The translations under genes and the position numbers were made by a program. From Heterotrichella gracilis (Eukaryota; Sar; Xanthophyceae; Tribonematales; Xanthonemataceae), in contig JAULBX010025830.1 of NCBI GenBank assembly GCA_032358255.1, forward strand, positions 1 to 64,000: DNA of 64,000 nucleotides. Reading direction: 5' to 3'. The stretch's first letter is position 1, and each line of letters starts with the position of its first letter. Under the pieces are notes generated by a model. It was not told the origin of the DNA, made no database searches, and saw nothing but the letters and a program-made list of their open reading frames with translations. Shown in pieces: positions 1-64,000 of the stretch.

Positions 1-968
1 TGGGTGCGGTTGGGGGGGATGAGGGGGGTTCTGTGTGGCGGTGGATGTATTTGTTTGGGGGGGAGGGTTTTTGTTGTGGTAGCCGTGTGTGGGAGAGAGG
101 TGCTGTTGGGCGGTGGTGGTAGGCTGGTGGTGGTGATGGCAAGTATCGGAGGAGGCGAGGTGGTGCAATGGCAGGGTTTGGACTAGGCAAGGGTTGCTGC
201 GACACTGTGTGGAACATATAGACGGCAAGAGTGTTTTTAAACCGACTTTGAGGCCGCGATGGCTTTGACTGTGTGTGTTTGGGTGGTGACTGATGAGCCA
301 TGTGGAATGCATGCCAATGCCAATGCCGAGGCAAATGGAACATGAACTGGCAAGAAGGCACGGGTTGACACAGAAAAGTCTTTCAGCTGTTTTTATACCT
401 GCAAGCACTGTCGGTTGCTGGGCGAGGGAACCACAAGTGCCCTGGGCAAGTGCAATTCTGCCTATCTTGGTCAGTGCTTCTAACGTACGCCACGCTTTGT
501 AGGGTGCTTTGCCTACCCCTGCCACCATCAACATGTGTAACTCACAAAAATACAACTCAGACTTTGCCAGCGCTGATTGTTTGTGGACGACGCATGCAAA
601 GTGGGGTTCGACCAAGGGGGGGGGGGCGCACAGTACATCAAGGGAAGGTCAGATGCTAGATAGCCATAGAGAAATCCAGGTCTTTGTAAAGAACCACTGC
701 AAGCATACTCTTTATTGCAAAGACACGGAACCATCTTCCACCTCTCGCTACTTCGCTGCCTAGCCAACTCCCCGAGCACCAAACATCAAAGTCATCATCA
801 CCTGCATGCCCATGGGCAGATGTGCCAGCACCAGACTAGGCGCCAAGATGTGTCTGCTACACGTGTAGGCTTCAGGCTAGCTGCATTCTAAGCGCAGGAA
901 TCCCTGTCAGTTGCCCCTGTGGTGCCCCACGAGAGGTCAAAGGGCGTGCACCGCGCTAGGGAAACCCA
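1..968. other. No gene recognised (left edge, upstream of LSm8)
   Basis: The first 180 bases are a G-rich, T-rich plus strand of the kind seen in introns elsewhere in the window, so they may belong to an intron or UTR of a gene lying to the left. A run of ten G lies near 618. No open frame here matches a family I know. The last few hundred bases should hold the LSm8 promoter and 5' UTR, but I see no clear TATA box. Confidence 0.4.
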
Positions 969-1829
969 ATGTCTGGAGACACAACCACTTTGGCTCCGTT
1001 GGTCGACAGTAAGTTGCACCTGAGCTCATTGCACCATCATTCGGTTCACTCTTACTGGTGACAATTGCTTACGCAAACCCTTTCGTTGCAGCAACGATAT
1101 CCGTTATCACAAACGACGGGAGGAACATCGTGGTGAGTGCCACTGCCACTGCACTAGCGAACCAACGCTCACTAGCCTGAGCAGCTAGTGCTGATACCAA
1201 CTTTTGCCAGTACTAGATACAAAAGTAGCTTGGTTTTAAAAGCATTTGCCACCTGCCCATAAAGTTTCGTACAATGCATGCATATGGGGCTAATGCACCC
1301 ATGGCACCTGTTGCAGGGAGTGCTTCGAGGGTATGACCAGGCCACAAACCTGATAGTAGAAGAGAGCCATGAAAGGGTATACTCCAGCAAGGTATGTTGA
1401 CACGCGCCAACCCATTCTTCTCTAAAGCCTCAAGTCTACTGGCTTGATCGGTGCAAAAGGATGGGCTTACTTTTCTTTACCCCAAGGATACTGTCTTGAG
1501 CGGTGCTGCCCAGTCTACGTCACTTTATCCTGCTTTTCTAAACTTGTGTTCTATCCGCAGTCTGGAGTGGAACAGGTAGTCCTGGGCCTGTACATCATTC
1601 GGGGAGACAACATGTAAGCGGACATACAAACCCAACGTTCCCTTCCACACCCCAGAGCATCGCTGCTGTGCTGATGTGCCTGCTATTTGCTAGCACCTGC
1701 TCGTTGCGCTGCATTTCACCTGCATCTGTGCCCTGCAGTGCTGTGGTGGGTGAGATAGACGAGGAGCTAGACGCAGCCATGGACCTGAGCCAGATACGGG
1801 CGGCGCCGCTCAAGCCAGTATCGCACTAG
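969..1829 (+). CDS. LSM8: LSm8, U6 snRNA-associated Sm-like protein
   Basis: Subunit of the nuclear Lsm2-8 ring, which binds the 3' end of U6 snRNA for spliceosome assembly. Five exons (969-1008, 1092-1132, 1317-1391, 1561-1613, 1739-1829) join in phase to give 99 residues, the usual size for LSm8. The Sm1 motif is at about residues 14-43 (VITNDGRNIV, then GYDQATNLIVEESHERV). The Sm2 motif follows as LGLYIIRGDNI. The tail contains DEELDAAMDLSQIRA and ends LKPVSH, which is the LSm8-specific C terminus and separates it from LSm1 and from SmB-type proteins. All donors are GT and all acceptors AG. The start at 969 (MSGDTTTLAPLVD) replaces the usual short N terminus. The downstream neighbour COQ6 converges on it. 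Confidence 0.93.
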
Positions 1830-2834
1830 CGCAGCTTACAAGCAGCAGCAGCACTCTGCCCAGCCAGCATGCTAGCCAATTACCTGTGAAGGGTTACTCC
1901 CAGCCCGTCATCCAGAATGCGAGGCAGCTTGATAACAAGGCAGCTGCACCCAGTCTCAAAAGGGGCAATATGGTTTACTGGCTCAACATCAGCCAGGCTG
2001 CAAAGCAGCATAGTGCAACGTGCGGTCACCCAACTATCAACAAAAGAAACCTAGCGTGGAAAGGCAGCCATTGGTTAGCTTTGGACAGCGCGTTGGAAGT
2101 GCCAAGCGCTCCACTCAGGTGGTAGTCACTGCCACCTTTGCGCTGAGAACGCTGCCGTGCAACCTCAGCTCAGCCTGTGGCTTTGATGCACGACATTGGT
2201 TGGACCTGGCTTTTCTGGGGGTGTTGGAGGCACCATAGGACAGCTTGGCAAGAGCACAGCTGCATGTTGACAGCACGCGTGCCAACTGATGCTCGCGCCC
2301 CATGACCCCTCCTGCACTGCATGCGTGTACACGGTGCAAGGTATCGTTGTTGAGCCTCTGGGTGACCCAGGTCACCAGGGTAAATTTTTAGGGTGCTTTC
2401 AAGCCTTAGTTGCCGATGACCGCCATGTCGTGTTTTCACTCTAAGAGTGAACGCTATGTGTTGAACATTCGACCAATCGCTGTTGACCGTGACTCTCCCA
2501 CGTGACAGTCCCATGGTGTATTTGTCTAAGACCCAATACTTCTTATGGACTGTAACAATCCAAGTCTTGCGATAGACTGTAATGGTTTTCCAACTGCTCT
2601 ACAGACATTGGACCCATTACCCATCAAAATGTTGCCTGTGAAGGTTGCCACGCCGCACACTAGACGCCATACCCTTATGCACTCAAGAGCTATCCTTCCC
2701 AGTCTGGCATTGGCTAGCCTAGCCTAAGGCTACTGAATGAGTACTGTACAACAGGCCCAGGGACCCCAAAGTGAGAAGCAACACATCACATGCAGAAAAA
2801 AAATCCCAGAAAACGACGTCAGTTGGACCCCATG
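1830..2834. other. Convergent 3' regions of LSm8 and COQ6
   Basis: About 1 kb between two convergent stop codons. It presumably holds both 3' UTRs. Overlapping frames of up to 114 codons on both strands show no family motif, and I treat them as chance. Confidence 0.4.
2551..2582 (+). terminator. Candidate TGTAA poly(A) signals for LSm8
   Basis: TGTAA occurs at 2551-2555 and 2578-2582, about 720-750 bases after the LSm8 stop. TGTAA is the usual green-algal polyadenylation signal. The distance is long but normal for Chlorophyceae 3' UTRs. Support is by motif only. Confidence 0.25.
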
Positions 2835-5800
2835 CTACAACCCCATCGCAACCTTCATGATCTGGTGCTTCACCGGCCCCGCCACATTCACCAGATCCAG
2901 CCCCAGGCTGCGCACCCCCGACAGAACCCCATCCTGCACATCAAACACCCGCTTGATGCCATCCATGGCGGCGATCATGGCCCCATTCATCACCCGCTGG
3001 GGCCGCTCATAGCGCTCCATCAACAGTCCAAGGTCACCGAAGTCCTGGCCGCTCTCCACTGCCTGCGCGATTACCCTCGCTAGGGTTGTGATGTCGCCCA
3101 GGCCCAGGTTGACGCCCTGACCTGCCAGTGGGTGTATGGCGTGGGCCGCGTCTCCAACCAGCGCCAGGCGGGGGCGCACGTACCTGTTGGGGGGCATAAT
3201 TCACCCTGAACATACAAACTCGGTACTTCTATTGCAAAGATGAATGAGATGAAAATGCCCTACACTAATGACTTTCTACCAGATAACGGTTCTCAAGGGA
3301 AGCGGGTTTACCATTCACTTTCCAATCTTGCTGCCAGTGAAATTGCATGAATGGAATTGCAAAACCTTGTTGAGACCTGTGCTGGAACCTCTATAAAGTA
3401 GGCATGATGCATCTATGTGTTGCCCTATGTCTTCTCAATGGTTCTTGGTAACAAATCCATTCATCACCAATACCATTGAGGAAAAGCAGGCAGCACATGG
3501 ACACAACATTCCTCCTTAACAAAGGCTCGAGCACAGGTCTCAACAAGGGTTTCAGCTAGGGTTTCCACCGCCGTGCATCCCCCCTGCCCGCCTACCTCCC
3601 CGCCACGTTGAGCCTGAGCGGGAAGGACTTTGGTGACGACCCCTGGTAGCCCAGCACCAGGGGGGGTTGCTCAAACTGGTCCGCAGAGGAGGTCAAGCTG
3701 GCCAGCAGGCCAGTGAGTGGCGCGCTGGGCGCCGGATCAGGCGTTGAGTCGAGCGCCTGGATGCAGCATTGAACGCGAGTCAGGCCACGCCCCGGCCCAA
3801 GTACCATAAGTAGGAGTGTAAAAATTATGTCATGCAAACACCACCACCATACACGCCCCGCCACTACACAGCACCCACGCCTGGTTGACCACAATTTGCA
3901 GAACCCCCAAAACTCTCCGTTCCAGCTCCATTACATGCACCTCCCTAGTGGACCACACAATGCGGCTACCCTTCTCACCGCTTTATTGAATAGCGCCACA
4001 TGCACACAGCCACCAGGTGGCAACCCAACCCCCACAGCACCCACACAGCACCACCCCACCCACCTGGTTCACCGCATCCGCAAACTTCCCCGGGCCCATC
4101 CCCTCCAGCTCCCTGGCATGCTCCTCGCTGGTTGACCACACGATGTTGCTCAGCCCCCCCCGCACAGGCAGCAGCGCCAGGGGCCCCGAGGGGAGGAACA
4201 CCTGCCAGGCGGTGGTGTTGGGGGTGGCGGTAGACACTGTGGCCACCACCCCCCGCTGGCTGTAGCTCCAGCCGGAGGTGTGGAGGTGGGCCAGCTGGCG
4301 CACCTGTGGGGGGTGGGGGGGATGGGGGCGGTGGCGGTAGTGGCGGCGGGTACATTGGCAGGTGGTGATGGTGGGGGTGGGGGTGTGCCGCAGACAGGGA
4401 GTAGGATCTGCATGTCTCTTCACAGCTGAGGCAGGCTAAGACCAGGGAGTGATTACAGCAAAAGAGGCTGGCTAAGGGGCTGAGATCCCATTGCAAATAC
4501 GCCACTTGACTCCTCGTTCTGGTTGCAAGTATGAGTGAGCTCGGGTTAGTTTGAATCCGGCTGCCACCTGGCATACCATAATGCACCCCGCTGCCACCTG
4601 GCGCACCTTTGACCTTGCCCCGTCAGCGCCTACGACCAGCCTGGAGTGGATTTCCCGGCCCCCTTCAAGCATCAGGCTGGCCAAGCCGGCGGTGGGGCCT
4701 GCAGGGTGGAAGTTGGGGCAAATGTGAATTGTTCATCGAGTGGCCATGAGCACAAATGGTCATAAACCCTCTAGGGATCTAGAGATCCTACACGGCCTCA
4801 CGTACTTGGGCCAGGTGTATGGTAAAGAATACACTAGCTGTTACACTTTCCTGACCTGAATGCACTCACAATCCAGCGCCGCGTGGCAGTGCATGGGTTG
4901 ACATGCTGCTCCAACACACCCCACTCCGCCACCCCATAGTATCAACCCATGCACGGCCACGGGCACGTGCATGCAAGTCATTGTGGGTGCATGTGTATGT
5001 GCATGGCATGAGTGTCTCATGGTGTGGAGGAGAACACGCCAGGTACATGCATGCAGAAGGCAGGGGTAGCTTTCTGCTCCGCGTACAATTCACCTGTGGT
5101 TGGCGCTGCAGCATGCGTGGGTAGGCGCAGACTCTCCGCACCAGCCTGCGTGCAAGGCCATGCGGTCAATTGGGCAGTCAAGGCAGGCATGCATATCAGC
5201 AGTGCAGCCAGATTACCAGCCACGCTCGGCACAGTCAGCGCTGCTCAGTTCTGTTATTTCTTGTACAAAGTAAACTGCAGTGCACTGATAACTGCATCGC
5301 ATCGCAGAACGTTTTGCACTCACCCCCCACAAGAACTCCCCCTTGCCCAGTCGCTCCTGCGCCTGGTGCATGAACGCAGACTGGATGAGGTGATTCTCGG
5401 CCACCACCCCCATCACCTCACGCCCCACTGCCGCCGCGTCAAAGCGCACACACCCCACCCCTCGGCTGTCCCACACCTGCATGGTGCGGAAGGGCCCGCT
5501 GTGGGGGGGCGCCACAAATCGCCACGCGCCTGTGGGGGGACGAGCAAATGGTTGGGTTACGATTGCGGGTGAGGAGGGATGGAGATGCGCATGTACTGGA
5601 ATCGGAATTTTGGTGGTGCAATATATGGGACAGAGAGGCGAGGTGTAGGCATGGAGGACCAGCTAATGTAATGGCGCCGCATGGCGTGGCTTGCGTGGCA
5701 TGGCATGGCATGGCTTGGCATGGCATAGTGCCTCCCTGTGTGGGTGTGTGCTGTCGGGGAGCAGCCAGCGCATATGCCAGTGTGCATGTTTTGTACTTTG

Positions 5801-6367
5801 TGCGCCTCACATACCTGTTTCTTCCAGCAGCTGCAGCGATGCGGGTGTGAGCGTGCTGACGCGCAGGTCTACAGGGCTGGCTGGGGAGAAGCTGGACACA
5901 TCCGGGGGAGCCTGAACACAACGCGCAGGTACTCGTGAAATATATTATGACGGGTAGTCTGCAGGCATCCTGGAAATAAATTAACTTCCACGTTGGGGAC
6001 AGGGGGTGAGATCCGGTGCGCAAGAGTGTCGTGCTGAGGTGGGTTTGAAAGCGTGAGTGTTGCAGTGTGTGTCTCTGGGAAGCCAGTTTACCTGCTTGTC
6101 CACAATAGCCACCGCCAGGTGGGAGGTGAGCGGGTTGGAGCCTGTAGCACACAAGCGATGTTTTTAGCCCACGAACACACCCATCAACAACCCGGAGATG
6201 TGCATGGCTTGTGACTCACCCAGTGCTGCTGCCAGGGCTGCCCCCACCATCCCCCCACCCACGATGGTCACGTCGTATATGCTGCCAGCCGATGCAGAAT
6301 TGCTGCCATAGAGTCGTAAAAGGCTGGCCCGCTGTCGCGGGCAAGCCAGCTGCCTCAGGCCCAGCAT
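2835..6367 (-). CDS. COQ6: COQ6, flavin-dependent ubiquinone-ring monooxygenase
   Basis: Mitochondrial hydroxylase of coenzyme Q biosynthesis. Nine exons in minus order: 6367-6220, 6141-6092, 5911-5815, 5529-5324, 5145-5094, 4698-4607, 4303-4064, 3756-3596, 3183-2835. All phases close to give 464 residues, against about 468 for human COQ6. The N terminus is rich in Arg, Leu and Ser (MLGLRQLACPRQRAS), as in a mitochondrial presequence. The FAD-binding fold begins DVTIVGGGMVGAALAAALGE, the DG motif is LVVGADGARSK, and the second FAD motif is LVGDAAHAIHPLAGQGVNLG. The middle carries FLPSGPLALLP and VWSTSEEHARELEGMG as in the family. Exon 5 is only 52 bases and was placed by phase plus the need for residues between the two flanking exons. 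The first ten bases of intron 6 repeat the start of the next exon (see findings). Confidence 0.95.
5680..5728. repeat. GGCAT short tandem repeat in COQ6 intron 3
   Basis: A run of imperfect TGGCA/TGGCT units lies inside COQ6 intron 3. It is a simple repeat with no other visible role. Confidence 0.6.
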
Positions 6368-7278
6368 TGGTGGAGTGTCACTGGCGAATATGCATGCAAA
6401 CAGGTTGATGCATGTGGGAGACGGATGCCTCAGAATGTGGGTCAGGGCTTGCGTTGCAGCAGGTTTTTAACTTGGCAATAGGCAGCCAATCACGGAGAAG
6501 AGCAGGGTTCTGGCTTCCTCGGTCCTCCTGGCGTTCAAGTATAGACAAGAGTTGCGTTGCAAAGCGCGTACGTCAACAGGGCTAGGATGCCTGTAGAGGG
6601 AAACGTTTCGATGCGCCCAACAACCACCTACACGACTCATGTAACAGGAGCGCTACGCTTGACTCTGTATGTGACCCAAGGCAGTCGGAAAGGGTTGGTG
6701 ATAAGTGCATGCATTGGCACCGTCGCTGTCACCAGCGGGCAGAGTGGTACACAGAATCGGGTCTCCACACATATATCATGCCAGCAGTAACCCACACAAA
6801 GCTCTGCTTAACAGCTGCGACGAAGCTGTAGGCACCCCAAAGCGGACGTAACTGTTGTTCCGGAAATTTGCCAAGGTCGAGGTTCCGAGACAACCTCCGA
6901 TACCATCGAAACAGCACATTGTTTATGCATGCAAGCTTGTGAAGGCCTTGCACACAGCTTGTGAAGGCCTTGCAAACACCAGCGTTGCTTACAAGCTGCC
7001 TTCCAACAACAGACTGGCACACAGTGACAAAGTGGAAGTCAATTTCGAACTGGGTGACGCTCAATGGGCATGTGCTGTTGTGGGAGACCCAGGACTGCAG
7101 GAAAACCATACTACAGTGATAACGGGAACGGCTTCCTTCGCTCGAGCTTCAACATTTCGTTGCTGTACTTTCACCACTCACAGCTAGAGCAGGAGCTGCG
7201 CATGGCATTCAGCTGCTGAGCTGGCATAGTTGGCCTCACCAGTTGTTTCCAGGCCCCCCACTCCTTACGCCCCTCGCC
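6368..7278. promoter_or_regulatory. Divergent intergenic region COQ6 / TPRA1-like
   Basis: About 910 bases between two divergent starts, so it should contain both promoters. The 19-base unit AGCTTGTGAAGGCCTTGCA occurs twice with a 22-base period (6934-6952 and 6956-6974). No TATA box is convincing. Confidence 0.4.
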
Positions 7279-8862
7279 ATGGAGGCTTGCATAGACCTGG
7301 TCAGCCCCCGTCCAGGGCTGTCAGCAGCAATCTATGATGTGGTACGCATGGCACTTGCTCTGCGGTTCCTGCTCGCTGCCACTATCCTCCCTTCTCACCC
7401 GCGAATTTCACCTCATGCAGCTCATTGGCCTGCCGTCTCTGGCGTTCATCGTGTACTTGGTAAGCGCTTGTACTTGCCCTTGTATGCCAATTTCAAAAGA
7501 AGCCGTTTCAAAGTGCACCTGGAGGCATACGAGTTCACATTGTGCCCCTGTGGTTGCCCTTGTAAAAAACTGTTTCAAGGTGCACCTTGAGTGGAGTGTT
7601 CACCGTGTGCTCCTGTGGTTGCAGGGGTATCGGCTGGCGCCATCCTACCGCAAGCTCATGCGGTCACAGTCGCAGATTATGGCAACCTACTACGTGTTCC
7701 TGTGGGTGGTGTGCTTGCTCAACCTGGTGCGGTGCCTCTGCATCCTTGCGCAGAGCCAACAACGGTACCCCAACATGTGGAACTTCTTCTGGCTCCTGAC
7801 AAGCTGTGGTACGCTGCAAGCTGACCATTGCTTTGCACAGCTTTGGTTCATGCAGCTTAGGAAACCCTAGCAGGTGCAGAAACCCTAGCACGCCTGAGCA
7901 TCCCCCTTCATTTTGCAGGTCTGGTGCTGCTGGAGGTTTCAGTCGTCGTCTTCCTGTTGCAAGGGTACCTCACCAGCGGGCGCGAGGTGTGGCTGAACCC
8001 TAAACCCTAAACCCTAAACGCCTGCAACATACCTGACGTGGCGCATGCACCTGACCCTGTGGCGCTTGACCCCGCAGGCACTCCTGCGGACGCTGTGGAT
8101 ATCCGGCAGCATAGCCCTGCTGGATGCGCTGGTGAAGGTGGTGTACATCTACGGACTGCACGTGCCCATATTCCTGTACACGTAAGTCCACAGGCCTCCT
8201 GAGGTCAGGTTCTGCCACCATGCTCCTGGCACCACCCCTATTCAGCTAGGTCAATTGTATGCGTCTGAAATCTGGTTTCGGCATTACAACCAGACCTGCG
8301 ACCAGCACCGCATGCCTTGCGTCAGTCACTTCTGACAGCCATTTCCTGTCACTGCTCACCATCCCTGTTTTAATCCCTGTATCGCTTTCAGCTCATGACG
8401 TGTTGCATACCCTAAACCCTAAACAACGCTCCTTTGGCGAATAAATATTGACTGAATGCGACTGTGTGTAGGGATGAGGCGCATGAGAACTGGACCAAGT
8501 GGGGCTACTGGTTGGCCCACTCGCTGGTGTTTCTGCTCATCTACATGGCAATCCTCATCCTCCCCCACTCCCGGTGGCGGGAGCGGCTGCCCGCCAAGCC
8601 CTCCTTCTACCGCTACATCTTCATACTGCTGGTGTTCAACCTGTGCGCAGTGCTGGGCTCGATCCTGGTGGGGTCCAAGGTGCTCACGGGCTATTGTCTG
8701 TACGGCCTGGCCCACTTTTTGTATTATGTGGTGTTTGCGCCGCTGCTGTATATTACGTTCCTGGCCGAGTTTTTCACCGACACTGAGGCTGATATGGACC
8801 TGTTGTACTACTCGGAGATGAAGGACGCCGGCTATTTTGACGATTTTGAAGAGATGTACTGA
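7279..8862 (+). CDS. Seven-helix protein of the TPRA1 / CAND2 (UPF0359) family
   Basis: Multi-pass membrane protein resembling animal TPRA1 (GPR175) and plant candidate GPCR CAND2. The biochemical role of this family is not settled. Six exons (7279-7341, 7421-7459, 7625-7808, 7919-7986, 8078-8181, 8472-8862) are in phase and give 282 residues, near the usual 300. Hydrophobic segments include LIGLPSLAFIVYL, TYYVFLWVVCLLNLV, GLVLLEVSVVVFLLQ, LALLDA-like ISGSIALLDALVKVVYI, YWLAHSLVFLLIYMAILIL, YIFILLVFNLCAVLGSILV and YGLAHFLYYVVFAPLLYIT. Family-like features are DEAHENWTKWG followed by WRERLPAKPSFYRYI. The C terminus is acidic and ends DDFEEMY. Intron 2 contains a duplicated acceptor block and introns 4 and 5 contain telomere-type repeats. 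Exons 1 and 2 are short and rest mainly on splice sites and phase. The family call is from remembered motifs, so moderate. Confidence 0.75.
7504..7624. repeat. Duplicated acceptor block in TPRA1-like intron 2
   Basis: Two diverged copies of about 57 bases (7504-7560 and 7570-7624) share TTTCAARGTGCACCT, then GTTCAC, then TGTGGTTGC. Only the second ends in a working CAG acceptor; the first has CCC at that place. Confidence 0.7.
7996..8019 (+). repeat. Interstitial telomere-type repeat, TPRA1-like intron 4
   Basis: Three uninterrupted CCCTAAA units begin about ten bases after the intron 4 donor. A second short run (ACCCTAAACCCTAAAC, 8409-8424) lies in intron 5, about 50 bases before the acceptor. 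Confidence 0.85.
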
Positions 8863-9157
8863 GCAATTATTACAAGTTGTACAAGGACTGCTTGCTTTTT
8901 GAAGCTTGGCAATGAACCTGTGATCATCATGGTGTTCCATTCAGAAGCACTGAGCAATGAGCAATGTTACAGCTAAAGACTGCTTGCTTTCAATGGGGCC
9001 TGGCAACAAGAAACACCATGATTATATTAGTGACATCTGCATTCAAAAACCATTTTTTGGACACGAACCAGACCAGTTACCAGGTCTCAAGTGTTGTTAT
9101 CAAGTTGTGACATTCAAGTAAGCACCAAGCTGCTCCTTCCAATTCTCTGCAATAAAC

Positions 9158-9162
9158 TGTAA
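9158..9162 (+). terminator. Candidate TGTAA poly(A) signal for the TPRA1-like gene
   Basis: TGTAA, 296 bases after the stop and about 95 bases short of the convergent SNU23 stop codon. The motif is preceded by AATAAAC. Confidence 0.35.
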
Positions 9163-9255
9163 CGATGCTGCCCCCACCCACCCCAGCTCCAAGAAAGCAC
9201 AGACACAACCCTCGCTTGAACATCGCCCCGACCCCAGACTTTTGAGTGTGCACAG

Positions 9256-10789
9256 CTATCGCTTGGACGACGTCCCAAACCCTGCAAACCCCATGGCCAC
9301 CGCCATCTCATTGTCCTGCTCCTCCTCCTCAGACTCCTCCTCAACCTCCTCCTGCACAGTGAAACAACCATAGGCATCACCACATTTTGCTTAATGGCGG
9401 TGCACCATTGGAGGCAGATGCAGATGACGCAAATTAAAGTAACACTTCCACACATGCACCGCACGACAACCACATGGACATGAGTAGCATGCATGTGCAG
9501 CTATGCACCACGCATGTGGGTGAAAAGGCTTTTCAACAAAGGTGTGGCGCAGCGTACAGCCCGTGCGTGCATGCAAGGCACACACACAAGGAACTACATG
9601 AGCCTGAGCACCATGCATGTGGGTCAGACATCGAGGGTGTTACCTGTTTGCCTCGCTTGCGCCGCTTCTCCTCCTTGCGCCTCTCCTCCTCCTTCTCCAG
9701 CACCCCCCGGTCATACCCGTCTGCTACGAAGTCCTCAGGCCTTCCCCCATCCTTCTTGTTCTTCAGCGCCTCGAACCGTTTTCGCACCTGCACAGGAGAG
9801 CACACACCCATACCTGAGATGCAGCTTTTGCGCGCTAGCAACCCAATCAGCATCCGCTATAGGGTATATATTTTATGCTTTTGGAGTGCGTGCTAGCAAC
9901 GCAACCAAAACCCCGCTGCTTAGGGTTTAGGGTTCAGGAAATGGCCCTCCGCTATTCACGGTTTAGGGTTCTAGGGTTTAGCACGTACATTGAGCTCGTG
10001 GTCTATGAGCTTGTGCTTGGCACGCACCTGGTCTGCTGTCGAGCGCTCCACCGTCATGGACATGCCCAGCGCCCTGTTGTGCCACTTCCCGTTCACGTGG
10101 TCCAGCCACGATTGCGAGTCCCTGAGGATGCAGTCGCACACGCTGCAGTAGTACCCCGCCTGCTGGCTCAGCGGCGTCTGGGCCGACACGATCTGAGCCT
10201 TGCCCAGGCGGGCGGTGAGGTCCATGCGGTAGTCCCGGGCCTTGAGGGTTGCTCGCTCCACGATCAGGCCCTGGTGCAGTGGGTCTCGCTCCAGCCTGCG
10301 CCGCTTCTTGGCGTCCATGGGGTTCTCCTCTAGATCCTTCTCCTGTACCGCATTGTGTGGATTTTGGTCAACGGCGTGGTTCCACCGGTGGTGCGGTTGG
10401 CATCAGAATGTTCCACCTCAGTAGCATGCCATGGGGTGTGGAATGCGTTGGTTAGCATCAATTGCCTATGTGGTGGGGCTATCAATGTGTGCATAAAGAT
10501 GGGCTGGTATAGGTTTGCTCTTAGGATATAACGTTGACAGACCAGCATCTTGGTTGAAGGTGATTTGTTGATTCAGCAGTCTGTCTTGCGTGACACAGAT
10601 GCCTTGACCCACACTCGGGATGCAGCAGGGGTTAAGCAGATCTATATGCATGCATCACGCAAAAGGGGCGGGTAGTGGTGTGCAGCAACATACCTGCTTA
10701 TCTCTCTCCGCCGCTTTATCAGCGAACTCATTTTTGTCCCAGGTTCGGCGGGCCGTGTTGTCAACACCTGCGATGGCTTTCTTGCTCAT
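9256..10789 (-). CDS. SNU23: SNU23 / ZMAT2, U4/U6.U5 tri-snRNP zinc-finger protein
   Basis: Spliceosomal B-complex protein of the matrin-type C2H2 zinc-finger family, expected in the nucleus. Four exons in minus order (10789-10694, 10342-10028, 9787-9644, 9351-9256) are all in phase and give 216 residues; human ZMAT2 has 199. Visible in order: a WDKNEFADKAAERDKQ block; DYRMDLTARLGKAQIV; the zinc finger YYCSVCDCILRDSQSWLDH with its second His in NGKWHNRALGMSM; VERSTADQVRKRFEALK; a Lys/Arg/Glu-rich region; and an acidic tail followed by EMAVAMGFAGFGTSSKR, the family's C-terminal signature. The first residues are MSKKAIAGVDNTARRTW. It shares a 1-kb divergent interval with the GT31 gene. Two TTTAGGG-type runs sit in intron 2. 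Confidence 0.93.
9920..9980 (-). repeat. Telomere-type repeats in SNU23 intron 2
   Basis: Two short runs of TTTAGGG units (9920-9936 and 9960-9980) lie inside the intron, about 45 bases or more from the donor at 10027. Confidence 0.8.
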
Positions 10790-11816
10790 CCTGCTTGGCT
10801 TGGCTGCACCGTCTTGTGGCCAACTGAAACAGCAACGACTGCCAGTAGCACGAAGGATAGAACCTCGGTTGCAAAAGGGCCTCGTTGCTGTACTGGGTGT
10901 ACGTGCTGTGCGCAGTAAACTTAAGATATGAATGCCCAAAATGGTGCACCCCAGTACAACAAATACAAACACAACCCTTGCTACAAGCTGTTGGGCTGCT
11001 TTATGACGCCCAGCACATTGCACTGCTGTTGTAACTAGGGGTGAAGCGGATACGAGCCCAATGTGGCGAGGAAGCAGACTGGGTGGAGTGGTGGCGACAG
11101 GAATCGGATGGGAAAGGGCCTGAGTGGAAGTGGGGGTTTATAGCGATATGGCAAAGCTGTACGACTGCCCACCGTCTATGTGATACAAGTGTAATTGACA
11201 AAGTCGGATAAGGGGCTGCCAGTGACAAGCCCTGCTTAAAGCACTGGGCCAGCACTTGCAGGCACGAGATATGATAAGCAGCTTATCAGAACCCAGCCAG
11301 GAAGTCGACAGCTGCGAGGCCAATATATAGTAACACTGGCAAGCCCAGATCAACGCTCACGTCAATTGCATACGGTTTATCTTAAAAAGAATTTGGGCTG
11401 TACTCGATCAGTGTCTGAGCTTGTCCGACAGAACCGCTCCATATGTACACACGCCAGTTGGCCAAGGTGTTGCTCCCGGTCGACCTCTTTGTTGGACTGG
11501 TCACAGTTTACAGTAAACGAACCTTGTTCAAAGGGAGCAGTGTGTCACTGATTGCTCCCTTGGTTGGACCAAGCCACTACGTTTTGCCATTTACAACGGC
11601 ATGCATATTGAAGTGACACCTTTGTAGCAGCCGGTCGCACGCCTTCAGCTGACTTGAAACACCGCAACCCTCCTCATTGTTTTGTCTGTTGCTGGTGTGT
11701 TCTGCCCATTCATTGCAAAGCTGTGGGGACCCGCCCTGCTGCTTCACCTGGGCATGCACTCTTTTGAAACTGCCCTGTGTGGGGGCCTTATGGGCCAGGA
11801 AGCAGTGTGACCAAAG
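10790..11816. promoter_or_regulatory. Divergent intergenic region SNU23 / GT31
   Basis: About 1 kb between two divergent start codons. It must contain both promoters and 5' UTRs. I see no recognisable coding signal and no clear core promoter element. Confidence 0.4.
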
Positions 11817-14800
11817 ATGCGCACAGACAGGGTGGCCGTCATATTCTCCAGTCTATTAGCTTGCGTTTACGTTGCAGACAGGTAAGTGCCTGCCAGCCTG
11901 GGAACCGCTGCTCTGGTGGTGGTGGCATGTAGTACCTTGTGCAGCACTCAACCTGGCTTCCTTGCTGTGCGCAATTGCTGGGTTAGCACCACGTTTGCAT
12001 GTCCTGTCATTCCCTGGTATGGTCCGCACAAAGGGCCTTGCCAAGGTCCAGATAACTGCATGCGCTGGGGCCCTCCTGACTCCTTCTACTCACACAGGCT
12101 ATGGGCAACCCAGAGGGAGCTCGCTCGAACGGTACGCACCTGCTCTTGACCCCCAGCTCGTGCCCCAACCCAACTGCTTAAATCACAAGCCCACACCTGC
12201 CCTTGCGACAGCATTGTCCCCAGTGGCCCTGCCCTGCGCACTGTGCACCGAGGAGGATATTTTGAATATCTTATTTGGCTGTGGGTGCAGAAACTGGAGC
12301 TGGATGAGGCCTACCACAGCAGGCGGTTCCTCACGGAGGCCCAGCCCTCCACCACAGTGCCGTCAGCAACTAGCACACCCCCGCCACTGTAAGTACCCAC
12401 ACCCACGCCCACACCCACACTGTAGCACCCACCTTGTACTTGCGCCACACACTCGGGTCCCACACAACACCCACATGCGTGCCAGGACAAAGCATTGCTG
12501 GTTTGGTCAGAGGTGATTTCTCACCTAGGGTTATCTTTTGTGCGCCAGCGTTTTGTCACCTGCCGTGCCACCCTGCCACTCTGCTGGACATGGCGGGTCA
12601 GGCACTGCATGGCAATGCCCTGGGCCTCTCCTTTTGCTAAAGCAATGCGCCTGGCCAATCACAGCTCAAATTATATCATAATAATACTATAATGATATTA
12701 CATCCTGATTTTTGCTGCAGGCACGACAGCTCTGTCCTGTTTTACAGCATCCGGCCAGACAGCCACCCCGGGCCTCTCACAGGCCCCTCCCTGGACTCTG
12801 ACCCCCCTCCTATCCAGCTAGGCGATGGCTCCCTGGTGGGGCAAATCGACCGGATAGAGGATGGCAAGGTGTACGGCTGGGCCTGCCTGAAGGGCTTTGT
12901 GTCAAAACCATTGGAGGTGAGGGCCGGGGTGAGGGCGCCAAAACCCTAATTTGGTGTGCACGCATGAAAGCTGGCTGGGAGGATGAGCCATGGCAAGCTG
13001 GCTGGGAGGATGCGCCCTTGCCCGCCTCTCTGTACCAAAGCCTACACCCTGATTTCCAACCCCTTTCCCAACGGCACCCCAGCGCTATGCCAGCAATTCC
13101 ACAATGCTCATGCACGCACGTGCCCCTTGCCTCCCTCATGCTAAGAGTTATGCAGCGCCAGCCGCCAAATGCAGTGGATTGAAATCGCCCTTTTGAAACT
13201 CCCTCCTTGCAACAAGGGATGGCCCATGGCTACAGCATTTCAATGCAAATTGCGCCGCCGCTCCATGCAACCGGTATCCACCTGCATTGTTATCCGCCTC
13301 GCTGCAGTGGCTGACTCAAAACCCTAAACCCTAAACGCAGGTCCTGGTGTATGTGGATGGCGTGCGAGTGGCCGCTGTGGCCGCCAACCGCGCCACCCCC
13401 CACGATCAGATCCACCGGCTGTGTCAGCGGGACCTGGTGGTGGGAGGGGAGGGGGCTGCAGCAGGGGGGGTGGGCTTCGAGGCGGACATGCCTGCACTCA
13501 CGCAGGGCAAGCACCAGGTGGGTGGGGGGTGGGGATGGACGGGCGACGGTGTCAAAAGTGTGCTGTGAGGCAGACATGGTGCACAGGCCGCAAGTCATGA
13601 TACACAGCCGCATACCATGGGCATACCGCAGGGCACCTATGCCGATTGCTGGCGGGCATGTTTGAATGGGTTAGTGGTAGGGAGGTCCGCCTCAGAAGCC
13701 CATGTAGAATGGGATGGACATTTGCTGGCACACTGGCCACATATGTATCCCCCCCCCTCCCCACCGCCACCCCCAACCCCTTGCCCCTGCAGGTGCGCGC
13801 GTTTGCCAAGACCACAGACGGCGCCGCCAAGCAGGAGCTGAACCAGTCGCCGGTGGGGTTTGTGGAGAGCATCGCGCGCCCGGCATTCGAGGATGCGCTG
13901 CGCCGCAAGGATGAGATCATTCGCATCCGCAACGCGCAGGTGAGTGGAGTGTGCCTAGTCAAGTGTTTGCATGCACTCCAGCAAAACAGGCAGGAATGTG
14001 CAAACAATTCAATATTGAATCGGCTCAATTTAATTTCCTAGATTTCATTTGACTTATTGCTGTGAATATTTGGGGGATTTTACTTCAAGAATGTAAACTA
14101 ATTTATTGTACGAAAATACAACAAGAAAAATTTAGCAAGTATTGTTTTTTGGCGTATTGTTTAATATCCCTTCGGCACAGGTGTCTGCTCTGTGGGACGA
14201 GCTGCACACGCGCCAGCCCTGGCGCAACGCGCTTGACTCCGCAGTGCCCATCACCTTTGACCGGCCGGAGGAGAAGGCCAACGGGACAAAGCTGGTGGCG
14301 TTCCTGGGCATCAACACGGTGAGGGCAGCGGTTGGTTAGGGCTCAAGGGTGCTGGGGATCAGTGGATGCCTCCAACAGGTGGAATGCTTGACAGCTGTAG
14401 TTAGCAGGTGGCAGGCACTGGGACCAGGAAATTGCCCGTTGTCTTCGGTTGGCTGTTGGCTGCACTCCCCCGCCTGGTTTCGCTCCAGCACCAGGCGCAT
14501 GTCACCCGCGCCGCCCACGCGCGTTGCCCACCCGCCACGTGCACACCCACCACCGCAAATGTAGGTCCCGCATGTACCTTGCTCAGGACAGGTAAAATAC
14601 TGTCCACTGACGCACACGCCCTTCCCCGCAGGGCCTCGGTGCTCGCAAGCGCCGCGACATCCTGCGCCGCACCTGGGTCCCCACCGGCCAGGCACTGAAG
14701 GACCTGGAGGAGAAGCAGGGGGTGATGATACGCTTTGTGGTGGGGTACAGGTGAGGAGGAGCACCATGGTTTTGATGGTTTCAAGGGGATTCCTTCACCC

Positions 14801-16569
14801 CATACAACCCTACGGAATCACTCCCCGTTGCGCTTTGCCACTCATCTGCTGCAGTACGCAGAAGGACAACTCCCATCAACTAGTCAGCCTTACTCGGAAA
14901 GATGCAAAAACTAACCCATCTGGCGCAAAGTGAAGCACAGCCTTCCACCCCAGCTGGCAGCCTCACACACCACACCAAAGCCCTGACCCCAAAATCCTAA
15001 TCCTGACCCCAGCCCCAACCCCTCACCTCCGCAGCGAGCAGAAGGACGACCCCTACGAGGCGTCTGTCCAGGAGGAGATGAAGCAGTTCAACGACATCCT
15101 GCGCCTGGACCTTGTTGACACCTACGGGGACCTGTCAATGAAGACGCTCAAGCTGTTCACAACGCTGCCAAAAAAGGTGGGCAGATGTGCGCAGATAATC
15201 ACCGTTGATTTTATTTTAGATCAACATTGCAGTACACGCTACACCTTACAAATTACAATGTCTAGGCCCCGTTTTCTGTCTTTCTCATAATTGTAATACC
15301 CTGTCGCCAGGTGGACGCCGACTTTTACTTCAAGATCGACGATGACGTGGCGGTGAATGTGGATGCGCTGGGGGAGTACCTGGCGGCCAGGCGCACGCAG
15401 GGGAACCTGTACCTGGTGCGTGGGGTTTGTAGGTTGTGGGGTGGGGGTGGGTGAAGGGAGGGTGGGTGGGGGGAAGTCCCGGCGGCGGTGGGTCAGAGCA
15501 GGGGATTTTGTACCTGGTGGATGGTGGTGGGGGGTGGGAAGGAGGGGGTACGGCTTGGGCGGCTAGGCACCCGCTGGGGAGTTGAGTGCATTGTGGTTGG
15601 CAGGATTATCAGCATCGCAGTCAGCTGGCATCTGATCCATGTTCAGCTTGTGGTGTTGGATCTGGATGACACCTTGCATCTCAGCATCCAGTACCCGCCC
15701 CTACCTAGCTCCTCCCACCCCCGCCACCATTGACATGCTCTACAAATCACCTTGACAAGGCCTCCAACCATCTTACCCACCTCAACCTCCCACCCACTCA
15801 CTGCCGCCCGGCGCCACCCGCAGGGTTGCATGAAGTCCGGCCCGGTCCTCACCGACAAGCGCTACAAATGGTTTGAGCCGGAGTCGTGGCGATTCGGCGA
15901 CCCCGTGTGCGACAAGTGCTCCATCAACTACCCGCGGCATGCATCGGGCCAGCTGTACGGCCTGTCGGCCCCAGTGGCGCGCTACATCATGCAGAACCAG
16001 GCGGTGCTGCACAGGTGGGACCTTGCTGATAGGGGTTTAGGGTTTGGAGGTTTAGGGTTTACAAATTGTTGGCCCGAGTGCCGCGCTACATCATGCAGAA
16101 CCAGGCGGTGCTGCACAGGAGGGACCTGATTGGCGTACCCCACATGCAATTTGTTTCAACATGTTGCTGAACTATTGTCTTTACAGTGTCTAGATGACGC
16201 AGCCTGGACATTTACATACATGCTCGGGTTTGAAAGACAGGGCCGCATGGCATGATACTACTGTTGGTGGAAATATGCCTCCATGTCCTGGGAGTAATGT
16301 GGGTGGTGCTGCACAGGTTTGCCAACGAGGACGTGTCGCTGGGCACCTGGCTCATGTCCCTGGATGTGCAGCACGTGGATGAGAGGCGCCTGTGCTGCGA
16401 CAGCCAGGAGAAGTGCAGCGCGCAGAGTGGGGACAGCAACCTGTGCCTGGGCTTCTTCGAGCACCAGTGCGCGGGCATCTGCAGCAGCGAGCAGCGGCTG
16501 GAGCAGATCTGGCAGACGTGTTTGAACGACCCGCTGCACCGGAAGCGGGGGGCGGCAGGCGCGCGGTGA
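11817..16569 (+). CDS. GT31 beta-1,3-galactosyltransferase with extra N-terminal module
   Basis: Predicted type II Golgi glycosyltransferase close to plant hydroxyproline O-galactosyltransferases. Twelve exons (11817-11881, 12098-12131, 12291-12388, 12721-12916, 13341-13517, 13793-13939, 14181-14318, 14632-14750, 15035-15176, 15311-15415, 15824-16014, 16317-16569) join in phase to 554 residues. Residues 5-20 (RVAVIFSSLLACVYVA) form a signal anchor. Residues about 85-220 are a module with GQIDRIEDGKVYGWACLKG, PLEVLVYVDGVRVAAV and GKHQVRAFA, which I do not know from plant GT31 enzymes. The catalytic part has VAFLGINTGLGARKRRDILR, RTWVPTG, FYFKIDDDVAVNVDAL (DxD-type metal motif), YPRHASGQLYGLS and NEDVSLGTWL. 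The C terminus is cysteine-rich (LCCDSQEKC, EHQCAGIC). Acceptor specificity cannot be read from sequence. Introns 8 and 11 contain copies of adjoining exon edges. Confidence 0.93.
12969..13011 (+). repeat. 26-bp tandem duplication in GT31 intron 4
   Basis: AGCTGGCTGGGAGGATG occurs at 12969-12985 and again at 12995-13011. It lies just inside the intron, with no link to an exon edge that I can see. Confidence 0.75.
13318..13336 (+). repeat. Telomere-type repeat abutting the GT31 exon 5 acceptor
   Basis: AAACCCTAAACCCTAAACG is followed directly by CAG and exon 5. The telomere-type run therefore replaces the usual pyrimidine tract next to the acceptor. Confidence 0.8.
14847..14882 (+). repeat. 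Decayed copy of the GT31 exon 9 start, in intron 8
   Basis: TGCAG, then a few bases, then CGCAGAAGGACAACTCC matches the real exon 9 start (GCAGCGAGCAGAAGGACGAC at 15031). The copy includes an acceptor-like CAG. Confidence 0.65.
16075..16119 (+). repeat. Copy of the GT31 exon 11 3' end, in intron 11
   Basis: About 37 bases beginning GCGCTACATCATGCAGAACC repeat the real exon 11 end (15979-16015) without change. The donor is altered: the true site reads CACAG|GTGGGA and the copy reads CACAG|GAGGGA. A third echo, GTGGTGCTGCACAG, forms the acceptor of exon 12 at 16303-16316. A telomere-type run (16032-16061) lies between the first two. Confidence 0.9.
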
Positions 16570-17023
16570 CGCACGTGGGGGCCGCGGCGCTGGGTGTGGG
16601 CGTGGGGGGTTTTGCGTGGGGGGTTATGGTGTAGTCCAGAAGGGGTGGAGGGGGGGGTCCGTATCAGGGGACTGAACGGGCACGGGGTGTGCAAGATGGA
16701 GCCCTGTGGTGCCGTTGTGATCTGGGGATGACAACTATTATAAAAATGCTTTCAAGCTGAGTCCCATTTTGTGCCATGAAGTGTATGGATCTTGAGGAGT
16801 AGCGCTGCAGCTGTTGCAGCAATGCCATAGCATGGCTTACTGGTGTGGGCCAGGATAAATGAATGGGTTGTGTCTGATAGCAGGTGTACACCCAAGGTGG
16901 AGGTTGCACAGCACCGTACGCCTTGTGGGTTTGCCGCATGCAACGTTGTCAGCGAGTGTCCGAAGGCTGTGATGGGTACACACAGGGAGGTTGTACAGCT
17001 CATTGAAACAAGGAAGGTGGGAC

Positions 17024-17028
17024 TGTAA
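17024..17028 (+). terminator. Candidate TGTAA poly(A) signal for GT31
   Basis: TGTAA, 455 bases after the stop codon of the galactosyltransferase gene. Confidence 0.3.
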
Positions 17029-17266
17029 GAACCATTACGGGGATGTCTATTCGTCCAACAGGTGAATCCCGCTGATTCAGAACTGTCTACAAATGTTAAA
17101 TGCCTGCACAATACCCCGGCTTTTCCCTATCTTTCTTACAAGCTGGGAGCTGCCAGGCTGGTCTACGTCTGGTTTACGAGCATAAAATCTTTCAGCATAT
17201 AGGGGACAAAGCAAAATTTAATAAATAGCTTTTATTTTTCAAAAACCTATCAATTTCCCCAGGCTG

Positions 17267-17297
17267 ACCCTGAACCCTAACACCCTAAACCCTAACC
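17267..17297 (+). repeat. Interstitial telomere-type repeat
   Basis: GACCCTGAACCCTAACACCC then TAAACCCTAACC: a degenerate run in the interval downstream of GT31. Confidence 0.75.
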
Positions 17298-18554
17298 AAT
17301 CGACTTCTGTCGAATCATTCACAGTGTCATCAAGCAAACGCAGGAGTGCTTAGCAACACCCACCAGCGGCTCCTCAATCTTACATCAGCTCAGTCGGCTT
17401 AGTACTCCACGGCGGTATCCTGTTTGTTGGCTAGCGGGCTAGCAATGGAGGCCGCAGGTGGTGGGTCACGTGTGCACATTGAGAAGGACGGGCAGTATGC
17501 TGGATGGGTTGAGCCAGAGCCGGACGGACGTTGAACATGAGACGTTTCGTGTGGCATCCTGATTACACAACATTGAACGGGGTTCTAGGCTTGTTGGATG
17601 AGGTTGGGTGCACCCGTTACACTTGGTACCACATGCAGCAACTCGTCATCTCTAGAGCCAAGGCTTGTTTGACACTGTTTCCAGTGTGGCAGATGGTGGT
17701 GAACCACTTGTGCTGCTTATTGCACTTTTGTGCCACGCAGTTACTCGCTTCTGCTGGAGTGCTGGTAATTATTCAGCTAAAAAATAGTCAGTTTACTGCA
17801 TGACTGAGGGCTGGGAAGAAGTGGGACAAGTCAATCAGCCCTCTGAGACCACTTTCAGCAACCCTGCCCCTCGGGCTGCGGGGTCAATGCATTCAATTAT
17901 GATGCCTGCCAGCCTGAGGGACGTCCGCAAACCTGCGCAGCTGAAAGATTGGCAAGAATGGAACTCTCACATCATAGTCATACTCATAAAAGCCATTGCA
18001 AGAGGTGGCGGCTACTGTTACTCAACAAATGCATGTAACAAAAATGTTTCAGAGGGAAAACTCAGTCTCCGTAAAAGCTGTGGGTGCAAGAACCGTTCTG
18101 GGTAACCCCAGGGCCTCTGCAAGGAAAGCCAAGTGGAATCCACTTGGCTATCCGATAAAAGAAACTCACTGCGGACCCTACAACTCGGAACTGAATGTTA
18201 CATTAACTGGTAACCTATATCAGCGCCTGCAAGGCAGTGACCCCATGGGTGGCAATTAATGTATTCATACAAGAACCTTCAGCTCAAGCCGAAGTAAGGG
18301 TTAACACTTAACAAGTGATCACTCACAAAGTATACTGCTGCACCCCTACCAATGTTTTGCTGGCAATAAATTGCCAGGCCATGGAGGACTAGATTTAACA
18401 TATATACCCCCATCAGGCTGAGGAGGAATTACCCCATGCTCTGAACATGAGCACATCATGACATCATAACCACCTCAAAACCTGGTTATTTTTTTTACGG
18501 TTTTACTGTATCATGATCAGACTCACTATCAGTAGTCACCCACTAGGGCGCTGT

Positions 18555-18559
18555 ATTAC
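18555..18559 (-). terminator. Candidate TGTAA poly(A) signal for the Rh gene
   Basis: TGTAA on the minus strand, about 400 bases beyond the Rh stop codon. Confidence 0.3.
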
Positions 18560-18957
18560 AAGCACGTACCCCTCGTCAACCAACCCACCAGCCCGGTATG
18601 CTGCCCCACGTGGCCCCAAGAATGCGCCACTGCTGCCCATGGTACTCATTGCTGATATCTATTAAATGCTCGCCAAAGTCAGACATACATGGCAACTGCT
18701 GGGCAGAGTTCCCAGTCCGGGGGGGGTATGCTAGGGCAAGGGCAAGCCGCGCCATGCTGCGCCAAGCACGCGTGGGGACCCCTTTCAGTTTACCTCCCCG
18801 TCTATGCACCTCCACCTCCTCCCCTTCCCTCCTCGCCCAGGGTCCCGATGGCAGCGAACAAGCGATATACAAAAAAACAATTTTTAAAAGGCCCCCCACT
18901 GCGCACCAGTGCTGCATGAGTCTCACGTGGATTTTACCCTCTCCCCTCCCCTCCCAT

Positions 18958-21900
18958 TTATTCCTCTTTCTCCTCCTCCCCCTCCACCTCGGTCCACAGG
19001 TGCAGGTCATTGAATGCCCCTTCCTCATCCACACCGGGTGCCATTGACAGCACATAGCCAATGGCGCCGCCACCTGGGGAAACAGTAAACCAGGTGCACA
19101 TCACAGATATTTCATTTGTAAAACATGCACCCGACACCTGTTTGGTGGTATGCAGTCTAGGGCATGGGAACAGGATGGGATCCCACAAGCACGCCCCAAA
19201 ACCGGTAATGTAATATTGTGAGGGGATAAAAAAAATCAATGTCAACCTGCGACACATTGCAGCCGAAAGGAAGCCACCACAGTACAAACAGTACTGCACA
19301 ATCTCATGTGCACCCTGTCACCCCACCCACACGCACCAACCACCGCCACCGCCAGCGTCACTGCCAGGGCCGCCACCTGCGCCAGCGGCTGCTCCGCGCC
19401 CCTGCCAAGCTTGCTCTCATTGGCAGCGGCAAAAACCCACGAGGCCAGGGCAGCAAACATGCCTCCCGTGATGCCTGGCATGCCGTGCAGGTTGTTCACC
19501 CCGCAGGTGTCCTTCAGGTTGATGCCTGCCTCGAGAGCGGGTGAGAGGTAGACGTAGCCCAGGGTGCTGATGCTGCCTGCATAAGGCGTAGGGTTAAGGG
19601 TTCAAAACGTGGGTTTGGCGCATAAAGGCGCCACGATGGGCGGTGGCACATGATCCTGGTGCCGCATGGTCCTGGTGTGGGAGTGCCAGTGCTACTCTGC
19701 ATTAGCGCATTCTAGTTGATGGTGGTACAAGGTCTAGGTGGCACCTGGCACACATTGCTTGCCATGGGTGCGCACAAGTGCACACAGTCAAGCACACCCT
19801 CACACGTCAACACACCTGGAGACCTGCAAACATCCCCACCAGCCCACAGCCACCAACCCCATCTATGTTGCGTGCTGCACAAAAATCCCACAGTGCACCC
19901 CACCCCACACATCCTGCACCCTCGTTGCCTACCGTACTCCCCACCCACCCCTACCTGCAAAAATCCCCACCAGCACCGCAGCCACCGGTGGCAGTGTGAG
20001 GTTGGCGGCGCTGCCCACAGCCACCCCCCCCGCCAGGGTTGCGTTTTGTACATGCACCATGTTGAACTTGCCCTCCAGGGCCGATGACAGGATGAAAGCG
20101 GTGACTGTGGCACCCAGCAGGCTCAGGATGGTGTTGGCCACACAATAGAACTGGAACTGCAGAGATGTATACAGCAAGTTAAGTTTTTAATTTAATTGAA
20201 TTAATTCCAGATAAGTATTAAAAAACAATTTTTCTAAAAGGCCGAACATCCAGAAACAGCAGATGGCTAGATTACCCGTTGTTGGACATCTGGCCATTTC
20301 CCTCACACTTCCACCGCCCACCTGGTGTGCACTGCCTGGGTTGGACCCCAGAGCTGCGTTGAAGCTGGGCCAGAAGATCCACAGGAAGAGAGTTCCAATC
20401 ATAGCGGTAATGTCGGAAGTGTAGCTAGCACCGTTCTTTGGGTGGTTGGCCCCAGTGCCTGGTTTGCTGATGGACATCGAGGCGGCCAGGCCATAATAGG
20501 CCCCAAATGCGTGGATGGAGATTGACCCTCCAATGTCCAGGGCCTTTATGACCTCGAAAACAATGTGCTGGTTGACGGCATAGAGGGGGACCTGCAGAAG
20601 GGGTGGAGATGTGTGGGTGGGTGGGGTGTTGAGGCAAGGTGGGAGACAAGGCCATGTGTTGGGGCTCTGAAGGTGCAGCGTATTGGCAAAACAAATACGA
20701 TATATGATGGTACGGGGAGATGCATATCTTCTGTGTTATATTGTGATTTTGATCCTATGTTGGCAGCTGGGTTGTGTTACCCCACATGCCCCACCCCCCA
20801 CCACCCCCCACCTGCAGCACCAGCAGCCATGTGAGCTGTGTGGGCGAGGCCTTGCCCAGCACTGCGCCAAAGCTGATCATGGCGGCACCAGCGCAGAAGG
20901 AGGCGTCGATGATGAGAGGCAGGTCAACCTGGGGGTAGGGGGGGTGAGAGCTATGTAACTAGTAGGTAGTAACCAACATTGCATATGGTCCAGCTACACA
21001 GCCATATTTTACATGCAATTGTGTTTGATTGTTAGGTGATTCAAAGCCATGCAGCTGGCTATCGGCCCACCCATCTCCAACCTTGGTCCACACGAGCATC
21101 CTCCTCGCCTGCTGCACATAAGCCCACCGCCACCGCCACCGCCACCGCCACCGCCACCGCCACCGCCACCGCCACCGCCACCAGTATCGCCACCACCACC
21201 GCCACCACCACCGCCACCGCCACCGCCACCACCACCACCACCACCATCAACATTACAATGCAGGTGGACACCCACCTCCACGTCCGTCCATGTGATGGTC
21301 AGGCCTGCCTGCTGCATGCCACCCACCACCACCACCACCACCACCACCACATAAATTCATGTGAAAGCGCAGCTCCCGCCTCCATCCCATGCCAGGCCAT
21401 AGCAAACCCACTCCACCCCTCAGCATTATCGCTGCTACAACATCGGTTCGTTACTGCCCACCCACCTCCACCTTCTTCCATGCAAGGGTGAGCCCTGTCT
21501 GCTGCACATAGCCCACCACCACCAGCGCCTCAAGCATGACCAGGGCGGACAGGAAGAAATTGAGGCCCACAGCGCTGTAGCTGTACCTGAAATGTTTCAT
21601 ACACTTTTAATACAGGGGGTAAAAAGGGTATAGCTACACTTCCATTTCATTGGCACGGGTGGGAATTGGGGCTGCTTCGCCGTGCCCTTGCCCACGTGCA
21701 GTAATGAGCGCCTATTACACCAGTGACAATGAGCTGGGTTCCCTCAAAGGCAGAGTTTGGTAACAGACTTGAGTGAGTGGCATGATGGCACCGATTGGAG
21801 TGGCGGGGTTGCTTCAGCAGGCAGGTAGGAGAGCCAATGTGGGTGGGTTCCTTGCACTGATGAGCGATGCATTTGAAGTGGCAGCAGCTTAAATGTGCCT

Positions 21901-22510
21901 ATAAGTGCCTAGCTAGTGCCTAGCTAGTGGCGTAGAATTGGGCCCAGGGTTGGGCACTGGCATGGGCATGGCTAGATAGAGGGTGCAGTGTGGGGAGAGG
22001 ATTTGGTAGGTGGTTGCCTTACTTTTTGAGGAAGGTCATCAGGAAGCCAAACCCGACGAATATCATGACCGACACGTGGATGTACCTGGACCAGATGCCC
22101 ACATGTCAAGGGGTGGAGGGTGCGCACCTGCAGCGCTGTGTCAAAGGTTTAGGGTTTTCACACAGGTTCGGGTTTTGTTGAACGGCAAAGCGGTGACCCT
22201 AGGGTCTAGCAGCTGCAGGGCTTTAAGGCATCATCAAGACCCAGCCCCCTAATGAGCACCGCAGCAAGTGCTCAACATGTGCGCAGTTCGCTTCAGGAGC
22301 CCCTGGCCAGTGGCCTTACCACATATAGTACTGGTTAACATGTGTGTCTGCTGCAGCTTCGTCGCTGTACTTTAGCATCACCGACATGGTGGCCACCAGC
22401 ACAGCCAGGATGGCACCGGCTGATGCTGTGAAGTGGGGGAGGGCCACCTTGGTTGGCTCTGCCCGCTCCCCAAGCAGGGGCACTGCCACGGCCACCTCGG
22501 GTTCAGCCAT
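18958..22510 (-). CDS. Rh-type (Rhesus) ammonium/CO2 channel
   Basis: Polytopic channel of the Amt/Mep/Rh superfamily, Rh branch; green-algal members have been linked to CO2 or ammonia movement. Eight exons in minus order (22510-22320, 22085-22023, 21586-21466, 20928-20812, 20591-20322, 20156-19955, 19576-19337, 19073-18958) join in phase to 439 residues, typical for Rh. Landmarks are YIHVSVMIFVGFGFLMTFLK, DASFCAGAAMISFGAVLGK, DIGGSISIHAFGAYYGLAAS (first pore His), LSLLGATVTAFILSSALEGK, NATLAGGVAVGSAA and GVNNLHGMPGITGGMFAAL (second pore His). These Rh-type motifs separate it from plant AMTs. The C-terminal tail is acidic (EVEGEEEKEE). No signal peptide precedes the first helix; the N-terminal 30 residues are soluble. 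Intron 3 holds two extra copies of the exon 3 end with expanded CCACCG/CCA repeats. Confidence 0.95.
21066..21350 (-). repeat. Two extra copies of the Rh exon 3 end plus (CCACCG)n and (CCA)n
   Basis: The real exon 3 end and donor lie at 21461-21530. Copies lie at 21271-21350 and 21066-21250. On the minus strand the real segment reads VQQTGLTLAWKKVE and the nearer copy MQQAGLTITWTDVE; the farther copy is more eroded. Each copy carries its own expansion: about 120 bases of CCACCG/CCACCA units in the far copy (21126-21246) and about nine CCA units in the near copy. Confidence 0.85.
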
Positions 22511-23695
22511 TGTGTGGACTAGGGGGGGGAGGAAGCCTGTGGCAAGCCCGTTGCGAGCTGTGGGAGACCTGCAGACACATCAACCAAGTACAGGTGTGCA
22601 GAATGCAAGGTAGAGCTTGATTCGAGCCCTAACCCACACGGGATTTGAATTTACTGGCGAAGATAAGGTTTTGAAATGTCGGACGGATCGGTAGACAATG
22701 GTCGCCGACTAAAGCACGGGCGGCTGCAGGCCAAGTAGATGCGTCGCGGTTTTGGTTAAGCGCGCAGGCTTTGCCTTGCAGACCCTAACGGTACGGAATG
22801 AACCCACTCCATCCTCCATCTCCATGCCGCACGTGGCAAGGTTCAAACGAACCAAGATACAGCGTGAACATCACCAAAAACGGTACTAGGTGCTTTTTCC
22901 TGCTTTATCCTACGTTCAGGGTCCCGAAACGAGTGGCAAGCTTCCTCTTTAACACACAACCCACCACCCCGAGATGGCCCGATGGCACGTGCTGGCATCG
23001 GGTTGTAAGCACGCCCAACACGTGCAAACCCTCGCCCATGACTGGATCAAAGGATAAGCCCGAAGGGAACAGTCACTGTGATATCTTTTTCACACCAAAG
23101 TGAGCTACAGTGCAGGCGCCGGTGAGCATACCTTCTAGCCTACCACAAGGCGCGTGCTCCCCAGCGCACGAGGTGGTGTGAGGTTGGCCTGCGGGGGGTA
23201 CGGTCACGCCAACGCTGTAACTGAATGAGAGGTTTTGCATACAAGAGCGCATCGGTTTGCTTTACCTTGAAGTAAACGTCAGTTCAACGTCGGCGCCACC
23301 GGTGGTCACTACATTGCCATGGGTACCCCACCGGGCACTGTGGCCTAGTTTGGAACCCTAGCCTAGGGTTAGGCCTAAGAGGAGATTGCAAACGGACTCC
23401 GGGACATTCGTGAGGAGTCAAACATCGTGTTAGGTGTCCAGGGTGTCAGGTACAAATCGACCAACTGTCCAAATCACCCTCCATCACCGACTTACAACCC
23501 GTGCGGTATGTGTTCAAAACATTTGTGATGTACATTGTCAAGACCCAACTCAACAGGTCATGATATACGTCAGGTACCGGTACTGCGCAAAGCAGCACAA
23601 AAACTTGCAACATTGGTGCCATCAATTTTACCCAAGTAACAACGCGTGAAAGAATGTATTTTGCTGCTGGGCGCTACCAGTCAAGTGGTAGCGCA
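22511..23695. other. Interval upstream of Rh, downstream of the coiled-coil gene
   Basis: About 1.2 kb between two genes in the same (minus) orientation. It should contain the Rh promoter and the 3' UTR of the coiled-coil gene. A minus-strand TGTAA sits near 23489, about 200 bases after the coiled-coil stop, and is a candidate poly(A) signal. No coding signal seen. Confidence 0.4.
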
Positions 23696-26414
23696 TCAAG
23701 GCATCCATTCCCGCGCCTGGCCCCTGCCGCTGCCAGACCCTCCGCTGCTTGAGCTGCGCCTCCTATGCATGACACAGCCGGGCTCGTGCACATCTAGCCG
23801 GCTGCTACTTGTGTCCCTGGCGCTAGTGGGAGTGCAGAGCCGTGCGAGTGCTGAGGAGGGGCGGCGCCGCTGCATCTTGGCCAGCTCGCACTGCATCTGC
23901 TGCACTTGCTTCTGCACAGGAAAGCACCGCAAAAACATGTTAGCAGAAGGTGGTGCATATTTGCCTGGTTCATCAGCGATTCATACCATGCCATGCCATG
24001 CCACGCTTGGATATTTGCATGATCGTGCGATTTTTGTCAATTACAGGGCGATTCATTCCCTGAAATTAGTCACAGGGCGAGGGTGGTGATCCAGCCAAAT
24101 TAAAATGATTAATTTCTGCACGGTAAACGCCACCTTTCTTTTCTGCAATGCCTCCTCCACTTTCTCGGTGTGCGCCTGCTGCTGCTGCAGGCGCTCCATC
24201 AGCTCCCGCACGGTGGCCACCAGGTGGGACTGCTTGCCCTTGGAGGACAGCCGCAGGCGCCGCTCCTCCTGCAGGGGGAGTCATGGGAATCCAACTGAAT
24301 ACAATTGATGGGGGTGGCCCACCCTGAACAACTTATTTTGAATATCTTATTTTAAGATATTTTACGTCTCCCTGTAGTAATTCAAGCTGTAGTAGAGTGT
24401 GGCGCTGCAGGAATCACAACAGGGAGGATCTAGCCTTCCTGCCTTTTGCTGCCCATCCCTTGCTAAATTGCTTGCATGCCTGTTGGTAGCTGGCTCCGTA
24501 CCGAATACATTGAGCCATGGTGGTGGCATGCCATAAGCTACATAGTCTGACAGTGCATGGAAGTGTATAGGTGAGGTGGGTTGGCGATTCATGGATGCTC
24601 TTTTGCAATGGGGCATGCCAATATGTCGATGGTCAAAACACAAACATTTGTCGCCATAATTATGCTTGATTACAACTATTTAGAATCCACATGCTCAAGC
24701 AAGAATTAGAGCCCGGGGCTGCCGGTGCGCATTGCAACGTTCACCCCACCTGAAGCTCGGCCTTCAGCTGCTGCACCTGCACCTCCACATGGTGCTGTGC
24801 AGACGTGATCTTGGCGGTGAGTGCCTTCTCAGCCTTGACCATCTGTTTGACTCTGTCCTGCAGCTGCCCTTTGGACGTTAGGATTGCATCCTTAGCCTGA
24901 CGTTCTCCTTGCAGTTGCACTTCCAGGTCCCGCAGCTTTGCCTGTGAAAAGGAAGGATGTCCTAGATAACCAAATGCGTGTGCAACAAATAGATTTTCAG
25001 TTGGCTGCGTCAACTGTCGACCATGGATGTGTATCCAGTGCAATGGCCTTTGCATGAATTGTAAAGTTGAGGATATCCATCTGCTTTACTAATTTATGAG
25101 CATAGACAGCGATGGCTTACAGGCCTGGGTTTGATCTCGCAGCAATAAGCCAAGCATTAATCCAGATTGTGCATTTTCAATTCGCAGTTTTTAAAATCAC
25201 CTCCAAAGCGTTGTTCTGCTCGAGGGCTCTTGTTTTTTCATCTGTGACTCTTTGCGCATGCCGCTGGCAGGATTCTACTTTGTCTTCCAGCCGGTGCTGA
25301 GCAGCTATGCTGTGCTCCAGTCTGTTCTGCCAGAGGCTCAACTCTGCCTGCATGCCTCGGCGACAACCTTTGTGAATACCCCACAACGACACCAGCCTTT
25401 GCAAGTGCTGTAGAAATCTTGGTCTGATCACACACAATTACCTGCAGCTTTTCCTTTGCAGACGTTTGCTCGGCTGCCTGCGCTTTCGCCAGTTTCACTT
25501 CGGAAGCCATTTTGTCCAGCGACTGGGCGCATTGTTGCTTTTCTTGCTGTTCTTCGTGCAGCGCAGCCTGAAAAGTACAAGAAGACAATAGTTACACCAA
25601 CACCATTTGGGAGTGTTCTGTTCAGGCTTGACAGGTTGGCCAATCTGGTGACATGTTGTGCTTTGTCAACAGTTGTCAAAAAACACCCTGCAGCCCATCG
25701 CACTTGTAGCCTCCATATATCTTCTTTTTGCTTTTCCAACTCGCTGAAAAGATCTTGCACCACCTGTGTCACTTCTGAAGTTGCTGCAGCCTGAAAGAAA
25801 GTGGGTTGTATAAGTGTCCAGAAAAGGGTTTCTCCTCAAAGCAAAAGCAACAGATACACACAGAACACAGCACTGCAGATGCCACTGCATGTGGGACGAA
25901 CATTTGCTAACCCCAAACCCTACTTATAATTTGATTGTACACATGGCAAAGCCAGAGCATGGCGTGGAATCTTACCTGCTTCAAGGCGGCTTTTGCTGCG
26001 TGGTGCGCGTTACCTGTCAACACACACCATGTAAGTAAGGACGTGGGGTGCAAGTCCTTGGCAAGGAGGCCAGCTGGTGGGTAACCTATTTGTCACCACT
26101 GAACCATGAATACGGACCATGAAGGGTGTTCACCAAAGTTTCCAGTTTGTGCTTAATCTGTTCAGCTGCTGGCAGCTCATGGCCACACCCCTGATGCCCC
26201 TGTTGTGCCTGGTTTGCACAGATTTGCAGGTGATTAAAGTCGCTCGATGGACTCTCGCATTTTTCAGCATACATGTCGTTGACTGCACGACAAGCAAATG
26301 AACAGTTGAGTGAAGTTAAAAACTGCAGTGTGAACTGAGATAGACCTGGCCTGGACTGCAGCTCATACCTCTCAGTTCTGTATGCATGGCGTGCTCGGGC
26401 GAAGGTAAATTCAT
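23696..26414 (-). CDS. Coiled-coil protein of unknown function
   Basis: I do not recognise the family. Nine exons in minus order (26414-26369, 26282-26118, 26013-25976, 25790-25704, 25567-25442, 25347-25201, 24941-24750, 24268-24134, 23911-23696) are all in phase and give 383 residues. From about residue 85 to 320 it is a nearly continuous coiled coil rich in Lys, Glu, Gln and Leu, for example VVQDLFSELEKQKEDIWRL, EEQQEKQQCAQSLDKMASEV, ILTSKGQLQDRVKQMVKAEK and VRELMERLQQQQAHTEKVEE. The C terminus is basic and Ser/Arg/Gly-rich (HRRRSSSSGGSGSGRGQ). The N terminus has several Cys and His but no clear finger. The exon 2 donor (GTCCGT) is weak and was chosen by phase. A cytoskeletal, basal-body or scaffold role would fit the composition, but that is a guess. 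It is divergent from fumarate reductase. Confidence 0.75.
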
Positions 26415-26997
26415 ACGAATATTAAGTTACACTTCTACTGGGTGTTACTGATATAATGGTTCCGAAGGACCTCCAGTAAACAAGGATCGATGCAAAGTTG
26501 ACCACCGCTGAAATCAAGGCATGCCGCCAACTTTGGTTCCTCTTGTCGAGCACCAAAGTCCAAAAGAGACATAGACAAGCCAGTAAACAAGGAAGTCCCT
26601 TAACAAACGGTTATGAATATCCTTGGCAATGTTTTGTCTACGGCGAAACCTGACATCCCGTGGCCGAAGATTTGGCGGGAAAAGAAAAGAAAAACTCAGT
26701 TATTTTGAATGAAAAAACTGGCAGGTGCGTGCATTAATTGTTGCGCTCGTTGCCGCCCTGTTCTTGGAGCTCAGGCAAACTGAATGGCATAAACACGGTT
26801 GTAAAACACGTCTTTAGGGAGGTGTGAGCGGAATGGCTGGTGCATGCATGCATGTGTTGTCTTGAAGACGTCACACCTTGACCCATGCGCTTGCACTTTG
26901 TTGGACTGTTTGCAAGGGCTGCGATACCGTGCCTTAATGTATACAGCCCAGTTACTGCACAACTAAGGTGTGCAAAGTGGTGGGACACAGCGCAGGC
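26415..26997. promoter_or_regulatory. Divergent interval coiled-coil gene / fumarate reductase
   Basis: About 580 bases between two divergent start codons, expected to hold both promoters. No clear core element is visible. Confidence 0.4.
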
Positions 26998-30023
<3,026 letters not shown>

Positions 30024-30678
30024 TTGGATTGGTGTTCAAACAGCAACTGTTGACAGTCGTGTACAGGGACGCAAATGCACACCGGTGCTTATTTAGGCAT
30101 CGCGGAGAGGGCAATGTTGCATGGCATGGCGTGGGCAGTACTACTATTACTATATGAAATGTTGCAGCTGAAAGCACACTGATATATATCCTAGCAGAAA
30201 CTGTCACAGATTGAAAGAGCGCTCGACAAATGTTGCACAAAGAGTTGCAGTAGGCATCAGTGCCTGCAAGAATTACTGCTGCTGACGTGTCTGCTCTGTA
30301 GTGGTCACACATGGTACAACGGATGTACTAATACTTATTGTTATGCCTTGATACTAAGTCTTATGGAAAAGTCAGATTTGCACTGGGGCAATAAATATGT
30401 GCTTGGCATAGACACAATGTATAACAAAATTCCCGGGGATTGCCAGTGGCACATGGTAAAGGGGTTTAAAACACCACTGTCAAGTGGACTCGTGCTGACA
30501 TAACAATTATTATAACAGTGCCCGCCCCAACGTTTTGGTCATGGCCCATCCGCTGATCAACAAAACAATTACAGCTGCCTAAAGGCGTCATAAATTATAT
30601 GATGCATATTCAATCACTCGAGCATCACGCATACATATTACTGAACTGATCCATAATCACATCCCCACAGTACCCATA
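30024..30678. other. Convergent 3' interval, with a candidate poly(A) signal
   Basis: About 650 AT-rich bases between convergent stops. A minus-strand TGTAA at 30567-30571 lies about 110 bases beyond the acyltransferase stop and is a plausible poly(A) signal. No gene seen. Confidence 0.4.
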
Positions 30679-32583
30679 CTACCCGATTACCCTCACATAC
30701 TGTGTCCCAACCTTCCACCACCACATCCCCTGGCATGCCTTGAACGCGGCGGCCAGCGCATCCAAATTGTCATTCAGCCCCTGCCACAGCTGCGGCAGCG
30801 CCTTGTCCACCAGCCCGCTCTCAATGGGCGCCCTCAGAAAGGTGTAGTGCGCCAACAGGAACAGCGCCCCGATGGTGGCTGGCGTGCACACCCACCTGGG
30901 GACCCGGTAACCCCCCCTACGAAGCCGCTGCTTGCCCCATTGCTCGACAAGAACCATCGGCGCCTGGGCAACAAAGAACAGGAACCACAGCCCGCCGGAG
31001 GTGGTCTCCATGCCGTACCAGAACATCAGCTCGTGGAGGGCTGCGCTGGCGGTGAAAGCTGCGAATGATGCTAGCGCCCTGCGCGCAGGGGCTGGTACTC
31101 TCCCACTGGGCAGGGTGTCATGCTTCAGGGCCACTCCTGCTGCAGCCTTGATCTTGTCCCCATTGGTGATTTTCCCCTTGGCATGAGGCGAGCTGGCCAG
31201 GTCGTTTTTCACCAGGTGCCCCTCACAGATGGGGTCGTAGATGAGGAAGCGCAGCGAGTTGCCTGCCGTCAGGTTCCACCGCCTGCTCCAGAAGTCTGTG
31301 ACTGAGGTGCTCAAGGGGGGGTAGTCCATGTGCACCTGGAGGGGGAGGCGCAGCGCCAGGGCGCACAGCATGCCTGGCCCGTCCATGATGCATCCCAGGA
31401 TGAACCATAGGAAGGCACCTGCTCCGCGATCACATGCAGGTTACCTCCCATACTCCCGTGCAGTGCTGATGTGCGGCGCAGTCATGTGATGTCGATGTTG
31501 GTGATGTGGCGTATGGGTGGGATACAATCTACTTATATGTTGGGATTTTAGTTTGCAAAAATTGTCATTTAAGCCATTCAAAGCATCGCATTTCAAAACT
31601 AAAATATAAATGACAGTATAATCTGTTCATTGATGATAGAATGGTAATTACCACTGGTGCCAGGCCTGTATGAGGCATGAATGAAGAGTGTGTACCCACA
31701 TCCAACCAGCTCATACAGCCAGGGTGACAGGTCGCCATAGATGAGCGCATACACCGCCAGGCAGGTGGCGGGGAACTCCCAGGTCAGGCGCATGAGACAG
31801 CCCCTGCACTCCCCCCACAGCTGCCTGGACAGCAGCGCTTCATCCCCTGGGCTGCTCCCCACAGTAACTGCAAGCAAACCAACACCCTCAACCCACTCGA
31901 CCTTGTCAGCCCCAACCCCCCCTTCCAAAGCAAGCGATTGCTATACGGATGCGGAGAGTGTCGGCCTATTTATGAGTTGCACCAAGTGCAAAGAGCACAG
32001 CCTTGATGATGTTGGTGAGGTAACATTACTGGCGCCACACAAGTTTTTATTCCTGTCCACTGGCGAAACTGACACGCTTGTCCCCACCCCCACCGAGTGG
32101 TGCAGCCAAGTCAGGTATGGGGACCCACTCACCTGGCACAGGTGTCACTGGGGCAACTAGCACGAAGAGGTGCTGTATTGGGGACAGGGGGAGGCTGAGG
32201 GGTCCTCGGTTGACTGCCAACCCAATTAACTAAATAAAAAGCAGCAAACGGTTAGTAAGGTGTGGAGCATAAGACATAAATACGCTGAAGCAGAGGACAC
32301 AATTTGCACCCGACAGCCTCAGCAGCTGCAGACTTGCCTTGAAGGCCATCAGCCAAGCGAATATGTACCCCGAGATCATCCTGCTGAAGGTCTGTGTGGT
32401 CATGTCGAACACGAGGGGGTACAAGAGGTTGACTGGCAGGAAGCTCAGCACCCACAGTGCCCGCTGCGTCCCAGGCGGAAGGGATTTGAGGTTGAAGCTG
32501 ACGAGGCCTTCCAGAAACATGATGGCAGCACCCCATGCTGCCTTGGTGGAATAGGGGGCAGTCACAAGTGCGCTGAGATCCAT
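30679..32583 (-). CDS. Wax-synthase-type MBOAT acyltransferase
   Basis: Membrane-bound O-acyltransferase of the plant wax synthase group (acyl-CoA plus long-chain alcohol, diacylglycerol or sterol), expected in the ER. Four exons in minus order (32583-32310, 32213-32133, 31867-31652, 31418-30679) join in phase to 436 residues. The family motifs RGPLSLPL, YPPLSTSVTDFWSRRWNLTA and YDPICEGHL are present. The conserved His is in SAALHELMFWYGMETTSGG. Multiple hydrophobic segments surround them, e.g. LWFLFFVAQAPMVLVEQWGK and ATIGALFLLAHYTFL. An inserted loop of about 50 residues rich in Lys and Ala (HAKGKITNGDKIKAAAG) follows the motif region. Sequence alone does not say whether the acceptor is a fatty alcohol, diacylglycerol or sterol. 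The gene is divergent from AGPase. Confidence 0.88.
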
Positions 32584-33445
32584 TGATTTGGGTGGTTTGC
32601 GCAGCTTACGGCATCTGTGTACTCATACTGTTGCAAGGAACGTTTGCACAGTGAACTCCACGGACGCTGTTCAGGGCTGGGATCCGGGGATCAGTTGCGC
32701 ATGCATGCATGGCTCTAGTGCTGCAGCATTGAATTGCTTTAAATTGCACATGCACGGAATCGTGACCCGACCACGGTAACAGTGGCCGCCAACCAGGTGA
32801 ACAACCAGAAAGATTAGGAAGGGAAATGAACTAGGGCTGCATGTGCTGGCGTTGAGATGTGCTTTTGGGGACGTGCATGAGACAGAAATGGCATGAAGCA
32901 CAACGCAGTTTGCCTATTGCAATGCTGCCACATGGGTGACAACAAAGCAGACAACGAACTAGCTGGGTTCTCATCTGAAGCCACACTACCAACCCAGCAT
33001 TTGGCTGGAAATGACACTTAATTTCTATCAAATGTTTGCAAAAGAGATCCTGCGTTGCCACGTCAGCATGCACATGTGTGTCAATCCAGGTGGCGGCTCG
33101 AGAGCGCTTGCTGGAAGTCACATGGCCAACGAAACAGCCGTTTATTGTTTAATAATTGCATTTTCTTTTGGATGAGCGGCTTGGATGCGGACCACCTGGC
33201 GTCCAGCTGGAGCCCCACGTGATCGCAGTCGACTGCAAGATCGAAATTGCTGGCTCCTCTCTTTTGTCCTATTGCAAAAGTGAAGGGCCGGCTGATATCC
33301 TGTCCTGGCTTCGCACCTGTTACATGTTGTTGCGATCACCGTGTCTTGAGCAACCACACGGCATTCTTCGTGCAGTGAAGCGTGTGTGACTGCAGAGAGT
33401 GTGTTCCAAGCTCGTTTGTGGCGACGTGCGTGGGGACCCACCACC
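32584..33445. promoter_or_regulatory. Divergent region between acyltransferase and AGPase
   Basis: 862 bases separate the start codons of a neutral-lipid type acyltransferase and a starch-synthesis gene, so both promoters lie here. No reliable regulatory motif was recognised. The AGPase start codon has a good CCACCATGC context. Confidence 0.5.
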
Positions 33446-36400
33446 ATGCATGCGAGTGCGTTTGCCAAGGCTCGGGCTGATGCCCCGAGCTGCAGGCTCG
33501 ATGGTAAGTGCAAGGATAAAGGGGCAAATGTGGGTTGTGCCATGAGGTCAACGTGCTGCAACGTCTCCTCCTGTTGGGTTGAACGGGCAGCTGCCGGTCG
33601 CATGCACAATGCCAGATTCCTAGCGCGAGACGAGTTGTTGTGCTTTCCCAGGCTTGTCATCAAAGCAGCACCTACGTGGCTCGGCTCTGAAAGCTCCCCA
33701 GCGCCGCTTCCAGAAGGCTTTTGAGAAGGTACGCCCACTAGTCAGTCACTGCTCCCAATCGGACCCAGTACTCCTTGCCAATGGCTGAATAAGTATCTTT
33801 TGGTTGCTACCAGGCAACCGTGGCCAAGGCTGCAGTATCTGTGGAGGAGACCGTGGCTGTCAACAGCGAGGCTTCCGCACCCTCTGCAGGCGCCAGGCTC
33901 GACAACTTCGACGTCTCAAAGGTGGGGCCTTGACACCCATCTAAGCCATGTTAGCTAGCCTGTCATGGGCTTTGCAGTGAGCACTATCCAGCAGTGGGAT
34001 GACATCTGAATAGCGTGTGCCGATCTCCCCTGGTGCAGACTGTCCTTGGGATCATTCTTGGTGGTGGCGCTGGCACCCGGCTGTACCCCTTGACCAAGAA
34101 GAGGGCCAAGCCAGCGGTGCCACTGGGAGCCAACTACCGCCTGATTGACATCCCGGTCAGCAACTGCATCAACAGCAACGTCAACAAGATCTACTGCCTC
34201 ACGCAGTTCAACTCCGCGTCGCTGAACAGGCACTTGTCGCTGGCCTACGTAAGTTCCTGCCCATCCAAATATGTGTTGTTCGCATGCCTAGTGCATGACA
34301 CAGCGACACACTCACACTATACCTGATCCAGTAGCAACCTGGTTGGATCTATGCCACAAAAACTACATTGCATAGCTGTTCTGGCAATAGCATGAAGCAT
34401 GACATGATACTGGTAAGCAAAGGATCATTCAACGTTTTCTTGCACAGACACAGTGTGACGCCCGCTGTATTCAAGGCGGGCGCTATGTCATAGCCGGGCA
34501 GCGCATGCCATTTAAGTGCGACTGGAACACCTGCCACTAAGTAGATAAAACCTGTCCCCACAATACTCCAACGTGGGTGGATGCAATTCCATTGACCACC
34601 AAGGACCTTGAGAGGTGGTACCTATTTAGAAATGGTATCTTGACTGACTAGCTACCTGTGGCCGTGCAGAACTCCAACGTGGGTGGGTACAACTCCAAGG
34701 GCTTTGTGGAGGTGCTGGCCGCCTCGCAGAGCATCTCCAGCAAGGCCTGGTTCCAGGGGACAGCTGACGCAGTGAGGCAGTACACGTGGCTGTTTGACGA
34801 TGCCATCCGGGACGGGGTGGAGGACTTCCTCATCCTGTCAGGTGGGTCCCGGCGCCGGCACTCTCCGCCACTGTGCAGAACATAATGCGCTGCACCGTAC
34901 CACAGTAGGCACAATACCACTCTTCACGGCGCCACACGTGCGCGCATAGTGCACCTGTATGTGGATAGGACTGAAGAGGCTAAGTGCCCTAAGGGATGCT
35001 ACCTCTGGCGTTAACCCACCTACCCAACAGCATCCCCGCACTCGCCCTCTCCTCCCCTTGTGTGCCGCACCAACACAGCCCCCCTTCGCCACACCCACAG
35101 GCAACCACCTGTACAGCATGGACTAGTGTAATGATCCTAAACCTAATCCCTATGCCCTAACCCTCCACCACGCACCTCCTACCACAGGCGATCACCAAAC
35201 CTAGCCCCCGACCCTACATAAACCCTAATTCAACTAGACCCTGCCCCTTGCTTAAACCTGCACCCTCACAACCCTGCCTTTTGCCACCCCCCGCAGGCGA
35301 CCACCTGTACCGGATGGACTACCGCGACTTTGTGTACGCGCACCGCAAGTCGGGCGCCGACATCACGGTGTCCGCCCTGCCCTGCAGCCCCAAGGAGGCG
35401 CCCTCCTATGGGCTCATGAAGTTCGATGACACCGGCCGCATCATCGACTTTGCAGAGAAGCCAAAGGGCGCTGAGCTGGAGAACATGCGCGTGGACACAA
35501 CCAAGCTGGGCCTGGACGCCGCCAGGTGCGGGAAGGGTTTAGGGGTGGATGCCGGCAGCAGCTGCAGGGCTTAGGGGTGGATGCATGTCAGCAGCTGCGT
35601 GGAAAAATCCAAGCTGGACGGGGGGTATGTTCCATGCGGTGCAGCCGAGCAGCTGGATTGCGTAGTCACTTGGTGAGCTGGGTACATTCCAGCGCTACAG
35701 CCATATACGCAGTCAACCTTGCACAAACGACGCCACGCACCATGTGCAGTGGTTTTGCTGGGGATTGCAGCATGCAGCCATTGCAGGAATATGTGCACCC
35801 TGCACTGTGGGGTGGTCTTGTGTGTGGTTTAATGTGGCGCCTGCGCTTCGCAGATGTGCGGATGGTATCTTGCGCGCAACCGATAGACTTGGCAACCCAT
35901 CTACAATGCCATCCCATGCATGGGGGTTGCAGGTTACCTCCCTAAATGCATGCATACATGTCACCCGCAGTGTGCTTAACCCATAGCGATCGCGCCATTA
36001 TCTTGTTCTAGAACGTTGTTTTTGGGCAATGGGGTGAAACATATTCTTCCAGGATCATTTCCCGCAAGAACACTGATTCCCACAGCATGTTGTACGGCAA
36101 AGATGATACCATCTTTGCTTCGGCGTGCATTGCGTTCCCATCATTTCGCCGTTATAACAGGGCTCCCGCAAGCTGCACTTGTACCAATCCTCCCCCCCTC
36201 TTCCCCCTGCAGCGCCGCCGCCAAGCCGTACATCGCCAGCATGGGCATCTACGTGCTCAAGGCAAGCGCAATCAAGGAGCTGCTGCTGGACACATTCCCA
36301 ACGGTGAGTCGGCTTACCGTATCGTGGGGATAAGTAAACTGTGTGCTCTGTATGTGCCAACCACTACGTCAAAAAGCTGACGCTGGACACGTTCCCACAC

Positions 36401-37903
36401 GTGAGTTGAGTAGTGAGTGGATGTGCGTCACGCCAGTCAAACAAGTCAGCTGCGGCGCATGGGCTTGTTTTGGGTGAACGTTGTATATTTACAACTCGCC
36501 ATATTTCTGCATGGGGTTAAGTGCCGCCATGATAGTCACATGGGTTTTGTCTACCCCTCAATCTTGGCAGCGGGACATACACAAACCCTAAACCCCCTTA
36601 CTCCCTGTGTCAGGCCAATGACTTTGGCAGCGAGATCATCCCCGGTGCCAAGGACATGGGCAAGCACGTCCAGGCCTACCTGTACAACGGGTACTGGGAG
36701 GACATCGGGACCATCGAGTCGTTCTACAACGCTAACCTGGCGCTCACAGACGCTGACCCAGACTTCAGGTAATGGACAGGCGCTGCACATTAGGGGGTTT
36801 TGAGAGTTGCGGGGTTAGGTTAAAAGTTTGTATCGGCCTGAGCGTTCCACAGATTTTAGGTGAGGGGCATGCACTGCACACTTTGGAATTTTGCTTAGCC
36901 GGTGGGGCTAGGCGGTATATTTGCTGAATAGCAATCCAGATACGCATGCAACCCATCGCCAGCCATCCCCACAGCCACCACACATGCTGCGCCTTTACCC
37001 TTTCGCCCCCCTCACCCTGTGCCCCCTCCCCCCTGCAGCTTCTACGACCGCGACGCGCCCATCTACACCAATTCGCGCTTCCTTCCCTTGTTTTAGATCA
37101 TAGAACCCTGCAGCAACACCCCATAAACCCCACGTTAACACATCCAAAAGCACCAGCCATCCCTCCCCACCCCCCGCCCCCCCCCACCCCTCGGCTCAAC
37201 GCGCCCCTTTCCCCGTCCCCGTCCCCCCCCCTGCAGCTTCTACGACCGCGACGCGCCCATCTACACCATGTCGCGCTTCCTGCCGCCCTCTCAGGTGTCG
37301 GACGCCACCATCACAAAGTCCATCCTGGGAGACGGCACCGTGGTGCGCCCCGGCTGCACCATCAACCACTCGGTCATCGGCCTGCGTACGCTCATCCAGG
37401 AGAACTGCACCGTGGAGGACGCGCTCATCATGGGGTCGGACTACTACGAGACGCTGGAGGAGTGCCAGCTGGTGCTGGGCTGCTCGCCCATGGGCCTGGG
37501 CCCGGGCACTACCGTGCGCAAGTGAGTGTGGTGTATCTGGAAGGGATGAGATAGGGCGCAGTGGTGGTTTGTCGCTCAGTAAACAAGATGTAAAAATACC
37601 CTACATGAATACAATTTTCTGATGGAAATTTGTGAGTGCATGTATTATAGACCCCCCTTCTCTTCAATCACATGGTAATTTATGTGTTTGAAAACACTTC
37701 AAGATGATTTTCCATGTATTCAACCGTTTGGTACTGTGCGCAGGTGCATCGTGGACAAGAACGCTCGCATCGGCGCCAACTGCCAGATCGTGAACAAGGC
37801 CGGCGTGCAAGAAGCTAACCGCGAGGACGAGGGCTTCATCATCAAGGATGGAATTGTGGTGGTCATCAAGGACAGCAGCATCGCGGACGGGACCATCATC
37901 TAA
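33446..37903 (+). CDS. ADP-glucose pyrophosphorylase subunit (probably large-type)
   Basis: Makes ADP-glucose from glucose-1-phosphate and ATP, the committed step of starch synthesis, in the chloroplast. Ten exons (33446-33503, 33652-33728, 33814-33921, 34039-34248, 34670-34841, 35297-35525, 36213-36303, 36614-36768, 37231 or 37237-37524, 37744-37903) cover a Ser/Ala/Arg-rich transit peptide of about 50 residues ([20 protein letters not shown]) and the mature enzyme. Motifs: [108 protein letters not shown], and the C-terminal beta-helix ending [32 protein letters not shown] and [11 protein letters not shown] resemble large subunits. The N-terminal catalytic Arg and Lys of [10 protein letters not shown] are kept, unlike most higher-plant large subunits. 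Four introns contain copies of neighbouring exon edges. Exon 9 begins after the second of two CTGCAG|CTTCTACGACC acceptors. Confidence 0.95.
34563..34590 (+). repeat. Copy of the AGPase exon 5 start, in intron 4
   Basis: ACTCCAACGTGGGTGG is shared exactly with the real exon 5 (34670-34685); the next bases (ATGCAATTCC) differ slightly from GTACAACTCC. The copy lies about 100 bases upstream of the real exon and lacks an AG acceptor. Confidence 0.85.
35090..35126 (+). repeat. Copy of the AGPase exon 6 start with acceptor, in intron 5
   Basis: CACCCACAG then GCAACCACCTGTACAGCATG repeats the real acceptor and exon start (CCCCGCAG then GCGACCACCTGTACCGGATG at 35297). In the copy the codon for Tyr has become TAG. 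A second faint echo (CACAGGCGATCACC) lies at 35185. Confidence 0.85.
36373..36410 (+). repeat. Copy of the AGPase exon 7 end with donor, in intron 7
   Basis: GCTGACGCTGGACACGTTCC followed by CACACGTGAGTTG repeats the real exon 7 end and donor (GCTGCTGCTGGACACATTCC then CAACGGTGAGTCG, 36279-36312). The donor GTGAGT is preserved. Confidence 0.85.
37024..37081 (+). repeat. Copy of the AGPase exon 9 start with acceptor, in intron 8
   Basis: The C-rich tract, CTGCAG acceptor and about 35 exon bases (starting CTTCTACGACCGCGACGCGC) are repeated unchanged about 200 bases before the real exon, then diverge. Read in the exon frame, the copy runs into TAG within about 20 codons. Confidence 0.92.
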
Positions 37904-39372
37904 GCCCGCAGGCGGACGAGCCGGCGCGGGATGGTGGTGGTGGATTGGTGCTCACTGGGCCGCCTGGGAGCGGTGGCTGTGTAGGACACCAATGCCGTGA
38001 TGGCCACTCAATGGCAACCTGTTCTTGGGATGGGCTTCAGCAGGGGAGCTGGTGGGAGGGGGCATGCATGGCTGGATTTTTGTTGCACAGCATGCTCACC
38101 GCGGCGGGGTTAGCCACTTTCACAGAGGTTCCTTACAGAGCGACGGAACTGCTGCGTTGCTTGCCAGCACGGGTTTTGTGCGTGGCAAGGTTTTGGCACA
38201 CAGTGTGTGGTGGGTGTGAACCTCTTGTTGCTGCAAGCGCGCACGCCTGGATCAGTGTGGATGCAGTGTTTCCATGGGGTCATATGCGTGGCTTGGTGGT
38301 TCACGGCTTCCAGGAATCACCATGCATCATGGACCCAGGCGATCAATCAGCGTATAGATGCATCCGTTTGGGAACAGTTTGATAGGTCCAGCCGCAAGCT
38401 TTGCGGATCCCTGGGGATGCATGGCCCTTTTTGCTTCAAATAGTCACTAATCGCAGTGTTGCGTAGAACTGCGGTATGAGCGCTTTGCTTCTGCACCCCT
38501 GTGCGTATTGTGACAGCTGGAGTGATCTTTTGCTAGATTTGTTATTTGAGGCCCATGAATCTGACACTGCATACTCGGGCAGATGGATGGTCACGCGAAG
38601 GGTGCGTGCGTGGTTATCATGACATTGCCGCGCCAGAGCGGACATATTATGCATGCAGATTCTCGAGGTCCCTGACCTAGGTGTGGGGTTGTGTTGCATG
38701 CGTATATGAGAGGGCATGCAAGGGGGGAGCATGACATTGTGCCACAGCGCATGCGTACAGCACTCCATTGGCAAGCAGGTGTAATTATTACTGGAACATG
38801 AGCGCCTATGTAGTATATCTTAGCATGCTGTAAATTTTGCAAAATCCACAACAAAAAGGAGCATAATATCCAATCGAACCGTCCAGAAAATGTCTGCTCA
38901 AGGCCTCCTGAAGGCATATATGCAGCATCCAATGTAAGCACCTTTACTTCTAAAGAACGGAATTAATACAACGCGTCGGCACTCATCATGGTGCAAGGCC
39001 ACTGTGTGAAGCATTGCAGGTCTCTGTTTGAACAATTGACATACCCAGCGCAACGTGCCTTGTACTGAGTCAGCCAGGCTGGATCCATTGATCCTCAGGC
39101 TGTTTGATAACCCACCACATGCTGCCTGATCTTTAAAATGACAGTGCGCACAATCAATTGTATGGGAATTCGCATGGTTTGCAGTGAGGCCAAATGCTGC
39201 AACGCTCACCGAAAGGAAATAAAAAATGGCACATCGCTGGCAAGCAGTGCTCAGCATAAATCTTCTCCACCAAGCACTCAGCAACCAGCGATGCGGGTGA
39301 CTTGTAAACCTGCTGCCCGTGATCAGCGACATTCCCAAGGCCTCAACCCACCCTGGTCAAATGTTGAAGCCT
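37904..39372. other. Convergent interval AGPase / SNARE, no gene recognised
   Basis: About 1.5 kb between convergent stops, presumably the two 3' UTRs. Frames of up to 146 codons occur on both strands (for example 38898-39338, minus), but they overlap one another and show no motif. Confidence 0.4.
38780..38784 (+). terminator. Candidate TGTAA poly(A) signal for AGPase
   Basis: First TGTAA after the AGPase stop, about 880 bases downstream; another lies near 38829. The 3' UTR would be long. Confidence 0.25.
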
Positions 39373-40606
39373 TCAAAAAATCCACCTGAGGAACGCCGAC
39401 ACCTTGTGCCATCCGTACACCATGAAGAACAGCGCCAGTGCAAAGAGCACCAGGTAGGTGACGTGGTTGCTGCCGCTGTCCTTGTAGGCGCGGTTCAGGC
39501 GCTTCATGGTGCCCTTCAGCGCGCCCTTCACCTTCTCCATGGTCTCCTCCTGGAGGAAAGAAAAGGCTGTTTGGGGGTTGGGGGTTAGGTTGAATGTGTA
39601 GAGCGCTTCATTGTATCCTTAGATTGAGAGCTGAGGGTCAAGGCGCTTCACAGTAAATACTCTGTACCCTAAACCCTATACGGCACCCTATACCCTAAAC
39701 ACACCCCATGGAGTGCAAGCTGACACGGGCCTTGTGGGTGAGCATAGGGTTCAAAGGCCAGGTGGCGTACCAAATTGTCGAGTATCTGCCTCTGGAGCTG
39801 GTTCTCCTCGCTTATCTGCGACGCCACCTGCACAGCCACAGATAACAGCCAGCCTCAAGAACCTCCCAGGCAATCAGAACCCAGCAGAACCCCAGCACCA
39901 CCTCCCAGGCATAAACTGTGCAAAGATAGAACTATTTGACACTGGTTATGCAAGGCTAGGGCTGTGCTGTGGATGCATGGGACTGTTGAGCCCCAGCTTA
40001 AACCCTTCCCCCAGCCAAAACCCTAAATAAAAACCCTTAACAGCACCCCTGTCCCACAGGCCGCCACAACGCACCCCTTTCAGCTTGCTGACATGTGTTC
40101 GCAGGTCGTCCACTGACTGGTCAATGTCAAAGCCTGGGTCTATGTTGATCTGCAGCTGGTCCCTGTTGGGGGTGCCAAATAGGGGCTGCCGAGCCGAGAG
40201 GCCATCCCTGCAGGTTACCAGGTGTCAGGTCAGGTGTACTGTATCGCAAAGGGTGTGTAAGACAGAGGGACCGGAGACGTTCAAATGTGCCGGTGAACAG
40301 TGGTGACAGAACACTGCTTCATGCAAGTTGGCTATGTTGAATTCGCTTGTGCAGAGGCGGTACCAGCAGTCTAGATTGGCTGGCAGGCGCAAGGTATGCA
40401 GGACAGACTGCTGGGATGGCTTCGTTGCTGAAGTGGTGTATAATTTTGTTTAATTTCAGCGCAAGTGCAGAGATCCTGGCCCTTGAGTGCGCCCTAGCCA
40501 AGGACTGAGCTTTGAGGGAGCGGCTCCATAGGACCTGCCCAAGCTTATGAGTATTGCTCTACCTGCTAGTAAAGCCACTTGGCCCATATCGCCCTGACGT
40601 TGACAT
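39373..40606 (-). CDS. Bet1/SFT1-like Qc-SNARE
   Basis: Tail-anchored SNARE of ER-Golgi or intra-Golgi fusion. Four exons in minus order (40606-40563, 40207-40075, 39827-39771, 39549-39373) join in phase to 136 residues, the usual size. The N terminus is MSTSGRYGPSGFTSRDG. The SNARE helix runs from about residue 45 to 108: FDIDQSVDDLRTHVSKLKGV, ASQISEENQLQRQILDNLEE and TMEKVKGALKGTMKRLN, with a Gln near the expected zero layer. A single C-terminal anchor follows (YLVLFALALFFMVYGW), with only about ten residues after it. The 44-base first exon was found by phase: its AG end plus the G of exon 2 makes the Arg before DGLSARQPLF. I cannot separate Bet1 from Sft1 subtype. Its upstream neighbour SEL1L is divergent. 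Confidence 0.82.
39665..39700 (+). repeat. Telomere-type repeat in the SNARE gene's last intron
   Basis: Degenerate CCCTAAA and CCCTATA units, about 100 bases upstream (on the minus strand) of the last exon's acceptor. Confidence 0.7.
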
Positions 40607-42054
40607 GACTGCCAAGGCTAACGCTGTGGCCGTAGCTGTGGAAGCTGTAAAAAAGTTGTTGCTTCCTTGTGTGTCCAAGGTTGCAGCAGCAACTCAGCGT
40701 CCTTCAATCAGGTGCTGCCAGGTTGCCTCCAGCCGAAGCTGAACGTAGGCCTCAGGCAATACAGGTCTTGCGCTGTTCCTGAGCCTTTGAGCCTGTCGTT
40801 GTTCTTCAAACCACCAGAAGCTATGTGCTGGCCATCCTACATAGGTGCAACAATGTGCAACCCCATTCCACAGTGGCTTTCCGACTACGCCGTAACAAAG
40901 ACTAGCCTCTTGCAGGTGGAAATCAAGTCGAGGAGGGGACGCTATGTGGCGTGGTGTAGTTTGCCTTCAGTCCACCGTTTCACCTGTTTTGGTATATGCA
41001 TGCATCCAAATAACATGCGTGTCGGAGATGTTGTGAACCGTTTGCATTTGTTTGCAGTCTTGCAAGTGAAAGTTTCTTACACAAAATTGCAGCAAAGTTC
41101 CTGGACTTTATACTCGATGCGATACTTGCTCAGGAACGGTTCCTGAGGCTCAGGTTTGCAAAACAAATACAAGAGAATAATTGCAAAAACGTTGAGAAGA
41201 TTGCTTTCTTTTGCCACCAGGTGATATAGGCCTGCACCCTTGGTTCTATTAAAATATCCAGGTGCACACACGACGTAGTGTAGCAAGTTCACTCTGATAG
41301 CTTCGCTCGTCTGCAGTAGGGTTCTGCGTGCAACCACCCTTCTGATTGGAACCAATAAAGAGACAGGAACAGCCAGTTTGAAAGGGCGTTGGCTTTTAAC
41401 GGCTCTGGCTTTCGAGGAACAATAACCCATCTGAGCACTGGAACACTCCTTGACGCACTCGCCAACCCCTGGGGCATCCTAATTTTAATGGGCATGCCGG
41501 CAATTAGAATGCCGTTGATAGCCCTATAGCGTGCGCGCAGCACGGTCCAAACCTTGTAATACTGCGACCAGTCAGTTTGGGCGGTGAGTCCTGCTACACG
41601 TTGCTGGTTGGAGCAACGCTTGGCCCCCCGTGGATGATAGACCACCCACAGGGACCCACAACGACGTCTTCATTTCAATAGTATCACTGATGAGAACCAA
41701 GGTGAGCCAGTCATTCTGCTTGCAACACTGCGTTCAGATCCTTAGAGGGCTTGTCAGGCAAATACTGCGTATGCATGCATATAGATGCATATAGCAAGCA
41801 CTGTCACAAGCCCAGTACAGTACAGTACGAGTCCCATGCGTGGATAATTTTCAACAGTGGTCACACTCCGCGCACCCATATATTCCTCACAAAAGTGCCA
41901 GTCCAATATGAATCGCCTGATTAAAAGCGGTTCACATTGAAGCAATCACTCATTGCACATGCGTAAGGGTTGCTCCCTCGCCATGCCTTGGCATATGAAT
42001 TGCACTTGCATACACCCAATGCATATGGGTTGGAGTCTTTCATTGCTAGCGCCA
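40607..42054. promoter_or_regulatory. Divergent interval SNARE / SEL1L
   Basis: About 1.45 kb with the promoters of both genes. It includes a plus-strand open frame at 40667-41146 and a minus-strand frame at 41289-41645, neither with a recognisable motif or plausible splice partners. A short CAGTACAGTACAGTAC run lies near 41815. Confidence 0.4.
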
Positions 42055-45000
42055 ATGGGTTGGGCTCGGTGGTGTGAGGCAGGCGCTGAGTGTGCAGCCC
42101 TTGTGCAGGGGTTGGCGTTTGCGCTGCTGTGCGCTGCCCTGCTCGGCCACACATGCCTGTGCACGACAGACAGCAGCGATGCGGAGCAGCTCTATCAGGA
42201 GGCGCTCCAAATACGGTAAGAACCGCCTCCACACAAGCCAAGTCCAACAACCACGAAGGGTTTTTGCCACCTACTGCAACGTCATCCACCCTTCGCCCAA
42301 CAAGCGAGTCAGATGCCAGCGCTTGCGCACTCAAGCTGGCGGCCTTGCTCCTCAGTACCCTAAACCCAATCCCTAATAAAGAATAATCAGCTGCCGCAGT
42401 CAGATGCCAGCACCTGCCAGCTCAACCCCTAAACCCCATCCGTAATCCCTTAAATTGTCACCTGTTGCAGAAGCAAGTCAGATGCAAGCACGCGCGAGCT
42501 CAAACTGGCAGCCTTGCTCCTCCAATATTTAAACCCTAATAAAACCCTTAAAATTCCACCGATTGCAGGAGCAAGTCAGATGCAAGCACCCGCGACCTCA
42601 AGCTGGCAGCCTCGCTCCTCAAAACCGCGGCAGGGGTGAACGTGACCCTGCGTGCGCCCCCCGACGCACCCGCCACTCACACAGCCACCACTGATCAGCC
42701 CTATTTGCTTGTGTCTGAGCCCACGCACCTGGGCGCTCTCAAGGAGCTTGCCGCAGCCTACACCAGGGGCGAGGGGGTGGTGCAGAGCGCAGCCATCGCG
42801 CACCAGCTCACACACAAGGCTGCGGAGCTGGGTGACGCCGACGCACAGGCGCAGGTGAGGGTCAGTTATGAATAGTATGTTACTTCGCCCCCTGTATTAG
42901 TACTTAAAGTGGAAATATATGGATTTAAATTAGTACTGAGATTTTGCACTAAATTAATTGTGGGTAGAATGATGATTGTGGGTTGAATGAGCCATACCCT
43001 ACCTGTGTATTTAAATGGTTACATGCTGCCGTAATGCATGCCAGATGAACATGCACGTTACTTCTGCCGATGCTTGAACCATCCCCCACATGCTCCATGC
43101 TCAAACCCGCGCCTAGTCAGCCCATGCATGTGGCACAGCTTGCATTCCACCTGCCCTTCAGCACTCTCACGCTGCATCAGCGGAAAATCTCCGCCCCCCC
43201 TATACCTTATTTGTATATCTTAGCAGGCCTGACGTTGGCTTCGTCTTAACCAAAGCACCTATTTAAAGACAGAAATGCGTCCTTCTTTACTTTTATTTTG
43301 CATGTCACCCACGCCAGCCCATGCACGCCCCGCAGGTCGCGTTCCACCTGTCCTTCGGCACCCTCCCGCTGCACCAGCGCAAGGCCTCCGACCCCCCCTA
43401 CGTCTTCACGGAGCCCGACGTGGCCTCCGCGCTGCTGCACTACTACTTTGCGGCGGCGGGCAACAGCACCTTTGCGCGCATGGCCATGGGGTACAGGCAC
43501 TTCCAGGGCCTGGGGGTGCCCAAGAGCTGCCAGGCGGCGGTGCTGTACTACCAGCCGGTGGCGGAGGAGGTGGTGGCGGCGGCCACCAGGCCCGGGACGC
43601 TGCCGCTGGTGCGAGGGAAACCCTGAAACCCTAGACACGCTGTAAAAAAATCGGTGGGGGGATGGGGGCAAAACGGAGCACTGTTGGCATCACCCCTTGC
43701 TGCGACAATGCAAACACTGTGGGCGGCGTTGCATCGGCGCCATTCTCCACACTCCTGCCCCCCTCTTGCACCCGCATTGCTCTGCATACCAAGAGGCTCC
43801 CACACGCCGCGCCGAAATGGAAAACGAGCATTAAAAGTACCTACTTTCAAAAATATGCAAATAAATTTTTCACACCGAATCGGTTTTCTAACAATTTGTT
43901 CCACGATTGTTTTGAAAAGGATCTACGCCCAACCCTGCAAGGTGGCCCTGTGCATTGTCGACCCTACAGCATGTTCACCACCATTCAAACTCTCAAAGCG
44001 GGCCAACACCCACCCCCACAGGTTGAGCGCGTGCGCCTGAGCCTGCGCACCTTCAACTCCAAGAAGACCAGTAAGGAGTCTGAGCTGCTGCACTTCCAGT
44101 GGCTGGCGGACATGGGCAACGCAGACGCGCAGAGGAGGATAGGCCACATGTACGCCTCGGGCATCATCAAGCAGCCCGACCAGGCGCTCAAGTACTTCCT
44201 GTGAGTGGGGTGGGGTGGGGGGGTGGGGTTGGGGGTGAACTGGGTAAGCGGGCACATGATTGCATCAGGCATGGTCAGGCAGCCGGACCAGGGCTTTCAA
44301 GTAAGGTTTTTGGGGTGGGGTGGGGGAGGTGGGGGGGGAGTTGTGGGCACGCATACACATGCCCGTGCACTTTCATGCACACAAGGGCACACGCAGGGCA
44401 CCAGGACACACGCTGCAGCACACACCCATTACCACACGTAACTTTCTGGCACCGCACAGCATCCATGCATACACCCCTGTTCTCACCACCACTCATCACC
44501 TCCACCCCGCAGCAAAGCAGCAGAGGGCGGGGATGTCGATGCCATGTCCCACCTGGGCCACATGTACGCAAATGGAGCGGGGGTGGCGCCCAGCAATGAG
44601 ACAGCGCTCGAGTATTTCCAGGCTGCTGCCCGGAAGGGCCATGCCAGTGCGCTCTACGGTCTTGGATACATGTACATGGCAGGGTATGGCGTGCCCAAGG
44701 ACTATGCAAAGGCGCTCAAGTACCTGCAGGTGTGTGGGGTTGGACCTGGATCCTTTGTTTTGCATCGGGTATAGATGAGGCGTTGGAACCTGCACACTTC
44801 ATCAGGCTAGGTAGGGCCACGCCAGTGCGCTGTACGTGGGACACATGCATATGGTGGGTGAAGGCGGGCCCAGGGACTATGCCAAGGCGCTCAAGTACTT
44901 GGACGTGAGGGGTAGTGTTTTTGTATTGAAACCTGGTGCTGGGACAAAACATTGACAAGGATTTGGGAGTTAGGTTGGGCACAAGACGTTGCGACACCAG

Positions 45001-47655
45001 GAAAGCGCTGCGTGGTGCTGCTTGCTTACACAGGTGGAGGTTTCAAACCTTGTGGCCTGTGCTGCGCAGGATGCGGGTGACAAGGGCAGCATTGATGCAT
45101 GGTTCTACCTGGGCCTCATGCACCTCAAGGGCTGGGGGGTGAAGAAGCAACAGGGGCAGGTAAGGGGGGTAGGCTTAGACCTTGAGATAAAAGGGCCTCC
45201 TAGTTGATGCAAACTCTCCCAACGATCATCTTGTAGATTCACTAGGAAGGAACCGACTAGGAACCCATACCCCGTGCCATGAGGATGCTCAACCTGGCAG
45301 CAGGACAGGGCTACCCACTGACCGTGTACCACCACATGTCGCCATGCACCACAGCCACACCCCAACCCAGCTCAACCCCGCCCCAACCCTATTCCATAAA
45401 CCGCACACCCTTCCAGGCAATGAAGATGTTCAATTTGGCCTCCGAGCTGGGCCATCCGCTTGCCATGTACAACCTGGCCATGATGTACCTGGGTGCCGCG
45501 GGGGTGTCTGACCGCCAGTCCTGCACCAAGGCGCTGCAGCTGATGAAGAAAGCAGCGGAGGCGGGGCCATGGGCTGCCCTGCTGCAGGAGGGGTACGAGA
45601 AGCTGCTGGCGGGGGATGCGCAGGTATGTGTGGGTGGGGATGGGGAGGAGCTGGGAATGCGTACGTGGGGTGTGTGTGGGGGGGGGGGGTGGGTGGGTGG
45701 GTGGTTGGGCAGCTGCTGAAGCAGGCGGCAGGGGTGGGTACAGGGATGGGTGACAAGCTGCTGGCAGGAGATGCGCAGGTGTAACTGAACGGGGAATACT
45801 GCGCGCACAGCGGTGCTTGTCTGTGTGCACCTAAGCGGTTGCTCGTATTCAGTGCTGAGTGCATGTCATCGCTTGCCTGGATTTAAACTGTTTTCTTACC
45901 CATCTTCCTTCCCCAGGCCGCCCTCCTGAGCTACCTGCGCATGGCTGAGCTGGGCAGCGAGCTGGCGCAGAGCAACGCAGGCTGGATGCTGGCACACGTG
46001 AGTCAGGCAGGGGTTGGGATGGACTGGGGGGTCAGGTCATGTAATATACAAGACCGATTGTAGATGACAGACAAATCCAAGCATTCCAGCAATGCAGCTG
46101 ATCAGCGATTAGCCGTGTGCACAAGTTTGCGCCACTCGGCTCTGTCCTGGCATTGCTTGTACCGTTCTGAATGTGTTTGCTCCAGGTGTTGTAATGAGGA
46201 CAATTAAATTGTAGATCTAAGGCAAAAATGAACCATACGATTGAAACCCGTTGTCAGAACTGTAGTCACAATCCCCGTTAACCAGGTAAAATTACACATG
46301 AAGCACGCCAATTAAATTCATGATGTCATTTGCAATCACTGTAATTTTGATCAACTATTCACGCCCTGCAGGGTTACGGCTACCGCGGCCCGTGCGCAGC
46401 CGACGTGGCCTTTGTGCTCTACCAGCGGGCAGCCGAGCAGGGCAACGTTGAGGCGCTGCTGCTGCTGGGGGACGCGCACTGGTACGGCAGGGCGGTGCCA
46501 CAGGATTGGGGCCGAGCAGCCGAGGTGTATGGGCAGGCCAGCAGGCGGGGCAACGCGCAGGCCACCTTCAACCTGGGGTACATGTACCAGTATGGGGCGG
46601 GGCTGCCTAAGGTGTGTGAGGGGGGATGAAGGGAGGGTTGTTGCCTTATGATTGGGGATTCTGTTGTAGGCGACGAGGGAAGCGGAGTGGGCTGGGGCTC
46701 GCCTTTGGTGGTTTTGGGATGCGCCAGACCAGTGAGAGGGATAAGCCACAGGCGGCCTTTAACTCTTGGGTAAAAGGACCAGTACGGGTGTGTGCTGGCA
46801 AAGGTGTGGGTGGGTGGGTGGGGGCGGATGGGGTGCAAGGTCGGTTGACAGGAGTCTTGTTTTGGAAAGCAAGTTTTGAAATCCTTTCTGCAGGACCTGC
46901 ACCTGGCTAAGCGGCATTATGACAAGGCTGTCCAGACGCAGCCTGACTCGTGGGTGGCTGTGCGGGTGGCGCTGGTGCTGCTGCGGGTGCATGCGTTGTG
47001 GGAGGGGCTGTCCCCACACGTGCCCAAGGGGGTGGTTTGGCTGGTTGGGGGATGGTTTGAGGCGCAGGAGAGGGGGGGAGGTGAGGCGCTGAGAGGGGTA
47101 GGGGGGTTGCATGTTGGGTTGTTGATAAAGATCCAGAGGACACCTGCTCCTTTTGGCTAAATTGGTTTGCCCGTGCTACCCCTTCCACTGCAAAATGAGG
47201 TTTCCAGGTCCTTCTGTATTGCACTCTCCACCTCATGCCCTTGTCCCCACCTGTACAAACCTGAACCCAAAACCCCTTCCCAACCCCCACCCGCAGCCAC
47301 GCAAGCCACCCTGTCAGGCAACCCAGAAGACGCCGGGCCCTTTGGCCTGGGGTGGTTTGGGCGATTCCTGGACATCGGGAACTGGGTGGACTGGGATTGG
47401 CTGGACAAGCTGGCGGACATGTCAGACAAGACCGACTACCTCATCATCATCGCAATGTGCGGCATGCTGTGGATGGTGCTGTACCAGCGGCGGAGGCTGC
47501 GGGGGGGCGTGGAGGGGGTGGTGGGTGGGGGTGGGGGTGGGGAGGGAGCGGGGGTTGCGGAGGGGCGGGGAGGGCAGGGGGAGGGGGAGGGGCCCCATGG
47601 TGGTGCGAGGGGTGGGGGTGATGTGGCGCCTCAAGAACCGGACGCACAGGGCTGA
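42055..47655 (+). CDS. SEL1L / HRD3-type ERAD adaptor with SEL1 repeats
   Basis: Partner of the HRD1 ubiquitin ligase in ER-associated degradation; the repeats sit in the ER lumen and recruit misfolded clients. Eleven exons (42055-42215, 42569-42854, 43336-43608, 44022-44200, 44513-44729, 45070-45159, 45417-45623, 45917-45997, 46372-46611, 46894-47080, 47297-47655) join in phase to 759 residues. A signal peptide is visible (ALVQGLAFALLCAALLGHTC). SEL1 repeats follow, e.g. ADAQRRIGHMYASGIIKQPD, DAMSHLGHMYANGAGVAPSN, SALYGLGYMYMAGYGVPKDY, DAWFYLGLMHLKGWGVKKQ and QATFNLGYMYQYGAGLPKD. Near the C terminus come WFGRFLDIGNWVDWDWLDK and one membrane helix, YLIIIAMCGMLWMVLY, then a Gly-rich tail. An in-frame upstream Met at 42025 would add ten residues. 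At least six introns carry copies of exon edges. TGTAA at 47883 and 47893 are candidate poly(A) signals. Confidence 0.92.
42290..42524 (+). repeat. Three extra copies of the SEL1L exon 2 start, in intron 1
   Basis: Units at 42290-42353, 42391-42430 and 42461-42524 repeat the real exon 2 start (42556-42625). All share AGTCAGATGCMAGC; two also share CAAGCTGGC/CAAACTGGC then AGCCTTGCTCCTC-like sequence. The third keeps a TTGCAG acceptor and is the closest to the real exon. CCCTAA-type bits separate the units. Confidence 0.9.
43117..43207 (+). repeat. Diverged copy of the SEL1L exon 3 start, in intron 2
   Basis: About 90 bases at roughly three-quarters identity to 43315-43403. The real exon reads VAFHLSFGTLPLHQRK and the copy LAFHLPFSTLTLHQRK, with an acceptor-like GGCACAG just before it. 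Its open frame continues for about 15 more codons. Confidence 0.85.
44268..44330 (+). repeat. Copy of the SEL1L exon 4 end and donor, in intron 4
   Basis: Repeats GCAT..TCA.GCAGCC.GACCAGG and the G-rich intron start of the real site (44160-44220). In the copy the region after TCAAGTA reads AGGTTTTTGGGGTGGGG. Confidence 0.8.
44811..44912 (+). repeat. Copy of the SEL1L exon 5 end and donor, in intron 5
   Basis: About 100 bases repeat the real exon 5 end (44634-44735), sharing GCCAGTGCGCT, ACATGCATATGG-like sequence, GGGACTATGCCAAGGCGCTC and a GTGAGG donor-like end. The repeat frame is broken by small indels, so it does not extend the SEL1 domain. Confidence 0.85.
45270..45344 (+). repeat. Copy of the SEL1L exon 7 start, in intron 6
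   Basis: ATGAGGATGCTCAACCTGGC aligns with ATGAAGATGTTCAATTTGGC of exon 7 (45420 onward), and similarity continues through the GGGCTACCCACTGACCGTGT segment. No working AG acceptor precedes it in the right phase. Confidence 0.75.
45729..45785 (+). repeat. Copy of the SEL1L exon 7 end and donor, in intron 7
   Basis: ACAAGCTGCTGGCAGGAGAT then GCGCAGGTGTAACTG repeats GAGAAGCTGCTGGCGGGGGA then TGCGCAGGTATGTG of the real site (45599-45630). Confidence 0.85.
46731..46795 (+). repeat. Eroded copy of SEL1L exon 9 sequence, in intron 9
   Basis: CAGGCGGCCTTTAACTCTTG then GGTA..AGGACCAGTACGGG resembles CAGGCCACCTTCAACCTGGG then GTACATGTACCAGTATGGG of exon 9 (46558-46600). This is the weakest example in the gene. 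Confidence 0.55.
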
Positions 47656-48787
47656 TGACTGTGTGACTCAGGGCGCGTCATCAAGGGCAAACCTCGATGT
47701 TGTAGGAAGAGGCAAATAAACGTTTACATATTGGTTGCTTTGTTGCCATCACGGCATTGGGCCCTGGCTGGTATACGTGGACAGCTGTTTATCTTGCGTG
47801 AGTGTCCCCCGGACTCTGTGTTGCGCATTCCCTTCTTCTTTTGTCTTATTGCTGCAACAGCATACGGTAATGTCACATTGGCTGTAAACGTGTGTAACAT
47901 TGATCACTAACCAAAAGGTCAGCCCAAAACATGGGGCCTGAGATGCTGCATCCCTACAGGGTGTGGCCACTCAAACGACCTGGGTTGTGATGCAACTGCA
48001 CTTGCAGGCTTGATGGCAGAGCATCTGCAGAGAGCAGACTGCATGGCTGGTGAGTATGGCTAGGGTTGCCCACCTCAAAAACGGCTGAGTAGCAGCTGTA
48101 AAAGATGGAGCTGCAGTGTTCTCATTGCCTAAACAACCGATTTCCAGCCAATAAAATCCCTTATCGATGGTTGAAGGTACTAATTGAGGGCAGGCAGTAC
48201 AGACAGAGAAACCTCTTCCAGATAAGCACTGAGAAGAGTATACAGGAATGCTCAAAGTACTGGGGGAGGATTGCTCAAAGTACTAGAAAGACGGGTCTAG
48301 CCTGAGGCCCTCACAATACTGCGTTCTTGGTTTCCTAGCCATCTTTGTCTTGCCTTCAATTGAGTTGGAAGCTGTTGTTGCATCGGTGAATAACAGTTCG
48401 CAAGGCAAGGACTGTGGATACAATGCATGCATGCATTCGGCGCTATTGCATGCATGCGTTCTTCACATATAGTGACGCCCGCTACCATTTTCTTGCTCTA
48501 CCAGTGCTCCTATTAGGTTGACTTTCAAAACAACGCGGTGTGTATGTGCAGATAAAGGGTCGCAGATAGTACGAAAACCTGTGCATCCACCGGCTCTAAG
48601 ACATCACGCTCAATAGCGCCCAATACACCACCGTTGACACCTGCGTTCAGCTCCTGTACGGCAATGCATGGCGTGCAAGCGGCGGAAGGAGACAACGTGC
48701 CTGACATTCTGACATCCTGACTCCACTTCTATACTTTCTGGTCTAGACAGGGCCGTGTCAAATATATGAATGTTTTCTGTTCTGCAG
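47656..48787. other. Interval between SEL1L and the U-box gene
   Basis: About 1.1 kb. Candidate SEL1L poly(A) signals TGTAA lie at 47883-47887 and 47893-47897. Upstream exons of the U-box gene probably lie here, but I could not identify them with confidence. Confidence 0.4.
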
Positions 48788-49449
48788 GGCGCGATCCCCG
48801 CCTCGCCCATGGGCCAGCCAGCCTTCTTCCCTCGCTACTTCCCACCAGTCGCTCCCCTGGCTGAAAGGGAAGTACCACCTGCCTGGAGACGCCACCAGGA
48901 GGAACCTATGGGGACACTTGCCTGCCAATGGGGGCGCGCCGTTGGCCAGACAAGCAGGTGGTTCAGGGGGTGACCCCTCCCAGGCACCTCCCAAGGCCCC
49001 CTCACCGGCGCCAGCACAGGGTGCCACCAGCCAGCCCCGGGCGCGTGGCACTGCAAGCTTCTACTGCCCGCTGACCAAGGTGCGAACGCGTTGTCGCGCT
49101 GTATGTGCCAGGTGCAGGACTTGACAGTCGTACGATGGGAGAAGTGGTCAAACTTAGAATGATGGGGTGATCTTTTTGGTCAAAGGAAGACAAAATGTAT
49201 CGCATGATGTGCTGATTCAGGCCCATTTATTATGACGTTTCTTCGATTCCATGTGCAGGAGCTGCTGCGCGACCCTGTGATTGCTGCTGACGGCCACACT
49301 ATGAGACTGTTGCGCTACACGAGTGGCTTGCGGACCACACCACCTCCCCCGTCACAGGCGAGCCCCTGCAGCACAGCCACCTGTTCCCAAACCACGCTGT
49401 GCGATCTGCCATTGCAGCACTGAAGGAGGAAATGGGTCAAAGCGCATGA
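48788..49449 (+). pseudogene. U-box domain gene, frame disrupted (two 3' exons seen)
   Basis: U-box proteins are RING-like E3 ubiquitin ligases. Exon 48788-49079 encodes a Pro/Ala/Gln-rich linker (PPKAPSPAPAQGATSQ) ending in SFYCPLTK, the usual start of a U-box. Exon 49259-49449 continues ELLRDPVIAADGHT in frame. At about 49299-49303 the frame then breaks: the expected continuation YETVALHEWLADHTTSPVTG and EPLQHSHLFPNHAVRSAIAA is present one base out of register, as if one base were missing from the codon after GGCCAC. So this is either a pseudogene, a new mutation or an assembly error. The domain otherwise looks well conserved, which favours a recent change or an error. Upstream exons were not found. 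Confidence 0.6.
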
Positions 49450-50343
49450 GCGATCACTGGTTGGGCACATTGATGGGTTGGCATGAGGGGCATAACCACT
49501 GACTAGGCCACGTGTCCCACTTGCAGTCATTTTGAGAGTGATTTTGACTTTGTTATTCTTCCAGACTTGTGGCCATTATTGTCTGGCCACTGTCTAAACG
49601 TCATTGCTTAAAATGAGCATTCACAAAACTGTTACAGATGCTGTGTCAGGTCAATTGTTTTTCCTTTGTGTGCACATGTTTGAACCCTCGACTCTCAGTG
49701 CCTCTTGAGGGGGATGAGGAGAGTGAGACAGTGTATACACCACAATCAAGGACTGCCTGAAATTGTACATACCTCTCCTCTAGAAAAATCTGAGATATCA
49801 CCCTTGCATGCCTGCTTTCCCTGCCTTTCTATTATCTATCTTGGAAAGGAAAGATTAATAAAAATGGCCATGCATGTGACAGTTGGGGTGTAACATAGTA
49901 AGCTTCAAAGAGTGCAGCTGCTTCCTAATAAGAATATACTGCGTGCGCCCAGGCCTATTTGCCATGGCTGATCACTGCAGTTCATTGGGTCCCATTGGGT
50001 CACATATGCATATCCAAACCTATCCTCCTGCAGAGCCTCTACTCCTACAGATAGAAATTGCCACTGTGTGCATCCCCTTATTTGAGGTTTGGGTTGCAAA
50101 ACCTTACTGAGATGTGCGCAGAGCTGTATATGATACATGCATCGTGCTAAGCTAGATTTCTGAACGTCTGTATACTATTAGGAAAGTAGATGCCACTGTC
50201 GAAACGGCATTGCGCACTGTAAATGAGATGTCATTCAAGGATCACCGACTTCAGAGATAAACAACGTACAGCAATGTTGACAGCATGCATGCACTTGACA
50301 TTGACCAGCATGCTGCTCATATGTCACTCGACCCTGGCAAGAT
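49450..50343. other. Convergent interval U-box gene / OSCA, no gene recognised
   Basis: About 900 AT-richer bases between convergent stops, presumably the two 3' UTRs. No coding signal or repeat of note. Confidence 0.4.
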
Positions 50344-53300
50344 TCACACGCTCTTGCGTGCATCCCCCTCCGAGACTGCGGGTGGCACCTCCTCGCCCCC
50401 TGCCCCCACCCTCCACTCCTGCGCCTCCAGCATAACCTCATCATACTCCCCCTCATCTACCTGGAACGAGGGGCTCAGGTACAGGGCATCGGCTTCTCCT
50501 CCGCTGCCATCCTCATTAGGGGGCCCACGTCGCGCCTGCAGAAGGGGGGTGCATGTTTCCCCCGGGCCGATTTCCCATTGGTCGAGCGACAAGGTGAGAT
50601 TGTTTTGTCGCGCCTGCATGGGAGGGAGGGGGGATTTTGCCCCAATTCCCATTAAATGCCACATGTGGCAGGCAGGTATGTTAAACCCAACTCCTGTATA
50701 TTAAAGGTTTGTACAGAAAATGTATGACCCTGCTGAAGCAAGGGTGGTAAGTGACATTTAATTGTCTAAGACTTTGTGGACATGAGATATGCATCTGCAT
50801 ATCTCACCCAACCACCGCCACACAGGAGCAAACACGGGCCCCACTACCATCGCCACACCCTACCTTGTCTTCCTCATCCATCCTGTCCAGCCCAGTGGCA
50901 TCGTGCAGCGACAGCCGGCTGAGCGGCAGCCCAAACTCTGTGCTGGTTGCGTTCCACATGAGGATGGTGAGCAGGGCGGTGGGGACTGTGAGCACGGCAG
51001 GGAGCCATGCCTTCTTGATGAGCAGGATTGCCACCATAGCGATGTTGAAGATGAAGGCGGAGGTCATGATGTGGGGGAACACTTGCGCCCACAGCTGCGC
51101 GGATGGAAGGGTTGGGGTGGGGTTTGGAATTTTGGGTCATGATTGGTTCACCAGCCCAGGCTGGTTCCTGGGATTGTTTAAACCCATTTTTTAAAAGGAA
51201 ATAACCCTTAGGGTAGTACACCTAAACAGCTGGAGTCTTCCACGCTTTGGTACCAACCCCATTCCCATCTTATTGGCAGTTCTAAGCACATCATGACACT
51301 TTGCCACAACACTCCGACATGGGTTAGATGGCCCATTCACCACAGCCGACCATTTGCTGCTCCAAGTGTATGCATCACATGCCCGCATTACCCCAGATCC
51401 CGCCACTCACCAGCCCACCGCTCTCAAACTGCTGCTCAAACACGTATGCCAGCTGGTACTTGCTGATGATCAGCCGCACCCCAAAGTACAGCACCGCGCA
51501 GGGGCAGATCAGGGGGGAGATCATGCAGAACACCAGGAGCAGGAGGATGGCAATGGAGTCGTCCGCCACCTCATCGCCCCAGGTCACGGTCTGCTCCTGC
51601 CATGTGCGGCTGCGGGCGCGCTCGGTGGCGGCCATGCGGGACCGGATCTGGAACATGATGAGGCCAAAGATGCGCAGCATGGAGATGGGCTTGGCGGACA
51701 GGGCCTGCGGGTGGGTTGGAGGGTTGGTGGCTGTGTGGGGGGGAGGTGTGTTTGAGGAGGCAAGGGACGTGAGGGAGCACGGCTGCAATATGCATGGTGC
51801 AGTTGTCATGCGTGCCAGGGGCCATGGAACACATCAACCCTACCATCAGCCCTGTCCTCCTAGCAGCCTTCAGACACCGTTTCCTGACACCCAGCACCCA
51901 CCTGCAGGATGAGGTATGTCATGAAGAACACCGCTGTCTGCGGCGCGGCTGTGCCCAGTATGGTGACGATGGATGAGGGGTTGCTGGTCAGCTGCTTGAG
52001 CTGGCCAAACACGGAGCCGCCGATCATGCTGCCGAAGAACACAGTCACAACCTGCGAGTGCGTGCCTCAAGAGTCATCATCCAAGTCAGCCAACTGTGTA
52101 ACATAAGATCGTGTTTTGTATATGTTCATGCAGAATCGCAGGGTTTTAGGGTTTACAATTCAATGCCCAAACTGGCAGGAGGAGTGCGCAAAGAGTTTCC
52201 AGGTGTTACGAATTGAGGGTGAGATGTACCCGGGTGTCCTCTATGGATTGCTGCTCGATGTACCAAACATCTTGAGTACAGGTTTCACACATCGAGACAT
52301 GATATAAGCACTGCCAGGACATCGTTTTTGAGTACAGGCTTGTGTAAGGCTGGCTGCATACTAGGCCGTACCGATGCAATGAACGCAGTCAAGGAAGGCT
52401 TAGTCGTTGTGATAACTTGAAAGGTGCTGCCTGGCCCTTGAGGGATCTTGCAACGTGCGGGTATGTCTCAATCAAGTAGGTGCATGCATGTCGTTCGCAA
52501 CTTCTTGTTGCTTCGTATGGCCCGTGATGACTTCACACCAAAACTGCAAATTTGCTGTTTGCAGTTCCGGAATGAAGTATGACAAAGCATGTGAAACAAC
52601 CAGAAGCTTGCGGAAGACTGATTGCATCTCTCTGAGGGAGACGTACCCGCACAGCGCAAGTCCTTACGAGGGCCAGGGCAGCGCTAGCAGGAATCACCGG
52701 GGTGGGTTTTGATAATTAAACCCGGAAGCACAAGACCATTGAAGTAGTAAATTTGAGGGATGATTGGACAAGCCTATTTGCCTGTCCACACCACCTGGCA
52801 ATTCGGATATCAGGCCACTTCTTACAGCGAAATTAAAGGTTTAGCTCTTGGAATTTATGGAATCAAGTGAATAAAGGCAAAGCACTCCCTAGGAGCCAAA
52901 GCACTGCCTAAAGTTTTAGGGTTATGGGTAGCCTGGCCGCACCTGGAATGCAAAGTATTTCCACAGCAGCCCATAGTCCAGCTCATAGGTCGATGTCACC
53001 CCCTCTACGCGGGTCATGAGGGTGAGGATGGAGGGGAGCACAAGCAGGAAGATGCGCAGGGCAAGGGCTGCAAGGGGTGAGGGAAGCAGTGTTGATATCA
53101 GAGAACAGATGTTAAATACTTGTCTGTTATTTATTAATTGCAGGGACAGGCCTCAGGCTGCAGGGTGGCTTACAGGGTGTCACATGTTGAGACGGGGCAA
53201 AGTGAGTGTCTAGGTGTGGCATTGCTCTGCCCTGAAATCAGCGCACAAGTTGCTCATGATGACATTGACACATGCCCTGCACCCTACTCTGCCTCGGGCA

Positions 53301-56300
53301 ATGTAGGCGTCACTACACCATTAGGCAACATGTGTAGGCATCACCACACCCACGAATGTAGCCACCCTAGGACCCCCCTGGATACCCACTTGGCAGCACG
53401 GCGGTCATGAGCGACTCGAGCACAGGGATTGCGCTGAAGTCGATGTACAGGTTGCTGGAGATGATGCCCTGGATGGCCCCCACGGGGATCAAGAAGAACA
53501 GCGTGAGCAGTATGAAGAGGGCGGTGATGATCAGCTTGCGCACGCTGCGCTCCCACTGCCGCATCCTGCGTGACGGGAAAGGGGGGTGAGGTGACTGCTG
53601 CAGCAAGGCCAAATTGTGCACAAGGATAGTATTGTGAACTTGCTGCTCAATATGTTGTCCTGGAGCGCCCCTACAGGGATCAGGAGGAGAAGTGTGCACT
53701 ATGAAGAGAGGGGTGATGATCAGTTGGCGCACGCTGCCCTGCTACTGCCGCATGCCGCGTGATGAAACAGGAAGTGAGGTAATTGCAAGTGTGCTGAGTC
53801 AGTCACCACTGCAATCATGTCATGGCAGCAGTGTAAGCAATGGGCTTCCTCTGTGGGGGTCATCGCAACAGTGTTCAACAAGCTTACGTTACGCGGAAGC
53901 AAGGGAACTGCTACTCTGGCTGTGCTTAGTACAGCGCTAACAACAGTGTGGGTATGGTGCCGCCACGTACAAGGTGGTATACCCTTGAGTCTACAGATGG
54001 CGGCGGGGAGGAGGAGGATGTGGCACCAATTCAACACCATCCTACTACCTGACACAAAATCTGTAGACTGAAGAGCATACCACCTTCTAAGTGGCGGCAC
54101 CATACCCACACCGTTCTAGCACACGCTTGTGCAAGGGCATTGCTACTCTGCCTGGATGTTGTACAGGGTTGGAATCCTTTTACACAATACGAAGTACCAT
54201 ACCCTAGCATTGGCCACAGCACGTCCAGCACGGAACCTGACAAGGGTTTTCCAGTTTTATCAGCTTACCCTAGCATTGGCCACAGCACGTCCAGCAAGGA
54301 ACCTGACAAGGGTTTTCCAGTATTATCAGCTTACCCTAGCATTGGCCACAGCACGTCCTTGGGCGCAGGCGCAGGCTGGGTCTGCCATGCTGACCGGTCG
54401 TGGCTCATGAGGGCAGTGGAGGCAATTGCCTGGGCGGTGCGTGTCCTGGTAAAACAAAGGGGACACAAAGACTTATATATGGTTGATCCATTTAATTTGA
54501 CATTCCGGATTGAGTGAGGGTTTCTTAGTGTATACCGCACGTGCTAGAATAATGCCACATTATCCTGGTCCTGGGTGAGTATGCATACAATGTGGACGCG
54601 GTTCATTAGGGCCATCGGTTGAGGAGATGCCCTGGGTTGTACAAGCAGCTGGTTGGGGGGGATAAAAAAAAGGAAATCAACTCAAATTATAAAAGAGTCG
54701 CTTAGCGTAGCCTATATGACCATGCCTATGGTGTGCAACCTAATGCTGGATGGCAATTTATGCCGGAAGGGCAAACCAACCCCGTTCCCTGCTGAAACGC
54801 ATGCAAACAGAGAGCAGAAACATTGAGGTACCGGAATAAGTTTGGTTCACCTTTGTCGAGCTCACAATTCAACTACTTCTGGTACCTCACTTGCTGCTCT
54901 CCATATGCAATGCAGTTCAGCAGCAAATGGGGTTGTTTTGCCCTTTCTGCACACTCCCTTCCAGCATTAGGTTGCAAACCATGGCCTATACGGTATACGC
55001 ATTATTGCAATTAGCGAAATTTGTCGCCAAAAGCCACATCTGATGTAGGTTTTCACAGGGCCAACGGTACAGACACAGAGTAAGCCCTCCTGCCTACCGC
55101 ATCGCCTCCCACAACCTAGGGTTTTAGTTCAGGGTTCAGAAGGGTTCTTATACGAGAACGACACAAAAACAAAGGGAAAGTCCTTCTGCCTTGCCTCCTG
55201 CTGCTGCTAGGGTTTTAGTGCAGGGTTCAGACGGGTTTCACAACGAGGCCGTCACAAACGCAGAGAAGAAGTCCTTCTGCCGGCCGCACCTCCTCTCTGC
55301 TAGGGTTTTGGTGCAGGGTTCAGTAGGGTTTCACATACGAAAACGTCACAAATGCAGAGGGGAAATCCTTCTGCCTGGCCGCCTGCTGCTGCTCCCCCAT
55401 CAGCCGGTGCAGCTCGCCCAGTCGGGCGGTCAAAAACTCCAGGGAATCCACCTTGCGCGGGGTTTTGCCATAGCGATCCAGGCCCCAGCGGCCATAGCGC
55501 ATGCCGATCACACGGGTCTGTGGTGCAGGGGGTAGCTCAGGATTCAAAGTCAAGGTCGAGTATTAAGGTGCACAACTATTTGCACAATTGCATTGTAAGT
55601 TTTACATTAAGTTTTTACTTTTAAAAACCAGCTGCCACTCAGCAAGTGCACACACACTGAAGCCAGAAAGTGATCGCCCATATGTAAGGCATTACTGAAC
55701 CGGGTCTAATATGCCCAGACCACGCTCATTGTCTTTACTTCATTACCCACACACCACCTCCATAAATCATATCTAAATGCTTACACCACGCCCAACCTGC
55801 TGCCGTAAGGCATTACTGAACCGGGTCTAATATGCCCAGACCACGCTCATTGCCTTTACTTCATTACCCACACACCACCTCCATAAACCATATCTAAATG
55901 CTTACACCACGCCCCACCTGCTGCCTCTTGATTGGCTTCCCCTTCTGCTTGAGTGATGCATACTCGTCCAGCAGGTCCATCAGGCTCCGCAGCACTGAAT
56001 GGTACTCCTGGTAGCTGCCGTCAAGGTCTGAGGTGTTGTGCGCAATGTGCACCGCGGATATGGCATGGGGCCCATACACGTCTGTGAACTCATGCTGCAC
56101 CATCTGTGTGGGAGCGGGAACTATTCATTGACACATGCACGAGTAGACTGAAAAGAGAACAAGCATGTATAACACCTTTTTCAATACTGGGAATTGAGAT
56201 CAAGCGCCATATATTTAGCACCACATGCCATGTGCACCCTCCAAGAATGTATAAATTGTACAGGGAGTGGGGGCCATACACATCTGAAAACTCATTGTGC

Positions 56301-59300
56301 AGCATCTGCTGCGGCCTGTGCATCCCTGAGCATCCCTACCTCCTGAGCGCTCATCCCCTGGGCCATCATCTCATCCGCCTGCTCCCACACATCAAAGTTC
56401 TCCTGTTGCCCCCGGCCGCCACCTGGCACCAGGCCCCTCCCCTCGCTCCCCCTCCCATTGCCCTCCTCAACATCAGCTATCTCGGGATCTCCAGAGCTGC
56501 GCGGTAGGGATTTGTCACTCTCAGGGAGGGAGTTCGGGGTGAGGGCAGGCTGGGTGGCAGTGTTGCCCTTGCGAGTCCTGTGGGGGTGGGGGTGCGGGGT
56601 GAGACAATGGAGAGGTGGGGTGGAGCAACGCAGCGGAATATGAAGGCCAAGATTGCGTGTGTGAGTGCATGCATTGATAATCTGCAGCATTGGTTGATGA
56701 TCTGCAGGATTATGGTACACCGCTGTGTGATGCAAGGGTTTAAAGAAATGGGCAACGTACACCACATACAAACCGCACACACTCCCCCCCTTGCCCCTTT
56801 TTCCTCACTTTCTCTCCTCCTCCTCCCCAGGCGCCGTCCTCCGACCGCCCCCCTTGGACTGCGCAGACTTCCCCGGCCCCTTCACCCCCGCCTTGATGCG
56901 GTCCTTGGCGAACTTTGGCAAAAAGCGCAGCGCAGTGGAGTCCAGCCTCTCTGAGGGGGTGCCATAATCCACCCCAGGGATGTCAGTGACCAGCACAGTG
57001 TGCGAGGGCCCGCCATGGGGGCGGGTGGTGAGGTACTGGATGCGCAGCTGCACGGCGCCCTCGTAGGCGCGCCACACCATCTGCGGGGGGTTCAAATAGG
57101 GCGATTGTTGGGTGGATGGGTTACTGGCTATTGCGCTGCGGTGGGTGTGCATACTGTTTGCGGATGGGTGGATTGAGGGGTTGAATAGGGTTGGTAGGGT
57201 ATTTTGCAGGGCGGTGAGGAACTGGCTGCGCAGCTAATCTGTGCTTCAATAGGCGCACCACAAGATGTGCATTGCAGGGGTCTTTACGGGCAGGGCAGGG
57301 TATTTGCAGGTGGTGGTGGTGGTGAACAACTGAGCAGCAATGGGGTAGCCGCTATCCAAATGGGGTTTGGTAGGGTGCAGACAAGGATGATGAACACTGC
57401 ATATCTTATTGAGGCAATTAATGAGCAACGTGCGCGCATCAGGACAACACTATTGATCGATGCATGTGCAACCTTGTGGCCACGCCCATTACAGCAAGAT
57501 ATTGAGACACATATGTGTTGCCACCTTTTCTAGGCTTTAGGGTTTAGGGTGACACTGCATGTGAATATCCACGCAATGACCTGCACTCACCACGTAGAGC
57601 AGTATGCTGATGATCCACGTGACTGCCATGTGGGCGTACATGCGGGGGCTCCGGGCAGCGATGTTGGCCATGGTGGTCTGCACAACAAGGGGCAGGGGAA
57701 GGTGAATAGATTAAGAACAAACACATATTAACTTTTCGGGATGATCTCAACCACGCATTGCCCCATTCGAGTCGAATTATTATGCGTTTTTTGGCATTAA
57801 ATTTTCCAGATGTTAAGTTGAGGCTCTCCAGCCCACATCCACGACAGCTCAGGCTCCGGACCCAAAAACCTGCTTCCTAACCCCATGAGCCTATATATGG
57901 CACACCAAAATCATAAGCTCCTTTCATTTCCAATGGTGGCCTGAGAGAGAAGACAGCTGGTATCCATCGTCAGACAATCATGCTTGCTCATGCACTGCTG
58001 TAGGCGGAGCATCCCTATGCGCAGGAAGCTGAGCTGTTGCTTAGGAGAAGTTTGGGCTTGTACCCCTGCCTGCTGCCCACACAGCGGGGTAGGGGAACAG
58101 ATCCAAACCTGTTCCTAAGTAACGGCACACCTTCTTGCACATAGGGGTGCTCTGCCTCGACGGCTGCATCAAAAACCATGGTCCGACTACGGGGGTCTTG
58201 TCTACTAGGCTGGCTCTCTGGATTTACTTCACTCACCAAAGCCTTTGTATCCAAGACGAGGCATGTTTATGAACGCATGCAATGCATTATTTGAATACCT
58301 CTTGCCTGTGTATTTTCCTCTTAAAATACCATGCTGCAAGCCAAACATACCAGTCTAACATATATTTCTTGTCCGTTATTTGTCTATTTCATTTTCCTTG
58401 TTTATGATTTTCCCCCTTGAGTCGCATGCTGCACGGCCCACTGGGACCATGTCACTGTACCGGTTGTGACTGTCACTGGTCTGAAAGCCCATGCACATAG
58501 CTGCAGTCGTAGAGCGCCAATTGAGCTGCTAATGAGGTAAATCATAAGATCAGATCATATTGTACGTCTGGGACTACAACATGACTGGTCACAGGTCTAC
58601 AAACTTCCCGAAGCGCATCCCCATACCCCCTTAGCCACCACCACATGCAACCCACCTTGTCTAGGTTACTGAACTGATAGTCGCTGGCCTGGTAGTCTGG
58701 GTCATACCGCCAGCCATACAGCGAGTACGAGGAGCCAAGGGTCTGCTCTGGCTGGGGCAGTGGGGGGACCTCAGGCTTGTACTGCCACCACACCAGCCCA
58801 GGGGGGGCATCGGGGGTGGGCGCGTAGAATTCGGGGGCCTGCAGGGATGGGGGGTTCAGCTCAGGTGCAGGGTGGGGACAAAAATCAAAATAAAGTATAC
58901 AAAATAAACAAAGTAAATGAGTAACAGCTAAAAATAAACAAAACAAAAATAACACAATACCATGCATTGACAATAGTACACATGAAGCGCCTTGTCTCAA
59001 GGTGGCGCACTGACCTTTGTGAACTGTGGTGGCGACTTGGATGGCGTTCCCCCGGGCGAGGTAGGTGCGGGGGGTGGTATCCAGTAGGTGAAGGGGGATG
59101 GCTCTGTGCCACTGGTCAGCTTGGACACCTCCCCACCCTGCAAATAAATAAACAAATAAATAAATATATATCTACCCTCCTCGTCTCACGAATGAGGGCG
59201 TTGGTTGAGGAAGAGACACTCCCCATCCTGCATACATGCCCCGTGCCACTCGAATGTAACATTGTGCAGCATTACAAGATGACATTGGCATCATCCATGG

Positions 59301-60266
59301 AGGGAGGTGCATAGCTATAGCGCTGGCGCAAAGCTGGGCTTGAGGCACAACGAGAGCAGTTGCAAGGCAGGGGCAATGCGCAATCTTGTAGCCCCCAACC
59401 CCTTGCACTATCTAGTGCCTCTCGGCTAGAGTTCCCATGTCTGGTACAACCAGCTCTTCAGCCAATGTCAGCATGCATGCAATCGGTGCAAACACACACA
59501 GCTGTGAAATGCATCACTGGCTGACAGCCAAGCCATGGTTGCATATCGGCGGGTGCACAAGTCAAATTCGTTGGCAGACACACCAGAGGCAGGTAAGTTG
59601 TAGGATACATGATCAGTATCCCTTCACAACAGGCTGGAAAAAAACCCAAAGGGCTTAAGTGATGCAGCACGCATCCTATGACCAAAATGAACAACGTGGT
59701 GCTATGGCCTTGGCTTTAGGGTTTAGGGGTTAGGGTGCGCTTGTATGAGGCACGGGACAGGGTGGTAGGGGCAGGATTTGTGCGGATTGCTCACCGTTGC
59801 ATTGATTGGCAGGATGATAGCACCACAGATGAAGGTCAGCGCCAGAGCAAGCGTGAACCCTGCATTTGGGGTGGGTGGTGTCAGGGCGGCATGCGGCCAT
59901 GTCAAAATTCCATGTTGACCAGAGGTGTGGGTATTTGAAGTTCAATTACACAGGGCAGTGTTTGTAGCATGGAATTTCCACAGTGTATGACTTACCAAAC
60001 CACAGGATGCGGAGGTACATAGCCGAATCATAGCCAGCGAGGGAAATAATATCTGACTCTGTCTGTTTAGAAGCTGCTGGTATCCAGCCTCCAATACTCG
60101 TGGGTACTGGCGTGGGCTTGTGCTTGGATTTGCGCTGCCCTTTGGGGTTGTAAAAGAGCTTTGTGGTGGGCAGACGGAGCAGAATGGCTAGAATGAGAAA
60201 GGCTATCGCACCCACCAGCGCATTGAGCCCAATGGCGATGCCAAAGGACTTGCCGCTCGTGGCCAT
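50344..60266 (-). CDS. OSCA/CSC1-type mechanosensitive cation channel
   Basis: Calcium-permeable channel gated by osmotic or mechanical stress (DUF221, TMEM63 relatives). Sixteen exons in minus order: 60266-59996, 59859-59795, 59137-59015, 58838-58656, 57677-57591, 57080-56809, 56577-56340, 56103-55918, 55517-55339, 54445-54335, 53565-53390, 53067-52943, 52051-51902, 51704-51411, 51094-50864, 50535-50344. All phases close to give 960 residues, somewhat longer than plant OSCAs (about 710-800). TM0 is GLNALVGAIAFLILAILLRL, followed by LALALTFICGAIILPINAT and MYAHMAVTWIISILLYV. The cytosolic region has HTVLVTDIPGVDYGTPSERL and AFVTFSTRTAQAIASTALMS. The pore domain has LFFLIPVGAIQGIISSNLY, LALRIFLLVLPSILTLMTRV, TAVFFMTYLILQ and LICPCAVLYFGVRLIISKYQ. 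The extra length lies in a low-complexity insert near residues 330-410. The C terminus is acidic. Many introns hold tandem copies of exon edges. Confidence 0.95.
53640..53772 (-). repeat. Copy of OSCA exon 11, in intron 10
   Basis: About 130 bases repeat the exon 11 start and middle (53449-53578): shared GGTGATGATCAG, TGGCGCACGCTGC/TTGCGCACGCTGC, ACTGCCGCAT and CGTGATGAAACAGG versus CGTGACGGGAAAGG. Identity is roughly 75-80 percent with indels. Confidence 0.85.
54201..54350 (-). repeat. 66-bp tandem repeat across the OSCA exon 10 donor
   Basis: Units begin at 54201, 54267 and 54333, each starting ACCCTAGCATTGGCCACAGC then ACGTCC. The third overlaps the real end of exon 10 and its donor (GTAAGC at 54334-54329). 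The two intronic units each keep a GTAAG or GTATG donor-like site at the equivalent place and differ from each other at about two positions. Confidence 0.95.
55055..55375 (-). repeat. Serial copies of the OSCA exon 9 end and donor, in intron 9
   Basis: The real exon 9 end and donor lie near 55330-55380. Copies with falling similarity lie near 55250-55310, 55140-55215 and 55060-55115. The nearer ones share TCCTTCTGCC, CACAAACGCAGAG-like sequence, and GGGTTCAG plus GGGTTTCACA next to it. Spacing is about 70-115 bases. Confidence 0.85.
55684..55925 (-). repeat. 121-bp near-perfect direct repeat across the OSCA exon 8 donor
   Basis: Two adjacent copies start GTAAGGCATTACTGAACCGG at 55684 and 55805 and differ at only about three positions. 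The right-hand copy ends in the real exon 8 end and donor (CCCCACCTGCTGCC); the left-hand copy ends CCCAACCTGCTGCC, which removes the GT of the donor. Confidence 0.95.
56262..56300 (-). repeat. Copy of the OSCA exon 8 start, in intron 7
   Basis: GGGGGCCATACACATCTGAA then AACTCATTGTGCAGCATCTG matches GGGGCCCATACACGTCTGTG then AACTCATGCTGCACCATCTG at the real exon start (56067-56106). Confidence 0.85.
57208..57285 (-). repeat. Copy of the OSCA exon 6 start, in intron 5
   Basis: GCGGTGAGGAACTGGCTGCG then CAGCT, followed by TAGGCGCACCACAAGATGTG, matches GTGGTGAGGTACTGGATGCG then CAGCT and TAGGCGCGCCACACCATCTG at the real exon (57024-57085). Confidence 0.85.
57531..57550 (-). repeat. Telomere-type repeat in OSCA intron 5
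   Basis: TAGGCTTTAGGGTTTAGGGT lies about 40 bases from the exon 5 donor. A similar run (59714-59737) lies in intron 2. Confidence 0.8.
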
Positions 60267-62682
60267 GTAGTCTGGTCAACACTATTAGTGGCCCACTGGC
60301 GTAACAAAGCTGGGCTGATAAGACTAATTCAAAGCGAAGGTTTTGTTGTACTAAACCGCTAAGATCAGCATTGAAGGTCCGATTGGGCGGCCATACTGGT
60401 TTGGCGTTGACGAAGATGGCGTGGTTTCACGCAGCATCCAAGTAGCTTCGGTTCAATGGGGACACCCTCTGTCTGTGTCTCCCTCCTGGAAAGTCCTAAG
60501 CAACCAATAATTTGGTGGAGAAGTACCAACGATGTGCTTCGAAGCTCTTTAAACACCGCAAACGTGTGCTTGCAGGGCAATGGGCAGACATGCTGACCCT
60601 TGTGGTTTGGGACAGGGTTTTGCTTGGCACAATCACGTGCTGCACTGCACCTTCATGGCAACGTCAGGAAGTTGCAAATGGAGCCGTGCAGCAGCTCTGC
60701 ACATAAATAGGGAGACTAAACAGGCATTTGAAGGGGAAACTCGAAAGTGCTGTTTAGGGTTTATGGTTCAGCCCAGGGTTGCAAGATGTGCCACAACCCC
60801 TGTTCTGCTGAAAAGTGCACACTCAGTGGTGCATTGCAATGCCTCCCTGCCCCGGCCTGAAGCAGTGTCTCTGATGTGGTGCACAAGAAATTGCTCAACA
60901 GGTCAGTTTGTATTTCAAGCTTTAGGAAGTCATGGCCACAATAGTAAAGCAAAAATGCACCGTCAATGCTGCGGCAGGCATGCAGGAGCTACCATTGTAT
61001 GTGCTCACCATTTTTGTGTGCCGGTGGTTTTTTCATCAAGATTCAGATGTCCCCCTGACATTTCACATCCCCTGTGGCCTCCGCCGCATGCCAATGCTCC
61101 AATGCTCCCCATGCACCGCCCGGGCAATGCGCCATTGCATGATTGCATTTCCAAGCAAGTGCTGGTACTTTTGGGCATGGTACAGTGTGGTGCTGCTCAA
61201 TCTGCAAACCACATGCTGCCTTTGCTTACCAGATTACGTGGCGTGCCTTGGCGCTGGCTAGTGGCAAGACAGTCTTGAAGACTGGCTAGTGGCTCCAATC
61301 TGAGCCAGCAAAGCCGCGAAACTTGTGGTGGAGATCGTGTGCAAGCCCAGCAGCAAAGGGTTTCAATGCAGGGGTTCTTCATGCCTAACTATGTGGTGGG
61401 TGCTGTTGCCCAAATAGGTGTTCCTGCAACATGCTGGCTGCAAACCCACCCGTAATTTGCCCTAAACGCCCTATCATAGGGTTCGGACCACCATGTACGA
61501 CGTCACGAGCCACGTGGGGCTGCAGCCGGGTAACGCAACCGGCAACTTGCAGACACTCTGCTGCCTGTAGCCTACGTGGACCGACAGAGGCACGCACTCG
61601 TCCGGGGGCACTTTCCCGGCAACTTACAAAAAGTTCACGCAGTTTTCGGTCAGGAAACTGCAAAATAAGGAAGCAAGTTGGGCCGAATACCCCTCGAGTA
61701 AGCTGTTATTCGCATCGCAACGCTACCCACAAACTGGAGTTCTTACGGACAGCAATATAGCGCCACACTAGCCTCGCTCAAACTGGTGGCATCGGTGCCC
61801 CAATCGTCTACTAAACGCAGCTGCAAAAACAGCCTTCTGAGGCAACGAGTTCGTGCGAGGACTGGGATATTGCACAAGGGTTGCTAACAAGGTATGCGCT
61901 CGCCTGCTGGGCGCCGTGGTTGGGATGGGTATTTGGGAGTGCATCGTAGCGCTACAGGTTGCGCACGTGCCTCAAGCCGTGGCTGCGACAGTTTCACCTG
62001 CGTTGGACATACAACGTTTCGGAACAGCAGTGCTGCACGGTATTGCACCGCAACCCATGCGATCTTGCGCTTTTGAGGGGATAGCGTCGTGTTTTTCCTC
62101 GTGGCATGCCACCCTGGGCTCGTGGGTTAAGTTGTCGCCTTTTTGAGGCGGGAACGCAAGCGTTGGGGTTGTGCAAGAAGGAGGCGACAAGCGCTATTTC
62201 TATCCACCCGCCTTTATGTTAAACGTTGGATATGGGGGGTTATCAGTGGTCCAACCTGCCCAGCGTTCTCAGGTGGCATGCACCCTTTCACCATGCACCA
62301 AGGGCATGACTGTTCTCACGACTCAACCCAAAGGTGCACCCACAAACTCGCCACAACAAAAGCCAGCCTCTGCGTTCAATTAACCTTTTCCAGCTATGCA
62401 GTGCGGCCAGCTCAAAGTGCCACACAGCTGGGTGGTGTGCAGGGGTTTACCCTAACTCAGTGCCTAAGACCCTAGGACTCCTAGTAGGAGCCAGCCACAA
62501 GCGCCAGCTGAGCTGGACCAAACCCTAAACACATATTTGTGGGTGTGCAGGGGTAGCTCTGCAGCCCCAGGGACCAGCCATGAGAGTCATCTGGGCTGGA
62601 CCAAACCCCAACCAGGGTTTGTGACGCCTGCTTGGCAGGACCAAACCTCAAACCCTAGGGTTTTTGAATGATTGCAGCAGCC
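60267..62682. promoter_or_regulatory. Divergent interval OSCA / ankyrin gene
   Basis: About 2.4 kb. It should hold both promoters. The 232-codon plus-strand frame at 60580-61278 has no recognisable motif and an unusual Cys/His/Trp-rich composition, so I judge it a chance frame. A direct repeat CTGGCTAGTGGC occurs at about 61254 and 61281. CCCTAA-type bits occur at 62520-62530. Confidence 0.4.
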
Positions 62683-64000
62683 ATGGAGCCCACCAGGCTC
62701 CACCATGCTGCCTACCAGGGAGACTTGGAGGTGGTAAAGCAGCTGCTGGCACAGGTAAACACCCCGTGCATCAACCTCAAACCGTAAACCCTAAACATAA
62801 ACCCTAAACCGCAAACCTCAATACGGCTGTGTGAACCCTTTCCCCACCATGTTGCTAGGTGGGCTGCATGCATCGTGCACGTGGTTGGCCTGAAACATGT
62901 GTTGCCTGTCACCATGGGGTAATACTGAGTGACACGAGGCACTCACTGACTGATATCAGCGCTTTTAAGTTCAAAAATTTCCTGGATTTCTTGCAGGGCG
63001 CCCCTCCACATGCCCCCGACGAAGAGGGCCGCACCCCGCTGCACCATGCAGTGCTGCGCGGCCACCTCCCCGTGATTGACCTTCTACTATCCATCCCTGG
63101 TGCTGGCTCAGCTGTGCTGCATCGTGACACCTGGCGCTGCACCCCGCTCCACCTGGCGGCGCTGCAGGGGCGGGTGCGGGTGCTGCTGGCGCTGGTGGGG
63201 TCCCTGCGGGGGGCAGAGGGAGAGGGTGGCGGCGCTCTGGGGCTGGCGGCAAGGAGGGGGTGCATGCAGGTGGGGCGGGGTTGGGGTGGGGTGATTTGGT
63301 GGCCTCTGCATTGGGGGTTAAGGGTTTAGGGAGTAAGGAACGTTTGCAGCTGCATGCACAGTGCAGTGCGTGATAATAAGGGTGGGTGTGATTTTGCTGC
63401 GCGCACTGCTTCTCTCCATTCATAAGCCGCGCAAGCGGGCGCCTCACCCACCCACCCCATCCCTGCAGGAGTTCATGGATTTCCTGCACTATGGCTGGGA
63501 CAGCCCTCATCTGGATGCACCCAGCCTGGAACCATCTACGCCCACTGCCAATCCTGCATGGGCGCTGGTTGCTGGGCATTTGGACACCGCCAACCCCTGC
63601 TTCAGGTGGGGCTGAGGTGGTTGTTGGTGGGCTGTCGGTGACCCTAGGGCACTGCCGCTGTGTGCCATGTGGCAGTGTGCCATGTGGGGCAGGTGGGTGC
63701 CAAGTGGCGCTGTGCGGGTGCCTAGCCTCTGGGCATTAGTGGAAGGCCGTCACAACTTTTCGAAGCACTGCTGCTGCTGCGGTTGGAGTCACTGTGGAAG
63801 GCCATGGGAGCAATGATGATTTTGCATGCCTCCCACCTTTTAAACAGGCTCAAATGCAGGGTAAATTGTTGACATTCTTGTTTCCAACCTTTCCCAGGGT
63901 ACTCCAGCAAGTGCACCAGTGGACCCCTCTCCATGTGGCCGCCATGGAGGGGGAAGTGGCGCTGGTGGAGGAGGTGGCAAAGTTTCCGGGGGTGGAATTG
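62683..64000 (+). CDS. Ankyrin-repeat protein, 5' part only
   Basis: Four exons (62683-62754, 62997-63269, 63469-63605, 63898 to the window end) are in phase and encode about 175 residues so far. Ankyrin repeats are clear: PTRLHHAAYQGDLEVVKQLL, GRTPLHHAVLRGHLPVIDLL, CTPLHLAALQGRVRVLLALV and WTPLHVAAMEGEVALVEEVA. The short N terminus before the first repeat suggests the protein begins directly with the repeat stack. Exon 3 (EFMDFLHYGWDSPHLDAPSL) is less repeat-like. Partner and function cannot be told. The gene continues beyond the window. Intron 1 begins with a long run of CCCTAAA-type units. Confidence 0.78.
62775..62815 (+). repeat. Telomere-type repeat at the start of the ankyrin-gene intron 1
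   Basis: Five imperfect AAACCCTAAA-type units (variants CCGTAAA, CATAAACCCTAAACCG) begin about 20 bases after the donor at 62755. Confidence 0.8.

Follow-up and report, generated by a model that had tools for sequence, protein, structure and literature searches.

Introns of the alga Heterotrichella gracilis carry decaying direct copies of the exon edges that adjoin them, and the clustering of these copies at exon borders is too strong to be explained by chance. On the contig (JAULBX010025830.1) that begins with the window, the 64,000-nucleotide stretch analyzed here, about one intron in seven contains such a copy, which we call a ghost. These copies appear to be the products of a repair process that lengthens existing introns, a reading that we favor at slightly short of an even chance.

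Ghosts of exon edges in adjoining introns

Over 241 kb of the contig that holds the window, each exon edge was compared with its own intron and with foreign introns of matched length, using gene models scoring at least 20, introns of 120-1500 bases, and exons of at least 50. At a score of at least 20, an own-intron match was found for 69 of 662 edges, compared with 1 of 2648 foreign comparisons. Matches to own introns are thus far commoner than matches to unrelated ones, in agreement with the preliminary description, which had reported edge copies at donors and acceptors alike. Both kinds of edge carry them (34/328 donors, foreign-intron control 0/1312; 35/334 acceptors, control 1/1336), and the own intron in reverse complement matched only 1 of 328 donor and 0 of 334 acceptor edges. 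The gene models are ab initio predictions, in which some ghosts are labelled as exons and some gene ends are wrong.

In the window, the best local alignment of each of 235 exon edges against its own intron yielded 20 ghosts at a score of at least 17 (COQ6, 1; GT31, 3; Rh, 1; AGPase, 4; SEL1L, 5; OSCA, 5; an ankyrin gene, 1). When random introns that were not length-matched served as the null, 8 of 1371 comparisons reached 17 and one reached 20. With two further SEL1L ghosts that the gene finder called exons and one further Rh copy at an edge modelled as a stop, the earlier count of more than twenty cases holds. Gene names follow the preliminary description, and Pfam matches agree in kind with most of them. 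The copies, with percent identity to the exon edge, are as follows.

3872..3958, minus strand: COQ6 intron, ghost of donor edge 4057-4141, 77% over 83 aligned bases
14468..14544, plus strand: GT31 intron, weak ghost of acceptor edge 14624-14695, 77%, score 18
15450..15524, plus strand: GT31 intron, ghost of donor edge 15352-15423, 76%, score 27
16067..16126, plus strand: GT31 intron, ghost of donor edge 15963-16022, 93% over 60 bases
19822..19905, minus strand: Rh/ammonium-transporter intron, ghost of donor edge 19953-20031, 80%
21269..21316, minus strand: Rh, copy of exon edge 21459-21506, 190 bp apart, 81% over 48 bases (BLAST)
34565..34591, plus strand: AGPase intron, ghost of acceptor edge 34671-34697, 89% over 27 bases
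35094..35125, plus strand: AGPase intron, ghost of acceptor edge 35290-35321, 88% over 32 bases
36369..36406, plus strand: AGPase intron, ghost of donor edge 36272-36309, 86% over 37 bases
37031..37086, plus strand: AGPase intron, ghost of acceptor edge 37229-37284, 198 bp apart, 95% over 56 bases
42303-42359, plus strand: SEL1L, third copy of acceptor edge 42563-42623 (three copies in all)
42465..42525, plus strand: SEL1L intron, ghost of acceptor edge 42563-42623, 90%
43136..43202, plus strand: SEL1L intron, ghost of acceptor edge 43333-43400, 82%
44250..44303, plus strand: SEL1L intron, ghost of donor edge 44142-44194, 77%
44810..44912, plus strand: SEL1L, ghost of donor edge 44632-44737, called exon by the gene finder, 78% over 106 columns (BLAST)
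45276..45346, plus strand: SEL1L intron, ghost of acceptor edge 45417-45482, 73%
about 45751: SEL1L, ghost called exon by the gene finder, found by eye
46725..46808, plus strand: SEL1L intron, ghost of donor edge 46534-46616, 71% over 83 bases
53677..53762, minus strand: OSCA intron, ghost of acceptor edge 53486-53573, 83% over 86 bases
54261..54292, minus strand: OSCA intron, ghost of donor edge 54327-54358, 100% over 32 bases
55142..55208, minus strand: OSCA intron, ghost of donor edge 55327-55393, 82%
56268..56314, minus strand: OSCA intron, ghost of acceptor edge 56066-56111, 83%
57209..57270, minus strand: OSCA intron, ghost of acceptor edge 57023-57084, 77%
63643..63712, plus strand: ankyrin-gene intron, possible ghost of acceptor edge 63893-63964, 80%, score 23

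In the 93% GT31 pair, 43 bp of telomere-like filler separate the copies, and the ghost donor has changed from GT to GA. Two OSCA ghosts belong to tandem arrays, one of 66-bp units at 54200-54358 (TRF: 2.4 copies, 97%) and one of three 91-bp copies at 55116-55393 (TRF: 3.0 copies). The protein encoded by the AGPase exon at 37229 can be aligned to an AGPase small subunit of solved structure (1yp2). The Rh stop modelled at 21451 is suspect because the rest of the protein continues in the next model (Ammonium_transp profile positions 9-75 lie in the model ending at 21451 and positions 105-381 in the next), and it is probably a missed donor. The ankyrin-gene match may instead stem from protein repeats.

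Among the seven genes said earlier to hold copies, six do so, and the TPRA1-like gene shows none at the sensitivity used here, with all of its scores at 11 or less. The COQ6 case, previously called a miniature, is not one, at 83 aligned bases. LSm8, fumarate reductase, acyltransferase, and the coiled-coil gene, which had been described as free of copies, indeed stay below threshold, with a highest score of 14. The unevenness among genes that was read from this is within chance (permutation p 0.067; 22 genes with at least eight edges). Neither a tRNA nor an Rfam match at gathering scores was found in the window.

Eight 10-kb stretches of six other contigs, in which the gene models are cut at both ends, were analyzed in the same way. 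Own-intron matches were found at 10 of 193 edges, with none in 735 foreign comparisons or in the reverse complements of the 193. The own-versus-foreign contrast therefore recurs on other contigs. The focus on edges is weaker there, as intron middles matched their own intron in 6 of 147 cases. These copies on other contigs, the unrelated filler between copies, and the graded divergence with independent substitutions and indels all argue against an artefact of the draft assembly; despite the 903 contigs of that assembly, we regard such an artefact as extremely improbable.

Concentration of the duplications at exon borders

A scan for duplicated sequence that ignored gene models found 78 loci on the window's own contig: 74 that touch an exon, 2 confined to exons, and 2 confined to introns, when random shifts of the loci predict 26.0 (sd 4.6) confined to introns. 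With only the longest pair per locus, an exon was touched in 74 of 78 (exon-only loci included; random, 48.9, sd 4.4). A junction was spanned by 68 of 90 duplicate pairs, compared with a shift expectation of 49.3 (sd 5.1), and none of 500 shifts reached 68. The midpoint of the duplicated piece lies at a median of 15 nt inside the exon. Of the 17 loci on the other contigs, 16 touch an exon, one exon-only locus included (random, 10.8, sd 1.9; maximum in 300 shifts, 15), as do 13 of 17 when only the longest pair is used (random, 9.6, sd 2.0).

Such a concentration could in principle arise by survivorship, if small tandem duplications occurred at random everywhere, copies in exons were purged, copies in introns decayed twice as fast, and those spanning an edge stayed visible. 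Exon copies are indeed constrained (third codon positions differ more) and so would be visible longer, 22 of 68 pairs are plain tandem, and copies internal to introns exist, both on the own contig (10 of 435 intron middles, 6 of these 10 in introns without an edge ghost) and elsewhere (6 of 147 middles, compared with 10 of 193 edges). However, a simulation of uniform duplication with exon purging and faster intron decay, which rests on assumed rates and lengths, placed 54-68% of detected loci in introns only, and the observed fractions are 2 of 76, or 4 of 43 at 90% identity (2 exon-only loci per set left out). Because of this prediction, survivorship alone fails on the own contig, where the excess of edge over middle matches also counts against it, and we consider it quite unlikely overall.

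The splice motif in DNA is also disfavored as a sufficient target, since equally strong motifs that are not used are seldom copied. Copies were found at 86 of 696 used splice sites and at 18 of 707 unused ones (12/427 intronic, 6/280 exonic), a comparison limited to sites at or above the 30th percentile of used sites and to intron sites outside ghost footprints (103 of 530 unused intron sites lay inside). This difference would be expected if transcription or splicing were coupled to the damage, with pausing or RNA:DNA hybrids nicking borders and repair duplicating the edge, possibly templated by nascent pre-mRNA; copies that are direct, in cis, and alike at donors and acceptors also fit. On the other hand, exon-linked chromatin predicts the same picture, and 4 of 18 predicted stop ends also have copies. 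These ends, like the predicted starts (1 of 13 with copies), are unreliable, and at least one stop-end copy is probably a mis-modelled donor; the remaining ones, if real, would tie the process to exons rather than to splicing. Overall, coupling to transcription or splicing is a possibility that we rate as unlikely.

Form, decay, and effect of the copies

Within 500 bp, 97 pairs are on the same strand and 12 on opposite strands, the latter all self-palindromes. The duplicated piece is mostly 30-130 bp long. Spacing and identity were analyzed for distances of 50 to 400 (79 of 80 pairs). Among 68 pairs, 32 distances fall at 66-112, 22 at 178-212, 11 between, and 3 above, so that the net insertion favors ~95 or ~190 bp. 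The copies abut or overlap (spacer of 10 bp or less) in 22 of the 68 and are separated by a longer spacer in 46. The earlier proposal of continuing local tandem duplication is thus correct as to locality, direct orientation, and continuation, but the word tandem does not suit the 46 filler-separated pairs.

Among 35 fillers of at least 40 bp, 6 have a match within 1.5 kb that exceeds all 40 controls, some of them barely, and 29 have none, which disfavors a local origin for most fillers. At least three telomere hexamers are present in 20 of 50 spacers (30 lie below this), compared with 6.1 expected from other introns and 12.0 from ghost-bearing introns (72 of 79 pairs kept for this test). Telomere repeats are scattered through introns generally, and within ghost-bearing introns the excess of hexamers in the spacers, taken as a total, is marginal (p 0.055). 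The repeats have no clean orientation relative to the copies, which counts against simple telomerase extension of one end, as this predicts a clean one. Inspection by eye revealed no breakpoint motifs, and no terminal structure was found. The introns and exons are depleted in CpG (observed/expected, 0.50 and 0.62, respectively), a hint of methylation that shows no tie to the duplications.

The flank of the ghost is closer to the intron side in 52 of 67 cases and to the adjacent exon in 11. Since ghosts resemble the intron side, the source is the gene or pre-mRNA, and spliced mRNA is ruled against.

Identity between exon and ghost spans 67% to 98-100%, and the reading frame of the gene models runs through the exon-side copy. 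Ghost indels are not multiples of 3 in 29 of 31 cases, and differences per codon position are 0.127, 0.102, and 0.194 for the first, second, and third. The ghosts are therefore non-coding, and they are decaying, as had been described; coding status is rejected. The same frame-shifting indels and common first- and second-position differences speak against ghosts being functional alternative or poison exons under selection; although the splice dinucleotide is kept in 17 of 23 donor and 17 of 22 acceptor ghosts, we find that explanation very unlikely.

The preliminary description suggested that the duplications could create, lengthen, or shift introns. Lengthening is consistent with our data, as ghost-bearing introns are longer. 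De novo creation is not supported: intron length equals copy distance in only 2 of 80 ghost pairs, and in one of these the predicted exon at the end, 21 nt long, is doubtful. The ab initio gene finder called a few ghosts small exons. No shifting was seen among the ghost pairs.

A candidate repair mechanism and its relation to known systems

The explanation that we favor is recurrent staggered-break repair at exon borders, as judged from this one genome. Staggered breaks or paired nicks would arise around an exon edge, and fill-in of the overhangs would duplicate it. The ends would then be joined directly, leaving a tandem copy, or with captured filler, which would in many cases be telomere repeats or sequence that seems unrelated. 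With the splice site included in the duplicated piece, the event would be near neutral and the intron would grow: the outer copy would splice correctly, the inner copy and filler would become intron, and the inner copy would decay into a ghost. Breaks may be favored where polymerase pauses, where a nucleosome is positioned on the exon, or where damage is linked to exons in some other way. The ~95- and ~190-bp steps would fit half and one nucleosome repeat, at the commonly given repeat length. In plants, break repair after paired nicks or patch-mediated breaks yields tandem duplications that are short, direct, and with or without filler; we know of no exon-border focus among these.

An introner-like mobile element inserting at exon edges, with long target-site duplications and the filler as the element, could account for the many filler-separated pairs at 178-212 bp, and many introners favor nucleosome linkers in the account consulted (PMC9860276). 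However, the 31 fillers of at least 45 bp form no evident family and have no terminal inverted repeats (inverted ends above the 95% control, 0/31; best filler-filler score, 22), plain tandem cases have no filler, and duplications of 30-130 bp far exceed the 3-9 bp that this account gives for some introners (PMC9860276). Introners drive rapid intron change, in algae among others, and are described there as families of similar introns across genes (PMC9860276), but the copies here are local and without a family: on 261 kb, matches beyond 20 kb were few and largely came from duplicated genes and telomere-like tracts. We hold a mobile element to be highly improbable.

The closest known case to the exon-edge duplications described here is a single potato gene. 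In that gene, RdRp, a tandem duplication crosses an intron-exon boundary and the splice signals are inherited from it, as they are here; there, one gene gained a new intron, whereas here many genes are involved, existing introns mostly appear lengthened, and filler is frequent. The tandem-duplication model of intron origin, in its outline form, likewise invokes a local direct duplication absorbed by splicing, but requires a duplicated exonic AGGT and an intron equal to one unit; only the 2 pairs noted above have an intron as long as the copy distance. Short internal telomere repeats in horse, sometimes with direct duplication or random added sequence, resemble the filler here; telomere-repeat insertion with direct duplication was reported at 3 of 66 loci and ascribed to staggered breaks (PMC7215372). 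Unlike those insertions as reported, the duplications here cluster at exon borders, and many pairs are without telomere repeats. A literature search, outside which most subscription journals lay, returned no genome-wide report of exon-edge ghosts.

How introns grow, and what accounts for their sequence content, is an old question with few cases caught in the act, and here events of many ages are present in one genome, at about one exon edge in ten on the own contig against a nearly empty foreign-intron control. The abundance of telomere repeats in introns provides a second handle on the repair pathway. More tentatively, and at rather less than an even prospect, a mutational process may recognize exon borders, proceeding in steps of half or one nucleosome repeat, tied to transcription, splicing, or exon nucleosomes, patched with telomere repeats, and feeding intron growth genome-wide. 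If the coupling to transcription or splicing were true, the mutation machinery would in effect read splice sites. If exon borders are mutational hotspots, then gene structure shapes mutation, and intron growth would be measurable among strains of this alga.

Gene models and source of the DNA

The contig C332 (JAULBX010025830.1), whose bases 1–64000 form the window, belongs to a 68.5-Mb genome in 903 contigs. The DNA analyzed comprised C332 up to base 241000 and eight stretches of 10 kb drawn from six further contigs (C875, C79, C13, C309, C640, and C47). Gene models were built with a semi-Markov gene finder seeded with the SEL1L exons and trained on C332. This yielded 32 genes and 539 exons, with a median intron of ∼272 bases, a median internal exon of ∼126 bases, and clear splice signals (donor AG/GTRNG and acceptor YTGCAG/G, a consensus taken from an earlier finder). 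Several models are supported by homology, because the AGPase model can be aligned to the solved small subunit 1yp2 (from potato) and Pfam matches were obtained to FAD_binding_3 (COQ6-like), Tmemb_40 (TPRA1-like), Galactosyl_T (GT31), Ammonium_transp, Sel1, RSN1_7TM (OSCA-like), LSM, and FAD_binding_2 (fumarate-reductase-like). A match to MBOAT_2 fell slightly under the cut-off.

In protein comparisons, the top-scoring hit of the window AGPase was a long protein from Cocos nucifera (identity, 60%), and the next named matches were from the green algae Asterochloris (75%; the label Astpho2 was taken to denote this genus), Coccomyxa (71%), Trebouxia (73%), and Myrmecia (71%). Judged from this one protein, the source organism appears to be a green alga of the trebouxiophycean group.

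Copies of exon edges in adjoining introns

The preliminary description claimed that introns carry partial copies of their own exon edges. When the terminal 50 bases at either end of each C332 exon were compared with the adjoining intron (match, score of at least 20), 34/328 donor edges and 35/334 acceptor edges matched their own intron. The corresponding values were 0/1312 and 1/1336 for length-matched introns from other genes and 1/328 and 0/334 for the own intron read on the opposite strand. Thus, the claim holds on C332, where edges match their own intron beyond unrelated introns (69/662 versus 1/2648), at donors and acceptors alike. Matches were found for 11/512 exon pieces lying 50–100 bases from the edge, 2/581 pieces deeper than 100 bases, and 10/435 intron middles (versus 0/1740 with foreign introns). 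At least one such decaying copy, or ghost, was present in 65/435 introns tested on C332 (∼15%); in the window, 14/165 edges passed the strict test and 20/235 a slightly looser one.

A gapped self-comparison of 261 kb returned 97 same-strand pairs whose copies lie within 500 bp of each other, plus 12 opposite-strand pairs at such distances, every one of the latter being a single palindrome. A predicted splice junction was spanned by 68/90 C332 pairs, compared with 49.3 (sd 5.1) after circular shifts, none of 500 of which reached 68. At C332:172126–172679, an exon edge is multiplied to ∼5 copies, several with spacings of ∼124 bp and with pair identities of 79–98%.

Other repeats were also observed. 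The region 21124–21246 is a (CCACCG)n array, and similar stretches account for nearly all of its 65 genome matches. One gene-sized stretch recurs on C332 as several diverged copies, present in both orientations, at approximately 116216–125111 and 177358–179526. Five long imperfect palindromes (70–77% self-complementary, 174–257 bp, mostly intronic) showed no mutual matches in the 261-kb self-comparison:
3361–3552, long imperfect palindrome
52426–52682, long imperfect palindrome
53942–54115, long imperfect palindrome
54728–54982, long imperfect palindrome
57964–58192, long imperfect palindrome

Placement relative to exon borders

A gene-blind scan of C332 (36-base windows without gaps, identity of 80% or more, shifts of 60–320, low complexity filtered out) detected 78 loci, of which 74 touched an exon, 2 had both copies in exons, and 2 were intron-only; random placement left 26.0 (sd 4.6) loci without exon contact. 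At 90% identity, a cut at which decay counts less, 39/45 loci touched an exon, 2 were exon-only, and 4 were intron-only (random placement, 16.8, sd 3.3). Duplicated pieces had their midpoint a median of 15 bases inside the exon.

Such a pattern could reflect survivorship, in which duplication is random everywhere, exon copies are purged, and intron copies decay faster. In simulations of evenly placed duplications with purging in exons, a constrained exon copy, and a doubled decay rate for intron copies, run with several lengths, ages, and indel rates, 54–68% of detected loci were intron-only. The observed fractions on C332 were 2/76, and 4/43 at 90% identity, so survivorship alone is disfavored there. 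The splice motif alone is likewise disfavored as the cause, since copies occurred at 86/696 used splice sites but at 12/427 (introns) and 6/280 (exons) equally strong unused donor or acceptor motifs; random intron points gave 3/357. Because the simulations do not fit and unused motifs are rarely copied, we conclude that on C332 motif and neutral background are both insufficient and that the exon border matters.

In the eight stretches of the other contigs, 10/193 edges matched their own intron, compared with 0/735 for foreign introns and 0/193 for reverse complements. Intron middles matched at near the edge rate (6/147); for two of these six, the intron carries a strong edge match as well, and the middle is duplicated within the intron without a strong edge copy at L029:743–908, L029:7136–7313, L032:2016–2716, and L033:9421–9809. 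The gene-blind scan found 17 loci, 15 touching an exon (3 of them only via a secondary pair), 1 exon-only, and 1 intron-only. With any pair counted, 16/17 touched an exon, including the exon-only locus (random, 10.8, sd 1.9; maximum of 300 shifts, 15); with the longest pair only, 13/17 did so (random, 9.6, sd 2.0). The duplication phenomenon is therefore present beyond C332, while firm evidence for the edge focus is confined to C332.

Anatomy of the copies and proposed origin

The reading frame of the models runs through the outer, exon-side copy, and the inner copy is the ghost. Among 67 pairs, ghost–exon differences at codon positions 1, 2, and 3 were 147/1162, 119/1167, and 227/1173, and 29/31 indels were frame-breaking, the signature of an unconstrained ghost next to an exon under constraint. 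The splice dinucleotide was kept in 17/23 donor and 17/22 acceptor ghosts. Sequence beyond the ghost was more like the real intron flank in 52/67 pairs and like the next exon in 11/67; because the ghost flank is mostly intron-like, spliced mRNA is rejected as the source.

Copy distances in 68 pairs clustered at 66–112 bp (32 pairs) and 178–212 bp (22 pairs), with 11 between and 3 above. The copies abut or overlap in 22 pairs, and in the other 46 more than 10 bp lies between them. In this filler class, exon–ghost identity reaches ∼84–95% although the flanking intron sequences are little alike. In 25 younger pairs, average block identity was 0.88 over the first exon bases and 0.72, 0.65, and 0.59 per ten-base step into the intron, then ∼0.51–0.58 (whole-set control, ∼0.52), a step that is overstated by selection of the pairs on their exon part. 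For 29/35 fillers, no match within 1.5 kb exceeded all controls; among the fillers, a common family was not evident and inverted ends were not found. Ghost-bearing introns have a median length of 312 versus 255, although longer introns also give matches more room.

Introns of C332:1–241000 have 35% G in their first tenth and 34% C in their last tenth. CpG is depleted on C332 (observed/expected, 0.50 in introns and 0.62 in exons), which suggests cytosine methylation.

TTTAGGG-type repeats stud introns throughout C332 and are nearly absent from exons. Among seven-base words, telomeric ones show the strongest over-representation in introns (AACCCTA, 193 versus 7.8 in dinucleotide shuffles); the density of AACCCTA/TAGGGTT is 2.1 per kb in introns, compared with 0.61 in intergenic DNA and 0.16 in exons, and 36% of introns contain one or more telomere heptamers. 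A 24-base exact telomere repeat had 429 genome-wide matches (overlapping ones within an array counted separately); among the matches listed, most are set back from the contig start by thousands of bases (distances taken from that end), and one place, on contig C70, looks like a true end. At least three hexamers were present in 68% of 69 ghost introns versus 37% of 429 others, and in 20/50 spacers, where 6.1 (from other introns) or 12.0 (from ghost introns) were expected. Two results count against telomere filler: the hexamer total in spacers barely exceeds the ghost-intron level (p = 0.055), and no simple rule was found for repeat orientation.

Based on the direct orientation, the copy lengths of mostly 30–130 bp, the tandem and filler forms, and the telomeric or unrelated filler, we propose that repair of staggered breaks at exon borders would produce the duplications. 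A horse study ascribes telomeric insertion with direct duplication to staggered breaks, at 3/66 loci (PMC7215372). Candidate causes of breaks at exon borders are polymerase pausing, RNA:DNA hybrids, and a nucleosome on the exon, the last of which would fit the preferred spacings of ∼95 and ∼190 bp. The target may be either exons or splicing; copies also occur at 4/18 predicted stops, of which at least one is probably a missed donor.

In the potato RdRp gene, a duplication crossing an intron–exon boundary made a new intron (PMC4974935). The AGGT model requires intron length to equal copy distance, which was seen here in 2/80 pairs. Introners are described as families spread among genes, some with 3–9-bp target duplications (PMC9860276); the present copies show neither. 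In searches of an open-access library, a genome-wide exon-edge effect was not found reported, most subscription journals being outside this scope. Duplication across the boundary is already known, and border targeting would be the new element. Where the duplicated piece carries the splice site, the insertion would be hidden by splicing and the intron would lengthen.
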